A DNA stretch of 64,000 bases from Sphingomonas sp. JUb134 (lineage in GTDB: Bacteria; Pseudomonadota; Alphaproteobacteria; Sphingomonadales; Sphingomonadaceae). Location: assembly GCF_004341505.2 (NCBI RefSeq), contig NZ_SLYP02000001.1:1884501-1948500 (forward strand), in the 5' to 3' direction. A program made the position numbers and the translations under genes. Below, in pieces: positions 1-64,000 of this stretch. Every line of letters starts with the position of its first letter. The stretch's first letter is position 1. A model generated the notes under the pieces. That model had not been told where the DNA came from and made no database searches. It saw only the letters and a list, made by a program, of their open reading frames with translations.

Positions 1-971
1 TCCAGCATCGCGAGCGTCATTTCCTCGACGGAGTTCGGGAATTGATCCGTGTCCCAGCCGTTCTGCGGGTCACCGCGGTTGGCGTCGATCGAGCCGAAGA
101 TCCCGAGCGCCCCCGCGGTCGCGATCTCGTGCTCGAAGGTGTGGCCGGACAGCGTGGCGTGGTTCGCCTCGATGTTGACGCGGACCTCGTTCTCCAGGCC
201 ATAGCGCTTCAGGAAGCCGTACACGGTCGCTGTGTCGAAGTCGTACTGGTGCTTGGTCGGCTCGTGCGGCTTCGGCTCGATCAGGATCGTGCCGGTGAAG
301 CCGATCTTGTGCTTGTGCTCGACCACCAGGTTCAGGAAGCGGCCAAGGTTGTCGAGTTCCCGCTTCAGGTCGGTGTTGAGCAGCGTCTCATAGCCCTCGC
401 GGCCGCCCCACAGCACATAGTTGGTGCCGCCGAGGCGATGGGTCGCCTCCAGCGCGTCGCGGACCTGCATCGCGCCGAACGCGAACACTTCCGGATCCGG
501 GTTGGTCGCGCCCCCGGCGGCATATCGCGGGTGGCTGAACAGGTTGGCGGTGCCCCACAGCAGCTTGCGGCCGGAGGACGCCTGCAGCTTTTCCAGGTGA
601 TCGACGGCTTCGGCGAAATAGCGACGGTGCTCGGCGACGTTGGCGGCGTCCGCCATCACGTCGACGTCGTGGAAGCAGTAGAAGGGCACGTCCAGCTTCT
701 GGAAGAAGTCGAACGCCACTTCGCGCTTCTGCGCCGCTGCGTTGCTGTCGTTGGCACCACGATGCCAGGGGCGGTTGAAGGTGCCGCCACCGAACACGTC
801 GCTGCCGGGCCAGCAGAAGGTATGCCAGAAGCATGCGGCGAAGCGCAGATGCTCCTCCATCGTCTTGCCGAGCACGACGCGATTCTTGTCGTAGAAGCGA
901 TAGGCGAGTTCGTTCTCGCTATCGGGACCCTCGTAGCGGATCTGGGGAATGTCGGCGAAGAACTCGGCCAT
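1..971 (-). CDS. xylA: Xylose isomerase, C-terminus cut by window edge
   Basis: It converts D-xylose to D-xylulose in the cytoplasm, the first step of the isomerase route. About 323 N-terminal residues are present and the C-terminus lies beyond base 1. The catalytic pair reads FHDVD, with His101 and Asp104 at the same numbers as in the E. coli enzyme. The metal-binding IEPKP and [11 protein letters not shown] segments follow near residues 230-270. The start codon overlaps the stop of xylB (TGATG, one shared base), so the two are translationally coupled. The gene is the last visible member of a minus-strand xylanase/xylB/xylA operon probably controlled by the LacI protein at 3716. Assignment is secure; only the 3' end is missing. 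Confidence 0.97.
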
Positions 972-2413
972 CACAGGTTCCTTATGCGGGGATAGGCGTC
1001 GCGGAAGGTGGCGCGCTTGGGGGCCAGGCGCTCGACGAGCGCTGGATCGGGTTCGATGACGTGGGCGACGGGCGGTGCCTGGCACACGTCTGCGGCGGTG
1101 CCGCCATCGACGGCAAGCTGGGCGAGACGGGCGGCACCCAAGGCGGGCCCGACTTCGCCGCCCTGCAGGTAGACAAGCGTCACGTCCATCGCCGCCGCAA
1201 GCGTCTCGCCCCAGTAGCGGGAACGGGCGCCACCCCCGATCACCGACAGGCGATCGATGGTGGTTCCGGCTTCGCGCAGGACGCGCACGCCGTCGGCTAG
1301 TGCGAAGCCGACGCCTTCCAGCACCGCCTGCGCTAGCCGTTCCGGGCTGGTGTCATGGTCGAGCCGCAGGAACGCACCGCGCACCTGCGCATCATTGTGC
1401 GGCGTCCGCTCACCGGAGAGGTAGGGGAGGAAGATCTCCGGCCCGGACGCCGGCCCGGCGCGTTCGGCGCGGGCAAACAGGTCGGCGGCACCGGCGGCGC
1501 CGGTCAGGCGAGCCACCCAATCGATGCAGGCCGCAGCCGACAGGTGGACCGCCATCTGGTGCCACATGGCCGGCAGGCAGTGGCAGAAGGCGTGGACTGC
1601 GCCGGCGACATTCGGCCGAAACTGGTCCGTCGCCACGAAGATGACGCCCGAAGTGCCGAGCGAGAGCAGGGCGTCCCCGTCGCGCACCGCGCCGACACCC
1701 GCAGCACCGGCGGCATTGTCGCCGCCGCCACCGGCGACCGGCACCTCGGTCATGCCCCACAGCGCCGCAATGTCGGGCAGCAGCCGGCCGGCAATGTCGC
1801 TACCCTCCACCAGCTGCGGCATCTGCGCCTCGGTGAGGCCCGTGGCCGCGAGCAGCGTGTCGCTCCAGCGCCGGCCGGCCACGTCGAGCCACAGGGTGCC
1901 CGCCGAATCCGACATGTCGGAAACCTTCTCACCGGTCATCTTCAGCCGGACATAGTCCTTGGGCAGCAGCACGGTGGCGATGCGGTCGAAGACCGCGGGC
2001 TCGTGGTGGCGGAGCCACTGGAGCTTGGGTGCCGTGAACCCCGGCATCGCAAGGTTGCCGGCGATCGCGTGCAGCTCCGGGACCGTTGCCTCGAGCTCCG
2101 CGCATTCCGCAAAGGAGCGGCCATCGTTCCAGAGGATCGCCGGCCGCAGCGGCGTGTCGTCCGCGCCCAAGACCGTCGCGCCGTGCATCTGGCCGGCGAG
2201 CCCGATGCCCCGCACGGCCCGCCGCACCGCCGGATCGATCGCCTGCACCGCCGCCGTGGTGGCATGCCACCAGGCGTCCGGATCCTGCTCCGACCAGAGC
2301 AGCTGGGGCCGTTGCACGCTGAGCGCGGCGGTACCCTGGCCAACGACTGCGCCGTGTTCGTCCAGCACCACCGCCTTGACGCCGGAGGTGCCGATATCGA
2401 TGCCGAGGAACAT
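971..2413 (-). CDS. xylB: Xylulokinase
   Basis: It phosphorylates D-xylulose to xylulose 5-phosphate for the pentose phosphate pathway. The 480-residue length is usual for FGGY kinases. The N-terminus [18 protein letters not shown] is the phosphate-1 loop of this fold. [10 protein letters not shown] near residue 230 carries the catalytic Asp. LGTSGVIF and GGGARSRYW are the ATP-binding segments of the C-terminal lobe. It lies 7 bases downstream of the GH43 gene and overlaps the xylA start by one base, so it belongs to the same transcript. The pairing with xylA distinguishes it from other FGGY kinases such as glycerol kinase. Confidence 0.95.
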
Positions 2414-2420
2414 GGGCCGA

Positions 2421-3527
2421 TCAGTCCTTGAACGGATCGATCAGCTGGATCGTGCCGTCCGTGTTGAAGGTCAGTTCGGTCACCTTGGCCGAGCGCAGGT
2501 GGTTCTTATCGGATAGCTGGGTGTCGTGGTAGAACAACCACCAGCGGCCCTGGAACTCCACGATCGAGTGATGCGACGTCCAGCCCTGCACCGGCTTCAG
2601 GATGTGCCCCGTGTAGCGGAACGGCCCATAGGGCGAGTCCCCGATCGCATAGTTCAGGAAGTGCGTGTCACCCGTGGAGTAGGTGAAGTAGTATTTGCCG
2701 CCGCGCTTGAACGTCCACGCCGCCTCGAAGAAGCGCCGGTCGTGGTCGCCGCCCAGGACCGGCTTACCCGCCTCGTCCGTGATGATCACGTCGCGCGTGG
2801 CTTCGGCGAACTGCTTCATGTCCGCGGACATCCGCGCGATCTTGGGCGCGATCGCGGGCTTGTCGTCCTGCTTCAGGTCGGTGTCGCCGCCGTTCGGATC
2901 ATAGCGGCCGTTGGTCCAGCGCTGGAGCTGGCCGCCCCAGATGCCGCCGAAATACATGTAGCTCGCGCCGTCCGTGTCGGTGAACACTGCCGGGTCGATC
3001 GAGTAGCTGCCGCGGATCGGCTCCTTCTCGGCCTTGAAAGGCCCGGTCGGCGACTTGGACGTGGCGACCCCGATGCGGAAGACCCCCTGTTTGTCGCGGG
3101 CCGGCATGTAGAGATAATAGGTGCCGTTCTTGTACGCAGCGTCCGGCGCCCAGGTCTGCTTGGAGGCCCAGGGAATGTCCTTCACGTCGATCGCGACCGG
3201 ATGGACCGTCACCGGGCCGCCGACCCGATCCATGCTCAGCACATGATAGTCGTGCATGGCATATTGGTTGCCGAGGTCGTCGTCCGGGATCCCCGCATCG
3301 ACGTCATGGCTGGGATAGACGTAGAGCTTGCCGTTGAAGACGTGCGCTGAGGGATCGGCGAAGAACTTGTCGGTCACCAGAGGCTGCGCCACGTACCGGC
3401 GCCCCTCCGGGCTGCGTGCTTCGGCGTGCGTCGCATGCTGAGCCGCCGTGTGGGTCTGCGCGCCGGCCAGCGTTGCCGTAGCGGCAATGGCGGCGGTCGC
3501 CAGACAGAGTTGTAGGCGCAGGCGCAT
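2421..3527 (-). CDS. Exported GH43 glycosidase (beta-xylosidase/arabinofuranosidase type)
   Basis: This is a five-bladed beta-propeller GH43 enzyme of 368 residues that probably removes xylose or arabinose units from xylan fragments. Residues 1-23 form a Sec signal peptide (hydrophobic core LATAAIAATATLAG, cleavage likely after AGA), so it acts outside the cytoplasm. The three GH43 acidic residues are visible: Asp58 in ADPS (base), Asp178 in SIDPAVF (pKa modulator) and Glu268 in FFEAAW (acid). It is the first gene of the xylB/xylA operon. A LacI-type palindrome sits about 60 bases upstream. Substrate preference cannot be read from sequence alone. Confidence 0.88.
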   Translation of the reverse strand: MRLRLQLCLATAAIAATATLAGAQTHTAAQHATHAEARSPEGRRYVAQPLVTDKFFADPSAHVFNGKLYVYPSHDVDAGIPDDDLGNQYAMHDYHVLSMDRVGGPVTVHPVAIDVKDIPWASKQTWAPDAAYKNGTYYLYMPARDKQGVFRIGVATSKSPTGPFKAEKEPIRGSYSIDPAVFTDTDGASYMYFGGIWGGQLQRWTNGRYDPNGGDTDLKQDDKPAIAPKIARMSADMKQFAEATRDVIITDEAGKPVLGGDHDRRFFEAAWTFKRGGKYYFTYSTGDTHFLNYAIGDSPYGPFRYTGHILKPVQGWTSHHSIVEFQGRWWLFYHDTQLSDKNHLRSAKVTELTFNTDGTIQLIDPFKD

Positions 3528-3588
3528 TCAGGCTCTCCTTCCTCTTTTCGGACCTTCTTGCGAGGCCTCGGGCCGCTGACGCAACCTA

Positions 3589-3600
3589 GATAGCGCTACC
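3589..3600. promoter_or_regulatory. LacI-type operator in the GH43-xylBA / lacI divergent promoter
   Basis: The 12-mer GATAGCGCTACC is a near-perfect palindrome. It lies between the minus-strand GH43 operon (start 3527) and the plus-strand LacI gene (start 3716). The same core occurs at 4818, 10749 and 10826, always upstream of a sugar-utilisation gene. I infer binding by the LacI protein at 3716 and therefore autoregulation. Confidence 0.65.
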
Positions 3601-3715
3601 ATATTGCGGGATTTCGGCGCCTGCAAGGAGATTGCACACGCGCGTCGCTCTTGCCCATCCTGCCGCTTGCGTTCATGCCTGCGCGGTCTCGAACCTGGAA
3701 TGCGCCAACCGCCCC

Positions 3716-4801
3716 ATGGACCCGATCTCCGCCGCACCGACACGTTCTTCCCGCCGCGCGGGTTCGGCCCCCACCATCAGCGACGTCGCCAGGCGAGCCG
3801 GAGTGTCTCCGATGACGGTGTCGCGCGTCATCAACGGCGAGGCGAACGTCCGGCCGGCGACACGCGATGCCGTCAATGCAGCCATCTCGGAACTCAACTA
3901 TGCGCCCAATCGGGCCGCCCGCAGCCTGGCCGGGGCAGGTCAGGTCCGGATCGGCCTGCTGTACAGTAACCCGAGCGCCGGCTTCCTGAGCGAGTTCCTG
4001 CTGGGTAGCCTGGACCAGGCGAGCCGCAGCGACGTCCAGATCGTCGTGGAGCGGTGCGAACTCGGCGAACATGAACTCGAGGTCGCCCAGCATCTGGTGC
4101 GCGGCGGCATCGACGGCATCATCCTGCCGCCTCCCTTGTGCGAGGCGCCGGCGTTGCTCTCGCTGCTTCGATCGGCGCGGATCCCGACGGTCGCCGTCGC
4201 CACCGGTCTGCCGGCAGAAAACCAGCTGGCGATCCGCATCGACGATCGCGAAGCCGCGGCGATGATGACCCGGCACATCATGGACCTGGGGCATCGCCGC
4301 ATCGGGTTCATCGCGGGCAACCCCAACCTGTCCGCCAGTGCGCAGCGGCTCGAAGGTTTCCGGGAAGCGCTGGCCGCTGCCGGTATGGCCGAGGATCCGG
4401 CGCTGATCGTGGACGGCCTGTTCACCTACCGCTCCGGGCTGGATGCGGCCGAGCAGTTGCTGGACCTGCCGGAGCCGCCCACCGCAATTTTTTCCTCGAA
4501 CGACGACATGGCGGCAGCGACGGTTGCGATCGCGCATCGCCGCGGCCTCGACGTGCCTGGTGACCTTACCGTCTGCGGCTTCGACGACACCACCTTGGCG
4601 ACCGCGATCTGGCCGGAATTGACGACCATCCACCAGCCGATCGCCAACATGGCCCGCGCCGCGGTGGAGCTGCTTGTCGCCACTCTGCGCCAGCAGAAGC
4701 GGCTGGATGGCGCCGCAGAGCAGCAGGTTCTCGATTACACGCTGATCCGCCGTCAATCGGACGCGCCGCCGCGTCGCCGGCCACGCGCGCTCGGCGCTTG
4801 A
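3716..4801 (+). CDS. LacI-family transcriptional regulator of xylose/xylan genes
   Basis: This 361-residue repressor has an N-terminal LacI helix-turn-helix (ISDVARRAGVSPMTVSRVI, about residues 20-38) and a periplasmic-binding-protein-like effector domain with IFSSNDDMAAATV and CGFDDT signatures. I chose ATG 3716; the frame is open 28 codons upstream, but that stretch is unlike LacI proteins. It is divergent from the GH43-xylB-xylA operon and is followed by the sugar transporter. Operator-like palindromes at 3589 and 4818 flank it. It probably represses both units until a pentose or xylo-oligosaccharide binds. The ligand is inferred from neighbours only. Confidence 0.9.
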   Translation: MDPISAAPTRSSRRAGSAPTISDVARRAGVSPMTVSRVINGEANVRPATRDAVNAAISELNYAPNRAARSLAGAGQVRIGLLYSNPSAGFLSEFLLGSLDQASRSDVQIVVERCELGEHELEVAQHLVRGGIDGIILPPPLCEAPALLSLLRSARIPTVAVATGLPAENQLAIRIDDREAAAMMTRHIMDLGHRRIGFIAGNPNLSASAQRLEGFREALAAAGMAEDPALIVDGLFTYRSGLDAAEQLLDLPEPPTAIFSSNDDMAAATVAIAHRRGLDVPGDLTVCGFDDTTLATAIWPELTTIHQPIANMARAAVELLVATLRQQKRLDGAAEQQVLDYTLIRRQSDAPPRRRPRALGA

Positions 4802-4817
4802 CGGCGGCCGGCAACTT

Positions 4818-4829
4818 GATAGCGATAAC
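4818..4829. promoter_or_regulatory. LacI-type operator upstream of the sugar transporter
   Basis: GATAGCGATAAC matches the palindromic core seen at 3589 and 10826 with two or three changes. It lies 17 bases after the LacI stop and 104 bases before the transporter start, where an operator for a separate transporter promoter would be expected. Confidence 0.55.
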
Positions 4830-4933
4830 AGGTTAAGGCGGACGGGCAGTTGACCACCTCGCGCGTGGGCAGCCGCGGGGAGCAAGAAGCCGCACAAACG
4901 ATCAATCCGGCGTGGGCCGGGCGAGGAGAGACG

Positions 4934-6370
4934 ATGACTGACAGCTTTAGGGGACCGGGGCAGGGGGGGGCAGGCATCGCCACCAACCACGGCTTCATCG
5001 CCGCGATCGTGGCGGTGGCGACGATCGGCGGCTTCATGTTCGGCTATGATTCGGGCGTGATCAACGGCACGCAAAAGGGGCTGGAGTCGGCATTCGACCT
5101 CGGCCGCCTGGGCATCGGCGTCAATGTCGGCGCCATCCTTGTGGGCTCCGCCATCGGCGCCTTTGGCGCGGGACGGCTGGCCGACGCGATCGGTCGCCGC
5201 AACGTGATGATGCTGTCGGCGGTGCTGTTCCTGGTGAGCGCCGTGCTTGCCGGCGCGGCCAATGGTTCGCTGGTCTTCATCCTCGCCCGCATCGTCGGCG
5301 GCCTGGGCGTCGGCGCCGCGAGCGTCATCTCACCGGTCTATATCTCGGAAGTCACCCCGGCATCGATCCGTGGGCGGCTATCGAGCGTGCAGCAGGTGAT
5401 GATCATCACCGGCCTTACCGGCGCGTTCGTCGCCAACTTCGTGCTGGCGCGCTATGCCGGTGGCTCGACGTCCGAGTTCTGGCTGGGCTTCCCGGCCTGG
5501 CGCTGGATGTTCTGGCTGCAGGCCATCCCGGCCGCCATCTATCTGCTGGCGCTGCTTGTCATCCCGGAAAGCCCGCGCTTCCTGGTTGCCAAGGGACGTG
5601 ATGCGGACGCGCATGCGGTGCTCACCCGCCTGTTCGGCAGTGCGGAGGCCGACCGCAAGGTCGTCGAAATCCGCAACTCCCTCGCGGCCGACCATCACAA
5701 GCCCAAGCTGTCGGACCTCCGTGACAAGGCAACCGGCAAGATCCGTCCCATCCTGTGGGCCGGTATTGGCCTCGCGATCTTCCAGCAGCTCGTCGGCATC
5801 AACGTCGTCTTCTACTATGGCGCGGTGCTGTGGGAGGCGGTTGGCTTCACCGAGGACAACGCGCTCCAGATCAACATCCTGTCGGGCGTGCTGTCGATCG
5901 CAGCCTGCCTGTTCACGATCGCGACCGTCGATCGCATCGGTCGCAAGCCGCTGCTGCTCGTCGGGTCGGCCGGCATGGCCGTCACCCTGGCCGTGGTGGC
6001 CTATGCCTTTTCGACCGCAGTCACCGATGCGTCCGGCGCGGTTTCGCTGCCGGGCCACAACGGCATGATCGCGCTGGTCGCGGCCAACCTCTACGTGATC
6101 TTCTTCAACGCCAGCTGGGGCCCGGTCATGTGGGTGATGCTGGGTGAGATGTTCCCGAACCAGATCCGCGGTTCCGGCCTCGCGGTCTCGGGCTTCGCGC
6201 AGTGGATCGCCAATGCGGCGATCTCGGTGAGCTTCCCGGCGCTTGCCGTCTCGCCGGGCCTGGCCGTCACCTACTTTGGCTATGCGTTCTTCGCGGCCGT
6301 GTCGTTCTTCTTCGTGAAGGCGATGGTGAACGAGACCCGTGGCCGCGAGCTGGAGGACATGGCGGGCTAA
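4934..6370 (+). CDS. MFS sugar porter, probable D-xylose:H+ symporter
   Basis: This 478-residue, 12-helix carrier of the sugar porter family brings a pentose or hexose across the inner membrane. Family signatures are GRLADAIGRR after helix 2, PESPRFL after helix 6, QQLVGIN in helix 7 and DRIGRKP in the second half. ATG 4934 is preceded by GAGGAGAG and is preferred to an upstream open stretch. Context (xylA, xylB, GH43 enzymes, an operator at 4818) points to xylose, although glucose or arabinose remain possible. Codons 10-13 contain a run of eight G (4963-4970), a site where slippage would shut the gene off. It ends just before a strong terminator. Confidence 0.9.
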   Translation: MTDSFRGPGQGGAGIATNHGFIAAIVAVATIGGFMFGYDSGVINGTQKGLESAFDLGRLGIGVNVGAILVGSAIGAFGAGRLADAIGRRNVMMLSAVLFLVSAVLAGAANGSLVFILARIVGGLGVGAASVISPVYISEVTPASIRGRLSSVQQVMIITGLTGAFVANFVLARYAGGSTSEFWLGFPAWRWMFWLQAIPAAIYLLALLVIPESPRFLVAKGRDADAHAVLTRLFGSAEADRKVVEIRNSLAADHHKPKLSDLRDKATGKIRPILWAGIGLAIFQQLVGINVVFYYGAVLWEAVGFTEDNALQINILSGVLSIAACLFTIATVDRIGRKPLLLVGSAGMAVTLAVVAYAFSTAVTDASGAVSLPGHNGMIALVAANLYVIFFNASWGPVMWVMLGEMFPNQIRGSGLAVSGFAQWIANAAISVSFPALAVSPGLAVTYFGYAFFAAVSFFFVKAMVNETRGRELEDMAG

Positions 6371-6395
6371 GCCCTCCTGCTCGTCACCAACACAG

Positions 6396-6434
6396 AAAAA
6401 GGCGGGAGTACCACACCGGTACTCCCGCCTTTCT
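6396..6434. terminator. Bidirectional rho-independent terminator
   Basis: A perfect 15-base stem (arms at 6398-6412 and 6418-6432, sequence AAAGGCGGGAGTACC on the left) has a 5-base loop. It has A-rich sequence on the left and T-rich on the right, so it works in both directions. It separates the plus-strand transporter from the minus-strand GH43 gene that converges on it. Confidence 0.9.
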
Positions 6435-6456
6435 CATTTCTGGCGCCTGGGGAGGC

Positions 6457-8103
6457 TTACTTCCTCCAGGCGTAGGGACCGATCAGCGTTCCGACGAAGC
6501 CCGTCGCGACCTTGGTGCTCAGGAACCGCGCGTCCACATCCGCGGCCAGCGTCTTCCTGCCGGCCGTGCCCTCATAGTCGAACGCCATGGTCCCTCCATC
6601 GGCCCGGATCGTCAGCATCACGGGGTTTCCGAGCGATATTGGAGCCGAGGCGACCAGCCGCTCCTGGCCCTGGTCGGCCGTGTAGAGCGCCACGACCGGC
6701 TTGCCCCCGATCCGCGTCACGCCGAAGAACAGGTAGTTCCGGTCGCTCTGCATCGCCGCAAGGCCACCGCGCTCCCCGTCCGCCCCTGGATCGAAGCGCA
6801 CCGTGGTGGTCACCGTGGCGACATGATGCTGTTGCCGCCGGCCAAGGAAGGCGGGCACGCCCGAGAGGTCCCCGATGGGCGTGCCGCGCTCGAGCACCAG
6901 GTCACCGGCCTTGAGGTGGTAGAAGGGGCGCTTGGGCGTGCGTACGCCGATCCATTGCATCGCCAGCTTGTCGCCCTCGAACTCGTCGACATAGCCGAAG
7001 TCGCCGGTCGTCGGCACCGGGCCGGGCGCCTGGGCCGGCAGCTTGGGCACCCTGCTTGCGAAGGGGATGGCCTCGCCCTTGGGCAGGATGATCGGCCAGC
7101 CGTCTTTCCAGGTGACAGGCAGAAGGAAGGTTTCGCGCCCGATGTTGTAGAAGTCGCCTTCATAGGGGCGCACGGCGAGGAAGGTCGCGAACCACTCTCC
7201 GTTCTGCGTCTTGACCAGCTTGGCGTGCCCCGCAGACGTGATCGGATTTGGACGTGCCGGATCGAGATCCCGCTGGGTCAGGATCGGGTTGTCCGCATAG
7301 GGTACGAAGGGGCCGCGCAGGTTCTTCGAACGCAACACCACCTGGGAATGGTTGACGCTGGTCCCGCCCTCGGCAGCGGTCAGATAATACCAGCCGTCCT
7401 TCTTCAGAATGTGCGGTCCCTCGATCCACACCGGCTTCTTGGAGATGTCGACACCGCCGTTCACCAGCTGCGTACTTTCGCTCACCATCTTGCCGGCGCG
7501 CCAGTCATATTCCTGGATCCAGATCGCGCGATGACCGTCGTAGCGCGGCGGTTCGGCGGGTGCTCGGTTGTTGACGATATAGGCGCGGTCGCCTTCCCAG
7601 AAGATCGAAGGATCGATCCCCTCGAACGGCAGCCAGATCGGCTTCGACCAGGGGCCGGCCGGATCCTTCGCCGTGATGACGAAGTTGCCGCCGCATTCCA
7701 CGCAGGTGTTCGCGATGTAAAAGGTGCCGTCGTGGTACGAGATGTCGGGGGCGAACACCGCCTGCGAGGTCCGCATGCCGGTGAAGTCGAGCTGCTCCGG
7801 CCGATCGATCGCGTTGCCGATCTGCGTCCAGTTCACCAGGTCTTTCGAGCGGAAGATCGGCAGCCCCGGATAGTGCGCGAAGGAGGAGAGGACGAGATAA
7901 TAGTCGTCGCCGACCCGCGTGACCGACGGATCGGGATAATAGCCGGAGAGGATCGGGTTGCGGTGCTGCCCCGCACGGACGGTCACCCGTTCCTGCGTAT
8001 GGCCGTCGTAGGTGAAGCGGCTGAACCGAGCCGGCTCCGTCGCCAGCGCGGGAGAGCCGGCGGCGAGACCCGCCAGCGCCAGGGCAAGCGTGCGAAAATG
8101 CAT
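6457..8103 (-). CDS. Exported GH43 beta-xylosidase-like enzyme with C-terminal beta-sandwich
   Basis: This 548-residue enzyme probably cleaves xylo-oligosaccharides or arabinose side chains outside the cytoplasm. Residues 1-21 are a signal peptide ending ALA. The GH43 triad is Asp58 in YPDPS, Asp164 in EGIDPS and Glu228 in IEGPH, followed by TAAEGGT. Residues from about 340 form the C-terminal beta-sandwich usual in GH43 xylosidases, beginning near DEFEGDKLAMQW. I chose the start at 8103 because GGAGAGG precedes it and the signal peptide begins there. It lies 40 bases behind the GH9 gene on the same strand and is probably co-transcribed from the promoter with operators near 10749-10837. Confidence 0.9.
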   Translation of the reverse strand: MHFRTLALALAGLAAGSPALATEPARFSRFTYDGHTQERVTVRAGQHRNPILSGYYPDPSVTRVGDDYYLVLSSFAHYPGLPIFRSKDLVNWTQIGNAIDRPEQLDFTGMRTSQAVFAPDISYHDGTFYIANTCVECGGNFVITAKDPAGPWSKPIWLPFEGIDPSIFWEGDRAYIVNNRAPAEPPRYDGHRAIWIQEYDWRAGKMVSESTQLVNGGVDISKKPVWIEGPHILKKDGWYYLTAAEGGTSVNHSQVVLRSKNLRGPFVPYADNPILTQRDLDPARPNPITSAGHAKLVKTQNGEWFATFLAVRPYEGDFYNIGRETFLLPVTWKDGWPIILPKGEAIPFASRVPKLPAQAPGPVPTTGDFGYVDEFEGDKLAMQWIGVRTPKRPFYHLKAGDLVLERGTPIGDLSGVPAFLGRRQQHHVATVTTTVRFDPGADGERGGLAAMQSDRNYLFFGVTRIGGKPVVALYTADQGQERLVASAPISLGNPVMLTIRADGGTMAFDYEGTAGRKTLAADVDARFLSTKVATGFVGTLIGPYAWRK

Positions 8104-8143
8104 GTCGATCCTCTCCGTAATCCTGTTCGGGACGAACTTGCTC

Positions 8144-10699
8144 TTATTGCTTGCTCGGTGCCGCTTTGGCCGCAGCGCTTTGGGTGGCGAGCTCGTGCGC
8201 AGCATGCGCCAGCTCGATCCACATCGCCCCTTCCGGGATCACATATTCGTTCTCGCCCCAGAAGAAGGGCCAGTCCTCATGGTTCTCGGGGAAGTCGGGC
8301 TTGATGATCAGAACGCCCGGAACCACGCCACCCGCAATGAAGGAGAAGTCGGCGCGGTTGTTGCCATAGGCGACTTCCTTGGAGACGGTGCCGACGCCGG
8401 AAACGAACGAAATGTCGGAGCCGGGGTGATGGCCGAGCAGGAACTCGATCCCGCGGAACACCGGATCGGCCGGCATGATCTCCGGGAACGCCTTGTGCAG
8501 CACATAGGCGTTGAGTGCCGACCCCAGAACGGCGCCGCTGCCCGCCCAGCCACCGGTGGTGATCGGCACGCCGAACGGATTGGCTGCTGCCCCCGTGCGG
8601 GTGGCCTCGGCATAGGTCCGCACTGCCGGGATCATGCCGTCGCGATAGCTCGCGGGCATGAAGGGCAGAGCCGCGACGGCGTCGCGCAGGTTCGACGCAA
8701 AGGTCTTCTCGATTGCCGGCCATGCCGCTTGGACGGCCGCGACATAGCGCTGGTCTTTGGTTGCGCGCAGCAATTCCACCGCGGCCGAGAAGCGCTCCGC
8801 CTCCAGCGGCCCACCGGTGGTGTTGCCATATTGGTAGAGATCGGGAGCATGCGACTGGTCCTCCGCCCAGGTGCGGGTCGCGATCGCCAGCGCCTTCCTC
8901 GAAAGCTCCGGATCGACTTCGGCCAGCGCCCGCGATGCTGCTGCCAGCCCGGCGATCGAGCCATAGTTGAGCGCCGATGCTTTGGTGGTGAACGCCCAGC
9001 GATCGTCCGGCGTGCCGCTGCGCCCCTTCCGCTCCTCGCCCAGCTTCAGGCTCGGGTCGTAGATCAGCCCGTCGGTCTTGGTCGATGCGTCGCCGAGGTG
9101 GGTATATTGGGCGACGTCGGGTTCGACGATGCCATGGATGGCGTGGCCGACCGCGTCGAACTGCGCGACCAGTTGCAGCGTACCGTGGCGGATCTGCTGG
9201 AGCAGGTCCGGGGTGCCGTCGGGGACATGCATCTCCGTGCGGCGGCGGCTCCAATCGACCGCGGTCGTGTCGCGCGTCGGCCGCCAGCGTTCCCAGCTGT
9301 CCACCAAGGAGCGGATCACCTGATATTGCGACTGGGTTCGGATGTCGAAGTCGCCCGCGTCGAACCAGCCGCCGACCGCCAGGCCGGGAATGTGCTCGCC
9401 CGGCTTGAAGCGGGTGTCGGTGGTCGGCCCCTGCGCATAGAGGTCGATGTGCTCATGGCTGACCGGCGCCTGGCGAGCGTCGTCCCGATGCGCCTCGCCG
9501 TGCCAGACGCGATAGCCCTCGTTGACGAACATATGGTCCATCGCGACGGGGAAGTAGACGTCCATCGTCGGGTGCCAGGCGCCCGCATAGGCATCCGCGG
9601 CGATCCGAAACGGGGCGGTGCGGGTGTCGCCATATTCCAGCACATAGAGGCCCGGCTGGCGCACGCCGCTGAAATCCAATTGCAGGTAGCTGTAGCGCAG
9701 ATAGTCACCCCAGCGCTTTGCCGGCGAGACGCTGACGGGCGTCATGCGGCCATCTTCGCCGACGCGCAGCAGCCGCGCGGGCAGGGTGCGGCGGTCGTTG
9801 CGGTCGAGCTCGATCGTGGCGACCTTGCGCGCGTCGGGGGTGTAGCCGAGCTGCGAGTGGGCGATGACGGGAGGGCGGAGCCAGCCGGGCACGCTGTTCG
9901 GCTGGATCGTCCATTCGACCACGGTTCCCGTGCGGCCCGCCGGCAGCAGCGAGCGGAACACGAACCAGCCATTCTGCGCCTGGTTGCGGCCGTCGAACAG
10001 CTGCACCTCGACATTCGACTGGATCGACACGCGTCGGGCGGGGTCCTCCGGCGCAAGCACGAAGCGGTTGCCGCGCGCCATCGCCGTCGGTTCGGCGCCC
10101 GGACCTTCGGCGCGTCCGCTCGCCGCGTTGCGCTCGGACGTCCGGATCATGGCGTCGGCGGGGTAGAGCGGGAAGCCGCCGGTGCGGCCGTCGACCATAT
10201 AGCTGTGGTGAAAATAGGCGGACGGCAGGAATTCCAGGTTGAAGCCTGCCTTGCCCGCGAGTGCCGCCGGCACCGGCTGGTCGAGGATCACCGACACCGC
10301 GACCGCCGCGCCGCGGTTTTCGGAGCGGATCCGGTAGTGCCATTGATGCTCCGGATACTCCAGTGTCACCGTGATCGCACCCGTCGCGGCGTCCACCTGT
10401 CGGTCCACCAGGCGTCCGATCGCGTCCCATTGGCCGGGAGTGGAGGACAGGCGGACATCACCGTTGGTGGCGATCCGTTTGCCCTGCTGGATGATCTCGA
10501 CACCGCTGATCTTGGAGTCGGCGAACAGGCCGTCGTACCAATTGGAGAAGACCAGCACGTTGACCGCCGGCGCCTCGTAATAGCCGGCCCCACCCAGCTT
10601 CAGCTCGGGCGATGCCGTCGGCTGCAGGGTTTGAGCTTCTACGGGCGCAGCGCTTGCGAGCAGTGCTGCCAGCAGACAGAACACAGGTCTTCCCGCCAT
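8144..10699 (-). CDS. Exported GH9 family glycosidase with cellulase Ig-like domain
   Basis: This is an 851-residue inverting glycosidase of family 9, acting on beta-1,4 glucan, xyloglucan or related backbones. Residues 1-22 are a signal peptide. About 250 residues without a family I recognise come next, then the cellulase N-terminal Ig-like domain (about 275-370, with HSQLGYTPDARKV), then the (alpha/alpha)6 barrel. GGWFDAGDF near residue 445 carries the GH9 Asp pair and FFWGENE near 815 the catalytic Glu. The ATG at 10699 has AGGAG nine bases upstream; the ATG at 10705 has it only three bases away, so the inner start is favoured. It is the first gene of an operon with the GH43 at 6457. Confidence 0.87.
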   Translation of the reverse strand: MAGRPVFCLLAALLASAAPVEAQTLQPTASPELKLGGAGYYEAPAVNVLVFSNWYDGLFADSKISGVEIIQQGKRIATNGDVRLSSTPGQWDAIGRLVDRQVDAATGAITVTLEYPEHQWHYRIRSENRGAAVAVSVILDQPVPAALAGKAGFNLEFLPSAYFHHSYMVDGRTGGFPLYPADAMIRTSERNAASGRAEGPGAEPTAMARGNRFVLAPEDPARRVSIQSNVEVQLFDGRNQAQNGWFVFRSLLPAGRTGTVVEWTIQPNSVPGWLRPPVIAHSQLGYTPDARKVATIELDRNDRRTLPARLLRVGEDGRMTPVSVSPAKRWGDYLRYSYLQLDFSGVRQPGLYVLEYGDTRTAPFRIAADAYAGAWHPTMDVYFPVAMDHMFVNEGYRVWHGEAHRDDARQAPVSHEHIDLYAQGPTTDTRFKPGEHIPGLAVGGWFDAGDFDIRTQSQYQVIRSLVDSWERWRPTRDTTAVDWSRRRTEMHVPDGTPDLLQQIRHGTLQLVAQFDAVGHAIHGIVEPDVAQYTHLGDASTKTDGLIYDPSLKLGEERKGRSGTPDDRWAFTTKASALNYGSIAGLAAASRALAEVDPELSRKALAIATRTWAEDQSHAPDLYQYGNTTGGPLEAERFSAAVELLRATKDQRYVAAVQAAWPAIEKTFASNLRDAVAALPFMPASYRDGMIPAVRTYAEATRTGAAANPFGVPITTGGWAGSGAVLGSALNAYVLHKAFPEIMPADPVFRGIEFLLGHHPGSDISFVSGVGTVSKEVAYGNNRADFSFIAGGVVPGVLIIKPDFPENHEDWPFFWGENEYVIPEGAMWIELAHAAHELATQSAAAKAAPSKQ

Positions 10700-10748
10700 G
10701 ACCATCCTCTCCTGATTGTCCCGGCACTCTTTGGCGCCTGTGCTCGAC

Positions 10749-10760
10749 TATAGCGCTAAC
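10749..10760. promoter_or_regulatory. LacI-type operator, proximal site upstream of GH9
   Basis: TATAGCGCTAAC shares the ATAGCGCTA core with 3589 and 10826. It lies about 50 bases upstream of the GH9 start. Its centre is 77 bases from the site at 10826, a spacing that would permit repressor looping. Confidence 0.6.
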
Positions 10761-10825
10761 AACATCTTCTGCTAGCTGCATCTTGTCTTGAGAGTTGCAG
10801 AACGTCGAGGAGAGTAGCTCCTGTC

Positions 10826-10837
10826 GATAGCGCTATC
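10826..10837. promoter_or_regulatory. LacI-type operator, distal site upstream of GH9
   Basis: GATAGCGCTATC is a perfect 12-base palindrome and the best copy of the motif in the window. It lies in the 157-base gap between the GntR gene and the GH9 operon promoter. Confidence 0.68.
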
Positions 10838-10873
10838 AGAAGGGTTGAAGGGGAAGCGAATTACACCGGCGGT

Positions 10874-11716
10874 CTAGGCCGGATCGGCGCGCTCATCCTC
10901 CGCGCGGGGCGGCATCGCGATGCGGGTGTCGGTCAACGCCAGCTCGACCAGCAGCCGCATCGCGGCACTCGCGCCCGCCACGTCCTTCGCGACAATGGCA
11001 TCATAGACGCGGGCATGATCGGGGATCGGGTCGCGGATCAAAGCGCGGGTGCGTTGCTTGAACTGCGTGGTCCAGGCGACGGCGGCGCCGATCGAGGATC
11101 CTAGAACCACCATCGCATCGTTGCCGGTCGCGTGCAGCAGCGCATCGTGGAAATCGCGATCTGCCGCCACGCCGGCTGGCGTCGCAAGCGAGTGCCGGCG
11201 CATGCCCTTCAGAGCGTCCCCCATGCGCTGCAGGTCCGCTCGGGTGCGCCGCTCGGCCGCAAACGCGGCGGCGGCAGGTTCGATCACCAGCCTCAGTTCG
11301 AAGAGGCTGCGCACCAGCCGCGCGTCCGGTTCTCCCGTGAACGCCCATGCGAGCACGTCCGGGTCGAGCAGGTTCCATCGCTCGCGCGGAAGGACATGGG
11401 TGCCGGTTTTGACACGGCTCTCTACCAGCCCCTTGGCGGTCAAGACCTGAACTGCCTCCCGATACGCGCCGCGGGAGACGTCCAGGGCCTCGGCCGCCGC
11501 GATCTCGCCGGTCAGCACGTCTCCCGGCTTGTACTGTCCCGAAAGGATCGCGACGCCCAGCTTGTGGGCGACGGCACCGCGAAGGCGCCGGCCAGGCCTG
11601 CGCGTGGACTCCCGGGATTTAGTGGTGGCCGGGGACGTGTCGGCAACTGCTTGCGGAAGATCTCTGCCTTCCGAGATCGCGGCTGCCCGCTGTACCATGT
11701 CGCTGCCGTCGCTCAT
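10874..11716 (-). CDS. GntR-family (FadR subfamily) transcriptional regulator
   Basis: This 280-residue protein has an N-terminal winged helix (about residues 45-110, with SGQYKPGDVL and SRGAYREAVQVL) and an all-helical FCD effector domain containing ADRDFHDALLHATGN. FadR-type regulators commonly sense sugar acids or uronates. The translated frame is open to 11785, but I chose the ATG at 11716. The gene lies between the GH9 operon and the second LacI gene, all on the minus strand, so it probably controls uronate or oligosaccharide genes here, perhaps glucuronoxylan breakdown. The ligand is inferred. Confidence 0.85.
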   Translation of the reverse strand: MSDGSDMVQRAAAISEGRDLPQAVADTSPATTKSRESTRRPGRRLRGAVAHKLGVAILSGQYKPGDVLTGEIAAAEALDVSRGAYREAVQVLTAKGLVESRVKTGTHVLPRERWNLLDPDVLAWAFTGEPDARLVRSLFELRLVIEPAAAAFAAERRTRADLQRMGDALKGMRRHSLATPAGVAADRDFHDALLHATGNDAMVVLGSSIGAAVAWTTQFKQRTRALIRDPIPDHARVYDAIVAKDVAGASAAMRLLVELALTDTRIAMPPRAEDERADPA

Positions 11717-11929
11717 CGGCTGCCCGGACGGAGGGGCGCAACGCGGACGGACGCTCGCCGCTGGATTGGAAGCTCGGGCGGGCAACTAAGGGCGCAGCTT
11801 TCCCGCCACGCCGGCAAAGCCGCATAGGTCGACAGCCGCATTCCGTTCTCCCAAATCTTCTGTTCTTGCGGCAAACCTGTCACGCAGGCGGCCAACCGGC
11901 AACCCGCCATCCGTCGCAGCAGGCGCCCT

Positions 11930-12967
11930 TCAGCTCCGCGCGGGCGGCGCGGTCGACTGGCGCTCGACCAGGACATGCTGGAGCACGCGGGAGCGTTCCT
12001 CCCCCGCCGGCGCAATGGTGCCGGCGCGCATTTCCCGGATCAGGAGCTGCAGCGCTTCGGCCGCGAGTTCCAGCACCGGCTGGCGGATCGTCGTGAGCGG
12101 GGGCCAGAGCGTCACCGCCGCCGTGGTGTCATCGAAGCCGGTGACGGTAAGGTCGGCCGGCACGTCCAGGTGCCGGCGATGCGCGACGGAAACGACGGCC
12201 GCGGCCATGTCGTCGTTGCTCGCGAAAATGGCGGTGGGCGGGGTGGGCGCATCCAGCAACTGCTCGCCCGCGACCAGGCCGGATGCATAGCTGAAATCGC
12301 CCTGGGCGATCTGAGCCTCGGCCGTCCCGGCTTCCCGCACCGCCTCCTGGAACCCGCTCAACCGCTCCGCACTCGCGGACTGGTCCGGATTGCCGAGGAT
12401 GAAGCCGAGGCGGCGATGCCCCAGCTCGATCAGGTGGCGGGTCATGTCATAGGCAGCCCGGCGATTGTCGATGCCCACCGAAATGGCATCGGGTGCAGTC
12501 CCTCCGACGACCGCGACGGGCAGGTTCGCCGCGCGAAGCACCTGCCGTACGAGCGGCATCTCGCCCAGCGGCGGCGCCAGCAGGATCCCGCCGACGCCGG
12601 AGGCGATCAGCCCTTCGATCGCCTCCGGCGTCGGCGCTTTGCCGTCTTTGCCCTTGAGAAGGATCAGCTGCGCGGCGCGGGCCGACGCCTCCTCGAAGAC
12701 GCCGCCGAGGAAATCGCTCATGAAGGCGGCGCTTGGATTGGAGTAGATGACGCCGATCCGGAGCTCGCGCGACGTCACCAGGCTCCGCGCCATCATGTTC
12801 GGCTTGTAGTTGAGCGCGCGAATGGCCTCGTTCACGCGTTCCCGGGTCTGATCGCGAACCCCGGAGTCGGCGTTGATGACGCGGGAGACGGTCATGGGCG
12901 ACACGCCGGCCTGCTTGGCTACGTCGATGATGGTGACGCCACGCGTCCGTCGGGCGGTTTGTGCCAA
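11930..12967 (-). CDS. Second LacI-family regulator
   Basis: This 345-residue repressor is a paralogue of the one at 3716. Its recognition helix GVSPMTVSRVIN is identical to that paralogue, and the effector domain shares FASNDDMAAAVV and TGFDDTTAA. It is divergent from the MFS/GH43 operon at 13156, and the intervening 188 bases contain the perfect palindrome GGTAACGTTACC. I infer that it represses that operon and itself. Because both LacI proteins have the same recognition helix, cross-binding with the sites at 3589-10837 is possible. Confidence 0.9.
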   Translation of the reverse strand: MAQTARRTRGVTIIDVAKQAGVSPMTVSRVINADSGVRDQTRERVNEAIRALNYKPNMMARSLVTSRELRIGVIYSNPSAAFMSDFLGGVFEEASARAAQLILLKGKDGKAPTPEAIEGLIASGVGGILLAPPLGEMPLVRQVLRAANLPVAVVGGTAPDAISVGIDNRRAAYDMTRHLIELGHRRLGFILGNPDQSASAERLSGFQEAVREAGTAEAQIAQGDFSYASGLVAGEQLLDAPTPPTAIFASNDDMAAAVVSVAHRRHLDVPADLTVTGFDDTTAAVTLWPPLTTIRQPVLELAAEALQLLIREMRAGTIAPAGEERSRVLQHVLVERQSTAPPARS

Positions 12968-13128
12968 GCTCTTCTCTGCGTTGCTGCCGGCGGACTTCGC
13001 CTGCGACCGTCGACCAGAGGACGTGCATCCCTGCAGGCGGCTTCGTCAATGCCGTCGCGCGCGTCTCTCTGCCGCGCAGCCCTTTACACCGCGACTTGCC
13101 TTCGCTCCGCCGGCCGGGCTACGAAGAT

Positions 13129-13140
13129 GGTAACGTTACC
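13129..13140. promoter_or_regulatory. LacI-type operator upstream of MFS/GH43 operon
   Basis: GGTAACGTTACC is a perfect 12-base palindrome, 15 bases before the GTG start at 13156 and immediately before its ribosome binding site. It differs from the ATAGCGCTAT class in the centre. The divergent LacI gene at 12967 is the likely cognate. Confidence 0.65.
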
Positions 13141-13155
13141 GGGAGGGGCCGCACG

Positions 13156-14397
13156 GTGAGACGATTTCCGTATGTTCGGTGGACCATCATCGGGCTCTTC
13201 GTAGGCGCGATGGTTATCAACTATCTCACCCGCAGCATCCTGGGCGTCGCCGCACCCGCGATCATGGCCGAGCAGCATATCTCGTCCGCCCAATATTCGT
13301 GGATCACGGGCGCGTTCCAGCTCGGCATCATGTTTCAGCCGGTTGCGGGCTATCTGCTCGACCTGATCGGCCTGAAGGTCGGCTTCACCCTGTTCGTCGC
13401 GGTGTGGTCGCTGATCACCATGGGGCACGGCTTGGCGACCGGCTGGATGGGCTTTGCCGGCTTGCGCGGCGCATTGGGGCTGGTCGAGGGCTCTGCCCAG
13501 CCGGCCGGCATGAAGCTGGTCGCCGAGTGGTTTCCTGCGCGGGAGCGCGGCGTTGCCGGAGGGATCTACCAGATCGGGGCGTCCTTCGGCGCGGTGTTCG
13601 CGCCGCCGCTCGTCGCCTGGGCGGTGCTCAACCACAGTTGGCGTGCGGCGTTCTTTGTGGCCGGCGGGCTTGGGCTCCTGTGGGTGATCGCTTGGCTGCT
13701 CTGGTACGCGCCGCCCGGGCGACATCGCGCCCTGTCCGAGAGGGAGCGGACGCTCATCGTGGAAGGCCAGGAGGCAGCGCTTGCCAAGCGGCGCCGTCGC
13801 CCGCCGCTTCGGGAACTGCTTGGCCAGCGCAACCTCTGGGCGATCGCAGGCGCGCGCTTCCTGGCCGATCCGGTCTGGGGCATGCTGTCGCTGTGGATGC
13901 CGCTGTACCTCGTCCAGGCGCGTCACTTCGATCTCACCCAGATCGCGATGTTCGCCTGGCTGCCCTTTCTCGCGGCGGACCTCGGCTGCCTGTTCGGCCC
14001 TGCCGTGGTGGCTTGGCTCCAGCGGCGCGGTGTCTCTCTGGTGGATGCGCGTCGCGGCGCGTTCACGGTTGGTGCGGTGCTGATGATGGGCATGATGTTC
14101 GTTGGCACGGTGACCAGCCCCGTCGCGGCGGTCGCGCTCCTCTGCCTCGGCGGCTTCGCGCATCAGACGCTGTCGGTGACGGTGATCACCATGTCGTCCG
14201 ACCTGTTTCCGCAGGACCAGGTGGCGACCGCCACCGGCGTGTCCGGGACTGCTGCCAACCTGGGCGTCCTGATCTTCACCCTCGTGCTGGGCTCGATGGT
14301 CGACCAGGTTGGCTATCAACCCTTCTTCATCCTCCTCGGCCTGCTCGACCTCCTCGGCGCTGCGCTGCTTTGGACGCTGGTTCGGAAAACCGCATGA
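13156..14397 (+). CDS. MFS transporter, anion:cation symporter (hexuronate) type
   Basis: This 413-residue, 12-helix carrier resembles the ExuT/phthalate-type anion:cation symporters, with VINYLTRSILGVAAPAIM in helix 1 and an EGSAQPAGMKLVAEWFP stretch before helix 5. It probably imports uronates, aldouronic acids or oligosaccharides. I chose the GTG start because GGGAGGGG precedes it by about seven bases; the frame is open further upstream through the operator and into the LacI promoter. Its stop overlaps the following GH43 start (ATGA), so carrier and enzyme are made together. That supports import of a substrate which the cytoplasmic GH43 then cleaves. Confidence 0.87.
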   Translation: MRRFPYVRWTIIGLFVGAMVINYLTRSILGVAAPAIMAEQHISSAQYSWITGAFQLGIMFQPVAGYLLDLIGLKVGFTLFVAVWSLITMGHGLATGWMGFAGLRGALGLVEGSAQPAGMKLVAEWFPARERGVAGGIYQIGASFGAVFAPPLVAWAVLNHSWRAAFFVAGGLGLLWVIAWLLWYAPPGRHRALSERERTLIVEGQEAALAKRRRRPPLRELLGQRNLWAIAGARFLADPVWGMLSLWMPLYLVQARHFDLTQIAMFAWLPFLAADLGCLFGPAVVAWLQRRGVSLVDARRGAFTVGAVLMMGMMFVGTVTSPVAAVALLCLGGFAHQTLSVTVITMSSDLFPQDQVATATGVSGTAANLGVLIFTLVLGSMVDQVGYQPFFILLGLLDLLGAALLWTLVRKTA

Positions 14398-16052
14398 CCA
14401 TCCGCAATCCCATCCTGCGGGGCTTCAACCCCGATCCGTCGATCGTCCGCGTGGAGGACGATTATTACATCGCCACCTCCACTTTCGAATGGTTCCCAGG
14501 CGTCCAGATCCACCACTCGCGTGATCTCGCCAACTGGCGTCTCGTCGCCCGTCCGCTTCGTCGCCCCAGCCAGCTCGACATGCGCGGCAATCCGGACTCC
14601 TGCGGGGTGTGGGCGCCGGACCTCAGCTACGCCGATGGTCGGTTCCACCTGATCTTCACCGATGTGAAGCGCTATGGGCGAACGACGGTGGACGGTGCGC
14701 GGGGGGCGTCGCTGCGCGACTTCCACAATTACTGGGTCTGGTGCGATCGGATCGATGGCGACTGGTCCGATCCCGTCCACCTCAACAGCAGCGGCTTCGA
14801 TCCGGCGCTGTTTCACGACGACGACGGACGCAGCTGGCTGCTCAACATGCTGTGGGATCATCGGCCGGGCCGGCGCCGCTTCGCCGGCATCGTCGCGCAG
14901 GAGATGGATCTCCGCAGCGGCTGCCTGCTCGGGGAGCGCCGCGTGATCTTCGAGGGAACCTCGCTCGGCTTCACCGAGGGGCCGCACCTCTACAAGCGGG
15001 ACGGCTGGTACCATCTCCTGGTCGCGGAAGGGGGGACCGAGCGGAACCATGCCGTCGTCATGGCCCGCTCGCGTTCGCTGTTCGGACCTTACGAGGTGCA
15101 TCCCGACGGCCCCGTGCTCACGGCCCGCGGCCGGCCCGAGGCGCCTCTCCAGCGGGCCGGGCACGGCGACCTCGTCGAGACGCCCTCGGGCGAGACATGG
15201 ATGACCTACCTCTGCGGCCGCCCCTTGCCGGCAAGCGACCGCTGCGTCCTAGGGCGGGAAAGCGCCACCCAGCCGATGCGCTGGGGCGCCGACGGATGGC
15301 TGCGCACGGTGGACGGGACGGGGGTACCGGTGGCGGAAGTAGCAGGGCCGGCGCACGCGGCTATCGGCCCGGTGCAAGAGGAGACCGAGTTCACCGGCTC
15401 GGCCCTGCCGGAGTCGTTTCAATGGCTCCGGACGCCCTATCCCGAGCAGCTGTTCAGCCTCGGTGCGCGTCCGGGATACCTGCGCCTCTACGGGCGCGAG
15501 ACGATCGGCAGCCACTTCACCCAGTCGCTGGTCGCGCGGCGACAACAGGCGTTCCGCTACCATGCGCAGACCTGCGTCGAGTTCGAGCCCGAGCATTTCC
15601 AGCAGGGGGCCGGCCTGGTCTGCTATTACAACAGCACCAAATTCTACTTCCTCCACCTGACCGCCGACGATGGCGGCGAGCGCCAGGTCCAGGTACTGGC
15701 CGTCACGCCGCAGGGGGAGGGGAGCAGCCTCCTCACGCCGCCGATCCCGATGGGTCCAGGCGCCGTCGAGCTTCGCGTGGAGGTGGACCATGAGGCGCTG
15801 CGCTTCGGCTATCGCCTGGCAGGTGCCTTGGAGTGGTGCTGGCTACCAGAGACGTTCGACGCGAGCCTGTTGTCGGACGAGGCGACGCTGCCCGGCCTGC
15901 CGAACTTCACCGGCACCTTCGTCGGCATGGCGTGCCAGGACATGGCCGGCACCGGCCTTCCGGCCGACTTCCGCTACTTCCACTATGTCGAGCAGCCGGC
16001 GGCCGACCCGCTGCGGGAGCAGGCATCGGCACGCGCAGAGGTTCTGGGCTAG
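14394..16052 (+). CDS. Cytoplasmic GH43 beta-xylosidase/alpha-arabinofuranosidase
   Basis: This 552-residue protein resembles XynB-type GH43 enzymes that split xylobiose and short arabinoxylo-oligosaccharides. No signal peptide is present; the protein begins directly at the propeller (NPILRGFNPDPS). The triad is Asp14, Asp136 in SGFDPALF and Glu195 in TEGPH. A C-terminal beta-sandwich runs from about residue 325, with FHYVEQP near the end. It overlaps the preceding transporter by four bases. Absence of a signal peptide contrasts with the two other GH43 enzymes and places this one in the cytoplasm. Confidence 0.92.
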   Translation: MTIRNPILRGFNPDPSIVRVEDDYYIATSTFEWFPGVQIHHSRDLANWRLVARPLRRPSQLDMRGNPDSCGVWAPDLSYADGRFHLIFTDVKRYGRTTVDGARGASLRDFHNYWVWCDRIDGDWSDPVHLNSSGFDPALFHDDDGRSWLLNMLWDHRPGRRRFAGIVAQEMDLRSGCLLGERRVIFEGTSLGFTEGPHLYKRDGWYHLLVAEGGTERNHAVVMARSRSLFGPYEVHPDGPVLTARGRPEAPLQRAGHGDLVETPSGETWMTYLCGRPLPASDRCVLGRESATQPMRWGADGWLRTVDGTGVPVAEVAGPAHAAIGPVQEETEFTGSALPESFQWLRTPYPEQLFSLGARPGYLRLYGRETIGSHFTQSLVARRQQAFRYHAQTCVEFEPEHFQQGAGLVCYYNSTKFYFLHLTADDGGERQVQVLAVTPQGEGSSLLTPPIPMGPGAVELRVEVDHEALRFGYRLAGALEWCWLPETFDASLLSDEATLPGLPNFTGTFVGMACQDMAGTGLPADFRYFHYVEQPAADPLREQASARAEVLG

Positions 16053-16110
16053 GCGCGCCGGATGCGGCGGAGTGGCTGCGCAGCGCGAGCTAGTGCAGCC
16101 GTGCCCCTCC

Positions 16111-16734
16111 TCAGGGTTTGCGCGTGGGCCTTACCTTGGTCTTCGGGACGAGGATCAGCGTGCGGCCCTCGACGCGCCACGAGGCGAGATCGGAGAGGAA
16201 GTTCATCCCCAGCACGTTCATGTCGCCGAGCGCCGGCGAGATCGCGACCTTGAGGTCGCGCGCCGTGATCGATCCCAGCTCGAGCCGCTTCACCGATCCG
16301 GTGCGCGCCTGGGCCAGGCCGTTCGCGGTCTGAAGCACCACTGGAACCAGACTGGAGCCGGAGCCTATGGCGGCCGCCTTTGCCGTGTCCTCGGAGATCG
16401 CGGTGATCGTCGCACCGCTGTCGACCAGCATCCGGCGCTCCACCCCGTTGATCGTCGCGCGTGCCCAGAAATGCCCGTCCGGCGACATCCGGATGCGAAC
16501 CTCTCCGCCGGACACCTCCTGGCCGTTCACGCCGAGGCGCTCGGCGATGCGCGCCAAAGAAGGTTCGTAGGGCGCCTGCTGGAACAGGATGAACAGGCAC
16601 AGCGCGAGCAAGCCGACCGAGAAAGCGAAGCGCACGATCGGCCCGATGAAGGGGATGCGCTGGATGAATGCGAGCGCCAGCGCCGCAAGCACCGCGTAAA
16701 TCGCGATCTGCTGCCACTCGGTGCTGATGGTCAT
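16111..16734 (-). CDS. Membrane-tethered retropepsin-like aspartic protease
   Basis: This 207-residue protein has two N-terminal membrane segments (about residues 10-27 and 32-52), a linker, and a single-lobe retropepsin domain with the active-site motif LVDSGATITAI (Asp105). The second signature, LGMNFLSDL, lies near residue 175. Such proteins belong to the family often annotated as TIGR02281 clan AA aspartic proteases and would work as homodimers on the periplasmic side. The natural substrate is unknown. It converges on the GH43 gene and has no obvious operon partner. Confidence 0.87.
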   Translation of the reverse strand: MTISTEWQQIAIYAVLAALALAFIQRIPFIGPIVRFAFSVGLLALCLFILFQQAPYEPSLARIAERLGVNGQEVSGGEVRIRMSPDGHFWARATINGVERRMLVDSGATITAISEDTAKAAAIGSGSSLVPVVLQTANGLAQARTGSVKRLELGSITARDLKVAISPALGDMNVLGMNFLSDLASWRVEGRTLILVPKTKVRPTRKP

Positions 16735-16805
16735 TCGGTGTAGCCCTTCATCCAGTCACGAACCCGAAGCCCGGGGTTTCGATCCGCAGCGTCTGTTCGG
16801 GACGA

Positions 16806-18062
16806 TCAGAGCGGACTGTCGATGGACGCGGGCGGCTTGCTGAACCAGTGAGGCCCCGCCGGGGTCATGTAGAAACAATCCTCCAGCCGGACGCCGAACT
16901 TGCCGGGCAAGTAGAGGCCTGGCTCATTGGAGAAGCACATGCCGGCCGCGAGCGGGGTAGTCTCTCCGTGCACGAGGTTGACCGGTTCATGCCCGTCCAT
17001 GCCGATGCCGTGGCCGGTGCGGTGGGAAAGGCCGGGCAGGCGGTAGCGCGGGCCATAGCCCTGCGCCTCGTAGAAGGTGCGCACGGCATTGTCGATGGTG
17101 CCGGCCGCGACGCCGATGCGCGCTGCCTGCAACGCCACCTGCTGTCCCTTCGCGACCGTTTCCCACACCCGGCGAACCTCAGGGCGGACGCTTCGGTAGG
17201 AGAAGGTGCGCGATACGTCGGATTCGTAGCCATGCACCGAGCAGCCGCAGTCCATCAGCAGCACTTCGCCCGGCGCGATCCGGTGCACCTGTCGACTGCC
17301 GTGCGGATAGGCGGAGGCCTCGCCCACCAGCGCCATCGAGAACGCCGGCTCGCCGCCGAGCTTGCGGGTTGCGGCGCTCATCAGCGCAGACACGTCACGG
17401 CCGGTCATGCCGGCCTCGACCCGCGCCCAGGTCCAGCGATAGGCGGCAAGCGTGACGTCGGTCGCCATCTGCATCAGCGCGATCTCGGCGGGGGACTTGA
17501 TCATGCGCAGGCCGCTAACGATCGGGTCGGCCGACACGAGCCGCATGCCCGGCAGTCGCGTGCCGAGCCCGTCTGCCACGAAGAAGCGGGCGGTCTCCTC
17601 GATCCCCAGCCGCCCCTTGGCCAGGCCGCGCTCCTTCAGCCAGCCGGCGATCAGTGCCAGCGGGCTTTCATCCTCCTGCCAGACGCGTACCTCCGCCGCG
17701 ACGTCGAGTGTCTCGCGGACCGAAGGTTCTTCGAAAAACGGGGTGACCACCAGCGCCTCGCCTTCGCGCGGAAGGACGGCCGCGGTCACGCGCTCGCTCC
17801 GGCCCCACTGAACGCCCGTGAAATAGGTCAGCGACGCGCCCGGCTCGACCACCACGGCGGCGATGTCGTGGCGGCGCATCAGTGCCTGCGCGCGCCCGAT
17901 CCGCGCCAGCCGCTCGGCCGCATCGATCGGCTTCGCGGCCGTCGTGACGTCGCGGAGTTCCGACAGGTCCGGCTCCGCGGCGCGCAGGATCGCGCTGGAA
18001 GCTAGGACCGGAACGGTGAGGGCTGCGCCGACGAAGCTGCGGCGGGATAGGAGGGCGTGCAT
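16806..18062 (-). CDS. M24 family metallopeptidase (Xaa-Pro aminopeptidase type), exported
   Basis: This 418-residue protein has an N-terminal twin-arginine-like leader (LSRRSFVGAALTVP) ending near ILRAAEP, a creatinase N-domain, and a pita-bread catalytic domain. The five metal ligands are visible: two Asp in LLMDCGCSVHGYESDVSRTF, His in RTGHGIGMDGHE, and Glu in SNEPGLY and VRLEDCF. It probably removes N-terminal residues before proline from peptides in the periplasm. I chose the start at 18062 because the arginine-pair leader begins there; the frame is open 12 codons upstream. Confidence 0.9.
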   Translation of the reverse strand: MHALLSRRSFVGAALTVPVLASSAILRAAEPDLSELRDVTTAAKPIDAAERLARIGRAQALMRRHDIAAVVVEPGASLTYFTGVQWGRSERVTAAVLPREGEALVVTPFFEEPSVRETLDVAAEVRVWQEDESPLALIAGWLKERGLAKGRLGIEETARFFVADGLGTRLPGMRLVSADPIVSGLRMIKSPAEIALMQMATDVTLAAYRWTWARVEAGMTGRDVSALMSAATRKLGGEPAFSMALVGEASAYPHGSRQVHRIAPGEVLLMDCGCSVHGYESDVSRTFSYRSVRPEVRRVWETVAKGQQVALQAARIGVAAGTIDNAVRTFYEAQGYGPRYRLPGLSHRTGHGIGMDGHEPVNLVHGETTPLAAGMCFSNEPGLYLPGKFGVRLEDCFYMTPAGPHWFSKPPASIDSPL

Positions 18063-18124
18063 ACCGGCTGGATAGGGTGCATTGCAGCGCCCCTGCAATG
18101 CACCCGCGCCGGGTCAGCGTCGAT

Positions 18125-19093
18125 TTAGCGCCTCCGCCGCCACAGCCATGCGCCGATCGCCGCCACGCCGAGCGCGGTTGCTCCGGCCGCGGCCGCTGCG
18201 GCACGCCGCTGCTCGGGATTTCGCTGGCCGCCATCGATGCCGCTGGGCTCGCTGGGCGGATCGAACAGCGTGCCGCTGCCGTCCTCGCCGCGCTCGGCCT
18301 TGCGAGACCAGCGCTCCATGAAGCCGTTCATCATCGCCGCGCTCAGGTTCGGCACTGCGAACTGGCCGAGTTTCAGGGCAAGTGCGGGCGCGCCCAGCAC
18401 GGTGGTGTTGCGGGGGTGCCGTGCAAGCCGGACCACCGCTTTTGCGACGGTCTCCGGTGCCAGTGACCCGGGCGGCATCGCAAGTCGGGCGCCCGTATAG
18501 TTGCCCGCGTGCCCGATCGCGGGCGTGTCGACGAACGTCGGATATACGTCGCAGATGTGGATCCGCGGGTTCTTCGAAAGCTCGCCGCGCAGCGCCTGGC
18601 TGAAGCCCCGCAACCCGAACTTGCTCGCCGAATAGGCGGCCGCGAACGGCGTCGCAAAGAAGCCGCCGATCGAGATCATGTTGACCCAGGTGCCGCGATC
18701 CTGCGCCAGGAAGATCGGCAGGACCGCGTGCGCCTCGTTCATGTGGCTGAGCAGGTTCGCCTCGATCACCCTCTGGTGGTCGGCGAGGGGAACGTCCTGG
18801 AACTTGCCGAGCACGCCCACGCCCACGCAGCTGAACCAGAGGTCTATGCCGCCCAGCCGCTCCCGCGCTTCCGCTGCGAAGTCCGCGACTGCGCGCGCGT
18901 CGGTCACGTCGACGGGAACGGCATCGGCCGTGCCGCCCGCGCCGCGGCAGCGCAGGGCGATGTCGTCCAACCCGGCTGTGCCCCGCGCGCCGAGCACCAG
19001 CCGAGCGCCCTGGCGTGCGAAGGCGACCGCAGTCGCGGCGCCGATGCCGCTCGATGCCCCGGTGATGACGACGCGAAGGGGCGCGCGGCTCAT
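18125..19093 (-). CDS. Short-chain dehydrogenase/reductase with C-terminal membrane tail
   Basis: This 322-residue SDR uses NAD(P)H to reduce or oxidise an unknown substrate. The cofactor motif TGASSGIG is at residues 11-18 and the catalytic set is Ser141, Tyr154 and Lys158 (YSASK). The final 25 residues are a hydrophobic helix (ATALGVAAIGAWLW) followed by RRRR, so the enzyme is tail-anchored with its body in the cytoplasm. Its start overlaps the end of the cupin gene (ATGA). Similar SDRs often accompany catalase-like and cupin genes; the pathway is not established from sequence. Confidence 0.87.
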   Translation of the reverse strand: MSRAPLRVVITGASSGIGAATAVAFARQGARLVLGARGTAGLDDIALRCRGAGGTADAVPVDVTDARAVADFAAEARERLGGIDLWFSCVGVGVLGKFQDVPLADHQRVIEANLLSHMNEAHAVLPIFLAQDRGTWVNMISIGGFFATPFAAAYSASKFGLRGFSQALRGELSKNPRIHICDVYPTFVDTPAIGHAGNYTGARLAMPPGSLAPETVAKAVVRLARHPRNTTVLGAPALALKLGQFAVPNLSAAMMNGFMERWSRKAERGEDGSGTLFDPPSEPSGIDGGQRNPEQRRAAAAAAGATALGVAAIGAWLWRRRR

Positions 19094-19506
19094 CGGCCGA
19101 CCGCCTCCTTCACCTTCTCGGCCGCCTTGGCGAGCAGGCCCTTCTCCGCCTCCTCCGCCTCTTCCTTGGTCTTGAAGGCGGCGCCTTCGGGTTCGGCCGG
19201 CGGCGCATAGACCGAGAAGAGCTTCAGGTCGCCCGAGCCCTTGTTGATGATGTTGTGCTCCGATCCCTTGGGGACCACCACCATGTGGTTCTTGCCGGCC
19301 TTGGTCGAGTGACCATCGACGACGACCTGGGCCTCGCCCGAAACGATGAAGGTCGTCTGGTCGGCGGGATGAGTCTCGGTCCCGATCTCCTCGCCCGCCG
19401 GGATGCTCATCAGCACGATCTGCACCTTGCGGTCGCGATACACCTCCTTCTGCCAGAAGCTGTTCTTGGTCGCGAGGTCCACCATGTCCTTGTTGAAGAT
19501 CGCCAT
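19090..19506 (-). CDS. Cupin-domain protein
   Basis: This 138-residue single-domain cupin has ETHPADQTTFIVSGEAQVVV as the first cupin motif and KGSEHNIINKGSGDLKL as the second, giving a likely metal site. A lysine/glutamate-rich helix (about residues 110-136) follows the barrel. It could be a small dioxygenase, isomerase or sensor. It is upstream of and overlaps the SDR gene. The 125 bases before it are shared with the divergent MFS gene and would hold both promoters. Confidence 0.85.
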   Translation of the reverse strand: MAIFNKDMVDLATKNSFWQKEVYRDRKVQIVLMSIPAGEEIGTETHPADQTTFIVSGEAQVVVDGHSTKAGKNHMVVVPKGSEHNIINKGSGDLKLFSVYAPPAEPEGAAFKTKEEAEEAEKGLLAKAAEKVKEAVGR

Positions 19507-19631
19507 TGGCCTGCTCCTGTGAAGTTGTGTTCGGGAAAGGGGACGAACGAAGGCCCGGACCGTTCCCGTGAACTGCGGATCGCGCGGCGCGATGGGGCGT
19601 TCGGGCTGCGCAGGGATGTTCGGGAGACCCG

Positions 19632-21281
19632 ATGGTAACGCTCTTTCCCCAAGCGCATGTCAGCGACGCCGAGCGCGAGCACGGCCTCCGCCTGCTGGTG
19701 CGCGAAGCGGCGTTGTCCGGCGGTACCGCCGCGCTCACCACCGGCGTCATCCTCACCGCCTTCGCGCTGCACCTGGGTGCTTCGAACACGATGGTCGGGG
19801 TGCTCGCGAGTGCGCCGTTCCTCGCGCAGCTCCTGCAGCTTCCAGCCATCCTGCTGGTGGAGCGCCTGCGCACGCGCAAGCGGATCGCGGTCGTTACCAG
19901 CCTGATCGGCCGCGCGATGTTGGCGGTGATGGCGGTCACCGCCTTTTTCAGCGGAACGGTGCCGCTGTTGCTGTTCCTCGCCGCGCAGCTGGTCGTATGC
20001 GGGCTGGGTGCGATCGGGACCTGTGCCTGGAACGCCTGGCTCCGCGACCTGGCGCCGGAGGACCGGCTGGGGCGGGTGTTCGCGAAGCGTACGGCGTGGC
20101 TCACCGCCATCAGCCTCATCCTCGGCCTCGCCGCGGCGCTCGCGCTGCATCTGACGCCTGCCGGATCGCTGTCGCGCAACCTGGTCTTCGCCGGCATGTT
20201 CACGATCGGCTGCGTGACCGGGCTGATCAGCGCGCGCGTGGTCGCGGCCATGCCGGAGCCGGAAATGCCCGTCACCGACGGGCCGGTCCGTCTCAAGCGC
20301 CTGCTTACCCAGCCGTTCCGCGACCGGAACTTCGCCCGGCTGCTGGGCTTCGTCGCCAGCTGGCAGTTCGCGATCAACCTCGCCACGCCCTTCTTCACCG
20401 TCTTCATCGTTCGCCAGCTCCGCTTCGAAGTCAGCTTCGTGATGGTGCTGAGCGTGGTGAGCCAGGTGGCGAACCTGCTGGCGCTGCGATCCTGGGGCGT
20501 GCTCAGCGACCGCTTCGCCAACAAGTTGGTGATGGCCGTATGTGCGCCGGCCTATATCTTCGCCATCGTCGCCATGATCGGCGCGTCGCAGTTCGAGAAC
20601 CGGACGCTGGTCGCCGCGTGGCTGGTGGCGCTGCACATGCTGATGGGTGCCGCCATCGCCGGCGTGACGCTCACTTCGACCAACATCGCGCTCAAGCTGT
20701 CCCCAAAGGGGAGCGCCACCGCCTATGTAGCGGCAAATGCGATGGTGACGGCAGTTGCTGCCGGCCTCGCGCCCATCCTCGGCGGCCTGCTCGCGGACTT
20801 CTTTGCCCGGCGGGAGCTCGAGCTGCTGCTCCGCTGGAGCGGCCCGAGCGGGACGCTGAGCCTGCCGCTCATCCTCACCAACTGGGACTTCTACTTCCTG
20901 ATCGCGGGCCTGCTGGGCCTCTACGCGATCCACCGGCTCTCGCTGGTGGCGGAACATGGCGAGATCGAACGGCGCGAGATGGTGAACCAGCTGCTGTCGG
21001 AAACCCGGCGTGGCATCCGCAACATCTCCAGCGTTGCCGGACTGCGCGCGGCCACCGATCTGCCGGCGTCGCTGCTGCGCGACGCGCGACTGCGGCGGCG
21101 GCTCCGCCGCGCCCGGGCGAGGCGCGACGAGGCGCGCGCCGCCCGGCGAAGCGTCCCGCGCGGGGCGACGGAGGCAGTCGCCGGAGCCCGCAGAGTAATC
21201 CAGGTTACTTCAAGCCGGCCTGAACCGGTTTTTTGGTCCTTCGCGGGAACAGCGCCTTGCCTTCGGGGCTTGAGAGGCTGA
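19632..21281 (+). CDS. MFS transporter with long basic C-terminal tail
   Basis: This 549-residue protein has about 12 membrane segments; the carrier part ends near residue 435. The remaining 110 residues are soluble and very arginine-rich (LRRRLRRARARRDEARAAR). No substrate signature was recognised. It is divergent from the cupin/SDR pair and is followed by the catalase-like and metallo-beta-lactamase-fold genes. The last 35 residues look like read-through into non-coding sequence, so the functional C-terminus may be shorter. Confidence 0.78.
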   Translation: MVTLFPQAHVSDAEREHGLRLLVREAALSGGTAALTTGVILTAFALHLGASNTMVGVLASAPFLAQLLQLPAILLVERLRTRKRIAVVTSLIGRAMLAVMAVTAFFSGTVPLLLFLAAQLVVCGLGAIGTCAWNAWLRDLAPEDRLGRVFAKRTAWLTAISLILGLAAALALHLTPAGSLSRNLVFAGMFTIGCVTGLISARVVAAMPEPEMPVTDGPVRLKRLLTQPFRDRNFARLLGFVASWQFAINLATPFFTVFIVRQLRFEVSFVMVLSVVSQVANLLALRSWGVLSDRFANKLVMAVCAPAYIFAIVAMIGASQFENRTLVAAWLVALHMLMGAAIAGVTLTSTNIALKLSPKGSATAYVAANAMVTAVAAGLAPILGGLLADFFARRELELLLRWSGPSGTLSLPLILTNWDFYFLIAGLLGLYAIHRLSLVAEHGEIERREMVNQLLSETRRGIRNISSVAGLRAATDLPASLLRDARLRRRLRRARARRDEARAARRSVPRGATEAVAGARRVIQVTSSRPEPVFWSFAGTAPCLRGLRG

Positions 21282-21417
21282 ACCGAGCGCCGGCAGGACG
21301 CCGCCTCGAACCTCACGGGAGAGGGAAGCGAATGGCAAACGTGCAGGACGCTCGGAGACCTTGGCGCGAACCCCTCAGCTCGCGCTCTCCCCTTGCCGCG
21401 GCGGGGTGCTGACCGCG

Positions 21418-22689
21418 ATGGCCTATGTCCGCTACACGCCCGAGGTCGAAGCGATCCCGCCCGACGAGGACGAGACGATCGACGCGATCATCGCGGCGAT
21501 GGGGAAGGGCGGGGAGGTAACCTGCCGCCGCTACGGCCGCTACGTCCGCGTCTCCCACGCGAAATCCCACGCACTGTTGCGGGGCGAGCTGCATGTACGC
21601 GACGATCTGCCCCCGGAGCTTGCCCAGGGCCTGTTCGCGAAACCGGGGCGCTATTCCGTGGTGGTGCGCATGGCGCAGGTGCCTGGCGAACTGCTGGACG
21701 ATCGCCGTGTCTCCACGCCGCGCGGGCTTGCGATCAAGGTCCTGGGCGTCGGGGGCGAGAAGCTGGCAGGACATGATGCCGACACGCAGGACTTCGTGCT
21801 CGACACCGGCACCGTCTTCAACGCGCCCACCGCCCGCGCCTTTCTCGCCGCCATCAGCGCCACCGAAACCGCGACTGCGCTGCCGCAGGCGGTCAAGGCC
21901 GCCGTCTCGACTGCCGCCCGAGTGACCAATCGGGCGCTGAACGCGGTGGGGCTCAACAGCGCCAACCTCGACTTCTACGGCCATCCACGGCTTCACCCGC
22001 TCGCGGAGCCCTACTTCAGCCAATGTGCGCTCCGGTACGGTGACTTTGTCGCCAAGCTCGGCTTCTTCCCCGACGGCGACACGATGGCGGCGGTGCGGGC
22101 GAGGGGCATCGACTTCCACGATCCCGATGCGCTTCGGACGGCGATGATCGCCTGGTTCACCGAGAATGCGGCAGAGTTCGACGTCCGGGTGCAGCTGTGC
22201 ACCGATCTGGAGCGGATGCCGGTGGAGGACGCCAGCGTCGACTGGCCGCAGGAAGAAAGCCCCTATCGTTCCGTCGCCCGTCTCGTGCTGCCGCCGCAGC
22301 CCGCCTGGAACGCGGTGCGCCATACCTTTGTCGACGAGCAACTGCTGTTCTGTCCGTCCCACAGCCTGGCCGCGCATCGGCCGCTCGGCAGCATCATGCG
22401 CGCGCGGTTGCGTGCCTATGAAGTGCTGGGCAACCGGCGCCGCGCCACCAACGGCTGTCCACTAGAGGAGCCCAAGGATCTGATGGCCATGCCCCAGGAA
22501 ATCCCGAGCGCCGCGGCGCTCGCGACTTCGGCCCGCAAGGGCGCACCTGTCCCCTCATCCGCCGGGGTTCTGGTGGTCGGCGCCTTGGCGGCGCTGGTCG
22601 GTGCGGCTTGGTTCCGCAGCCGCAAGGATGAGGCAGCGCTTCGCGAGCGGACCGCCGAACGTCTTCGTACTCCAACCGGGGTGAACTGA
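21418..22689 (+). CDS. Catalase-like heme protein with C-terminal membrane anchor
   Basis: This 423-residue protein belongs to the catalase-like superfamily (SrpA/catalase-related type) rather than to classical catalases. The region with GRYSVVVRMAQVPG and STPRGLAIKVLG resembles the catalase core, and DFVLDTGTVFNAPTARAF follows. Residues about 380-398 (GVLVVGALAALVGAAWF) form a single C-terminal helix followed by basic residues, so it is tail-anchored. ATG 21418 is chosen; alternative starts upstream (TTG 21361) add 19 unconvincing residues. Members of this family act on hydrogen peroxide or lipid hydroperoxides. The activity here is inferred. Confidence 0.75.
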   Translation: MAYVRYTPEVEAIPPDEDETIDAIIAAMGKGGEVTCRRYGRYVRVSHAKSHALLRGELHVRDDLPPELAQGLFAKPGRYSVVVRMAQVPGELLDDRRVSTPRGLAIKVLGVGGEKLAGHDADTQDFVLDTGTVFNAPTARAFLAAISATETATALPQAVKAAVSTAARVTNRALNAVGLNSANLDFYGHPRLHPLAEPYFSQCALRYGDFVAKLGFFPDGDTMAAVRARGIDFHDPDALRTAMIAWFTENAAEFDVRVQLCTDLERMPVEDASVDWPQEESPYRSVARLVLPPQPAWNAVRHTFVDEQLLFCPSHSLAAHRPLGSIMRARLRAYEVLGNRRRATNGCPLEEPKDLMAMPQEIPSAAALATSARKGAPVPSSAGVLVVGALAALVGAAWFRSRKDEAALRERTAERLRTPTGVN

Positions 22690-22693
22690 ACCC

Positions 22694-23536
22694 ATGCGCA
22701 TCCATCACCTCAACTGCGGCACCTGCTGTCCGGTCGGCGGACGGCTCTTCGACGGCAAGAGCGACAGCCCCTTCGGCCATCTCGTCTGCCACTGCCTGCT
22801 GATCGAGACGGACGCAGGCCTGGTCCTGGTCGACACCGGCTTCGGGACGCGCGACATCGCCCATCCGCTGCGGCGCCTGTCGCCGTTCTTCCTGACCCTC
22901 AACAACATCCAATTGCGTCGCGAGGAGACGGCCGTGGCCCAGGTACGCCGGCTGGGATTCGACCCCGCCGACGTTCGCCACATCCTCGTCACCCATCTCG
23001 ATTTCGATCATGCCGGCGGCCTCGAAGACTTCCCCAACGCTGCCGTCCATGTGACGGCGCGCGAGAAGGAAGTTGCGGACGAGCGGGCAGGGGGCGCCTT
23101 TGTCGGCACCCGCCGCTATCGCCCACAGCAGTGGGACGAGATGCAGGACTGGCGTCTCTATCCACTGGGTGGAGGCGAGCGCTGGTTCGGCTTCGATGCC
23201 GTGCGGGACCTCCAGGGCCTGCCGCCCGAAATCCTGCTCGTCCCTCTCGCCGGCCACACCTGGGGGCATGCCGGGGTGGCGATCCGCGAGGATAGCGGCC
23301 GCTGGCTGCTCCACGCGGCCGACGCCTACTTCTACCGGGGCGAGGTCGGATCGGAGCGCTATTCCTGCACGCCGGCGCTGCGTGGCTACCAGCGGATGAT
23401 GGAGGTGGATCGCGCCGCGCGCCTGCACAACCAGCAGCGCCTGCGCCGCCTGTCGCTGGATCACGGGGACGAGGTCCGCATCTTCTGCGCCCACGACCCT
23501 GTCGAGTTCGAGCTGCTCGCCTCCGGGCAGCGCTAA
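22694..23536 (+). CDS. Metallo-beta-lactamase-fold hydrolase (lactonase-like)
   Basis: This 280-residue protein has the di-zinc motif THLDFDHAGG (His101, Asp103, Asp105, His106), then GHTWGHAG, Asp in HAADAYF and His in FCAHDPVEFE. That pattern matches N-acyl homoserine lactonase-like members of the family. It starts four bases after the catalase-like gene and is surely co-transcribed. Quorum quenching, lactone hydrolysis or thioester hydrolysis are all possible and cannot be separated here. Confidence 0.85.
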   Translation: MRIHHLNCGTCCPVGGRLFDGKSDSPFGHLVCHCLLIETDAGLVLVDTGFGTRDIAHPLRRLSPFFLTLNNIQLRREETAVAQVRRLGFDPADVRHILVTHLDFDHAGGLEDFPNAAVHVTAREKEVADERAGGAFVGTRRYRPQQWDEMQDWRLYPLGGGERWFGFDAVRDLQGLPPEILLVPLAGHTWGHAGVAIREDSGRWLLHAADAYFYRGEVGSERYSCTPALRGYQRMMEVDRAARLHNQQRLRRLSLDHGDEVRIFCAHDPVEFELLASGQR

Positions 23537-23543
23537 TCCGAAC

Positions 23544-23569
23544 CGCGGCGCCCTGGTCGGGGCGCCGCG
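23544..23569. terminator. Hairpin between convergent genes
   Basis: A perfect 10-base GC-rich stem (arms 23544-23553 and 23560-23569, CGCGGCGCCC on the left) has a 6-base loop. It occupies the short gap between the plus-strand hydrolase and the minus-strand aldo/keto reductase. No T-run follows, so it is a weaker terminator candidate. Confidence 0.5.
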
Positions 23570-23575
23570 TCGCGC

Positions 23576-24559
23576 CTAGTTGCTCGCCATCGGCACGGGG
23601 GCATCGGCGGGGATCAGCGCTTCCTCGCGCAGTTCCTCCCAGACGGCTGCCGGCACGGTCGCCGCCATCAGCCGCGCGTTTTCGCGAACCTTGTCCGGCC
23701 GCTTGGCTCCCGGGATGATCGCTGCCACGACGGGATGCGCGGCGCAGAACTGGAGCGCGGCAGAGCGGATGTCGGCGCCATGCCGCTCGCAGATGGCCGC
23801 AATCCGGTCCCGCTTCGCGATCATGTCGGCCGGCGCTTCCTGATATTCGAAGTTCCGCCCGCCGGCGAGCAGGCCGCTGTTGTAGGGGCCGCCCACCACC
23901 ACATGCACGCCGCGTTCGGCACACAGTGGGAAGAGGCGATCGAGCGCCGGCTGGTTGAGCAGGCTGTAACGGCCGGCGAGCAGGAACACGTCGGGATCGG
24001 CCTGCTCGATTGCCCGCACGCAGGGCTCGGTGCGGTTCACCCCCAGGCCCCAGCCCTTGATCACGCCCTGGTCGCGCAGTTCGGCGAGCGCCCGGAACGC
24101 GCCCGTTCGGGCGATCTCGAACTGCTCTTCCCACGCGTCTCCCAGGTGGTCGGCAGCAAGGTCGTGCACGAACGCGATGTCGATCTGTGCGAGGCCCAGC
24201 CGCTGGTAGCTGTCCTCGATCGATCGCATGACCCCGTCATAGGAATAGTCGAGCTCGACCCGGAACGGCAGGCTCTCCTTGAACGGCGGGTTTTCGGGGT
24301 AGCTGGCGTCCGGCTGCAGCAGTCGCCCGACTTTGGTCGAAAGCACGAACTGCTCGCGGGGATAGCGGCGGAGGACCGTGCCGAACCGATGTTCGGAGAG
24401 CCCGCTGCCGTAGTGGGGCGCGGTGTCGAAATAGCGGACACCGCTATCCCAGGCGGCGACCAGTGCCGCCTCGGCCGTCGCCTCGTCCACGACGTCGAAC
24501 ATGTTGCCGAGCGGAGCGCCGCCGAAGCCGAGCGGGCCGGGGGGAGCGAAATGGGGCAT
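23576..24559 (-). CDS. Aldo/keto reductase (L-fucose / D-threo-aldose dehydrogenase type)
   Basis: This 327-residue NAD(P)-dependent (beta/alpha)8 enzyme oxidises an aldose or reduces a carbonyl. The catalytic set is Asp45 and Tyr50 in YFDTAPHYGSG, Lys76 in STKVGR and His in AFVHDL. The length and the C-terminal PGAKRPDKVREN cofactor segment fit the aldose 1-dehydrogenase subgroup. It stands alone on the minus strand. About 240 bases separate it from the DUF1254 gene upstream, and I see no convincing gene in that gap. Confidence 0.88.
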   Translation of the reverse strand: MPHFAPPGPLGFGGAPLGNMFDVVDEATAEAALVAAWDSGVRYFDTAPHYGSGLSEHRFGTVLRRYPREQFVLSTKVGRLLQPDASYPENPPFKESLPFRVELDYSYDGVMRSIEDSYQRLGLAQIDIAFVHDLAADHLGDAWEEQFEIARTGAFRALAELRDQGVIKGWGLGVNRTEPCVRAIEQADPDVFLLAGRYSLLNQPALDRLFPLCAERGVHVVVGGPYNSGLLAGGRNFEYQEAPADMIAKRDRIAAICERHGADIRSAALQFCAAHPVVAAIIPGAKRPDKVRENARLMAATVPAAVWEELREEALIPADAPVPMASN

Positions 24560-24800
24560 GCGGATCCTCGGAAAAAGCTGAAAGGGGCACCGTCAAAGCG
24601 CGACGATCGGCAGGACGTTCCCGCAACGGTGCGGCCCCGCCGTCCGGATCCGCGCGACCAGATGCCGGTAGGCGTCGCGCTGATCTGGCGCGACGCCATG
24701 CCATTCTGCCGCCCTGCGCACCAGACGCAGCGGCAATCCGGTGGAAGACTCCACCTTCCGAACGCCCGCGTGGCTTCCGCCAGCCTGGCGTTCGGCCGGC

Positions 24801-26228
24801 TCAATCCAGCATTTCAATGTCCGGCAGATGCCAGCTGGCGTCAAAATACGGCGCCAAGGGTGCGTAGAGCCTGAAGTAGGTGAACCAGGCCCGGCCGGCG
24901 ACGGTCGGCAGCCAGTTGGCCTCCGGCGCATCGGTGGGCGGCTCCGGCCCGAACACCAGGTCGACCGAACCGTCCGGGTTGGTAACCAGCTCGCTCCGGG
25001 AGCCGATCTCCGCCTTGTCGTACGGGGTGTCGATGAAGCAGCGGGTCTCGATGTCGTAGACCGCGACCGACCACCATTGCGCCGCCGGCACGTCGGCAGG
25101 GACGTGGAGCCGGTAGCGCCTGCCGCCGTCGAACCACTGGCCCTGCGCGTCACGATAGGCGGAAAGATAGGCTTGGCCCTGGCCCGGCGTGTGGGTGGTC
25201 ATCCCTTCCGACAAACCCACCGCTTCGTAGAACCAGGACGCGCGCTCATCGAGCTGGGAATAATGCTCGCTCTGCTGGCTCATGGCGACATTGACCGCCC
25301 GATCCCAATGACCGCCATAGGCGGCCGTGTCGAAGCGCTTGTCGAAGGAGTTGGCGATCGCCATCAACTGGCCGATCCGCGCGCCTTCCTCCAGCGCCCG
25401 TGCCTGCCCGGCATCGGGGCGGAACGGCTTGCCCTTTTCGATGCCCAGCGGCTTCAGCATCGCCATGAACAGCCGATCCTCCTCCTTCACCGGCTCGATC
25501 TGAAGGATCTCGTTCAACCGTTCCCAATACGCCATGCCGACCGGCTGCGTGCCGCTCCACGGCCGGCCATCGGGATGGACGATGCGGGTCTTGCGCGGGT
25601 GGCCGACCTCGCTTGCCGGATAGACCTGATAGGCGTTCAGGATGCGTTCGGCCTCGGCCGGATCGGTGGTGAGGATGCGGAAGGCGTGGAAGACGTTGAA
25701 CGTGTCCGAGCGTACCTCGTAATCCGCGCCGGCCTCGGGCGGGGCCTCCTGGCCCGGGCCCAGGATCACATAGCGGCCGCCCTTACCCAGGTCTGGTCCG
25801 GTCAGGCCGCAATCGCTCATCGACCGCTCCCAGAAATCACCGACGCCCCCCGCGGTCTCTCCCGCAGGAAAGTCGATGATGAGCGGGCCCGTCCGCTGCG
25901 TATTGGCGAAGCCGATCACATAGGGCGTTGTCGCATTGGCGGTGATCAGGCCCAGCTTGTCGCGCACCGACACATATTGGACGATGTCGCCGTCCTGCGC
26001 CCCGAACACGGTTTCGTGCTGGTTCTGCCACTGGGCGTAGGAGACGATCGGCAGCGCCCAGAGGTAGCATTGGCACGCACGCTGGAAATCGCGCTCCGCA
26101 TAGAGCAAGTCGATCGTCGCCTGGTCCGGAAGCCCCTGCCGGTCGGGGGCGAGTGCTCCGATGCGACTGTTCTGCGCGCTATAGTGCTCCCCCGTGGCGG
26201 ACGCAGACTGAAGAGCGGTGTTGGTCAT
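24801..26228 (-). CDS. DUF1254/DUF1214 domain protein
   Basis: This 475-residue protein has an N-terminal DUF1254 domain and a C-terminal DUF1214 domain (EANWLPTVAGRAWFTYFRLY near the end). No signal peptide is apparent. The biochemical function of the family is not established. I chose the start at 26228, which overlaps the upstream paralogue's stop (ATGA); the frame is open for 12 further codons. The two genes are tandem paralogues in one operon. Confidence 0.85.
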   Translation of the reverse strand: MTNTALQSASATGEHYSAQNSRIGALAPDRQGLPDQATIDLLYAERDFQRACQCYLWALPIVSYAQWQNQHETVFGAQDGDIVQYVSVRDKLGLITANATTPYVIGFANTQRTGPLIIDFPAGETAGGVGDFWERSMSDCGLTGPDLGKGGRYVILGPGQEAPPEAGADYEVRSDTFNVFHAFRILTTDPAEAERILNAYQVYPASEVGHPRKTRIVHPDGRPWSGTQPVGMAYWERLNEILQIEPVKEEDRLFMAMLKPLGIEKGKPFRPDAGQARALEEGARIGQLMAIANSFDKRFDTAAYGGHWDRAVNVAMSQQSEHYSQLDERASWFYEAVGLSEGMTTHTPGQGQAYLSAYRDAQGQWFDGGRRYRLHVPADVPAAQWWSVAVYDIETRCFIDTPYDKAEIGSRSELVTNPDGSVDLVFGPEPPTDAPEANWLPTVAGRAWFTYFRLYAPLAPYFDASWHLPDIEMLD

Positions 26229-27583
26229 GGCAGCTGATCCTTGACGAGGTCCGGGAGCACCCATTGCTTCTCGAAGAAGGGCTTTTCAGGTCCGTAGAGG
26301 CGGAACAGCACCTCGAAACCGCGGCCAGGAACGGTGGGTATCCAGTTGGCCTCTCTGCCCGCCGGCACATGGGGGCTGAACCACAGGTCCACCGAACCGT
26401 CGGGCTCCGCGACGATGCCGGGGCTGGTGGAGGCCCGGCTGGCGCGCGCCACGTTCCGGATCAGCGCGTGTGTCTCGCGGTCGTAGGCGGTGGCGGACCA
26501 GTACAGCGTCACCGGCGCATTGGCCGGCACACGCAGGCGATAGGTCTCCGATCCGTCCAATGCGTCACCTGCGGCGTCGCGGATCGCCATGAGATAATAT
26601 TGGCCGGCACCGAGGTGCTTGGCGCTGAAATACGCCAGCGAGTAGCTCACCGCCCGACCGTCGATGGGGTAGGCCTCGGTGGAAGCGAAGAAGTTCGGCA
26701 TGCCTTCGACGACTTCCGGCACTGCGGGCAATGCCCAGCGTGTGCCGGGCGCAAACGGCGGATCGAACACCGCCTCGTACCGCATGTCGAGATAGGCATG
26801 CGCCTCCTGCGCGGCGGCGTCGAACGTCTCCTCCAGGGCTCGCCCCGGATCGAAGGGTTCGCCCTTGCAGATCCCGAGCGTGCGTAGCGGATCGATCATC
26901 GCCTTGTCCCGCGTGAGCCAGGGCTCCTTCTCGACAATCCGGGCGAGCGAACGGAAGAAGTCGCGGTCATAGGGGATGGTGGAGTCGTAGAGGACTCCGG
27001 CCATGTCGAGATGGCGGGTCTCCGGCGGGCTGGCAGCCTGCGCCAGCGGATAGACCCGGATGCGCTTGCCATAGGCGACCGCCTGGGCAACGTCCGCCTC
27101 GCTGCCGCTTTTTACGTTCGAGCGCAGAATGGCATAGCTCTGGAAGGTGTCCGAAGGCACCGCGAAATAGCCGTCCGGCGCCGTGCCGACGTAACCGGGC
27201 GGGAGGATCAGATATTTGCCTCCAGCACCCTTGTCTGCACCGGCGAGGCCGACGTCCTCGAGTGCGTTCTGCTAGCAATCGTCGATGCTGCCGGTGATCG
27301 AGCCGCCTTCGGCCGCGGGGATCTCGACCACGACGGGCCCGTCCTTCGTATCGAAGAACGGATTGAAGTAGATGGTGTCCGGGTTTGGCGTCAGCGTCTG
27401 GTTCTGACCGTCGAGCAGGTGCGACCAGAACGGCACCTGGTTGGGGAGCCCGCCCGCCTTCAGGAACGCCTGGAGCATCAGGTCGAAATTGACGGCGGGC
27501 ATGCCCCAGATGACCGCCTCGACCGCTCGTCGATACATCGCCCGCTGGAGGAGTTCGTCCGCAGAAAACTCAGGGCTTCGCAT
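26225..27583 (-). pseudogene. DUF1254/DUF1214 gene interrupted by an in-frame amber codon
   Basis: The reading frame from ATG 27583 to the stop at 26225 would encode about 452 residues with the same two-domain layout as its neighbour. A TAG at 27272-27274 (minus strand) interrupts it after GSIDDC; the same frame continues at once with QNALEDVGLAG, which looks like uninterrupted family sequence. From recalled family patterns the missing residue is probably Trp, so one TGG-to-TAG change explains the break. No frameshift is needed. It could also be a sequencing error, a suppressed codon, or two separately translated halves. Confidence 0.75.
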
Positions 27584-28511
27584 AGACTGTCCTCGCGTTG
27601 ACCAGAGGCAGTCTAGCCGATGCGTTGCAAGGGCTGATCGGGAAAGACCCGGACAATAGCCGGGGCGGTCACGGAGCAAGCCGGCGTCGTCCTGTCGGCG
27701 GCCGTTGGGGGCTCCACCCGTTCGGCGCTTCGTGCGTCCGCGATGCTGCGCAGCGTCTGGAAGAGCGCGGGTTCTCCTGATCGGTGCGCGCTGAGATGGC
27801 GTGGCCGCGTGGAACTACCGGACCACGAGGAAATCCGCCTGCAGCGATGGAAGCGTCGTACCGGAGGCATCACGGGCCTCTGCCGGTCAGCCTCGGCGCT
27901 GGCATCCTCGGCGATCCTGTCGCCGATCTGGAGCCTTGTCGCCACCAGCAAAACTGGTGACCCCTACGGGAGGGGTGACTGACTTAAAAAATCAAAGTTT
28001 TTCAAACGATTTCTGAAGCGCACTTCCGCCGGCTGTACCTGTTCGCTGTACCAGCTTCACCGTCTAACTTAGGTGTGGAGGCACGGCTCGTAAAGCGGGA
28101 TGGCCGAAAAGACCCACTAGCCGACATTCAGAGCGCCTTCCCGCTCCCCAACTCCAGCCGCTCGTTCATCATGCCGCTTTAGGCTTGCGGCGTTCCGCAG
28201 AGCAGCTCGGTATGGTTGAGTTTGGCCGATTGTGGCTGGTTTACGGACAGCGCCGATTGCCCGATATCAACAATTATCGGACAGACTCGAATTGGCGCGG
28301 GAGAGAGGCGAGACGCAGGTGCTCATGGCTGCCTTATATGCGACCGCCCCAGCCTACTGCCCAGAGCTGATGGACACCTCGCGCCGCTGACGAGAACCGG
28401 CAGACGGTGTGGGGCGGCTGTGTCCGACCCGTTCCAGCCGGTCTCCCTCCGCTGCCCGCCTACGCTTTACAGCCGGTCTGAGTTGGCTAGCGTAGCCCTG
28501 AGGGGATTGGC
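27584..28511. other. Long non-coding left border of the defence island
   Basis: These 928 bases separate the metabolic region from the SIR2/Argonaute operon. Several short open frames cross it on both strands, but none resembles a known protein or has a good start. No tRNA, integrase, transposase or clear inverted terminal repeat is visible. The stretch 27985-28015 is AT-rich (a run of A followed by AAAGTTTTTC) against a GC-rich background, and 28230-28300 is also low in GC. These may mark the insertion boundary and the promoter of the operon at 28512. Confidence 0.5.
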
Positions 28512-30233
28512 TTGGTACCTGAAATAGATAGTGATGACTTCGCACGACGCTTCGCGCTGCGACCTGGTCAGCTCATGTGGTTCTTGGGCGCGGGTGCGTC
28601 TGTTTCCGCAGGCGTGCCCACCGCCTGGGATATGACCTGGCAATTCAAGCAGATCCTCTATGCGGCCCAAAGGCGGGTGCCGCTTTCGACCATTGCCGAC
28701 ACCGGCAATCCGAGCGTGCGCGCGTTGCTCGACGCCCATGTCAGCGGATCGGGCAGCCTACCGCCTCCCGGCGCTCCGGACGAGTATGCGGCGCTCTTCG
28801 AAGCGGCCTACCCGGCCGAGAAGGACCGTAGGACGTTCATCGATGGCATGATCGGCGGTGCAAAGCCCGCTTATGGCCACCTGGCGCTCGCGGCCCTGCT
28901 GAAGGCAGGTCATGCTCATCTGATCTGGACCACGAACTTCGATCACCTTGTCGCGGATGCCTGTGCGCAGGCCTATGGCACCACCAAGTCTCTCAGCGTT
29001 GTGGCCCTCGACGCACCTAACCTAGCAGCCGAGCAGATTGCAGCGCAGCAATGGCCTATCGAGGTCAAGCTGCACGGAGATTTCAGGTCACGCCGGCTCA
29101 AGAACACGCCCGACGAGCTCCGGCAGCAGGATGCACAACTCAGAGAGGTCTTCGTCGACTCCTGCCGTCGGTACGGTCTGATCATCGGCGGCTATAGCGG
29201 ACGCGATGCGTCCATCATGGACGCCCTCGAGGCCACACTCGAGCGCCCCGGCGCCTTTCCCGGCGGGTTGTTCTGGCTTCATCGCGGCGAGGACTCACCA
29301 TTCGATCGCGTCAGCCAGCTGCTCGAACGCGCCCACACGGCTGGCGTCGACTGCGGGCTCGTCCGGATTGAGAATTTGGATGAAGCGCTACGCGATCTGG
29401 TGCGCCTGTTGCCTGACCTCGACACGACAGCGCTCGACAGCTTGGGTCAGAAGCAACGCTGGTGGACGGCCGCGCCGGCGCTGACCGGCAAACACAATTG
29501 GCCTCTGGTCCGATTGAACGGGATCGAGGTCGAGTCCATACCGACCAACGCCCGCCGCGTCGTTTGTGGGATCGGCGGGGCAGCAGATGTTCGGGATGCG
29601 ATACTCGCGGCAAAGGCAGATCTGATTGCTACCCGCACCAGCGGAGGCGTCATCGGGTTCGGCTCGGACCAGGAGTTCCGCTGCGTCTTCGAACCTTACG
29701 ATATCACGAACTTCGACCTGTCCGTGTTTGAGGATCGGCGACTGCGCTACGATTCCGGGGAACGAGGCTTGTTGCGAGAAGCGCTGGTTCGTGGGCTGTG
29801 CAATGCACATGGGCTTGATGCCCAGCGGCGACGCAACATCCATATCCTGGCCCCGCACGATCCGGATGATGAACATTGGGCTCCGCTTCGCAGCCTAGTG
29901 GGACCGGTCCGGGGTCAGATTGACGGTGGCAAGGTACGATGGCGCGAGGGGCTAGCGGTCCGTCTGGATTGGGCGGACGATCGCTTGTGGCTCTTGGTTG
30001 ATCCCCGCATCGATACGGACGACGATGGCTCTGCGGCGAGCCGGGCCAAGGCAGCCGACTTCGCGCGTGAGCGAACCGCTCGCCGCTATAACCGCGACGC
30101 GGACAAGCTCATCGACTTCTGGACAGGCCTGTTTGCCGGAGAGAACGTCCGGGCTCTGGGGATCGGAGACGGGATCGACGCTTCCTTCACTGTGGGACGA
30201 CGAACTGCGTTCTCGTACAGGGTGACGCCATGA
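28512..30233 (+). CDS. SIR2-APAZ protein of a short-Argonaute defence system (SPARSA-like)
   Basis: This 573-residue effector has an N-terminal SIR2 NADase domain: FLGAGASVSAG (residues 24-34), WTTNFDHL (Asn142), KLHGDF (catalytic His188) and IIGGYSGRD. The C-terminal half (about 300-573) has the position and size of the APAZ domain that binds the partner Argonaute. In known systems guide-directed target recognition by the Argonaute triggers NAD+ depletion and cell death or dormancy. I chose the TTG at 28512, preceded by AGGGG; the next in-frame ATG lies inside the NAD motif. Its stop overlaps the Argonaute start (ATGA). Catalytic residues look intact. Confidence 0.9.
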   Translation: MVPEIDSDDFARRFALRPGQLMWFLGAGASVSAGVPTAWDMTWQFKQILYAAQRRVPLSTIADTGNPSVRALLDAHVSGSGSLPPPGAPDEYAALFEAAYPAEKDRRTFIDGMIGGAKPAYGHLALAALLKAGHAHLIWTTNFDHLVADACAQAYGTTKSLSVVALDAPNLAAEQIAAQQWPIEVKLHGDFRSRRLKNTPDELRQQDAQLREVFVDSCRRYGLIIGGYSGRDASIMDALEATLERPGAFPGGLFWLHRGEDSPFDRVSQLLERAHTAGVDCGLVRIENLDEALRDLVRLLPDLDTTALDSLGQKQRWWTAAPALTGKHNWPLVRLNGIEVESIPTNARRVVCGIGGAADVRDAILAAKADLIATRTSGGVIGFGSDQEFRCVFEPYDITNFDLSVFEDRRLRYDSGERGLLREALVRGLCNAHGLDAQRRRNIHILAPHDPDDEHWAPLRSLVGPVRGQIDGGKVRWREGLAVRLDWADDRLWLLVDPRIDTDDDGSAASRAKAADFARERTARRYNRDADKLIDFWTGLFAGENVRALGIGDGIDASFTVGRRTAFSYRVTP

Positions 30234-31648
30234 GCAGCGAAGTCTCGCCCCATGTCTGGTACCCAGAACCGGAGCTCCTGTTCCATCCTGAGCGCACCGG
30301 CGACCGCGACATTCACCCGCTCCGCGGCCTCAAGCGTTTTGGCCCCTATTCCGCCTCGCAAGTACCCAGTCCTATCCGGGTCGCCACTATCGCACCAAGC
30401 GGAGAGTCCAACCGCCTGTTCGGCTTCATGCAAGAATTGCATCGGACCTTCTCGCCTCGCGAACGAACCGATTATCTTCCCGAATGGCCAGGTTTCTCGG
30501 CGGTGTTCAACACGCGGGTGACCGCCGCGCCGGCGAAGTGCCGGGTTGAGCTTGAGCCGGCACTGGACGCCGATCTGGCCGCGAGCCAAGCGCCCCATAC
30601 CCTGCTAGCCGACCGCCTTATCCAAGCCGTTCGCTCCTTGGAGGCGTTCCGCACCGAGTTCGACGTTCTGTTCGTCTACCTGCCCGATCGCTGGGCGGCC
30701 GCCTTCTTCGGGCAGGACGATGACTTCGATCTGCACGACTACCTGAAAGCCTTCGCCGCGGTCCGCGGAATGCCGATCCAGATCGTGCGTGAAGGGCGCG
30801 CGCTCTCCTATCCATGTCGAGCGAGCGTGATGTGGCGGATCGGCCTTGCCATCTATGCCAAGGCTGGCGGCATTCCTTGGAAATTGGCCGACACCAAAGC
30901 GGAAACGGCCTTCATCGGCATCTCCTATGCCGTTCGTAACGACGACAGCGGCAGCCCACGGTTCGTGACCTGCTGCAGCCAGGTTTTCGACGAGGACGGG
31001 GCTGGACTGGAGTTCATTGCGTTCGACACCAACGAGATCCAGGTGCAACGCGAGAACCCGTTTCTGTCGCGTGCCGAGATGTTTCGAGTGATTACGCGGT
31101 CCCTCGAGCTGTACAGGCGGCGGCATGGGGGGCGCTCACCGCGGCGCGTGATGATCCACAAGACGACCGAGTTCAAAGATGACGAGGTCGCCGGTTGCTT
31201 TGAGGCGCTACCGGTCTGCGAAGCGGTTGATCTCATCCAGCTCGTCGATGAGGTCGGGTGGCGGGGTGTCTGGTGGGAGCAGGACCCCAACAACCCGCGC
31301 CGCAATGAGGCTGCTGCCTACCCGGTGAAGCGGGGAACGCTGCTACAGCTCGGCCCACGCGACGCACTGCTCTGGATACACGGCGCGGTAGACGGCTTGG
31401 GCAAGCGTCCGCACCTGCAGGGAGGGCGAGGCACCCCCAAGCCGATCCGCCTCGTCCGCCATGCCGGACACGGCTCGTGGGATGACACAGCCATGGCGGC
31501 GCTGGCGCTCTCCAAGATGAATTGGAACAATGACGGGCTCTACGATCCTCTGCCCGTGACCATGAGCTATGCCAAGGTGCTGGCTCGGGTACTCAAAAGG
31601 ATGCCTCGATTGGGCAGTAGCCCGTTTCAGTTCCGGTTTTTCATGTGA
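30230..31648 (+). CDS. Short prokaryotic Argonaute (MID-PIWI), catalytically inactive
   Basis: This 472-residue protein lacks N and PAZ domains and consists of MID plus PIWI, the length usual for short pAgo proteins. The first PIWI strand reads TAFIGISYAV, with Ser232 where catalytic Argonautes have Asp, so slicing is unlikely; loss of the DEDX tetrad is normal in this class. The C-terminus (HAGHGSWDDTAMAALALSK and RFFM at the end) matches the PIWI end that contacts the guide 5' region. It is the guide-loaded sensor for the SIR2-APAZ effector encoded just upstream, with which it overlaps by four bases. Confidence 0.88.
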   Translation: MSSEVSPHVWYPEPELLFHPERTGDRDIHPLRGLKRFGPYSASQVPSPIRVATIAPSGESNRLFGFMQELHRTFSPRERTDYLPEWPGFSAVFNTRVTAAPAKCRVELEPALDADLAASQAPHTLLADRLIQAVRSLEAFRTEFDVLFVYLPDRWAAAFFGQDDDFDLHDYLKAFAAVRGMPIQIVREGRALSYPCRASVMWRIGLAIYAKAGGIPWKLADTKAETAFIGISYAVRNDDSGSPRFVTCCSQVFDEDGAGLEFIAFDTNEIQVQRENPFLSRAEMFRVITRSLELYRRRHGGRSPRRVMIHKTTEFKDDEVAGCFEALPVCEAVDLIQLVDEVGWRGVWWEQDPNNPRRNEAAAYPVKRGTLLQLGPRDALLWIHGAVDGLGKRPHLQGGRGTPKPIRLVRHAGHGSWDDTAMAALALSKMNWNNDGLYDPLPVTMSYAKVLARVLKRMPRLGSSPFQFRFFM

Positions 31649-31914
31649 ACTGGCCATCAGGCCTAGCGCTTCCCCCGAAAGCCCAACGGAGGCATTCTGC
31701 GCTCGAGCGACCGGTCACTTATGCCCGGTACCCCTGATACTCGGTTAATCCGCTTCCCAGCTTATCCGGATTACCTGCGTCCTTATTAAGATAGGACGCC
31801 CATGTCTCGTCCGACTGGACGTGCATGACTAGATCCTACCAGTCAACGCTGTCCCGTCGCTCACCCTTGCTCACGAGGGTAGTGCGGCTCATGTGGGGTC
31901 TAAGGAGATCTGAC

Positions 31915-32433
31915 GTGAGTGACAATACCCAAACAGCAGCGCCTGACGCCTCGGCCAAGCCGAAGAAGGGAAACGGCGGGTCAGCGAACAAATGGGGCGC
32001 CAAGGTGATCGCCTTGGGTTTCTGTATCCTGCCTTCCCTGCTGCTGCGCGCGCAACGCCGTCTCGGGCTCAATCCGACGCAATTGGCTGTGCTGATCCAG
32101 CTGGCGGACTTCTGGTGGGATGCCGGCCGCAAGCCGTTCCCGAAGAAGGCGGACCTTGCTCAGCGTCTCGGCCTGAGCGAACGGCAGGTGCAGCGGTACA
32201 TCGCGGAATTGGAAGAGGCGGGGTTCGTGCGCCGTATCGAGCGGCGTGCTTCGCACCGTGGCAAGATTTCGAACGAGTATGACCTTCAGGGTTTGGTCGA
32301 CAAGCTGGCCGAGATCGAACCCGACTTCCGGGAGGCAGCCGAGGATGCGCGGGCGAAGCGCGGTGCAGCGGCCCGGCCAGGTCTGCGCCGGCGGGGCAAG
32401 CCGGTCGCTACTGCCGCTTCAGAAGAGGCTTAA
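31915..32433 (+). CDS. Helix-turn-helix protein coupled to DUF3800
   Basis: This 172-residue protein has a central winged helix-turn-helix (about residues 65-115), with KADLAQRLGLSERQVQRYI as the DNA-binding pair, and a basic C-terminal tail. The N-terminal 30 residues are low-complexity and lysine-rich. I chose the GTG at 31915 because TAAGGAG lies seven bases upstream; an open stretch to 31825 has no such site. The next gene starts directly after its stop. It could regulate the DUF3800 gene or act as a DNA-targeting partner. Its place beside a pAgo system suggests defence, but no known system was matched. Confidence 0.75.
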   Translation: MSDNTQTAAPDASAKPKKGNGGSANKWGAKVIALGFCILPSLLLRAQRRLGLNPTQLAVLIQLADFWWDAGRKPFPKKADLAQRLGLSERQVQRYIAELEEAGFVRRIERRASHRGKISNEYDLQGLVDKLAEIEPDFREAAEDARAKRGAAARPGLRRRGKPVATAASEEA

Positions 32434-33045
32434 GTGGCCGTTCGCCTCAACAAGAAGGTCCTGTGCTTCATCGACGAATATGGGACGGCTGGGACCGCGC
32501 CGTTTCATCTCGGCGCGGTGTTCGTGCTGGCGAGCGAGGCTGGCCGGCTGGACAAGGGATTCAGCGATCTCCTCGAGGCGAACGCCAACGAGATCCACGC
32601 GGTGAACCTTACCGATGCCTATTTGCAAGGTCTGCTTGGTCGGCTGCGTGCTGGATCACACCTCGACCGAGTGGTCATGGTCAACCAGAAGTTTCCCGTT
32701 CAGGAAGGCGATCCGCCGGTTCTCTACGCTCAGGCGGTAGTGGAGACAGTGAAGATCGGCCTTAAGCGGTTTCGGCCGGTTCTGGGGAGGGACAGCGTCT
32801 CGAACGTGGACGTCATCACTGACGTAAACCAGCATAACAACTATCCGAGCTTCGCAGGTGAGCTCGAGCGAGCACGGCGAGACGATGGTCGTTTTCGGGG
32901 CGTCAATCGTGTCGTCCGATTGGACTCTGCGGCGTCTCGTCTGCTGCAGCTTGCTGACGTTGTCGCTTATGCCCGCAAGTGGATCGTTGCGGAGGAGTTC
33001 AATGCTCGAGGGCTGGGTGAGCGCTTCGGCATCGAGCTTCTCTGA
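32434..33045 (+). CDS. DUF3800 domain protein
   Basis: This 203-residue protein starts with the DUF3800 signature FIDEYG (usually FIDESG) and ends with LLQLADVVAYA; between them are VDVITDVNQHNN and DSAASRLLQLAD. The family has an RNase H-like arrangement of acidic residues and is common in mobile and defence loci, but its activity has not been settled. GTG 32434 follows the previous stop without a gap, so the pair is translationally coupled. The stop codon overlaps the T-tract of a minus-strand terminator. Confidence 0.8.
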   Translation: MAVRLNKKVLCFIDEYGTAGTAPFHLGAVFVLASEAGRLDKGFSDLLEANANEIHAVNLTDAYLQGLLGRLRAGSHLDRVVMVNQKFPVQEGDPPVLYAQAVVETVKIGLKRFRPVLGRDSVSNVDVITDVNQHNNYPSFAGELERARRDDGRFRGVNRVVRLDSAASRLLQLADVVAYARKWIVAEEFNARGLGERFGIELL

Positions 33046-33075
33046 AAAAAAGAGAGCCGCCCCGAAGGGCGGCTC
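33045..33075 (-). terminator. Strong intrinsic terminator, minus-strand orientation
   Basis: A perfect 9-base stem (33054-33062 with 33067-33075, GAGCCGCCC on the plus strand) has a four-base loop. On the minus strand it is followed by TCTTTTTTT, a textbook rho-independent terminator. On the plus strand it is followed by AGAAAAC, which is poor. No protein gene on the minus strand ends here. Confidence 0.8.
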
Positions 33076-33264
33076 AGAAAACTTGGCAGAGAGTGGTGGC
33101 CGGCAACCAAGACTTTTGGACCCTGGGTAGCCACGGCGCTCGCCCAACGCACGGCCGGGACAAGTCGCCTTACAGGTCTCCCTGCAACCCCCATGTACGC
33201 GGCTTGGAAGTCAGATACAAGGGGACGTCCGGACATCTCTGACCAGTACGTCGAGGGCAGCGTA
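33045..33264 (-). ncRNA. Candidate small RNA between DUF3800 and the methyltransferase
   Basis: The terminator at 33045-33075 faces the minus strand with no minus-strand protein gene to serve. Reading upstream on that strand there is a possible promoter: TATAGG at 33276-33271 and TTGCGC at 33300-33295, with an 18-base spacer. Transcription from about 33264 to the terminator would give an RNA of roughly 220 nucleotides. No known RNA family was recognised. A short open frame crosses it, but its composition and start are unconvincing. Promoter assignment is weak; the terminator is strong. Confidence 0.35.
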
Positions 33265-33420
33265 CCCTACCCTATAGGACGTTAATGTCTGGTAGCGCAA
33301 ACGAGTGCCAGAGGATCATCGCGCAACGACGACCCCCGCCCTCTCTCCTGAACGAACGGCAGCTTACCGCGGCTCGCCCGAAAGCGGCCATTCCGCTTTC
33401 CACCCACATTGTTCGCAGCA

Positions 33421-33645
33421 ATGTCTCTTGAAGGAACAGGGCGTGAACGCTATAGTTCGCGGGTGACCGCCATCCTGTCCGCTCTAATTGGCCGCGATGC
33501 CGGCGTGGAAGCGGAGATATTCCGGCTGCTGCGTGCGCTCGCGGATGAGCAGAGCTCCGATGATTGGCCCGCGGTCGAGCACATTGCGGTCGCCGCGCTT
33601 CGTCGTTTTCTGACGCGCCCACCAGCGGGATGGCAGGCTTCCTAA
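33421..33645 (+). CDS. Small hypothetical protein
   Basis: A 74-residue frame of plausible composition is predicted to be helical (VTAILSALIGR, VEAEIFRLLRALADEQ), with no membrane segment. The ATG at 33421 has no strong ribosome binding site. It precedes the methyltransferase-like gene by 36 bases. I do not recognise a family, and it may not be a real gene. Confidence 0.35.
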   Translation: MSLEGTGRERYSSRVTAILSALIGRDAGVEAEIFRLLRALADEQSSDDWPAVEHIAVAALRRFLTRPPAGWQAS

Positions 33646-33650
33646 TATCC

Positions 33651-33676
33651 TCTCCAGAAAAACAAACCTCTGGAGA
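33651..33676 (+). promoter_or_regulatory. Hairpin that includes the methyltransferase ribosome binding site
   Basis: TCTCCAG (33651-33657) and CTGGAGA (33670-33676) form a 7-base inverted repeat around an A-rich 12-base loop. The right arm contains the GGAG that is the likely ribosome binding site for ATG 33682, so the fold could hide it. Confidence 0.4.
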
Positions 33677-33681
33677 CGATC

Positions 33682-34758
33682 ATGATAAACAAGAACACGG
33701 ACTTCGCCTTGCTGCGGGTCGAAGCGATAGGTGACGTGTCAGCCGAGATGCGAGAGTTTCTCGCTCAGAGCGCAGAAAACTATATCGACAAGCGCCTGGG
33801 CGGCTGCGAGCGATTGCCAGCCTCCATTATCAAGAAGCTGGAACAATATTACACCAGTCCCTCCTTCGCGGGAGTGATGATTCAATTCCTCAATCGACAT
33901 GTCGCGCTGGAGCGCTATTTGGTGGTAGAGCCGAGCGCAGGCGATGCGACGATTTCCAGATTGCTACCGGTGGGGAGCATCTCTTTCGATGTCTGGCCTC
34001 GAGCCGAACAGGTCATCAAGGCAGACTTTCTTGCGCTTGCGATCGATCACAGCGGCCCTGTCGCCGTAATTGGAAATCCGCCGTTCAGCGCCGCTGTGTC
34101 GTTCTTCAATCACGCGGCGTCGCAAGCCGAGGTGATCGCGATGATCCTGCCCAGGACATTCAGGAAGGATTCGGTGCTCAGCAGGCTCGATCGTAGATTT
34201 CACCTAGTGGGGGAGATTGACGTGCCCGCCGACGCCTTCTTGCGCGCAGGTGAGCCCTACGATGTTCCAGCAGTGTTTCAGATATGGGAGAAGCGCGACA
34301 CCTTACGTCCGATCGCCCCGAGGCGCACGACCCATCCCGATTTCAGGTTCGGGACGTCTGTGGGCGCAGACTTTGCGATTCAGCGGGTAGGGGCCAACGC
34401 GGGACGTGTCCATCGCGAGTTCGGCCGAAGCGGTGAGGCGCACCTGTTCGTCACGGTGACCGCTGTACGCTCCGCCAAGCACGTCGAGGCGATCATGAAG
34501 GGGCTTCCGCTCGCCAGCGTCGCGAGAAACACCGCCGGCAATCCGAGTATCGCCGCGTCCGAGATCGTGGCGCTTTACAGCGACGCGGTCAGTTCACGTT
34601 GGTGTCGGCAAGTCACGACCGCTTCGTCTGCTTACACTCTGGCATGCCGGTATCGGCCTACGAAGCGGAAAATGATCACCCAGCCAGCGGTATACGGCGC
34701 GGTCCAGCGCATGCGCACCATCAGCGACGGTGGGCGATGTGCCAGGATGAGCAGCTGA
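33682..34758 (+). CDS. N6-adenine DNA methyltransferase-like protein with aberrant C-terminus
   Basis: This is a 358-residue SAM-dependent methyltransferase-like protein. VVEPSAGDATIS (near residue 82) is motif I for SAM binding, and GNPPFSAAV (near 132) is the NPPF catalytic motif of N6-adenine enzymes; YYTSPSF near residue 55 fits the motif X region. From about residue 300 the sequence becomes rich in Arg, Ser and Cys and no longer looks coherent, so the gene may be truncated or frameshifted near 34590. No restriction subunit is adjacent. It could be an orphan methylase or a remnant of a restriction system. Confidence 0.65.
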   Translation: MINKNTDFALLRVEAIGDVSAEMREFLAQSAENYIDKRLGGCERLPASIIKKLEQYYTSPSFAGVMIQFLNRHVALERYLVVEPSAGDATISRLLPVGSISFDVWPRAEQVIKADFLALAIDHSGPVAVIGNPPFSAAVSFFNHAASQAEVIAMILPRTFRKDSVLSRLDRRFHLVGEIDVPADAFLRAGEPYDVPAVFQIWEKRDTLRPIAPRRTTHPDFRFGTSVGADFAIQRVGANAGRVHREFGRSGEAHLFVTVTAVRSAKHVEAIMKGLPLASVARNTAGNPSIAASEIVALYSDAVSSRWCRQVTTASSAYTLACRYRPTKRKMITQPAVYGAVQRMRTISDGGRCARMSS

Positions 34759-34919
34759 AGGACACAGTTGGGCGCTGGTGACCAGCAGCTTGTGAGTCCA
34801 GGCGCCGCCGGCTCGATCTTGGGTTAGCTGACCCACGATAGAGGTGACTAGCAGCAATCCAGCGCTGATCCTGAAGACGAGCGGCGCCTGCCGCAACGAC
34901 ATACCGAGCCGCGTTGTCC

Positions 34920-35537
34920 TCATGCCGCGATCTTCGGCATCGCTGGCCGGTTGGCCCGGCACCAGTTTTCCCAAGCGACCCGCCCGGCAGCGTTGCTGCG
35001 CGGAGAGCACCACTGGTGGCGCAGGCTGTGCCAAAGCTGCTCGCTGCGCGGCGTCGGGATGCCGTACATGCAGTTCAGCCCGGACTGCTCATGCTTCCTG
35101 GCCTTGGTGCGCCGCTCGCGCGCGGCGAGGAGATATCGACCCATGAGGTATTCGGCCGGCGCCTCGAAAAGGCTGTCGAGCATCTGGTAGCGGGTACGCT
35201 CAGCGATGATCTGCGCCGCGCGCTCGATCTCGTCCCTGTCCTTGTCGCTGGCGTGCTCGCGTGCGAGCTGCTCGAGGTCGGCGAGGAAACGGTCGCGATC
35301 GACGATCACGATGCGGTACCCCGTTTCGAGGTCTGCCGCGATCTGGCGGAGCGCGGCCCCGTAGCTCTTCGCACCGCGTGCGGTCAGCTTCACCATCGGG
35401 CGCAGCTCGAGCTGGAAGCGCCCGTCTGCGTGATGGTGGACGACGAGCGAGTCGTCGATCGCGGTCAGATGGTAGCGATACTCGCGAGCGGTATACATCG
35501 GGTGGATAACGACGAGCCTGGCGGGGTGGGTGTCCAT
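34920..35537 (-). CDS. Hypothetical protein, last gene of the unknown operon
   Basis: This 205-residue soluble protein was not recognised. It begins MDTHPARLVVIHPMYTAREY; the middle is helical and charged (FLADLEQLAREHASDKDRDE), and the C-terminus contains GLNCMYGIPTPRSEQLWHSL and a Trp-rich end. It follows the gene at 35568 by 30 bases on the same strand. It is the most distal gene of a six-gene minus-strand group whose likely promoter is the repeat-rich region near 38500. Confidence 0.6.
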   Translation of the reverse strand: MDTHPARLVVIHPMYTAREYRYHLTAIDDSLVVHHHADGRFQLELRPMVKLTARGAKSYGAALRQIAADLETGYRIVIVDRDRFLADLEQLAREHASDKDRDEIERAAQIIAERTRYQMLDSLFEAPAEYLMGRYLLAARERRTKARKHEQSGLNCMYGIPTPRSEQLWHSLRHQWCSPRSNAAGRVAWENWCRANRPAMPKIAA

Positions 35538-35567
35538 GATGTGTTCCTCTGAATGTGGGGAGCCGGC

Positions 35568-36095
35568 TCAGCGGCCGAGATTGCGGGGAAGCGGCGTGGC
35601 GTAGGGCGTGCCGCCGAAGACGAGCTGCTGAAGCAGCGCCTGCCCGCTCGCGATGCCGAGCATGCGATCGGCCTTGTTGCGGTATGGGAGCCGCGGCGCG
35701 GGACTGATCCCGGCGGCGTCGATCGCGATCGCCACGCCGGCGTCATCGGCCGAGACGAGGAACGCGCCTCGCTTGGGCACCGTCCACAGCCGCAGCGCCG
35801 GGTAATGCACCGCGTCACCTTCGCCGGGGAGGACCGCGTCGATCTCGAATGTATGCCCCGACAGCATCTTGTCGGTCCAGGTGGCAAGGACGCTGACGCC
35901 CTCCTTCAGCGCAAATGCCCTGAGCGCAAAGGGATCGATGGCGCGGGTCTCGTCGCCGGCGACGATGACGAGGTTGCCGGGGAGCACCAGCGCTCGCGAT
36001 ACGATCCCGAAATATCTTTCCACGCCGTCGTTTCTGATGAAGCTGGCGAGCGCGTTGATGGCGCGCTCGCGCGCCGAACGGGGGTCCTTGAGCAT
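35568..36095 (-). CDS. Hypothetical protein of the unknown operon (LW-VP family member)
   Basis: This 175-residue soluble protein was not recognised. It contains LVIVAGDETRAIDPFALRAF followed later by LRLWTVPKRGAFLVSADDAG. The spacing resembles two other products of the same operon (36153 and 37686), which carry ALIVSSAGEGTPMFA with LWLVPDVDG, and ALIAVTTAAPPMFA with LWLVPERAG. I infer an ancient duplication. No catalytic motif is obvious. Confidence 0.6.
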   Translation of the reverse strand: MLKDPRSARERAINALASFIRNDGVERYFGIVSRALVLPGNLVIVAGDETRAIDPFALRAFALKEGVSVLATWTDKMLSGHTFEIDAVLPGEGDAVHYPALRLWTVPKRGAFLVSADDAGVAIAIDAAGISPAPRLPYRNKADRMLGIASGQALLQQLVFGGTPYATPLPRNLGR

Positions 36096-36152
36096 GTGGG
36101 TGACCTTCTCTTGCTCCCCACGTCGCGGGGCCTTTCATCGATCCTCACAGGA

Positions 36153-36656
36153 TCACCCTCCCACCACCTCCCGCATCCAGGCCGCGGCGCGGTCGAGCCC
36201 GGCCTGGCGTTCGCTCGCGAGCACCCATGGCACGGTCGCCACGTGATGCAGCGCATCGACGAGATGAAAGGCGAAGGGCGTTGCGCCATCGACGTCGGGC
36301 ACGAGCCACAGCTCACTGGTGTCGGCGAGCCACGGCAGCAGCGGCTGCGTCCACACCGTCTCGCTCCGCGCCCACGTCGCCATGGCGAACATGGGCGTGC
36401 CCTCGCCCGCAGACGACACGATGAGCGCGTCGCTGCGCGCCTCGCGCACGACGGGCTCCACCTGTCGCGTCGCGAATGGCAGCGCGGCGCTGGTGGGCAC
36501 CAGCAGCAGCTGCGCCGCGTCGACGTACAGGAACTGCGCGAAGCTGGTAGTCGGCAGCGGGCCGCGATCGAAGCGCCAGCCGACCCTGGCCGCCACGGCC
36601 AGCGCCAGCTGAAGCGCGCGGGCTTCCGCCGCGACGCGCTTGTCGTTCGGTATCAT
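36153..36656 (-). CDS. Hypothetical protein of the unknown operon (LW-VP family member)
   Basis: This 167-residue soluble protein begins at ATG 36656 and is preceded by the stop of the antitoxin-like gene (36668). SDALIVSSAGEGTPMFAMAT and ELWLVPDVDGATPFAF are the segments that resemble the products at 35568 and 37686. The N-terminal third is alanine-rich and helical. The frame is open for 13 codons upstream of the chosen start, overlapping the previous gene. Confidence 0.58.
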   Translation of the reverse strand: MIPNDKRVAAEARALQLALAVAARVGWRFDRGPLPTTSFAQFLYVDAAQLLLVPTSAALPFATRQVEPVVREARSDALIVSSAGEGTPMFAMATWARSETVWTQPLLPWLADTSELWLVPDVDGATPFAFHLVDALHHVATVPWVLASERQAGLDRAAAWMREVVGG

Positions 36657-36667
36657 CGATTTGCCTT

Positions 36668-37063
36668 TCAGGAGTAAGTGTCGGCCACCCGCCACATCTT
36701 CACCTTGGGAAGCGGCAGGGTGCCTGCGACGCAGCGCGGCTGCCGCAGACCCGCCACGTCGATCGGCCGGCGCAGCGCCTCGCCGATCGACACGCCGCCG
36801 AGCTCGGCGACCGGGCGCTCAATCGCGGCCGCGATCGCGCGGCTGTCGTGCCCGCACCGCAGCTCCAGCCGGATCAGGACGTTGAGGAGGAATGCGCTGC
36901 GCTCGGCAAGGCCCTCGCCGGAGCTGACGATCTCGCCCGCTGCCACCAGGCGCTCGGCCTCATCGGCATTGATCCCCAGCGACGAGCAGGCCAGCCCCGC
37001 ATCGAGCCGATGCGTGTGGAGAAGGCGGCCGATCTCGGCCACCTCCCACTCTCCGCCGCTCAT
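36668..37063 (-). CDS. Hypothetical protein, weakly like MbcA/ParS/Xre antitoxins
   Basis: This 131-residue helical protein begins MSGGEWEVAEIGRLLH. An N-terminal helical pair around SSLGINADEAERLVAAGE, followed by RSAFLLNVLIRLELRCG and VAELGGVSIGEALRRPIDV, resembles the toxin-binding half of Xre/MbcA-type antitoxins. The start overlaps the stop of the MobA/L-like gene (ATGA). A RES-domain or similar toxin is not visible next to it, so the assignment to a toxin-antitoxin pair is not supported beyond this likeness. Confidence 0.5.
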   Translation of the reverse strand: MSGGEWEVAEIGRLLHTHRLDAGLACSSLGINADEAERLVAAGEIVSSGEGLAERSAFLLNVLIRLELRCGHDSRAIAAAIERPVAELGGVSIGEALRRPIDVAGLRQPRCVAGTLPLPKVKMWRVADTYS

Positions 37064-37686
37064 AGCGACGCCAGCAGCGCGTCGAAGCGCGCGCGCACCA
37101 TCGGCCAAACCCGGTCGCCGTTCAGCGCGGCGACGTGGCCGCCCCAGCCGATCCCCGTCAGCGTGCGAACGCCGAGAAGGATGTGGCAGTGCGGGGTCGC
37201 GGTGTTGGCGACGAGCCCCGGCACGTGCTGGACCACCAGCGCGGGGACCGAGAATTCATCGACGAGTTCGGTCGTCAGCGTGTGCGCCAACCGCCAGGCA
37301 CGGTGCAGCCGCGCCGGCGTCCATGTCAGCGTGACGTAGGTGAGCAGCGCCTTGGCGCCTGCCACGTACGCGGCGTCGATGTCGGTGAACAGCACCTTAG
37401 GGCACGTGAACCGGTTGTCGGCATCGCGCGGCAGGATGACCTCATGTCGGTATGCGTTGGACCGCCACGGCTGGTCGGCCGCATCGACGTCGATCAGCAG
37501 CTTGGCGGCGGCGAACTCGGCGGCGCTGTTGGCGCGCTCACGGTGCAGAGGCCGCAGCGTGCCCGTCATGCACCGGGGCGCCGCGGCCATGTCGGCGGGA
37601 TCACCGTTAAGGATCAGCCAGGTGTGGGGATTGCTCGCACTGAGCGGCGTATCGGCGTTGATCACGACCGGCTTTGACGCACCCAT
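37060..37686 (-). CDS. MobA/MobL-like protein (relaxase-type His motif)
   Basis: This 208-residue protein has LVVQHVPGLVANTATPHCHI followed by LLGVRTLTGIGWGG. That resembles the HUH segment of MobA/MobL relaxases, where a PHxHxLL/TR pattern binds the metal. No N-terminal Tyr-containing relaxase motif was found and the protein is short, so it is either a derived family member or a fragment recruited to a new use. Its start shares one base with the stop at 37686 and its stop overlaps the next start, so it sits inside a tightly coupled operon. Confidence 0.5.
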   Translation of the reverse strand: MGASKPVVINADTPLSASNPHTWLILNGDPADMAAAPRCMTGTLRPLHRERANSAAEFAAAKLLIDVDAADQPWRSNAYRHEVILPRDADNRFTCPKVLFTDIDAAYVAGAKALLTYVTLTWTPARLHRAWRLAHTLTTELVDEFSVPALVVQHVPGLVANTATPHCHILLGVRTLTGIGWGGHVAALNGDRVWPMVRARFDALLASL

Positions 37687-38198
37687 CAGCGCACCTCCAC
37701 CGGCTGGAGGATGCGCGCCATGTCGCAAGCGGCGCGCCTGACCCCACGCTCGCGCTCGGTGAGCGTCGAGAAGGGCGGCACCATCTCGAGGCAGAAGCCG
37801 GTGGGCGTGATCGACACCGAGGGACCGGCTCGCTCCGGCACCAGCCACAGGCCGCTCGCGTCGCGGTACAGCGCGAAGTTACGCTCGACCCAGACGGCAC
37901 ACGGCAGCGAGCCGAGCGCGAAGTCGGCAGCGATCACACCTCGCCCAGCGTCGCCGAGGCGCAGCAGCACGACGTCAAGACGGTGCTCGCCGGCGATCGC
38001 CTCCAGGCTGCCGGCGAACATCGGCGGGGCGGCGGTGGTCACCGCGATGAGCGCGTCGCGCTCGGGCACGTGCAGGGCGGGCGTCGGCAGGCCGCGCACC
38101 GGCACATAATCGTAGGTGTCGCTGGCGCCGAGCGCCTCCAGCAGCAGGCCGGTCGCGGTGCTCGAAGGGCTGCAGCCCAGCGGGGTAGTCATATCCAT
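37686..38198 (-). CDS. Hypothetical protein, first gene of the unknown operon (LW-VP family member)
   Basis: This 170-residue soluble protein was not recognised. DALIAVTTAAPPMFAGSLEA and GLWLVPERAGPSVSIT align by eye with segments of the products at 36153 and 35568. LEMVPPFSTLTERERGVRRA near the end is charged and helical. It is the first gene downstream of the repeat-rich region at 38476-38607, which likely holds the operon's promoter. Its stop and the next start share one base. Confidence 0.6.
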   Translation of the reverse strand: MDMTTPLGCSPSSTATGLLLEALGASDTYDYVPVRGLPTPALHVPERDALIAVTTAAPPMFAGSLEAIAGEHRLDVVLLRLGDAGRGVIAADFALGSLPCAVWVERNFALYRDASGLWLVPERAGPSVSITPTGFCLEMVPPFSTLTERERGVRRAACDMARILQPVEVR

Positions 38199-38475
38199 GA
38201 TGTTCAGGGACTTTCGCTTGCGTGGCCGCCCGTCATCGCGGCGAGCGGCAAGCCCCTTCAGATTTTACTTCACCATCGGGGCTCGATTGAGCCCGCACCT
38301 TCGGACCTTCACCTCATCGGTGCCCAAGGCAGCGCCGCCTTCCGGAACCGTCGAAGCCGGTGGAGGACCTGACGCGGCCACGCGGCACAAACCGTGTCAA
38401 ATCGCTGATCGATGCGACCGGCGGGGTAGGGGGCCTCGACCCCGATCCCCTCGCGCGCACGCGCGCGTGAGAGCA

Positions 38476-38607
38476 AGGTAAAAGTGGGTCCCCCAGTTTT
38501 ACGGTATTGCGCCCAACTTTTTAAGCATGTCAAAAACGCCGGTTTGACATGTCGCAGAAAGCGATTTCCTCATCATAGAACATGAATTTGACATGCCGTT
38601 GACGTGT
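38476..38607. repeat. Cluster of inverted and direct repeats in a divergent leader
   Basis: The 430-base gap 38199-38628 has no gene. It contains GTAAAAGTGG / CCAGTTTTAC (38476-38485 and 38491-38500, 9 of 10 paired). It also has a perfect 9-base inverted repeat CATGTCAAA / TTTGACATG (38526-38534 and 38543-38551), a third copy TTTGACATG (38587-38595) and a related GTTGACGTG (38599-38607). TTGACA in these copies could serve as a -35 element on both strands. Possible roles are an operator array for the divergent units, or a transfer/replication origin given the MobA/L-like gene nearby. Confidence 0.6.
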
Positions 38608-38628
38608 TAGCACGCCGCCAAGAGATGC

Positions 38629-39588
38629 GTGTCAGATACGGAGATCACATGGGGGTGGTTGACGTTTTCACTGACTTGGTTCCTCATCATAGTGCGCAAC
38701 GGTAGGGCGCTATGGAGAACGATCGTGTCGCTAGAAGACGAAGCAGTCAGTGATCCGTCTGGATTGCCGGACGGCGAGGCCGGCGGTCAAGACGAGATCA
38801 ATGAGCGGATCGCCGTTGTTTTCGCAACAGGCGGTAGCAGTGCTCTCGTATTCAATCTGAACATCCTGTCGGTGCTACGCACTGAGGAGGATCGCTCAGC
38901 GTACCTCAATGCAGTTGCGATGGCCATGACGCCTGATCGGATCGACCCGAAGTTGTGGGAGCGGTGGCTGGGCGGGGGGCCAGGGCCTTACGAACGGTCA
39001 GCGCCTAAGCGACCGACGACCCACGGACAATCCATATCGCGTGACCTGCAGCGGCAGTCTCAAACGGTTACCCGTGCGGACTACGACGTCACGAAGGCCA
39101 AGGAGTCCCTCCAGCGGGCGCAAGAGCGGGTCGACTTGGCTGAAGCTGCGTTGGTCAAGGCAAAGGCGGACGATCAAGCCACTCTACAATCAGCGGTGTA
39201 CAAGGCGCTACGCTCAGAGATGGAGCCCATGTTCGCCATGGGTCCGGCGTGGGCAATCATGCGCGCGCTGAGCGGCGCTGTGCCGTCGGATGAAATGGCA
39301 GACGAACTACGCTTCGAGCGCAATGAGCAGAAAAGATCGGAGTTAGAAGCTCGTGTTCGTAAGGAGCGTCGAGCAGAAACCGCGCAGATCATGTCGGTGC
39401 TGTACGCGTGGGTCGGCGACTACGCGTTCGAGCGCTCTCTGCGAGATGCTATCCTCGACGTCGTTAAAAATTACGAGAAGCTCGCCGCACCGCGAAGCAG
39501 CCAGGACATGCAGAGCTTCAAGCGTGCGGGGGTCGTTCCCGGTGAGGCAGCGTGGGACCGAGGCGAAGTGCTCGATGGCTTCTCTTGA
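38629..39588 (+). CDS. Hypothetical membrane-anchored coiled-coil protein
   Basis: This 319-residue protein starts at GTG 38629. Residues about 8-24 (WGWLTFSLTWFLIIV) form one membrane helix. A charged region follows, then a long coiled coil (about 140-190, KAKESLQRAQERVDLAEAAL) and a second helical segment with FERNEQKRSELEARVRKE. No enzymatic motif was seen. It is divergent from the six-gene operon and shares its repeat-rich leader. Codon use and GC content are lower than in the flanking metabolic genes, consistent with acquisition by transfer. Confidence 0.6.
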   Translation: MSDTEITWGWLTFSLTWFLIIVRNGRALWRTIVSLEDEAVSDPSGLPDGEAGGQDEINERIAVVFATGGSSALVFNLNILSVLRTEEDRSAYLNAVAMAMTPDRIDPKLWERWLGGGPGPYERSAPKRPTTHGQSISRDLQRQSQTVTRADYDVTKAKESLQRAQERVDLAEAALVKAKADDQATLQSAVYKALRSEMEPMFAMGPAWAIMRALSGAVPSDEMADELRFERNEQKRSELEARVRKERRAETAQIMSVLYAWVGDYAFERSLRDAILDVVKNYEKLAAPRSSQDMQSFKRAGVVPGEAAWDRGEVLDGFS

Positions 39589-40014
39589 GCGTCACACCTG
39601 ATCGATGTTTGCGACGCTGTCTGGAAAAGTCAGGGGCCGATAAGTTCCGCTACAGCGAAGTGTGGCGGCGGCGAGTACGAAGTAGGGGAGTAAGTTCCCC
39701 TTTTGAGGGGGTTACGGCCTGTCCGCTTTCGGGCGCTGAGATGGATTAAACGGCCCTTCGTTCATCCGTCGCCGGAGGGCGGCAAAGCGCCTCGATCGCC
39801 CATGGCCGGTTCTGGAGGATCAAAGCGGCCTTAGAGCATCGCCTCGCCCCTAAGATAATCTCGGATCGCGAGATCAACTCCAAAGGTCGGTAGCATCCGT
39901 AGTCTCGACGCGGAGCGGCACCCGAACGTTGCGCGATTCTCGTCTGGCAGGTCCGAGCAAGCTGGACTGAGCCGATGAACCATTGTGCCGCGGTTCATCG
40001 GCTCGGTGCGTCAA
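39589..40014. other. Non-coding stretch with a perfect inverted repeat
   Basis: No gene is evident in these 426 bases. Next to the stop of the gene at 40015 lies a perfect 13-base inverted repeat, GAGCCGATGAACC (39969-39981) with its complement at 39992-40004 and a 10-base loop. It lacks a T-run on either strand. It may act as a processed 3' end for the minus-strand gene at 40015, or as a recombination or protein-binding site. Confidence 0.5.
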
Positions 40015-40815
40015 TCAGGCCTCAACCTTCCTCGTACGGTTGGTCATTCGCTTGGTGTACGCCTTTTCCTCTTCCAAGTCCGGGAACGTCAGCCCGTCAA
40101 GCCCGTCGACGATCGGTCTTAGCTGATCGATGGTCCGGAGATCCTCCAGCAGTTGCGCACGGCTGTAGGTGTCCGGATCGATGATGGCGCCGTCGAAACG
40201 CCTTAGGGTCATGGGCGCACCCTGAAAGTGGTAGGTGGTGAGTTCCTGCAGCTTAGCGTGGCGAGTTGAGTATCGGTCGAGCGGCCGATCAAAGTCTTCG
40301 CAGCGGCCCGGAAGTGCACGATGCGTGATGTTCGTGCAGTTCACCGTCGGGATAAGCCAGCAATAGACCAGGCGCTTGCGGGCCTGCTCGACATCACCGT
40401 CCTCGATCGCCATCAGCACGAGCGACTTGACTTGGGCGACCGGGAAGCCGTGCTCGACGTCCTTCAGTTCGATCGGCTGACCTGCACGTTCCTCGGTGAA
40501 GAACTGCGGGCACTTCTTTCTCGTCCACGGAAGCAGGTACTGATCGCGCATGAGGTCCCCGACCGCCTCGCGCCGTCGCCGCTGGGCGACGCGTGCGAAT
40601 GTCGGCACCTTCTGAACGAGCAGATCGAGGAAGCGGATGTCGGCGTCGAGCTTGGCAGGCAGATAGAGGCCGGCCCAGTCTGCTACCTTCACTCCATGCC
40701 ACCCGCGTTCCAGCTGTTCGGACCAGACAGCTCGGACGTCTACCGGCGTGTTGTCGGTATCGGCCCGTTCGGGACCGTCGTTGCTGTACTGCGGTGCGTC
40801 TTCATCATCGAACAT
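40015..40815 (-). CDS. Hypothetical protein
   Basis: This 266-residue soluble protein was not recognised. The N-terminus is acidic (MFDDEDAPQYSNDGPERADT). The middle contains LPAKLDADIRFLDLLVQKVP and CPQFFTEERAG, and the C-terminus is basic (KAYTKRMTNRTRKVEA). No signal peptide or membrane segment is present. It lies 70 bases downstream of the small membrane protein gene on the same strand and could be the last gene of the nuclease/helicase operon. That membership is inferred from direction and spacing only. Confidence 0.55.
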   Translation of the reverse strand: MFDDEDAPQYSNDGPERADTDNTPVDVRAVWSEQLERGWHGVKVADWAGLYLPAKLDADIRFLDLLVQKVPTFARVAQRRRREAVGDLMRDQYLLPWTRKKCPQFFTEERAGQPIELKDVEHGFPVAQVKSLVLMAIEDGDVEQARKRLVYCWLIPTVNCTNITHRALPGRCEDFDRPLDRYSTRHAKLQELTTYHFQGAPMTLRRFDGAIIDPDTYSRAQLLEDLRTIDQLRPIVDGLDGLTFPDLEEEKAYTKRMTNRTRKVEA

Positions 40816-40885
40816 CGTCTGCAGGTCTCCAGTTCTACTTCATGACTGTGGTCCGCAAGCGGCTAATGTTTCATTATCGGTATGA

Positions 40886-41221
40886 TCACAGCCATCTCTT
40901 CTCGCCCGACTTCATCACCTCCCACCCGGTGGCGAGAAGCGCGATGTCCGCTGCGGCGAACACCGTCGCTGTCCTCGTCCAGCCGTACGACAGCAGGATC
41001 ACTGGCCAGCCGATCGCCAGCATATTCATCATGATGCCGATTAGACGGGTGGCGGGGTGCCACCACCTGGCGGGCCGCTGATACTGCTCGTGCACAATCA
41101 CGGCGCCATCGCCGCTGCCTGACCAGACCTCGCGCACCACTAGCCGGGCATTCAGCGGCAGATCGGTGCGAATATCTTCAAGGCGCGGGCGCTGACTGTA
41201 GCCCGGGTCGCATCCCGTCAT
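40886..41221 (-). CDS. Small two-helix membrane protein coupled to the nuclease/helicase
   Basis: This 111-residue protein has a polar N-terminal half (residues 1-58) and two membrane segments, about 59-80 (LIGIMMNMLAIGWPVILLSY) and 84-102 (TATVFAAADIALLATGW). Its start shares one base with the stop of the large fusion gene (TGATG), so the two are translationally coupled. A membrane partner beside a nucleic-acid enzyme is a common layout in effector systems. Function is unknown. Confidence 0.65.
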   Translation of the reverse strand: MTGCDPGYSQRPRLEDIRTDLPLNARLVVREVWSGSGDGAVIVHEQYQRPARWWHPATRLIGIMMNMLAIGWPVILLSYGWTRTATVFAAADIALLATGWEVMKSGEKRWL

Positions 41222-44200
41222 CAGGCGGCACGACGTTCGTCGATGGCGGCGGCCGACCGGTCCCGCTGCTCGTTGGCGAACTGCTTGGCCCAGCACAGGC
41301 CATCCACCAGCTCCATCTGTTCGATAGTGGAGCAGGGAATCTCGAGCAGGCGCGGGCTGGCGTAGATCACCGCCAGGCACTTGGCCCGACTGATCGCGAC
41401 ATTCAGCCGGTTGCGGCTATACAGGAATTCAATGTTCCTCGGCAGGTCGTCGCCCGAGGAGGTCGCCATCGAGACGAGCACGACCGGCGCCTCCTGGCCC
41501 TGGAACTTGTCCACGGTCCCGACCCGCGCGGCATCGGGGAGCACGCGCTTCAGCAGCTCGACCTGCATGTTGTACGGCGACACCACGAGGATATCGTCGG
41601 TACCGATTACGTGTTGATCGCCATGCCGATCGGTCCATCGTCCGCCCAGGACGGCCCGGTAGGTGAGGGCGAGCCGGTCGGCCTCCTGCTGCGACCGCTG
41701 CGTGCATCCGGCATGCTCAACGTCCACGAAGCGCAGGCCAGCGGGCGCGAGCGCATCCGGATCCCGCGTGCAGTCGACTTCCAGGCGCTGGCTGGCGGTG
41801 GTCGCTTCCGCTTCCAGCCGCCCCTCGTACACCGCATCGGAGATGAAGCGGCACAGGTCCGGGTGCATGCGCCGGGTGACGGGCAGGAACACGCCCTGCT
41901 CGGCGGGAACGGTAGCATGGCCTTCGAGAAGGTAGTCGAGCGCGGACATGCCGCTGCTGCCCGGGTGCGTGCCCTTGATCGGCTGGGAAAGCTGCATCTG
42001 GTCGCCCACAAGCACGACGTTGCGTCCGGCGACGCCCATGGCGACGATGTTGGCAAGGCTGACCTGGCCGGCCTCGTCAATGAAGAGGTAGTCGAAGGCC
42101 TCGTCCATCTCCTCGCGTGCGAACAGCCATGCCGTGCCCGCTACGAGCTGATGGTGGGACTGAACCCCGCTGCCGTTCCCGCCGATCACGTCCTCGATCC
42201 AGCCGCGCGTGCCGAGCGCCTGATCCTCGCGGCTCGACTTCTTCATGCCCCGGCAGCTCAGCCCCTGCGCCGTGGCCATCGCCTCGACGTCGGCGAGCAG
42301 GTTGTTGATGGCCTTGTGCGAATTGGACGCGATGCCGATCCGCTTGCCGGCGGCGAGCAGGGCCACGATCGCCTGGGACGACGTATAGGTCTTGCCTGCG
42401 CCCGGTGGGCCCTGGATCAGGAGGTAGCTGTCGTCGAGCGCAAGCAGGGCTTCGATGGCGCCGGCGGTTGCGTCGGTACCATCGGCCACGATCGCCTGGC
42501 CCGGCGTGCGGCCGGAGAGGCTGGGGCGGTCACGGCGGAGAACGGAGGTGATCGCACCGTACCGATCTCCGCCTGCGGCGACATGCTCGGCATAGCGGTG
42601 GATGGCGGCGCGCAGGACGGCGTCACCGATCGGGCCGGTAGGGATGAGCGCCGCCCCGGGGTCCAGCGGCGAGCGGCTGGGGCCGAGCTTCAACTCTATG
42701 ACGCGCGCCTCCTCGTCCAGCGAGACGATGTCACCGGCCGGTTCGAGCGTTCCGGAGCGGAGGGGAGAGTCCCCGACCTTCAGCTTGAAATCCTGCGCCG
42801 AGAAGGTGAAGGTATGGACGGTCGAGCGCTTCTCCTTTCGGGGCGCGATCGTCGGGTGAGGCATGAGCTCGGCGAGACTCTCGGCGTCGTTCAGCAGCGC
42901 CTCGCGGTCCATGTCCTGACGCGCGAACATCGCCCACCAGGACGGCTTCGCCTCGCGGCGGTGGAACTCGAGCAGGTCGACCAGCAGCCGGCGCCATGGC
43001 ACATCTTCGGCTTCGATCAGCGCCTCGGCCATGCGGCGTGTCCGCTCCTCCGCTTCGGTCCGCGCCGCCGTCTTGGCCGGATCCGGAGCCGCGACCTCGC
43101 GGCCTTCGAACCAGGGGGTACCGGCGGGCCGGAGCGACAGCAGCCAGTCGCGGCACATGCGGGTCGAGCGGCAGTCGATCTCGTTGTAGTCGGCGATCTC
43201 GCGCAGCAGCTGCTCGTCGCCGAGGCGGCGCCAGCGCTCGTAAATGATGATGCTGTCGCCGGCGTTCTTGACCTCGCCCTGGCGGCCGCCCGGCAGGTAA
43301 AAGGCTTCCATGTTCTTGATCGAGTAGCGCGGCTCCGACGTCCGGATGGACTCGGCGACGACGCGATAGAGATCGACGAACTTCTCGCCGCGCAGAAGGT
43401 CGTCGACCTCCGCCTCGCGCGTGCCGTGATACATCGCGAGCTTCTTGAGCGCGGTTTGCTCGTACGCCGCATAGTGGTAGATGTGCGCCGCAGGAAATCG
43501 GGCGAGCCGGTCGACCATGAAGTCGACGGTCTGTTCGAACGCGAGCTTCTCGCTCTCGCGATCATGTGCCCAGAAGTCGTGGAATCGGTCCTCGCCGTCA
43601 CCGTCGAAGGCGACCAAGCCGAAAAGATACTCGAGCCCGCCATCGAACAGTGGATCGCCCTCCATGTCGAAGAACATGTCGCCGTGATCGGGCCGCGGCA
43701 GCCGCGCGAAGCCGCGGCCGGGCTGGACCGGGAGGGTCTCAACCTTCCGTTCCCCTGTCCGTCGCTGATGGGCCTGAAGGCGCGCCTGGTTCGAGAGCCG
43801 CACCACGGTATCGGGCTGCATTCCGTCGATGCGGGTTCCCGCCGGCAGCAGGCCGAGCGTTTCGATGTCGTCGATGCCGGCGCCGCGCAGGGCGGCGATC
43901 TGGCCGCGCCCCATTCCCGCGACGATGGAGAGGTGATCGGCGGCCTCCCATTCGGCCTCGCAGCGATCTGACCAGCGGCAGAAGGTGCAGTGTCCGCACG
44001 GGTCGCCGGCCGACGTCGCCGGCGGCGCGTCAACATACGCTTCGAACCGGCGGCGCGCGAAGCCGAAATAGTGCAGCACCGACGAGGTGCGCAGCGAGGT
44101 GATCTCGCCCGAACCGAGCACCACGTGCATCTGCGGGGGAATCACGCCCTGCACCTCGGCGAGCATCTCGGCATAGACACACAGCTGCAGCACATGCTTG

Positions 44201-44625
44201 GCCTTGGCCGACCGCGCCAGCTTCGTGTCGGCGACATCGTAGGCGTAAGCTCCCAGCGACGAGTGGACGTCGTCGCGCCGAAGGAGAAAGTCGGAGTAGC
44301 CGTGCCAGCGGCCGACCAGGAACGCGCCCTGGTAGACGACGTCATGACCTTCCTGCATCGCGCGCCGGGTCGCTTCGGCGCGTGCCTCGAGCGTTCCGGT
44401 GGAGGCGATCTCGACTACGGAGCGGCCCTCGTCCTGCAGGCGGCGCAGGTACGCGCGTTCGTGCAGGATGCCTTTCTCCTGCAGCAGGACGGCGTTCTCG
44501 TCCTCGGCAGCGAAGGTCGTCGGCGAGGCGAGATTCCGCACGTCCAGTACGGTGGCGTGGCCGCAGCCCATGAAGTTGACGAGGTCGCTCGCCGAGAAGA
44601 TCGTCCGTCCGCCGTAGTTCCGCAT
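41221..44625 (-). CDS. Fusion of Cas4/RecB-like nuclease, DEDD exonuclease and SF1 helicase
   Basis: This 1134-residue protein has three parts. Residues 1-225 form a TM0106-type RecB nuclease: Asp112 in GYSDFLL, YDVADTKLA near 129-137 and QLCVYAE, with Cys21, Cys210, Cys213 and Cys222 placed like a Cas4 iron-sulphur cluster. Residues about 315-500 are a DEDD exonuclease-like domain (FFDMEGDP with Asp320 and Glu322, ADYNEIDCRST near 480). Residues about 700-1130 are an SF1 DNA2/UPF1-like helicase: GPPGAGKT (739-746), FIDEAGQ, VGDQMQLSQP, FQGQE and NVAISRAK. It would unwind and degrade DNA or RNA. It is divergent from the WYL regulator. TM0106-family proteins are widespread, but I cannot assign this one to a named defence system. 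Confidence 0.88.
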   Translation of the reverse strand: MRNYGGRTIFSASDLVNFMGCGHATVLDVRNLASPTTFAAEDENAVLLQEKGILHERAYLRRLQDEGRSVVEIASTGTLEARAEATRRAMQEGHDVVYQGAFLVGRWHGYSDFLLRRDDVHSSLGAYAYDVADTKLARSAKAKHVLQLCVYAEMLAEVQGVIPPQMHVVLGSGEITSLRTSSVLHYFGFARRRFEAYVDAPPATSAGDPCGHCTFCRWSDRCEAEWEAADHLSIVAGMGRGQIAALRGAGIDDIETLGLLPAGTRIDGMQPDTVVRLSNQARLQAHQRRTGERKVETLPVQPGRGFARLPRPDHGDMFFDMEGDPLFDGGLEYLFGLVAFDGDGEDRFHDFWAHDRESEKLAFEQTVDFMVDRLARFPAAHIYHYAAYEQTALKKLAMYHGTREAEVDDLLRGEKFVDLYRVVAESIRTSEPRYSIKNMEAFYLPGGRQGEVKNAGDSIIIYERWRRLGDEQLLREIADYNEIDCRSTRMCRDWLLSLRPAGTPWFEGREVAAPDPAKTAARTEAEERTRRMAEALIEAEDVPWRRLLVDLLEFHRREAKPSWWAMFARQDMDREALLNDAESLAELMPHPTIAPRKEKRSTVHTFTFSAQDFKLKVGDSPLRSGTLEPAGDIVSLDEEARVIELKLGPSRSPLDPGAALIPTGPIGDAVLRAAIHRYAEHVAAGGDRYGAITSVLRRDRPSLSGRTPGQAIVADGTDATAGAIEALLALDDSYLLIQGPPGAGKTYTSSQAIVALLAAGKRIGIASNSHKAINNLLADVEAMATAQGLSCRGMKKSSREDQALGTRGWIEDVIGGNGSGVQSHHQLVAGTAWLFAREEMDEAFDYLFIDEAGQVSLANIVAMGVAGRNVVLVGDQMQLSQPIKGTHPGSSGMSALDYLLEGHATVPAEQGVFLPVTRRMHPDLCRFISDAVYEGRLEAEATTASQRLEVDCTRDPDALAPAGLRFVDVEHAGCTQRSQQEADRLALTYRAVLGGRWTDRHGDQHVIGTDDILVVSPYNMQVELLKRVLPDAARVGTVDKFQGQEAPVVLVSMATSSGDDLPRNIEFLYSRNRLNVAISRAKCLAVIYASPRLLEIPCSTIEQMELVDGLCWAKQFANEQRDRSAAAIDERRAA

Positions 44626-44693
44626 CTTTCCCCCGATCTGCGGATCGCCATCCGCTGGACTGCATCATGCATGTCCATCATGATGTCGCCACA

Positions 44694-44708
44694 GGACAGA
44701 TCCTGTCG
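44694..44708. promoter_or_regulatory. Palindromic operator candidate for the WYL regulator (copy 1)
   Basis: GGACAGATCCTGTCG contains the perfect inverted repeat GACAG-ATC-CTGTC. It lies 17 bases before the WYL start and 69 bases upstream of the divergent nuclease/helicase start. An identical 15-mer occurs at 46310. Autoregulation is inferred. Confidence 0.65.
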
Positions 44709-44725
44709 CACGGGGAGGGTTGAGG

Positions 44726-45721
44726 ATGTCCTATCGCAACGCGATCGATCTTCTGACCGTCGCGTCGCGAGCGGCAAGTGCACGGGGGATCGGCCTGGAA
44801 GAGATCGCCGATGTCCTCGAGCGTGACTACCGAACGGCGCAGCGTGTCGTCGTGGCTCTTCGCGAACGCTTCCCTGAACTGGACAGCTACCGTGACGAGG
44901 AGTCGGGGAAGATGCGCTGGCGTCTTCCCTACAAGGCCATCGCGCCGCTTCTCGCCCCCACCGCCGAGGAGCTCGCCGCCCTGACCCTGGCCGAGGAGAT
45001 GCTGACGAACGGCGCGGGCGCGGACCAGGTGCAGGCGCTGAGATCGCTGCATGCCAAGATCCTGGCGCTCATCCCCAGCGAGCGGAGCCGCCGTATCGAG
45101 GCCGACGAGGACGCGCTCCTGCTCGCGCTGGGTCATGCGGCCCGGCCCGGACCACGGCCCGTGGGGCGCGAGGGGATCGACCATGCCATCTCCACGGCGC
45201 TGAAGGGGACCTCGCGATTGCGGATTCGCTACTGCGGCTGGAAGGACAAGATCGCCCGCGAGCGGATCGTCGCGCCGCACGGGCTGCTGCTGGGAGCCCG
45301 CCGATACTTGGTGGCCGTCGATCTGGAGAAGGTGGGCAGCGGTATCCAGCACTTTCGCGTGGAGGCGATCGAGGAGGCCACCGTCCTGCCCGAGTCATTC
45401 GTGCGCAAGGCGGGCTTCGACCTTGACGACCACGCGCAGCGCTGCTTCGGATCGTTCCAGCAGGAGGACGGGATCCACGACGTCGCGTGGCGCTTCGCCC
45501 CGCGCGCCGCACTGCGAGCGACTGGCTTCCTGTTCCATCCCGCCCAGACCGTCGAGCGCGAGAAGGACGGTTCGCTGGTGGTCAGGTTCCGCGCGGCAGG
45601 CCTGCTCGAGATGTGCTGGCATCTTTACATGTGGGGCGACGCGGTCGAGGTGCTGTCGCCGCCGGAGCTCGCACGGATGGTGGAGGACCATCGCCGTGAC
45701 GACTTCGCCTCCATGCCGTAG
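44726..45721 (+). CDS. WYL-domain transcriptional regulator (BrxR/CapW type)
   Basis: This 331-residue protein has an N-terminal winged helix (IGLEEIADVLERDYRTAQRV, residues about 21-40), a WYL domain in the middle (KIARERIVAPHGLLLGARRY, about 180-200) and a C-terminal extension (WCX). WYL regulators such as BrxR and CapW repress defence genes and may respond to nucleic acid or nucleotide ligands. It is divergent from the nuclease/helicase operon, with the 15-mer palindrome between them. I chose ATG 44726 behind GGGGAGGGTTGAGG; an ATG two codons earlier is also possible. Confidence 0.88.
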   Translation: MSYRNAIDLLTVASRAASARGIGLEEIADVLERDYRTAQRVVVALRERFPELDSYRDEESGKMRWRLPYKAIAPLLAPTAEELAALTLAEEMLTNGAGADQVQALRSLHAKILALIPSERSRRIEADEDALLLALGHAARPGPRPVGREGIDHAISTALKGTSRLRIRYCGWKDKIARERIVAPHGLLLGARRYLVAVDLEKVGSGIQHFRVEAIEEATVLPESFVRKAGFDLDDHAQRCFGSFQQEDGIHDVAWRFAPRAALRATGFLFHPAQTVEREKDGSLVVRFRAAGLLEMCWHLYMWGDAVEVLSPPELARMVEDHRRDDFASMP

Positions 45722-45764
45722 CGTCATGGGGGTCGGGGCGAGCCCCGACCCCGCGCCCCGGACA

Positions 45765-46028
45765 TCAGCAGTCCGGAAGGTCGTCGAGGTTGTTCTTCGA
45801 CGTGGTGTCCCGGTCGGTCCGCAGGTACTTGCCCATGGGCCCGCTCACGACCCGAATCTTCGTTTCCGGCGAGCCGGCCCAGTTAACCCAGTATTCGTGC
45901 AGGCCGCTCTCGATGTCGCTGATCGCGTCTGCCTTGGTGCGGGGCGACCAGTACTCGCCCGAGTTGCAGAGCTTGGTGATGTCGCCCTGCATGTTCTTGC
46001 CGGTCGCCCGGACATAGCGCTTCGCCAT
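45765..46028 (-). CDS. DUF3892 domain protein
   Basis: This 87-residue protein (MAKRYVRATGKNMQGDITKL at the start, KADAISDIESGLHEYWV in the middle) resembles DUF3892 proteins, which are small and uncharacterised. It starts two bases after the repeat-protein gene ends and is translated from the same transcript. The pair is downstream of palindrome copy 2 and lies tail-to-tail with the WYL gene. Confidence 0.75.
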   Translation of the reverse strand: MAKRYVRATGKNMQGDITKLCNSGEYWSPRTKADAISDIESGLHEYWVNWAGSPETKIRVVSGPMGKYLRTDRDTTSKNNLDDLPDC

Positions 46029-46030
46029 TC

Positions 46031-46246
46031 TTACTTCTCCATGACGGTGGTGTGCGGACTCGCCTTGCCGTGTGCGGTGGTGACGTACCGCCCTGAAATG
46101 GCGCTGCGGGAGTGACCGCCGGACGTGCCGCTCGTGCCCGGACTTTCGCGGACGGTGGTGTGAGGGCTTGCCTTGCCGTGGCTGGCGGTGACGTACCGCC
46201 CGCTGATCGCGCTGCGGTAGCTGCCGCCGCTTCGACCCTTGCTCAT
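46031..46246 (-). CDS. Small protein with two copies of a 22-residue repeat
   Basis: This 71-residue basic protein consists almost entirely of two near-identical units, RSAISGRYVTASHGKASPH then TTV, and RSAISGRYVTTAHGKASPH then TTV, joined by a Gly/Ser-rich linker. Small proteins with this unit occur in many proteobacteria, but I know of no defined role. The translated frame is open to 46261; I chose ATG 46246. It heads the two-gene unit with DUF3892, 64 bases below the palindrome at 46310. Confidence 0.7.
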   Translation of the reverse strand: MSKGRSGGSYRSAISGRYVTASHGKASPHTTVRESPGTSGTSGGHSRSAISGRYVTTAHGKASPHTTVMEK

Positions 46247-46625
46247 AAGATCACGCTCCATTGCTTCGCGGCAGTGATTCGCCGCGAGAAGGAAGATGAT
46301 GGAGTTGCCGGACAGATCCTGTCGTCTTGACCTTGTAGACGCCCCGCGTCGGGTGCCGTTGTTTGGTACGGCGCCCGTCTCCCGAGTTCCTGGGTCAGCG
46401 AACCGGCAGATTGGCCACTAATGTGGTCAGCTCTGAATGATCACGTGTGATATCGCCTACGAACACGCCACATCTCTCATGAACTTACGGCCGCTTTTGG
46501 TGAGATGAAGGGCAGCTCCGAGCGTTGCATTGTGGTCTCTCAATAAAACCAACTAGCCTGTGGTAATTCGCCACTGGTAGTCCAGCTCCTAACCAACTCT
46601 GGCCGCCGTTTCCGATTTGCGCGGA
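46247..46625. other. Non-coding gap between small-protein unit and TerB/helicase operon
   Basis: These 379 bases hold palindrome copy 2 and the promoter of the small-protein unit on the left, and the 3' end of the helicase operon on the right. The stretch 46440-46600 is lower in GC than its surroundings and contains no recognisable gene, terminator hairpin or RNA. Confidence 0.5.
46310..46324. promoter_or_regulatory. Palindromic operator candidate for the WYL regulator (copy 2)
   Basis: GGACAGATCCTGTCG is identical over 15 bases to the site at 44694 and includes the perfect inverted repeat GACAG-ATC-CTGTC. It lies 64 bases upstream of the repeat-protein start. I infer that the WYL protein controls this unit too. 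Confidence 0.62.
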
Positions 46626-48827
46626 TTACCAGACGAGATCGCTGATCGTGGCGATCGCCTGCTCGCGAGAGGACTTGGCTCGCTCCGCCCAGAGCCGGCG
46701 GAGCAGGTCTTCGTCCACGAACTGGTCGTACTTGGCGCCGCGGAGGTTCTTCACGACGCTCGCAAGGGCCTCAGTGGAGGGTATCTCGGTTATCGAGCTG
46801 AGCAGTCTGCGCAGCTCATCCGGTGAGCAGTCGGCGATCTCAAGGGCGACGTCGTCTGCCTGGCATTCCAGCCCGGCGGACCGAAGCAGGACCACCAAGA
46901 TGTCATTGACTGCCGTGCCCGCCCAGGTCGCGAGCACCGTGTCACGACCCGCCGCGATCGCGCAGCTCCGGTCCAATCCGAGCCGTCTGTAGGCCGCACG
47001 ACCCTCCTCCAAAAAGGCGCGTGCGGCGGGGTCGAGATAGGAGGGCACGTCCTCTGACCCGAGCACGTGCCGCATTTCCTGCGAAAGTCGAGGGTGCACG
47101 GGCTCGCCCGTCGGCGGGTCAAATTTCGGCAGCTTGCCCGCCCGGTGCGGCGCAACCACGAGCACCTTCGCCCTGTCGTCCACCGATTCGACGCGCCAGC
47201 GCCGTCCCGCAAAGCCGACCAGCGCCCCGATCGCGAGAACATTCGTGATGGGCACGGTGCCCAGCGTCCTGCCGCCGGTGACGAGACGCCACTCGTCGTC
47301 GGTTTCGAAGACGGCGTAAAAGTCGTGCGCGGCGGTGACGCGCTCACCCTCCGGACCGAGCATCAGCAGGCCGCCGGAAGTCTGCTCGAGCAGGCCGACA
47401 TCCTTCCGACCGGCACCGCGCAGCAGGGCCGCATACTCGGACGTGCCCATCGCCAGATAGCTATCCTTGTCGCAGATGGCCCTGTGCGCCGCGACCGGGC
47501 GGATCGCGCCGTCCGCCGCGATCGTCGACAGCGTCTGGTGCAGCACCACGGTGGCGAGCGACGGGTCGTCGCCCGCGGGTTCGACGAAGCCTTCGATGAG
47601 CAGGCGAACCGCCGCCACCGCGCGCACCGTACCGATCCTGAGCTGGTCGAGCGGATCGGCGTCCGCCGCGACGTGGCGCTCGCGCACGTAGATGCGCAGC
47701 ACGGCAGGATCCCCGCGACGACCGCTCCGACCGAGCCGCTGCCTGAGTGCCGCCAGCGACTTCGGCGCGCCGACCTGCGCGACCGACTTGACGTTGCCGA
47801 GATCGATGCCGAGTTCGAGCGTGGTGGTCGCGACCGCCGTGGTGGGAAGGTCGCCCGCCTTCAAGCGCAGCTCAAGCTCCTCGCGCAGCTCCTTCGCGAG
47901 GCTGCCATGATGCGGGAAGAACTCCTCGGGCAGGCCCTTGGCCACGCATCGCTGACGAAGGCGATCGGCTAGCGCCTCCACCGTCCTGCGCGATCCTGCG
48001 AAAGCCAAGTTGTTCGAACCCCTCAAGTGCTCGAACATGTGGTCGGCGATGCGGCTGAGCGCGTCGTCCCCGTCATCGGCGATCTCGTCGACGCCGCTTG
48101 CTTCGGGCGGTTCCTCGTAGCCGCGCACCTGCAGCTTGAGCCCAGAGCCGCCGTCCCGCGAGCGGAGCACTACCGGCATCTTGGGGTGCGCGGGGTTCAG
48201 CCAGCGACGGCCCGCATCATCGTCGCCCAACGTGGCCGACAATCCGATGCGCCGCGGCCGCTTCTCGCAAAGCCGGTCGACACGTCTGAGAAGAGAGGAG
48301 AGGTGGAGACCGCGTGGTCCCTTCAGGAACGCGTGCAGCTCGTCGACGACGATGGATTGGAGGCCTCGGAAGAGCCTGGCCGCGTCCGCCTGCCGACGAA
48401 GCAGCAGCGCTTCGATCGACTCCGGCGTGATCAGGGCGACACCCGCAGGGCGACGCAGCAGCTTGGCCTTGGCCGCTGCCGGCGCGTCGCCGTGCCAGCG
48501 GGTCACGGGCATCTCAAGCCGCTCGCACAGCGTCTCCAGCCGCCGGTGCTGGTCATTTATGAGCGCCTTGAGGGGGCTCACGTACAGGATGCGCAGGCCC
48601 CCGTCGCCAGCCCCTGCCGCTTGGGTAAGAAGCGGCAGGAAGGCGGCCTCGGTCTTGCCCGAAGCCGTTCCCGCCATGACCACGACGTCCGCCTCCGAGC
48701 CGAGCACCGTGCGGATCGCCTCGTCCTGGATGGGCCGCAGACCGGTCCATCCCTGGTCGCGGATCCAGCGCCTGATCTCGGGATGCAGACGATCGAAGGA
48801 GGACGGTTCAGAGGCGGAGATCGACAA
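46626..48827 (-). CDS. Lhr-like DEAD/DEAH helicase (BrxHI-like)
   Basis: This 733-residue SF2 helicase has AGTASGKTEA (residues 52-61, Walker A), VVDELHAFLKG (DELH box), GLSATLGD (motif III), TTTLELGIDLG, and QRLGRSGRRGD (motif VI). The C-terminal 300 residues are the extra region seen in Lhr-type helicases, shorter than in full Lhr. It overlaps the DUF2791 gene by 20 bases. Similar ATPase/helicase pairs are the BrxD/BrxHI components of type 2 BREX, but no PglX, PglZ or PglW is present here. It would move along DNA or RNA:DNA hybrids in the cytoplasm. Confidence 0.88.
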   Translation of the reverse strand: MSISASEPSSFDRLHPEIRRWIRDQGWTGLRPIQDEAIRTVLGSEADVVVMAGTASGKTEAAFLPLLTQAAGAGDGGLRILYVSPLKALINDQHRRLETLCERLEMPVTRWHGDAPAAAKAKLLRRPAGVALITPESIEALLLRRQADAARLFRGLQSIVVDELHAFLKGPRGLHLSSLLRRVDRLCEKRPRRIGLSATLGDDDAGRRWLNPAHPKMPVVLRSRDGGSGLKLQVRGYEEPPEASGVDEIADDGDDALSRIADHMFEHLRGSNNLAFAGSRRTVEALADRLRQRCVAKGLPEEFFPHHGSLAKELREELELRLKAGDLPTTAVATTTLELGIDLGNVKSVAQVGAPKSLAALRQRLGRSGRRGDPAVLRIYVRERHVAADADPLDQLRIGTVRAVAAVRLLIEGFVEPAGDDPSLATVVLHQTLSTIAADGAIRPVAAHRAICDKDSYLAMGTSEYAALLRGAGRKDVGLLEQTSGGLLMLGPEGERVTAAHDFYAVFETDDEWRLVTGGRTLGTVPITNVLAIGALVGFAGRRWRVESVDDRAKVLVVAPHRAGKLPKFDPPTGEPVHPRLSQEMRHVLGSEDVPSYLDPAARAFLEEGRAAYRRLGLDRSCAIAAGRDTVLATWAGTAVNDILVVLLRSAGLECQADDVALEIADCSPDELRRLLSSITEIPSTEALASVVKNLRGAKYDQFVDEDLLRRLWAERAKSSREQAIATISDLVW

Positions 48828-50091
48828 GCTCGTCGTCCGCGTCCGTGTCCTCGGCTTCTTCGGGTTCCGGCGCGATGCCGCCGATCAGCTCGCGCCAGTC
48901 CGTGCCCGGGTTCTGCTCCAGGACGGCCAGCAGCTGCACGAACGCCTTGATGGTGTTGCGCGGCGTGCGGAAGTAGGCCTCGCCAATACGGCGATTGCAG
49001 TGCTCCATGAAAGCAGTGAGTGCCTCGTCCGGCACAATATGGGCTGCGGGGTCGCCCAGCGCGAACACGGAACGAATGTTCGAGAGCAGCACGAGCAGAT
49101 CCTCCGGGGAGAGGCTCTGCAGGCGCAGGACCGGCCCGGTCATGTCGATCCGGCCCTCGGTGGCAAAGCTGTTTTCGGCGAGGCGCGACTGCAGGGCCTG
49201 GTAGCTGTAGAGCCCCCGACGGCTGTCGAGGAGGAAGTCGGGTGTGCCGCCCAGCACGAAGCCGAGCCCTTCGACGTTGCCTTGAAGGACGTCGTTCAGC
49301 ATGCGCAGGATCTGCTCGTAGTTCTGGTTCCGAGCCTGGGCGCTCTGCAGCTTGTAGAGGTTCACGAGCTCGTCGAAGACCACGAGAAGGCCGGCGTATC
49401 CGGCGATGCGCACGAAGCCGGACAGCAGCTTGAAGGTGTCGTAGACGTCCGCATCGTCGATGATGCTGCGGACCGGCAACGCCTGCCGTGCCTCCGTCTT
49501 GGTCGGGAACTCCGCTCGAAGCCAGCGCAGCGCCGCCGCCTTCAACGCGTCGTCGCCGTCCTCGTGGGCGCGCCAATACGCTTTGAGGACGCACGCGAAG
49601 TCGTGACCACCCAACATGTCGAGAAGCGGTGCGAGCCGGCGGTCGATCACCCGCTCGACCGGGCTGCCGGCGTCCTCGGCCTCGCGCACGCATTCCGTGA
49701 CGAAACGCTCGACGACGCTCGGCAGTGCTCCGCCTTCGGGTCGGGTGCGGGTCGCCATGTTGCGCACCGCCTCAGCGTAGAGCCCTCGCGCCTGTCCGCC
49801 TGTCGCGTGGATGCGGCGGTCCGGGGCGAGATCGGCGTGGACGGTCACGAGCTTTCGCTCGAGGGCGATGAGCCGGACGAGGTTGAGGAAGAAGGTCTTG
49901 CCCGCGCCGTACTCGCCGATGACGAACCGCATGGCGGAGCCCGCGTCCGCGATGCGATCGATGTCGCGCACGAGGGCTTCGACCTCGCGCGAGCGGCCGA
50001 CCTGGATGTGGCGCAGCCCGACACGGGGCACGACCCCGGCGGACAGCGCCTGCACGATCAGGTCACGGTCCTTGCGACGAATGGCGTTCAA
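48808..50091 (-). CDS. DUF2791 P-loop ATPase (BrxD-like)
   Basis: This 427-residue AAA-like ATPase has VIGEYGAGKTFFLNLVR (Walker A, 59-66) and LLVVFDELVNLYKLQ (Walker B). Downstream lie NYEQILRMLNDVLQG and VLGGTPDFLLD, characteristic of DUF2791/BrxD proteins, and an acidic tail. Its start overlaps the TerB-domain gene end (ATGA) and its end overlaps the helicase, so the three proteins are made in fixed order. It probably assembles as a ring that loads or controls the helicase. Confidence 0.85.
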   Translation of the reverse strand: MNAIRRKDRDLIVQALSAGVVPRVGLRHIQVGRSREVEALVRDIDRIADAGSAMRFVIGEYGAGKTFFLNLVRLIALERKLVTVHADLAPDRRIHATGGQARGLYAEAVRNMATRTRPEGGALPSVVERFVTECVREAEDAGSPVERVIDRRLAPLLDMLGGHDFACVLKAYWRAHEDGDDALKAAALRWLRAEFPTKTEARQALPVRSIIDDADVYDTFKLLSGFVRIAGYAGLLVVFDELVNLYKLQSAQARNQNYEQILRMLNDVLQGNVEGLGFVLGGTPDFLLDSRRGLYSYQALQSRLAENSFATEGRIDMTGPVLRLQSLSPEDLLVLLSNIRSVFALGDPAAHIVPDEALTAFMEHCNRRIGEAYFRTPRNTIKAFVQLLAVLEQNPGTDWRELIGGIAPEPEEAEDTDADDELVDLRL

Positions 50092-52562
50092 GCTGCGGCT
50101 CCAATGGGCATGATCTGGTCCAGGATCTCGGGTGAAACCCTGACGATGTCGTCATCGTCAAGGACGGGCTCGCCGAACCGGTCGAATCCCCATTCGTTGA
50201 TCGTCTCGATTGCGCCTTCCGGCATGAGCCTGAGCGCGGCCGCCGCGCCGTCGAACGCGCCACGATCGAGCGGGCCGGACAGGATACGCGTCAGGAGCTC
50301 GGAGTGCGGGCCATCCAGACCATCGAAGCCATTGGTCGCACCGGGAGTGGGCCTGGGTGCCGCGGCGGCCGGTGCCGAAGCCTCGGGCTCCTCGTCGACG
50401 AAGATGGTGGCGAGCAGCGCGGAAACGCGTGACGTCTCGCCCCGAATGCGCGCGAGCCTCGCGGCATCGATCGCGACGGAGGACGAGACCGGCTCCGACG
50501 GTATGGAGATCAGCTCCTCGGGGCGTCCGGGCTCCACCAAGACCGGTCCCACGTCCTCCGCGCCGCGATGAAGCGCCGCGTAGAGAGCGGAGGCGGGAAG
50601 GTTCAGCGTGGCGTGCAGCGTCTCGAGGAACTTCACCTCACCCGGCTGCACCATGCCATCGGCGAGCACCGCCTCTACGGCGGCGGACGCGATCGAGGCG
50701 CGGGCTGCGGTGGGTGCATCCGCCAGGCGCTTCATCGCAGCGCGCACCTTCGGTGGATCCGCCGCCAGGGCGCGACCGGACGCGACCAGGCGGGCGATCT
50801 CGTGCTCCGCGAGATCGGGCGTTGAACGGAGGCGCCGTTCGACCGCTTCGAGTTCAGCCGCGACGACCTCGCCGTCTGACGCGGCGGCGAGCACGGCGAT
50901 CTCCATGGCCGTTCGCGCGTCGGCATAGGCCTGCCGCTCGTGCTCGACCGCTCCACCGCCAGGGGCAGGGAAGACGGCTATCGGCGTGTCAGCCCGCGTC
51001 GTCGGCGCCGGACCGTAACGCCGGTCAGGCTCGCAGCCGTGCTGCAACGCATCGAGCGCCATGCCAATCTGGCGAACCACCGCCGTCGGCAGCTTGTCGA
51101 CTGTCTCGTCCACGTCGAGGTCGAGCAGTCGCGCGAGCTCGACAGCCGCTATGACGCCGCGGGTCTCGCCGCCGACCAGCTTCTCCAGCCGCTCGCGGCA
51201 GGAGGCGAGCGCCGGGTTGCGGTCCCGCAGTTCGGCGGGGAGCAGGAGTTCGGCGTGGAGCCTGCCCCTCGCGTCAGGATCGCGTCCGACGAGCCGGCTG
51301 TAGACCGAGAGGTCGTCGATGCAGAGGTCGAGCATGGCCCGCAGCGGTCCGAGCGGCGCGGAGATGCCGGACACGTCGGGTAGTTCGTCCACGCTGAGGT
51401 CGACGCTGAACTTGCCGCTGGCCGCCCTGTACTCGTGCCGCAGCGTCTTCTTGGGACGTCGCACGGTCAGCCCATCGGGGTGCCGGACCGCAAACCTGGC
51501 GTTCCACAGGTCGCGCAGCTCGGCGAAGCATCTCTGGCCAGGGGTGCGGAGGTGGACGTCGGGAAGCGCCAGGACCCACCTGAGCGCGTCGTCGGCGTTG
51601 AAGGGCACGCCGTCCCTGAGCCGCCGCCCGAGCCGAATGCGTACGTCGAGTGGAAGCTCCACGTCCCAGTTGCGGGCACCCTCGGCGGTTGGACGGGCAT
51701 CGTCTTCGTCCTCGTACAGTGCGGCGAGGGCGAGGAGCCGGGAGGCGTAACCTTGGAACGAGTAGTCCTGATGGTGGAGCGCCGTGAGCCTGCGCAGCTC
51801 AGAGAAGATCGCGGGCGCATCGGCACGCGCGTCGTCCACTAGGAGGCGCTGCTCCAATCCGTAGAAGAAAACGAACAGGTAGCCACTGGGCACGGGCACG
51901 GCGCGGCGCCCGCCCGTCAGCCAACCGAGATAGGTCGCGCGCGCGCGTGGATCTAACTCCCGATACGATGGCCAGTAGCCAAGGGTCGTGCCCGCGGGAT
52001 CACCGCGCGTGTCGACCTTAAGCGTCGGATCGATGCGCGAGTGGTCGTGCCTCGGTTCGTGACGAAGCGGCGTTCCGAAGTACACCATGTCGGCTTCGAA
52101 GCCGACGCCGCCTGCCGAAAGCGCCTCGGGTGATCCGATCCAGCGCGGCACGGCTCGATTGGCGGTAACCGGACGCACGATCTGGGAGGTCGTGGTCGAG
52201 ACCAAAGGCGCGACCGTGCTCGTAGGCGGCGGTGCAGGCGGCGTGTGTAGGATCGGTGCCTGTATAGGCGGAGCACGGTCCGCTTCGAATTCGAGCGCCT
52301 GCTCGAGCGTTGAGAAGGTCCAGCCTGCCACCACGTAGCGGCCGTTGTCATCACGGCGGATGCTGGAGCCGCTCGTGCCGTTCGAACCGGCTGGCGAGGC
52401 GGGTGCGGCTTCTGACGAGCGATGTCGCTCGGGCTCCTCCGCCCAAAAGCTCTCGCGGGCCTCGGACGACGTCCCAAGATCAACGTTCGACGCGGCGCCT
52501 CCACCAAGAATGTCGCCGAATCGGCGCGCCATACGCGCGATCCAGCCTCCAGATTCGCTCAT
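50088..52562 (-). CDS. TerB_N / TerB / TerB_C multidomain protein
   Basis: This 824-residue protein has a disordered N-terminus, then TerB_N (about 150-280, with FEADMVYFGTPLR and GYWPSYRELDPRARATYLGW), a middle region, a TerB-like helical domain (TAMEIAVLAAASDGEVVAAE, about 560-690) and a C-terminal TerB_C (ELLTRILSGPLDRGAFDGAA). TerB-family domains bind metals and are linked to membrane-associated stress and anti-phage networks. I chose the start at 52562; the frame is open 20 codons earlier. It heads the operon with the DUF2791 ATPase and helicase and is divergent from zorA. Confidence 0.85.
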   Translation of the reverse strand: MSESGGWIARMARRFGDILGGGAASNVDLGTSSEARESFWAEEPERHRSSEAAPASPAGSNGTSGSSIRRDDNGRYVVAGWTFSTLEQALEFEADRAPPIQAPILHTPPAPPPTSTVAPLVSTTTSQIVRPVTANRAVPRWIGSPEALSAGGVGFEADMVYFGTPLRHEPRHDHSRIDPTLKVDTRGDPAGTTLGYWPSYRELDPRARATYLGWLTGGRRAVPVPSGYLFVFFYGLEQRLLVDDARADAPAIFSELRRLTALHHQDYSFQGYASRLLALAALYEDEDDARPTAEGARNWDVELPLDVRIRLGRRLRDGVPFNADDALRWVLALPDVHLRTPGQRCFAELRDLWNARFAVRHPDGLTVRRPKKTLRHEYRAASGKFSVDLSVDELPDVSGISAPLGPLRAMLDLCIDDLSVYSRLVGRDPDARGRLHAELLLPAELRDRNPALASCRERLEKLVGGETRGVIAAVELARLLDLDVDETVDKLPTAVVRQIGMALDALQHGCEPDRRYGPAPTTRADTPIAVFPAPGGGAVEHERQAYADARTAMEIAVLAAASDGEVVAAELEAVERRLRSTPDLAEHEIARLVASGRALAADPPKVRAAMKRLADAPTAARASIASAAVEAVLADGMVQPGEVKFLETLHATLNLPASALYAALHRGAEDVGPVLVEPGRPEELISIPSEPVSSSVAIDAARLARIRGETSRVSALLATIFVDEEPEASAPAAAAPRPTPGATNGFDGLDGPHSELLTRILSGPLDRGAFDGAAAALRLMPEGAIETINEWGFDRFGEPVLDDDDIVRVSPEILDQIMPIGAAA

Positions 52563-52764
52563 CTTCCCCCCACGGTCGCCATGCTGTCTCAGTCCGGGCG
52601 GCTTTTCCATAGTTTTTCGCATCGCAACGGGGCCTTAAGTTCTGATGCGGACTGCTGTTACTCTTTGAACGGGCGATCGATTTGTTGCAGCATGACAAGC
52701 GTCCGGGACGCTCTGTCTGGATTCGGCGCTGGGGACGCGCCGTCGGGGGGGGGAACTGAAGCAG
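52563..52764. promoter_or_regulatory. Divergent TerB/Zorya promoter region with a nine-G tract
   Basis: These 202 bases must hold the promoters of both operons. Bases 52745-52753 are a run of nine G, followed by AACTGAAGCAG and the zorA ATG. An ATG at 52692 is one base out of frame with zorA; with eight G it would be in frame and add 24 residues. The tract also overlaps the zorA ribosome binding region. Confidence 0.5.
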
Positions 52765-54738
52765 ATGACTTTGTCGGACATGCCGGTCGTGCCGGTCCTC
52801 GTCGCGATCGTGCTCCTTACGTTCGCCTACGCGTTCGTGCGCCACTTCCACCTTCCCGCGAAGAAGCTGGACGGCTCGCTCGACGATGTGATCCGGAAGC
52901 TCGATGCGGCGCGCGCCGCCGGACAGCTGGAACTCGCCTCCTGCTTCGCCGGCGACGAGCGGCTTGCCGCCATCTGGCAGGAGTACGGCGAGACGTTGCA
53001 CACGCAGCGGGAGATCGATCCGTCGACGGGCGAGTTCGCGGTTCGTGCGGTGCGATCGACGGTGCCCGCCGAGGTCTACTTCTCGCCGCATTCAGTGGTC
53101 GACGGCCGGGTCCACGCCGAGTTCTTCAAGCACCTGCCGGGCATCTTCACCGGCGTCGGCATCATCGGCACGTTCTTCGGGCTGCTGAAGGGATTGTGGC
53201 TGTTCCGCATCTCCGAGGACGCAGGCGTGGTGCGCAACAGCCTCACCTCCCTCCTGCACGGGGTCAGCGAAGCGTTTGCGGTCTCTGCCTTCGCTATCCT
53301 GCTCGCCATGGTCGCCACCGTGCTGGAGAAGTATCGGCTGAACAGCCTGTACGGCAAGGTCGGCAGGCTCGCCCACGCCATCGACGCCACCTACGAGGCC
53401 GGGGCCGGCGAGGAGTACCTGGCACGCCTCGTCTCCTCGTCCGAGGAATCAGCCAGCCAGACCCGGATCCTCAAGGACGCCCTGGTCTCAGACCTGAAGG
53501 AGATCCTGACTGACCTCGCCGAGCGCCAGATTGCGGCGACGACGCAACGCTCGGGCGAACTCGGGACGTCGATCGCCAGCGCGCTCACCGACGCATTGAG
53601 GGAGCCGCTCGACCAGATCGCGGGTGCCGTCGGACGCGTCAGCCAGGATCAGTCGTCCGCCGTCACGCAGCTTCTCACCGACGTGCTCGCCAGCTTCAGC
53701 GACCGGCTCGAAGGCATGTTCGGAAGCCAGCTCTCCGGCATCGGTGACATGCAGCAGCGGACGGTCGATGCGATGCAGACGGCGGTGGCGCGACTCCAAG
53801 ATCTGACCGCCGGCATGGAAGCGGCCGGCACCAGGGCCACGGACGCAATGTCGGCCAAGCTGATGGAGGCAGTCGAGGCCGCCGAGGCGCGACAGACGGC
53901 GATCACCGAGGAGCTGCGCACCGCGCTATCCGAGATGCGCTCCGGCCAGGGGGCGGCGCAGGAGCAGACCCGGTCCCGCCTCGAGGGAATGCTGGACGAT
54001 CTGGGCCGGCGGCTCGGGGAGGCCGTGGCCGGCATCGAGCGCACCGCGGAGGAGCGGTCGCGGCGTCAGGCTGAGGACGACGGCCGCCGGTCGGAGGCTG
54101 CTGCCCGGCAGGTCGCCGGCATGGGGGAGAGCGTCGGCGCGTTGACAACCAACGTGGACACCATGCTCGCCGCCGTGCGGGAGATGGTCTCCCGGATCGA
54201 GCTCGCGACGTCCGACGCCTTCTCACGGCTCAACGGCGGCGCCGACACCCTTTTGGCCGCCGCTGGCCGCTTCGAAACTTCGGGCCGGGAGGCGGCCGAC
54301 GGGTTCTCCCGGATCGCCACGGTGACGTCCGGTCTCGCCGACGCGGCGGGCAGCGTGGCTGGCGCGGCGCGCAGCCTCGACTCGGTCATGGCCGACTACC
54401 GAAGCGCCCGGGACGCGGTCGGAACCATGGTGGAGGGACTGCGCGCCACGGTGGAGAGCGCGTCAAGGGAGGCGTCGCTCACCGCCGACGTGCTCTCCCG
54501 CATCGAGGGCGCTGCCCAACGGCTCGCCGCGGCCCAGGTCGAGGCGGACGGGTTCCTCGACGAGGTGGCGCAGGTGATCGCCACATCGCACGAGAAGTTC
54601 TCCGAGGGCATGCGCGGCACGGTGGTGGATGCCAATCGGCAGTTCCATGCCGAGCTGTCGCAAGCGACCGGGCTGCTCAGGGAGACCATTCAGGAGCTCG
54701 AGTTCGCGCTGCCGCAGGGCGGCCGGCGGGCGGCCTGA
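52765..54738 (+). CDS. zorA: Zorya ZorA, MotA/ExbB-like membrane protein with long tail
   Basis: This 657-residue protein has three membrane segments (about 8-25, 126-145 and 169-187) with GIFTGVGIIGTFFGLLKGL and AFAVSAFAILLAMVATVLE, as in MotA/ExbB/TolQ stators. Residues 230-657 are a very long coiled-coil tail reaching into the cytoplasm, the hallmark of ZorA. With ZorB it forms a proton-driven motor that senses phage invasion and signals through the tail. It is followed by zorB after 5 bases. Order and lengths match type I Zorya. Confidence 0.93.
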   Translation: MTLSDMPVVPVLVAIVLLTFAYAFVRHFHLPAKKLDGSLDDVIRKLDAARAAGQLELASCFAGDERLAAIWQEYGETLHTQREIDPSTGEFAVRAVRSTVPAEVYFSPHSVVDGRVHAEFFKHLPGIFTGVGIIGTFFGLLKGLWLFRISEDAGVVRNSLTSLLHGVSEAFAVSAFAILLAMVATVLEKYRLNSLYGKVGRLAHAIDATYEAGAGEEYLARLVSSSEESASQTRILKDALVSDLKEILTDLAERQIAATTQRSGELGTSIASALTDALREPLDQIAGAVGRVSQDQSSAVTQLLTDVLASFSDRLEGMFGSQLSGIGDMQQRTVDAMQTAVARLQDLTAGMEAAGTRATDAMSAKLMEAVEAAEARQTAITEELRTALSEMRSGQGAAQEQTRSRLEGMLDDLGRRLGEAVAGIERTAEERSRRQAEDDGRRSEAAARQVAGMGESVGALTTNVDTMLAAVREMVSRIELATSDAFSRLNGGADTLLAAAGRFETSGREAADGFSRIATVTSGLADAAGSVAGAARSLDSVMADYRSARDAVGTMVEGLRATVESASREASLTADVLSRIEGAAQRLAAAQVEADGFLDEVAQVIATSHEKFSEGMRGTVVDANRQFHAELSQATGLLRETIQELEFALPQGGRRAA

Positions 54739-54743
54739 GCTAG

Positions 54744-55460
54744 GTGTTTGGACATCGCCATGCCATCGCGCCGCGCGGACGCGACGAGGGCGAGAAGCCC
54801 TTCTGGATCTCCTTCGCCGACCTGATGACGGCGCTGATGGTGCTGTTCCTTCTCGTCATGAGCGTCGCGCTGCTCGCCGTCACGAGGACGATCTCGGAGC
54901 GGGAGCGCCTCGAGAGCCAGAGGCAGGACGCCATCGAGCAACTGCTCGGACGCATCGAGAAGGCGGCCGAGCGCCAGCCGGGGGTTCATGTCGACCGGAA
55001 CCGGGCGGTCATCGACTTCGGCGATCGCGCCCGCTTCGATACATCGAGCCATACGCTGAGCCCCGAACAGGAGCGGTTGCTGCGCGCGTTCGTCCCTGAG
55101 GTGCTCACGATCGCGCGGGATAAGGCGGGAAAGCGCTGGCTCAAGCGCATCGTCGTCGAGGGCTTCACCGACCGGCGCGGAAGCTACCTCTACAACCTCA
55201 ATCTCAGCCTTCAGCGCAGTCAGCGGGTGCTATGCGCGCTGATGGCGAGGCCAGGTCCCGACGAACGGGCGATGTCCCGCTCCGAGCTGGAGGAGGTCCG
55301 TCGGCTGTTCCTCGTCGGCGGCTACTCGTCAAATTCGGCGCGAGAGTCACTCGATGCGAGCCGTCGGATCGAGCTTCGCCTCGAGTTCTTCGGAGTGGAG
55401 GAACCCGCCGCCTCAGAGGCAGCCGGCTACCAAGGCGAGTTCGGTCTATGCGCCCTCTGA
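54744..55460 (+). CDS. zorB: Zorya ZorB, MotB-like stator with OmpA domain
   Basis: This 238-residue protein has a cytoplasmic leader, one membrane helix with the proton-carrying Asp26 in SFADLMTALMVLFLLVM, a linker and a periplasmic OmpA-like peptidoglycan-binding domain (IVVEGFTDRRGSYLYN; LSLQRSQRV). The essential Asp is intact. It overlaps zorC by 13 bases. Confidence 0.93.
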   Translation: MFGHRHAIAPRGRDEGEKPFWISFADLMTALMVLFLLVMSVALLAVTRTISERERLESQRQDAIEQLLGRIEKAAERQPGVHVDRNRAVIDFGDRARFDTSSHTLSPEQERLLRAFVPEVLTIARDKAGKRWLKRIVVEGFTDRRGSYLYNLNLSLQRSQRVLCALMARPGPDERAMSRSELEEVRRLFLVGGYSSNSARESLDASRRIELRLEFFGVEEPAASEAAGYQGEFGLCAL

Positions 55461-57163
55461 GCCCGCGTTCGGTCAAGCTGGCCGAGCGGATGCGTGCGGT
55501 CGCAGAGGCGGCCCTCGGCAGCATGCCCGATCCCGATTTGGCCGAACTCAGATCCGAGATCCGTCAGCTCAAGGACATGCTAGGCGGCGCGGGCGCGGGT
55601 GCCGGAGCGGCGCCCGACCGCGTGCGCGAGCAGGTCTCGCTGTTCCGCCGGACCGGCACGCTGCCCGACGTCCGGGCGGCGCGCCTGGTTTGCTGGGGCA
55701 CCACGCTCCGCGACGGGCGAGATCCCGCGCTGATCGAGGATCGCGAGCGATTTCCTGGTCTGATCGACGGCGTGGACGAGTTCCGCGACATGCGCCGACC
55801 CTACCGGCGCTGCTGGCGCGGCCTGCTGGACGGCTACGTCCGCTACGATCCGGGCGACGCGACCGAAGCAGGACGCCGCAACTGGACCATGCTGCGCGAC
55901 TACCTGAACGCCAATCTGCCCTCGCTCGAGCGGTCGGGCAGCGTGCCCGATTGGCTGTCCACCATCGATGAGCACCCGAACCTGCTCGGGGAACGGCCCT
56001 GCGCTCGCTACGGAGCGGCGCTGCTCGAAGGCGATGCGAAGCTCCTGGAACCGCTCCGGCGCGACCTGTCGATGGGAGACTCCTCCTGGCTGACCAGGCG
56101 CATCTTCGAGGCCCAGATCGATGCCGCGGTCAACCACGACGACCGGGCACTGCGTCGGATCATGCCCAGATTGGTCGCTCTCCTCGCGGAGCACGACCTC
56201 CTGGCGGACGGCGCGCTTGTGCGTGTGCTCGACCGATGGGCGAGATGCCGCCCGCTCGAAGTGGAGGCGGAACTCCGAGATCTGTCGGTCGCTCGCTGGG
56301 GCAATCCCTGGCTGGAGCGCAACGACACGCAGTGGACGAGGGTCGAGGCGGAAACGCGCCAGATGGTCTCGTCCTGGCTCAAGCTGTCGCTGATCGAGAA
56401 ATTCTTCTCGCTGCTGTCCGAGGACAAACTGAACGACCAGCGGCGGGTGGCATTCTGGAAGCGCTACGTCGACCGGATCGACGACATGCACTTCGCACTT
56501 GGCGAGGCGGCCTACACCAGCCCGAGCGCGGATTTCCGCGCACTGCGCAAGGCGATGGCGGGCAAGCTCCTGCGCCTCGACAACGGTGGCGTCGCCCGCA
56601 ACAACGCCTTCATCATGCGCCTGGGTGGACACGTCGTGGTTGAGTTCGGCGAGCACGGCAATGCCATGTACGCCTTCGACGCGGCCTCTGCCCCTTTCGA
56701 CCTCCGCCGTCCATCCATCTCGGGCAACAGAACGGCGCTGAAGCACCCGTCGCACGTGGCGCGCATCACGCACACCGACGGCGGCGAGAGGTGGGAGCGC
56801 AAGTTCGAGCGGAGGCTGGCAGAGGTGCTCGGCCGCGCCGGCAAGGCACCTACCGCCGCCCTTTCAACGGTATCCTCGCCGACAGCGGCTCCTCCGATCC
56901 GTCCCGCGCCGACCTCCATTCCGACCGTAGTCCCCCCCGTAGAAACCAAGCCGCAGGAAATGCGGCAAGCGGCCTCGGAGCCGCACGCCGTGCGAGACCT
57001 GCACGCCTTTCTCGCCGAGCACAGGGTTAAGTTCGCCGACCTGCGCGACAAGGGTGGCTCCCTCTGGGCATATGCGCCGGAGCGTGGCCCCGCCGCCGAT
57101 GGCCTGCGGAGCCGCGGGTTCGCCTGGTCCGCCCGCCGGGGCGCCTGGTTCCTCAAGTCGTGA
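55448..57163 (+). CDS. zorC: Zorya ZorC, EH-signature domain protein
   Basis: This 571-residue protein begins at ATG 55448 inside the end of zorB. The EH-signature region lies around FWKRYVDRIDDMHFALGEA (about residues 335-355). A Pro/Thr-rich linker near 475-500 precedes a small C-terminal domain (FAWSARRGAWFL at the end). In Zorya type I, ZorC is a DNA-binding component that acts with ZorD. It overlaps zorD by four bases (GTGA). Only type I systems carry this gene. Confidence 0.92.
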   Translation: MRPLSPRSVKLAERMRAVAEAALGSMPDPDLAELRSEIRQLKDMLGGAGAGAGAAPDRVREQVSLFRRTGTLPDVRAARLVCWGTTLRDGRDPALIEDRERFPGLIDGVDEFRDMRRPYRRCWRGLLDGYVRYDPGDATEAGRRNWTMLRDYLNANLPSLERSGSVPDWLSTIDEHPNLLGERPCARYGAALLEGDAKLLEPLRRDLSMGDSSWLTRRIFEAQIDAAVNHDDRALRRIMPRLVALLAEHDLLADGALVRVLDRWARCRPLEVEAELRDLSVARWGNPWLERNDTQWTRVEAETRQMVSSWLKLSLIEKFFSLLSEDKLNDQRRVAFWKRYVDRIDDMHFALGEAAYTSPSADFRALRKAMAGKLLRLDNGGVARNNAFIMRLGGHVVVEFGEHGNAMYAFDAASAPFDLRRPSISGNRTALKHPSHVARITHTDGGERWERKFERRLAEVLGRAGKAPTAALSTVSSPTAAPPIRPAPTSIPTVVPPVETKPQEMRQAASEPHAVRDLHAFLAEHRVKFADLRDKGGSLWAYAPERGPAADGLRSRGFAWSARRGAWFLKS

Positions 57164-60100
57164 TCTGGCGCCGGAGATCTTCGGCTTCGGCGCCGATCGC
57201 AGCAGCGTCGACCGAGGGCGAGCAACGCATTCGTGTAGAGCCGGAAGGATTGATCTTCCCGGCTGACGGCGTCCCACCTTCGATCGGGGTCGCCGCTGCG
57301 GCCCTGCTGGAGGAACTGGAGGACGAGGGGCTCGCCACCACCGTGGAGGGAGTTCGCCGCATCGGCTGGCGCGAGCTCTACACGATCCTCGACGACACGG
57401 TGCGGGCTGCGGACCTACCCGTCCTGAACCTTCCCGAGTCGGTTCTCGCCGTACCGCGTCTGGTCAGCAGGGGGTCGCTGACCGATACCGGCTTCGCCGT
57501 AGCGATCGATGGCTGGCTCGATGGCGACGGGCGCATAATCCACGGTGCGAGACTGCATGGCGGCGCGCTGGAGATCGAGGGCGTGCCGCACCTGCTGCCG
57601 CCCGCCGCTTGGCGGCTCGTGGATCGGGTCGCGGCCTTCGGCCGTCGCGGGCCCGACGAGCGGGGGGAGGGAGCGCAACGGCTCGCCTGGGGCGCGATAC
57701 GCGCCGAGGCGCTTGCGGTCGGCGCGGCGCTCGACGACTTCCTCTTCCGCACGGTCGTGCTGACCCCCGACCGCCTCCAGATCGCACTCCGGCGGTCGGA
57801 TCGCCTCGGGTTGGTCGAGGTCGAGCCCTGGTTCGAGGGAGCGCCCACGCACTGGCTCCAGGCCTTTGATCGCTCTGCTCAGGTCCGGGATCGCTACGAT
57901 CTCGTCACGCCAGATGGCGTGGTCCAGGTCATGGTGTCGCCCGAGGTCGGGACGGTGCTGCGAGAGCTGAAGCGCATGCCTGGTCGCCGCCTCGCGGGCG
58001 AGCGCGCTCAGGCCTTCCTGGTCAATCCCATCGCAGCCCTCGGCCCGGATGCCGCCGAGGTCATCGACCAGGAGGCGTTCGAGGCGGCAAAGGAGGAGGC
58101 CGGCATCTCCTTCGACCGGTTCGCGGCGATCACACCCGAGACGCACGGTGACGGCGCGCTCGGGCTGCTGGTCACTTCCGGGACGGGCGAGCGCATCGAG
58201 ACGAGCGAGATATCGCTGAGTGACGAGGACGCGCTTGAGTTTGTGGCGCGCGTCGAGGACCATGTCGCTCGTGGTCTGCAGCTTTGCGCGTGGGATGACT
58301 TCGAGTTCGAACTCGATGGCGACAGCGCACTGCACTGCGCGGCGCTGCGGCGCGCGGTCGGCCGACGTGCGGCGTCCGTGATCAGCCATGGGCAGATCTA
58401 CGATCTCTCGGGCTACTCGGACCGTGTGGACGGCATCGGGGAGGAGCGGCCGTTCTACTCGCCCCACATCGCGCGCAAGAGCGACGATGCGGGCTGGTTT
58501 CCCGACAACCTCGTACCGATCATCGGCTGGAACGATCCGACTACCGGCGAGCCTGGGTCCGCACCACTGACCGACGAGCTGGCGGAGCGGCTGCGGAGCG
58601 ATGTGGAGGAGGCCCGTCGGATTGGAGCCGGAGCCGTTAAGGTGCCGGGCTGCCCGGTGCCGATGCCGGTGCGCGAAGCCGAGGCGATCCTCAAGGCGTT
58701 CGGGCGCGTCCGCGTGGAGGCGGAGGCGGGCACGCTCGACCCCGCGCATGCGGCTCCGAGCCGGAAGCGGCCTACGCTCATCTTGAAGGCCAATATAGAG
58801 CAGGTCGACTATCGGGAGGAGCGGCTGGCCGCCATGTCGGCGCCACCCGGGCCACCACGCCTTCCCGCAGGTCTGCGCGAAGAGGTCCGCCTGAAGGACC
58901 ATCAGCTGGAGGGGCTCGCATGGTTGCAGCACCTGTTCGGCCTAGCGCCCAACCGGTGCCGCGGCGCCCTGCTCGCCGACGACATGGGGCTAGGCAAGAC
59001 ACTTCAGATCCTCAGCCTTATGGCGCGCGCGAGGGAGGACGATCCCGCCACGCCTCCCGCGCTCGTCGTCGCGCCCCTCACTCTTCTCGAGAACTGGCGC
59101 GAGGAGGCCGAGAAGTTCCTGCGGCCTGGATCACTGAAGATCCTCACGGCCTACGGCGACACGCTGTCCGGGTTGAGGGTGGGCAAGTCGTCGGTCGACG
59201 AGCAGCTCCGTCGCGAGGGGCTTGTCCGTTTTCTTAGACCCGACTGGCGCGGCGACGCGGACGTGGTGTTGACGACGTACGAGACGCTGCGCGACCTGGA
59301 GTTCTCGTTCGCCCGTGAGCGCTGGTCCATCATGGTCTGCGACGAGGCGCAAAAGATCAAGAACCCCAACGCGTCCATGACCCGCGCGGCGAAAAAGCAG
59401 CAGGCCACGTTCAGGATCGCGTGCACCGGCACGCCCGTCGAGAACAGCCTGGTCGACCTCTGGTGCCTCTTCGATTTCGTGCAACCCGGACTGCTGGGCG
59501 CGCTGAACGAGTTCGGGAGCACCTACCGTCGGCCGATCGAGGCGGAGGGCGACGCCGACCGCGCGAAGCTGGAGGAGCTCAGGACGCTCATCGAGCCGCA
59601 GATCCTGCGACGCATGAAGTCGGAGGTCGCGGCCGATCTCAAGGCCAAGCTCGTGGACGAGGCGAGCCGACGCCTGCCGATGAGCATCCCGCAGAGGGGG
59701 CTCTATGTTGGCGCGATCGAGGGCTTTCGTCGTGAAGCAGGCCGGCCGGGCGCGCACCTTGGCCTGCTGCATCGGCTGCGGCTGATCTGCTCGGAGCCGG
59801 CCCAGGCGGAGGAGACCGGGTCGTATGACTCGATCGACGCCTATCGCGCCCGCTCGCCGAAGCTCGATTGGCTACTGTCTACGCTCGCTGCGGTCAGGGA
59901 GCGTCGCGAGAAGGTGATCGTCTTTTGCGAGTTCAAGGCCGTGCAGAGACTGCTGCGCCACTACATTCGCGAGGCGTTTGCGATCCCCGTCGATGTCATC
60001 AACGGCGATACGTCGGCGGCAGCTGGAGCGGCGGACAGCCGACAGAAGCGCATCCGGACCTTCCAGGAGGCACCAGGATTTGGTGTGATCATCCTGTCGC

Positions 60101-60405
60101 CTGTAGCGGTTGGCTTCGGCGTCAACATGCAGGCCGCCAACCACGTGATCCACTTCACCCGGACCTGGAACCCTGCGAAGGAGGACCAGGCTACCGATCG
60201 CGCATATCGTATAGGGCAGAGACGCGACGTATTCGTCTACTACCCGACGGTCGCTGCCGACGACTTCAAGACCTTCGATGTGAAGCTGGACGAACTGCTT
60301 GAACGCAAGCGGGCGTTGGCGGGCGACATGCTAAACGGAACCGGCGAGATCGGCGCAAAGGACTTCAACGTAGACGAGCTGCGACCGCATCCTGATCGGA
60401 ACTGA
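57160..60405 (+). CDS. zorD: Zorya ZorD, SNF2-type helicase/nuclease
   Basis: This 1081-residue protein has a large N-terminal region (1-560) and a C-terminal Swi2/Snf2 motor: LLADDMGLGKTLQIL (about 604-618), VVLTTYETLRD, MVCDEAQKIKNP (about 727), CTGTPVENSLVDLWCLFDF, VIVFCEFKAVQRLL and ATDRAYRIGQRRD. ZorD proteins degrade or process invading DNA after activation. The start is GTG, overlapping the zorC stop. Motor motifs look complete, so the system should be functional. The next 182 bases hold no gene. Confidence 0.93.
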   Translation: MIWRRRSSASAPIAAASTEGEQRIRVEPEGLIFPADGVPPSIGVAAAALLEELEDEGLATTVEGVRRIGWRELYTILDDTVRAADLPVLNLPESVLAVPRLVSRGSLTDTGFAVAIDGWLDGDGRIIHGARLHGGALEIEGVPHLLPPAAWRLVDRVAAFGRRGPDERGEGAQRLAWGAIRAEALAVGAALDDFLFRTVVLTPDRLQIALRRSDRLGLVEVEPWFEGAPTHWLQAFDRSAQVRDRYDLVTPDGVVQVMVSPEVGTVLRELKRMPGRRLAGERAQAFLVNPIAALGPDAAEVIDQEAFEAAKEEAGISFDRFAAITPETHGDGALGLLVTSGTGERIETSEISLSDEDALEFVARVEDHVARGLQLCAWDDFEFELDGDSALHCAALRRAVGRRAASVISHGQIYDLSGYSDRVDGIGEERPFYSPHIARKSDDAGWFPDNLVPIIGWNDPTTGEPGSAPLTDELAERLRSDVEEARRIGAGAVKVPGCPVPMPVREAEAILKAFGRVRVEAEAGTLDPAHAAPSRKRPTLILKANIEQVDYREERLAAMSAPPGPPRLPAGLREEVRLKDHQLEGLAWLQHLFGLAPNRCRGALLADDMGLGKTLQILSLMARAREDDPATPPALVVAPLTLLENWREEAEKFLRPGSLKILTAYGDTLSGLRVGKSSVDEQLRREGLVRFLRPDWRGDADVVLTTYETLRDLEFSFARERWSIMVCDEAQKIKNPNASMTRAAKKQQATFRIACTGTPVENSLVDLWCLFDFVQPGLLGALNEFGSTYRRPIEAEGDADRAKLEELRTLIEPQILRRMKSEVAADLKAKLVDEASRRLPMSIPQRGLYVGAIEGFRREAGRPGAHLGLLHRLRLICSEPAQAEETGSYDSIDAYRARSPKLDWLLSTLAAVRERREKVIVFCEFKAVQRLLRHYIREAFAIPVDVINGDTSAAAGAADSRQKRIRTFQEAPGFGVIILSPVAVGFGVNMQAANHVIHFTRTWNPAKEDQATDRAYRIGQRRDVFVYYPTVAADDFKTFDVKLDELLERKRALAGDMLNGTGEIGAKDFNVDELRPHPDRN

Positions 60406-60587
60406 CCACGCGCTATTCTAACAAGTGCGATCGGGAAGCGCCGACCCGCCGAGGATACTGGTCGCGAAACGCCTCATAATTGAAACTGCGAGTGGCACTT
60501 AGGCTAGATCTTAAGCACCTGAACGAATGGCGGATCGTGGGCGGTCCCTCATTGAAGCTGAGTGGCTGGAAGTGGGTCCTCTTGATA

Positions 60588-61475
60588 TCACGCGTCTTCG
60601 ATGACGGTGCTGAGTAAGGTCAGGAACTCGCTCGCCGTAGCGCTCGGTGGGCGGTCGAGCAGATGCATCGCATGGACGTCGAAGGTCAAAGACGGCTTGA
60701 GCGAGCGCATTGCAAGGCCCGATGCCATCGAGGCTTCGGCGGTGAAATTGTCGACGACGGTCAGGCCGACGCCCGCGTTGACCAGCGCGGTGGCGATGTA
60801 GAAGGTCCGTGCGGAGGCCACTTCGTCGAGGTCGAGCGCGAGGCGGTCGAGTTCGGTGCTGAACAAATGTCCAATCGGTCCGCTGGCCGCCAGGGTGATA
60901 AAGGGCCGATCGACGAGTTGCGTTAGTTCCACGCGCGGCGGCGCATCGGGCATGTCCTGCTCCCGATAAAGGACGACGAGTTCGCCTTCGCCCAGCCAGA
61001 TTTGACCGAGCGGGGCGCCGCGTGGAACCTCGGCGGCGATCGCGATGTCAGTTTCGCGTTCATAGAGCTTTCGCAACAGGTCATCGTGATGGACGGTCTG
61101 CAAGTCAAAGCGCACGTTCGGCCGGATCTTGAGGAAGCGTGCGACCGCCATCGGCAAAGCGCCCAGCGCCAGGCTGGGCAGCGCCGAGATGCGCAGCGTC
61201 GTGCCGGCGCCGGCCCGGAGATTGCGACCGGCTTCGCGCAGCGCACGGACGCGTTCCTGAATATGGGCGACATCACCGAAGAGCGTGTGGGCATCCTCCG
61301 TAGGAACGAGGCGGCTGGCACTACGCTGGAAGAGCTCGAAGCCGAGCAGCGTCTCCGCGTGGCGCAGCGTTTTCGAAACCGAGGGCTGTGAGATGTTGAG
61401 TGCGCGCGCCGCGGCGCTGACCGAGCCGTTCACGTACACTGCGTGAAAAATCTCGATATGGCGCAGGTTCATCAT
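60588..61475 (-). CDS. LysR-family regulator of the D-glutamate locus
   Basis: This 295-residue protein has an N-terminal LysR helix-turn-helix (FHAVYVNGSVSAAARALNIS then QPSVSKTLRH) and a two-lobed effector domain (LRISALPSLALGALP; VGLTVVDNFTAEA). It is divergent from dgcN across 157 bases, the classical layout for a LysR activator and its target operon. I infer that it controls dgcN and dgcA with an amino-acid-derived ligand. The start could be either of two adjacent ATG codons (61475 or 61472). Confidence 0.88.
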   Translation of the reverse strand: MMNLRHIEIFHAVYVNGSVSAAARALNISQPSVSKTLRHAETLLGFELFQRSASRLVPTEDAHTLFGDVAHIQERVRALREAGRNLRAGAGTTLRISALPSLALGALPMAVARFLKIRPNVRFDLQTVHHDDLLRKLYERETDIAIAAEVPRGAPLGQIWLGEGELVVLYREQDMPDAPPRVELTQLVDRPFITLAASGPIGHLFSTELDRLALDLDEVASARTFYIATALVNAGVGLTVVDNFTAEASMASGLAMRSLKPSLTFDVHAMHLLDRPPSATASEFLTLLSTVIEDA

Positions 61476-61632
61476 GCCTCTGTGTCAAGGCGGCACGGGT
61501 ACAGGTCAAGCCGTCGCAAAGATCTCGGCATCGGCAACCGGTATAACCACAGGTTATGCGGCAGCGCAGCATTGGAACGCGCAGGCTGCGAAAGGGCGGA
61601 TATGTTTCGGGAATGTGACCAAGAGGTTTCCG

Positions 61633-62670
61633 ATGATCCGCAGTCCCTATCTATTATATCTGGGCCATTCCAATGACGAGGTCGGCATCAAGACCTCGCG
61701 CGGGCTCGCCGTGTTCCGCCCCGACGATTGCGTTGGCGAGTTCCGTCATGACGATTGCGCACTGACGCTTGGGCTGTCGCGCATGACACTGGAACAGGCG
61801 GTCGCGGCGGGGGCGAAGACGCTGGTGCTCGGCATCGCCAACGCCGGCGGCAAGCTGGGCGACGATCTGGTCGCCGATGCCATCGCCGCGATCGCGGCGG
61901 GGCTAGATGTCGCGTCGGGTTTGCACAACCGGCTGCGCGACGATCCGGCGCTGGTCGCGGTGGCGGAGGAGCATGGTCGCGCGCTGCACGACGTCCGAGA
62001 CCCGCGACCCGACATCCCGATCGGCAACGGCAAGCGCCGCGCCGGCCGCCGCCTGCTGACCGTCGGCACCGATTGTTCGGTCGGCAAGATGTATGCGAGC
62101 CTGTGCCTGGAACGCGGCATGCGCGCACGCGGCCTGACCGCCGATTTCCGCGCGACCGGGCAGACCGGCATCCTGATCGCCGGCAGCGGCGTGCCGCTCG
62201 ACGCGGTGATCGCCGACTTCATCTCCGGCGCGATCGAGCAGATTTCGCCGGCGCGCGAGGATGACGGCTGGGACCTGATCGAGGGGCAGGGGTCGCTGTT
62301 TCACCCGTCCTTCGCGGGCGTGTCGACGGGTCTGCTGCACGGTGCGCAACCCGACGCGCTGGTGCTGTGCCACGATCCGGTGCGCGACCATATGCGCGGG
62401 TTGCCGCATTACCCGTTGCCGGGGCTCAAGGAGACGCTGGAGGCCAACCTTGCGGTTGCGCGGCTCACCAACCCGGACGTGCGCGCAGTGGGCGTGGCGC
62501 TCAACACGTCGAAGCTCGCGCCCGAGGCGGCGAAACGGCTGTGTGCCGAAACCGAGGATGCGCTCGGTCTGCCCTGTACCGACCCCTATGCCATGGGCGT
62601 CGACTCCATTATCGATCGGATCACCGCATGTTTCGCACCCTCGCCGCGCGTCGCGACGCTTTCCCGCTAG
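61633..62670 (+). CDS. dgcN: DUF1611-type D-glutamate N-acetyltransferase DgcN
   Basis: This 345-residue protein has an N-terminal domain and a P-loop-like TVGTDCSVGKMYAS (about residues 142-155), followed by FRATGQTGILIAGSG and DLIEGQGSLFHPSF. This is the DUF1611/DgcN architecture. In the described D-glutamate route DgcN acetylates D-glutamate and DgcA racemises the product to N-acetyl-L-glutamate. The association with an epimerase just downstream supports the assignment. It overlaps that gene by 43 bases. Confidence 0.8.
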   Translation: MIRSPYLLYLGHSNDEVGIKTSRGLAVFRPDDCVGEFRHDDCALTLGLSRMTLEQAVAAGAKTLVLGIANAGGKLGDDLVADAIAAIAAGLDVASGLHNRLRDDPALVAVAEEHGRALHDVRDPRPDIPIGNGKRRAGRRLLTVGTDCSVGKMYASLCLERGMRARGLTADFRATGQTGILIAGSGVPLDAVIADFISGAIEQISPAREDDGWDLIEGQGSLFHPSFAGVSTGLLHGAQPDALVLCHDPVRDHMRGLPHYPLPGLKETLEANLAVARLTNPDVRAVGVALNTSKLAPEAAKRLCAETEDALGLPCTDPYAMGVDSIIDRITACFAPSPRVATLSR

Positions 62671-63617
62671 CGACCCCGTTCCGCATCTCGCGCGGCGTGA
62701 AGTCGGTGGCGGATGTGGTGACGGTGGAAATCGCGAGCGCCGGCGTTTTCGGTCGGGGCGAGGGTGTGCCCTATGCGCGCTACGGTGAATCCGTCGACGG
62801 CGCGCTCGCGGAGATCGAAGGCGTGCGCGTTGCGATAGAAGGCGGCGCGACCCGTGACGAACTTCAGCAGCTCATGAGGCCGGGTGCCGCGCGCAATGCG
62901 GTCGACTGCGCGTTGTGGGACCTAGAGGCGAAGCGCGCGAGGCGCGCCGTCACCGACTTGCTGGGCCTGCCGCCGGTCGCAGCGACCGCCACCGCGATGA
63001 CGGTCGGGCTCGACACGCCCGAGGTAATGCGCGTCGCGGCGCGCGCTTTGGCCGGTGTGCCGCTGATCAAGATCAAGGTCGACCGTAGCGACCCGGAAGC
63101 GCAGATCCGCGCGGTCCGCGATGCCGCGCCCGATCCGCGCATCATCGTCGACCCGAACGAGAGCTGGACCATCGCCGAGGTCGAGCGGCTGATGCCGTTG
63201 CTGGTCGATCTGCGCGTCGACCTGCTCGAACAGCCCCTGCCGGCGGAAGCGGACGACGCGCTGGAGGGGTTGACGCCGCCGGTGTCGATCGCCGCCGACG
63301 AATCCGCCCATGTCGCGGGCGACGTCGCGGCGCTCGCGCGGAAATATCAGGTCGTGAACATCAAGCTCGACAAGACCGGCGGGCTGACCGCCGCGCTGGC
63401 GCTGGCCGATGCGGCGCAGGCGGCGGGGCTGGGGCTGATGACCGGCAGCATGATCTGTTCGTCACTGTCGATCGCGCCCGCGCTGATCGTCGCGGCACGG
63501 TGCGGGTTCGTCGATCTCGACGGGCCGCTCTGGCTGTCCGCCGACTGGGCGGGCGGGGTGCGCGGGCTGGACGGCGTGCTCGCGCCGCCCGAGCCCGGTT
63601 TCTGGGGTACGGTGTAG
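62628..63617 (+). CDS. dgcA: Enolase-superfamily epimerase (DgcA / L-Ala-D/L-Glu epimerase type)
   Basis: This 329-residue protein has the muconate-lactonising-type active site: Lys pair in PLIKIKVDRSD, metal ligands in IIVDPNESW, DLLEQPLP and SIAADES, and the second catalytic Lys in NIKLDKTGG. Its neighbour dgcN indicates N-acetyl-glutamate as substrate; a dipeptide epimerase role in murein peptide recycling is the alternative. I chose ATG 62628, giving the usual N-terminus of the family and an overlap with dgcN. Confidence 0.82.
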   Translation: MFRTLAARRDAFPLATPFRISRGVKSVADVVTVEIASAGVFGRGEGVPYARYGESVDGALAEIEGVRVAIEGGATRDELQQLMRPGAARNAVDCALWDLEAKRARRAVTDLLGLPPVAATATAMTVGLDTPEVMRVAARALAGVPLIKIKVDRSDPEAQIRAVRDAAPDPRIIVDPNESWTIAEVERLMPLLVDLRVDLLEQPLPAEADDALEGLTPPVSIAADESAHVAGDVAALARKYQVVNIKLDKTGGLTAALALADAAQAAGLGLMTGSMICSSLSIAPALIVAARCGFVDLDGPLWLSADWAGGVRGLDGVLAPPEPGFWGTV

Positions 63618-63651
63618 CCCAAACAGTTTTCCATTTCGGAGGGGTTTTGCG

Positions 63652-64000
63652 ATGACCAGAGCGAAGACATTGAAGGCGGCGCTCGCCTGCGCCACGGTCT
63701 CGATCGCCGCGGGCCTCGCCTGGGCGCCGGGCGGCGCGCAGGAGGCGGGGCCGGACCTCATCATCCAGGGCGGGACCGTCTATCCGGGCAATGCCGCGCC
63801 GTTTCGCGGCGACGTCGCCGTTCGCGGCGACCGCATCGTCTATGTCGGACCCAAGGCCCCGGTTGGCGCAAAAAAGGTGATCGACGCGACCGGCATGATC
63901 GTCTCGCCGGGGTTCATCGACACGCATACGCATATCGACGAGGCGCTGGCATCGGGCCTGCCGGCGGCGCGGCTGGTGCTGCCGTTCCTGACCCAGGGGG
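63652..64000 (+). CDS. Exported N-acyl-D-amino-acid deacylase-like amidohydrolase, 3' end cut
   Basis: About 116 residues are present and the rest lies beyond the window. Residues 1-29 are a signal peptide ending in GGAQEAG. LIIQGGTVYPGNAAPFRGDV and GFIDTHTHID (the HxH metal ligands) identify the amidohydrolase superfamily, in the D-aminoacylase/dihydroorotase group. GGAGGGG precedes ATG 63652. It lies 34 bases after dgcA, so it may supply D-glutamate from N-acyl or peptide forms. Substrate is inferred. Confidence 0.8.
   Translation, partial: MTRAKTLKAALACATVSIAAGLAWAPGGAQEAGPDLIIQGGTVYPGNAAPFRGDVAVRGDRIVYVGPKAPVGAKKVIDATGMIVSPGFIDTHTHIDEALASGLPAARLVLPFLTQG

Follow-up and report, generated by a model that had tools for sequence, protein, structure and literature searches.

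Mosaic defence island in Sphingomonas sp. JUb134, probably assembled from independently moving cassettes, one of them related to mobilisation

New immune systems are sought in defence islands by their proximity to known immune genes, and a 32 kb block in the genome of Sphingomonas sp. JUb134 raises the question of how far this rule carries: do the unnamed genes that stand between named defence systems serve defence themselves? The block (nucleotides 28512–60405) lies in the window, by which we mean the whole analysed stretch of 64,000 nucleotides. An earlier note had described it as a composite defence island and had proposed its unnamed genes as defence candidates by association; its observation was right and its inference half right. 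With a probability of roughly 80%, we read the block as a mosaic defence island of independently moving cassettes that reaches from a DUF1254 gene to the LysR/dgcN locus and holds three known systems, a nuclease/helicase unit and a mobilisation-related cassette (Table 1).

Table 1 Genes of the block, with window coordinates, strand and the matches or homologues that characterise them
Feature	Position	Strand	Evidence and remarks
SIR2-APAZ protein of SPARSA	28575..30233	+	PADLOC PDLC02401 E 1e-176; Pfam SIR2_2 E 7e-14
Short prokaryotic Argonaute of SPARSA	30230..31648	+	PADLOC pAgo_I PDLC02377 E 3.7e-196
HTH_36/DnaD_N-like protein, gene 1 of HTH/DUF3800 cassette	31915..32433	+	Pfam HTH_36 E 9.5e-15, DnaD_N E 3.8e-13
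DUF3800 protein, gene 2 of HTH/DUF3800 cassette	32434..33045	+	Pfam DUF3800 E 4.5e-8
Methyltransferase-like gene	33682..34758	+	PADLOC MTase_II E 2.8e-38; travels with the relaxase-like cluster
205-aa protein (family G205)	34920..35537	-	67% identical in G006, 83% in Ag1
Third ~170-aa paralogue	35568..36095	-	P170 family
Second ~170-aa paralogue	36153..36656	-	P170 family
131-aa protein (family D131)	36668..37063	-	accompanies the module in 4 of 51 loci
208-aa MobQ relaxase-like protein	37060..37686	-	three His kept; no catalytic tyrosine
First ~170-aa paralogue	37686..38198	-	P170 family; directly upstream of the relaxase-like gene
A319 protein	38764..39588 (ORF opens 38629)	+	divergent from the cluster; 87% identical in the same place in Ag1
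266-aa accessory gene of nuclease/helicase unit	40015..40815	-	L118 has a 72% homologue next to its nuclease/helicase
111-aa accessory gene	40886..41221	-	in L118, a 56% homologue directly follows the nuclease/helicase
COG2251-type fusion	41221..44625	-	RecB-like nuclease with cluster-type cysteines, DEDD exonuclease-like domain, SF1 helicase
WYL/WCX transcription regulator	44726..45721	+	divergent; Pfam WYL E 2.2e-8, WCX E 7.3e-14
DUF3892 small protein	45765..46028	-	Pfam E 1.5e-8; conserved next to the unit in L119, in L131 and on plasmid pSA2
71-aa protein	46031..46246	-	internal tandem repeat D1 (79 nt, 80%); two copies of a short motif
SngC, helicase of Shango	46626..48827	-	PADLOC PDLC03960 E 7.3e-240
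SngB, BrxC/BrxD-like ATPase of Shango	48808..50091	-	PADLOC PDLC03959 E 2.2e-174; Pfam BrxC_BrxD E 5e-150
SngA, TerB-domain protein of Shango	50088..52532	-	PADLOC PDLC03958 E 2.3e-79; TerB_N, TerB, TerB_C
ZorA of type I Zorya	52780..54738	+	PADLOC PDLC00598 E 2.6e-228
ZorB of type I Zorya	54744..55460	+	PADLOC PDLC00611 E 1.2e-102
ZorC of type I Zorya	55448..57163	+	PADLOC PDLC00613 E 2.6e-181; EH_Signature
ZorD of type I Zorya	57160..60405	+	PADLOC PDLC00632 1,394 bits; SNF2-rel_dom

The gene model combines a codon-score caller with profile scans. PADLOC and Pfam scans recovered every item that had been named in the block, each in its place, as well as the flanking DUF1254 and DUF1611 (dgcN-family) genes, and they support the description as a composite defence island. 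From left to right the block carries (i) SPARSA (28.6–31.6 kb), the HTH_36 and DUF3800 genes (31.9–33.0), the methyltransferase-like gene (33.7–34.8) and six minus-strand genes (34.9–38.2); (ii) the divergent A319 gene (38.6–39.6), followed on the minus strand by two small genes and the nuclease/helicase gene (40.0–44.6); and (iii) the divergent WYL/WCX gene (44.7–45.7), the genes of the DUF3892 and 71-aa repeat proteins (45.8–46.2), Shango on the minus strand (46.6–52.5) and Zorya (52.8–60.4).

The defence-system search found SPARSA, Shango and type I Zorya each complete, and we take them as three of the cassettes; together they account for 16.6 kb, about half of the block. A SIR2-APAZ gene adjoins a short class I pAgo gene, as SPARSA is defined; position 28,512 is the TTG start of the SIR2-APAZ open reading frame, and the codon score favours 28,575. 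Genes for a TerB-domain protein, an ATPase and a helicase stand together, as Shango is defined. This operon had been described from its domains as TerB/DUF2791/helicase, which is accurate; its identity as a published system had gone unmentioned. Zorya has ZorA, ZorB, ZorC and ZorD in the order that defines type I.

Among the remaining genes, the unit around the 1,134-aa nuclease/helicase gains support as a defence candidate. The protein matches TIGR03491 (E 3.5e-89) at 299.9 bits, three times the curated cut-off of 97.45, and the Pfam families RNase_H_2 (E 2.7e-26), AAA_12 (E 4.5e-26) and AAA_11. Invariant in 13 aligned rows are the RecB-like nuclease residues, four cysteines, the acidic residues of the exonuclease and the Walker A and DEAGQ cores, under what we take to be the names of these motifs; the score above the curated cut-off and the intact nuclease, exonuclease and helicase motifs place the protein in COG2251/TIGR03491. 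Of the HTH, WYL and WCX parts expected of a BrxR-type defence regulator, the divergent protein showed WYL and WCX and matched no HTH family in Pfam up to E 1; a WYL homologue adjoins the nuclease/helicase in 11 of 14 fetched loci. At E 1e-100 the nuclease/helicase occurs in 14 of 151 genus genomes, its own included, and at E 1e-60 in 66 plasmid records; in six plasmid regions that we viewed, an annotated WYL gene stands beside it in three and is absent in three. The 266-aa accessory gene was found in 2 of 151 genomes, including its own. The 71-aa protein has an 86% homologue beside the unit in L119 and a match on plasmid pSA2.

We compared gene neighbourhoods by matching sets of neighbouring proteins of at least 80 aa to PADLOC models. 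The nuclease/helicase set comprised six genes either side (136 proteins, 14 loci), and the matches listed include a dGTPase (3/136, two of the three being, by position, pieces of one L131 gene), PtuA (2), PtuB (2), GajB (2) and a ThsB-type TIR protein (3). The models matched came to 161 for the 136 proteins around the nuclease/helicase vs 82 for the 136 around the relaxase-like module treated below, in tallies that count models (25 listed), not proteins, and that rest on different neighbour ranges. A control at the dgcN locus (108 proteins of at least 80 aa and without window homologue, from 8 loci, plus ZorD) matched 55 models, 22 of them by ZorD.

Individual loci of the nuclease/helicase vary. 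On plasmid pA of Phenylobacterium sp. LH3H17 (L160, 71363-84278), a multiubiquitin/E2/ThiF/DUF6527 run and a hypothetical gene are followed 19 bases on by the nuclease/helicase gene; on a Mesorhizobium plasmid, genes for DUF4007 and a cysteine desulfurase lie near it. In L131 (G471:C1:151000-170900) the gene is in pieces, beside genes that by eye resemble a dGTPase, a DNA methyltransferase and a recombinase. Defence genes are not what surrounds the unit on plasmid pSA2, where its neighbours are SOS-type repair and arsenic genes. The defence candidacy of the nuclease/helicase and its WYL partner is strengthened by neighbours that match models of Septu, Gabija, dGTPase and TIR type, together with the Phenylobacterium and Mesorhizobium plasmid loci. 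What the proteins of this fourth cassette (40,015–46,246) and of the fifth would do biochemically we infer: the fourth, which has a putative WYL-type regulator in divergent orientation, would degrade invading DNA once switched on. BrxR-type WYL regulators are co-localised with defence systems in 48% of cases, according to a portion of PMC9122601. Among the papers listed by our literature searches, one of which showed 15 of 58, we found no report of a defence role for TM0106-family nucleases, nor of a divergent WYL partner.

The pair next to SPARSA is a mobile cassette with no clear tie to defence. It is present in 5 of 151 genomes including its own and is also carried by a Novosphingobium plasmid. 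Its two genes are adjacent and in the same order in all four further loci; three of these are >99% identical, so that the four count as about two cases. Neighbouring genes resemble, by eye, resolvases, a transposase and a toxin-antitoxin pair.

The six-gene cluster and its two outer genes form the fifth cassette (33,682–39,588). The cluster's six frames are uninterrupted in the window and run on the minus strand; plus-strand frames at 34.9–38.4 kb gave nothing useful in scans, and codon scoring decided for the minus strand. The methyltransferase-like gene has no Pfam match at E 0.1, and homologues occupy the corresponding cluster end in Sphingomonas sp. Ag1 (49%) and G006 (35%). Homology to Ag1 at the DNA level falls into three pieces, the first starting at 34,061 and the last ending at 39,764.

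The central 208-aa protein has a relaxase fold in its predicted model and the three metal-binding histidines, whose columns in profile A3 hold His in 62/62, 60/61 and 61/61 ungapped rows. Unlike A1, the larger profile A3 had no match among PDB chains up to E 1. At the position that we take to be that of the catalytic tyrosine of motif I, marked by Tyr25 of TraA, all 14 TraA rows have Tyr and none of 60 relaxase-like rows does, nor has any of them a Tyr within six columns; this inspection covered the 60 rows, with the 40 loci L069–L108 outside it. The window protein has tyrosines at 79, 107 and 117 only, and among the 13 rows of A1 there is one, L021, in which a Tyr follows the site at a distance of three columns. 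We considered and rejected the protein as a MobQ relaxase: the catalytic tyrosine is missing, and its NF041496 score is 19.7 bits vs a curated cut-off of 200. Its ~170-aa partners belong to a family of 24 members linked by phmmer (P170); their predicted models score 85.8 in the best of five and 57.5–68.8 in the others, and the model is uncertain. A search for their fold, in which the restriction-endonuclease fold of PD-(D/E)XK nucleases was considered, led to no clear assignment among the families compared. No paper on a MobQ paralogue without the tyrosine surfaced among those listed in literature searches.

To describe the surroundings of the relaxase-like gene we used 51 loci that match it, namely nine searched places, Ag1, one plasmid and 40 places that rank among the better scores of the match list; a further locus, L027, was excluded when it turned out to encode a full TraA. 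A P170 gene lies upstream on the same strand in 39 of these loci. MobA/MobL-type relaxases accompany this core pair in 18/51 and integrases in 9/51, where MobL, P170 and integrase calls derive from our own profiles and match-midpoint distances within stretches of at most ~30 kb. An unnamed family of ~162 aa (S162) occurs at most 6 kb from the module in 14 of the 51 (L019, L020, L021, L026, L071 and others). A search for attachment repeats near the integrase gave nothing above 14 bases in Ag1 and 12 bases in G076. An origin as a phage satellite was discarded, with no relatives in 50,697 phage records and none among 24 viral-contig pattern matches.

That all unnamed genes of the block, the six-gene cluster included, are phage-defence genes is an unlikely reading on these data. 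They do stand between three known systems, and in G115, where the cluster occurs in a long version, it has WYL-like, 1,737-aa helicase-like and OLD-like ATPase genes, named by eye, within ~12 kb. The module's neighbour set (two genes either side, 136 proteins, without L018 and L027) yielded, among the matches listed, mad2 (5/136), a type I methyltransferase (2/136) and type IIG restriction (2/136). Against this reading stand the MobA/MobL-type and integrase genes that accompany the core pair, the relaxase fold predicted for the key protein, and the smaller number of PADLOC models matched around it than around the nuclease/helicase, though counted in models and over a different neighbour range. 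The cluster thus adjoins defence genes at times and transfer genes at times, as expected of a mobile-element passenger or of an anti-transfer system, and its resemblance to DNA-transfer machinery means that adjacency to defence genes is no proof of a defence role. It may still have one, because the long G115 version lies among defence-like genes. Whether an unnamed gene here is a defence candidate therefore depends on the gene: the proposal gains strength for the nuclease/helicase and WYL genes and loses most of it for the six-gene cluster. Conserved order outside defence islands, which the earlier note had named as the finding that would speak against it, is largely what the cluster displays, with G115 and the mad2 and restriction-modification neighbours counting the other way.

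We also consider it doubtful that the cluster is what ongoing decay has left of a mobilisable element and that it serves no function at present. This genome has no match to the relaxase family PF03389, and in Ag1 the 131-aa gene is reduced to a short frame, merely 74 aa being called. Decay is at odds with six open frames in the window and with pairwise dN/dS vs Ag1 and G006 of 0.12–0.42 over seven genes (five of the six cluster genes, the 131-aa gene being left out, the methyltransferase-like gene, and A319 in the Ag1 comparison only), values that carry no significance test. They are 0.12–0.21 for the relaxase-like and 205-aa genes, the latter giving 0.12 vs G006 and 0.21 vs Ag1.

We favour a mobilisation-related role for the fifth cassette. 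The relaxase-like protein, encoded with its ~170-aa partners, with its metal-binding histidines and without the nicking tyrosine, would bind single-stranded transfer-origin DNA and so assist or regulate a MobA/MobL-type relaxase wherever such an enzyme occurs. When a search finds none, which is the case here, the cluster may hitch-hike or act on incoming transfer DNA. A more specific proposal, which we hold to be quite improbable, is that the P170 and tyrosine-less relaxase module constitutes an unnamed immunity against DNA transfer: when MobQ-type elements come in, the nicking-dead relaxase would occupy their transfer-origin strands and, helped by the P170 partners, block or redirect relaxase action, as an exclusion function of mobile elements that defence islands would capture once the active relaxase is lost, as here.

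How the block arose is addressed by its edges and its composition. On the right, it is followed by a LysR gene, the dgcN-family gene (DUF1611) and the neighbour that accompanies this gene in relatives; the LysR/dgcN locus of eight relatives is without island genes in the fetched 20 kb. On the left lie DUF1254 matches, one with an internal TAG. This gene (26246-27562) adjoins the left edge and has the TAG within the matched frame, so that the island abuts a broken gene. DUF1254 matches were found in 5 of 61 genomes, weakly outside its own, and relatives do not share the left flank, so that the comparison suggested for presence or absence of the block yielded no empty site. The cassettes have differing coding scores, parts of the block are met on their own in other places (the cluster in Ag1, the nuclease unit on pSA2 and the HTH/DUF3800 pair on a different plasmid), and our searches of the block gave no tRNA or Rfam family, no long or outstanding direct repeat around it and no integrase among the genes scanned with Pfam; for these reasons we regard the island as a mosaic. 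We hold a single entry of all 32 kb as one integrative element to be quite improbable. The block is contiguous, its left half has stretches of lower G+C content than the flanks, and the right-hand locus of the eight relatives shows no island gene in the fetched 20 kb; against a single entry speak the lack of insertion marks in our searches and the separate occurrence of the block's parts.

The preferred mosaic thus displays both outcomes of the proximity rule at one locus: the nuclease/helicase and its WYL partner gain independent support from their neighbourhoods elsewhere, and the relaxase-like cluster proves to have its kin in mobilisation machinery. A tyrosine-less relaxase fold that combines low dN/dS and paralogous partners with a wide occurrence in a bacterial family poses the question of whether it helps transfer or stops it.

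Compared with known systems, SPARSA and type I Zorya appear, as judged from sequence, the same as described, with SIR2-APAZ and short pAgo in order in the former, four genes in order in the latter, and no notable difference found in either. Shango likewise appears to agree in its TerB-domain protein, BrxC/D-like ATPase and DEAD/DEAH helicase, with 3/3 PADLOC models matched; the one notable difference is the longer TerB protein of the window (an 844 aa ORF vs 528 model positions). An anti-phage system of three genes, TerB, ATPase and helicase, is described in an excerpt of PMC10250203. The nuclease/helicase shares with the COG2251/TM0106 family, as far as the consulted section of PMC3985635 describes it, the PD-(D/E)XK-like nuclease, the RNase H-like domain and the AAA domains; there, COG2251 proteins with tandem AAA domains are called uncharacterised and presumably 3'-5' exonucleases. 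From MobQ relaxases (MobA of R1162, NES, TraA) the 208-aa family differs in the tyrosine at the catalytic column (0/60), and the window protein further in having no additional domain and in being encoded with paralogous P170 proteins. The MobA/MobL relaxases (PF03389) that stand beside the module belong to the same superfamily as the 208-aa protein; they measure ~650–1,090 aa, and three of the four scanned exceed the Pfam cut-off.
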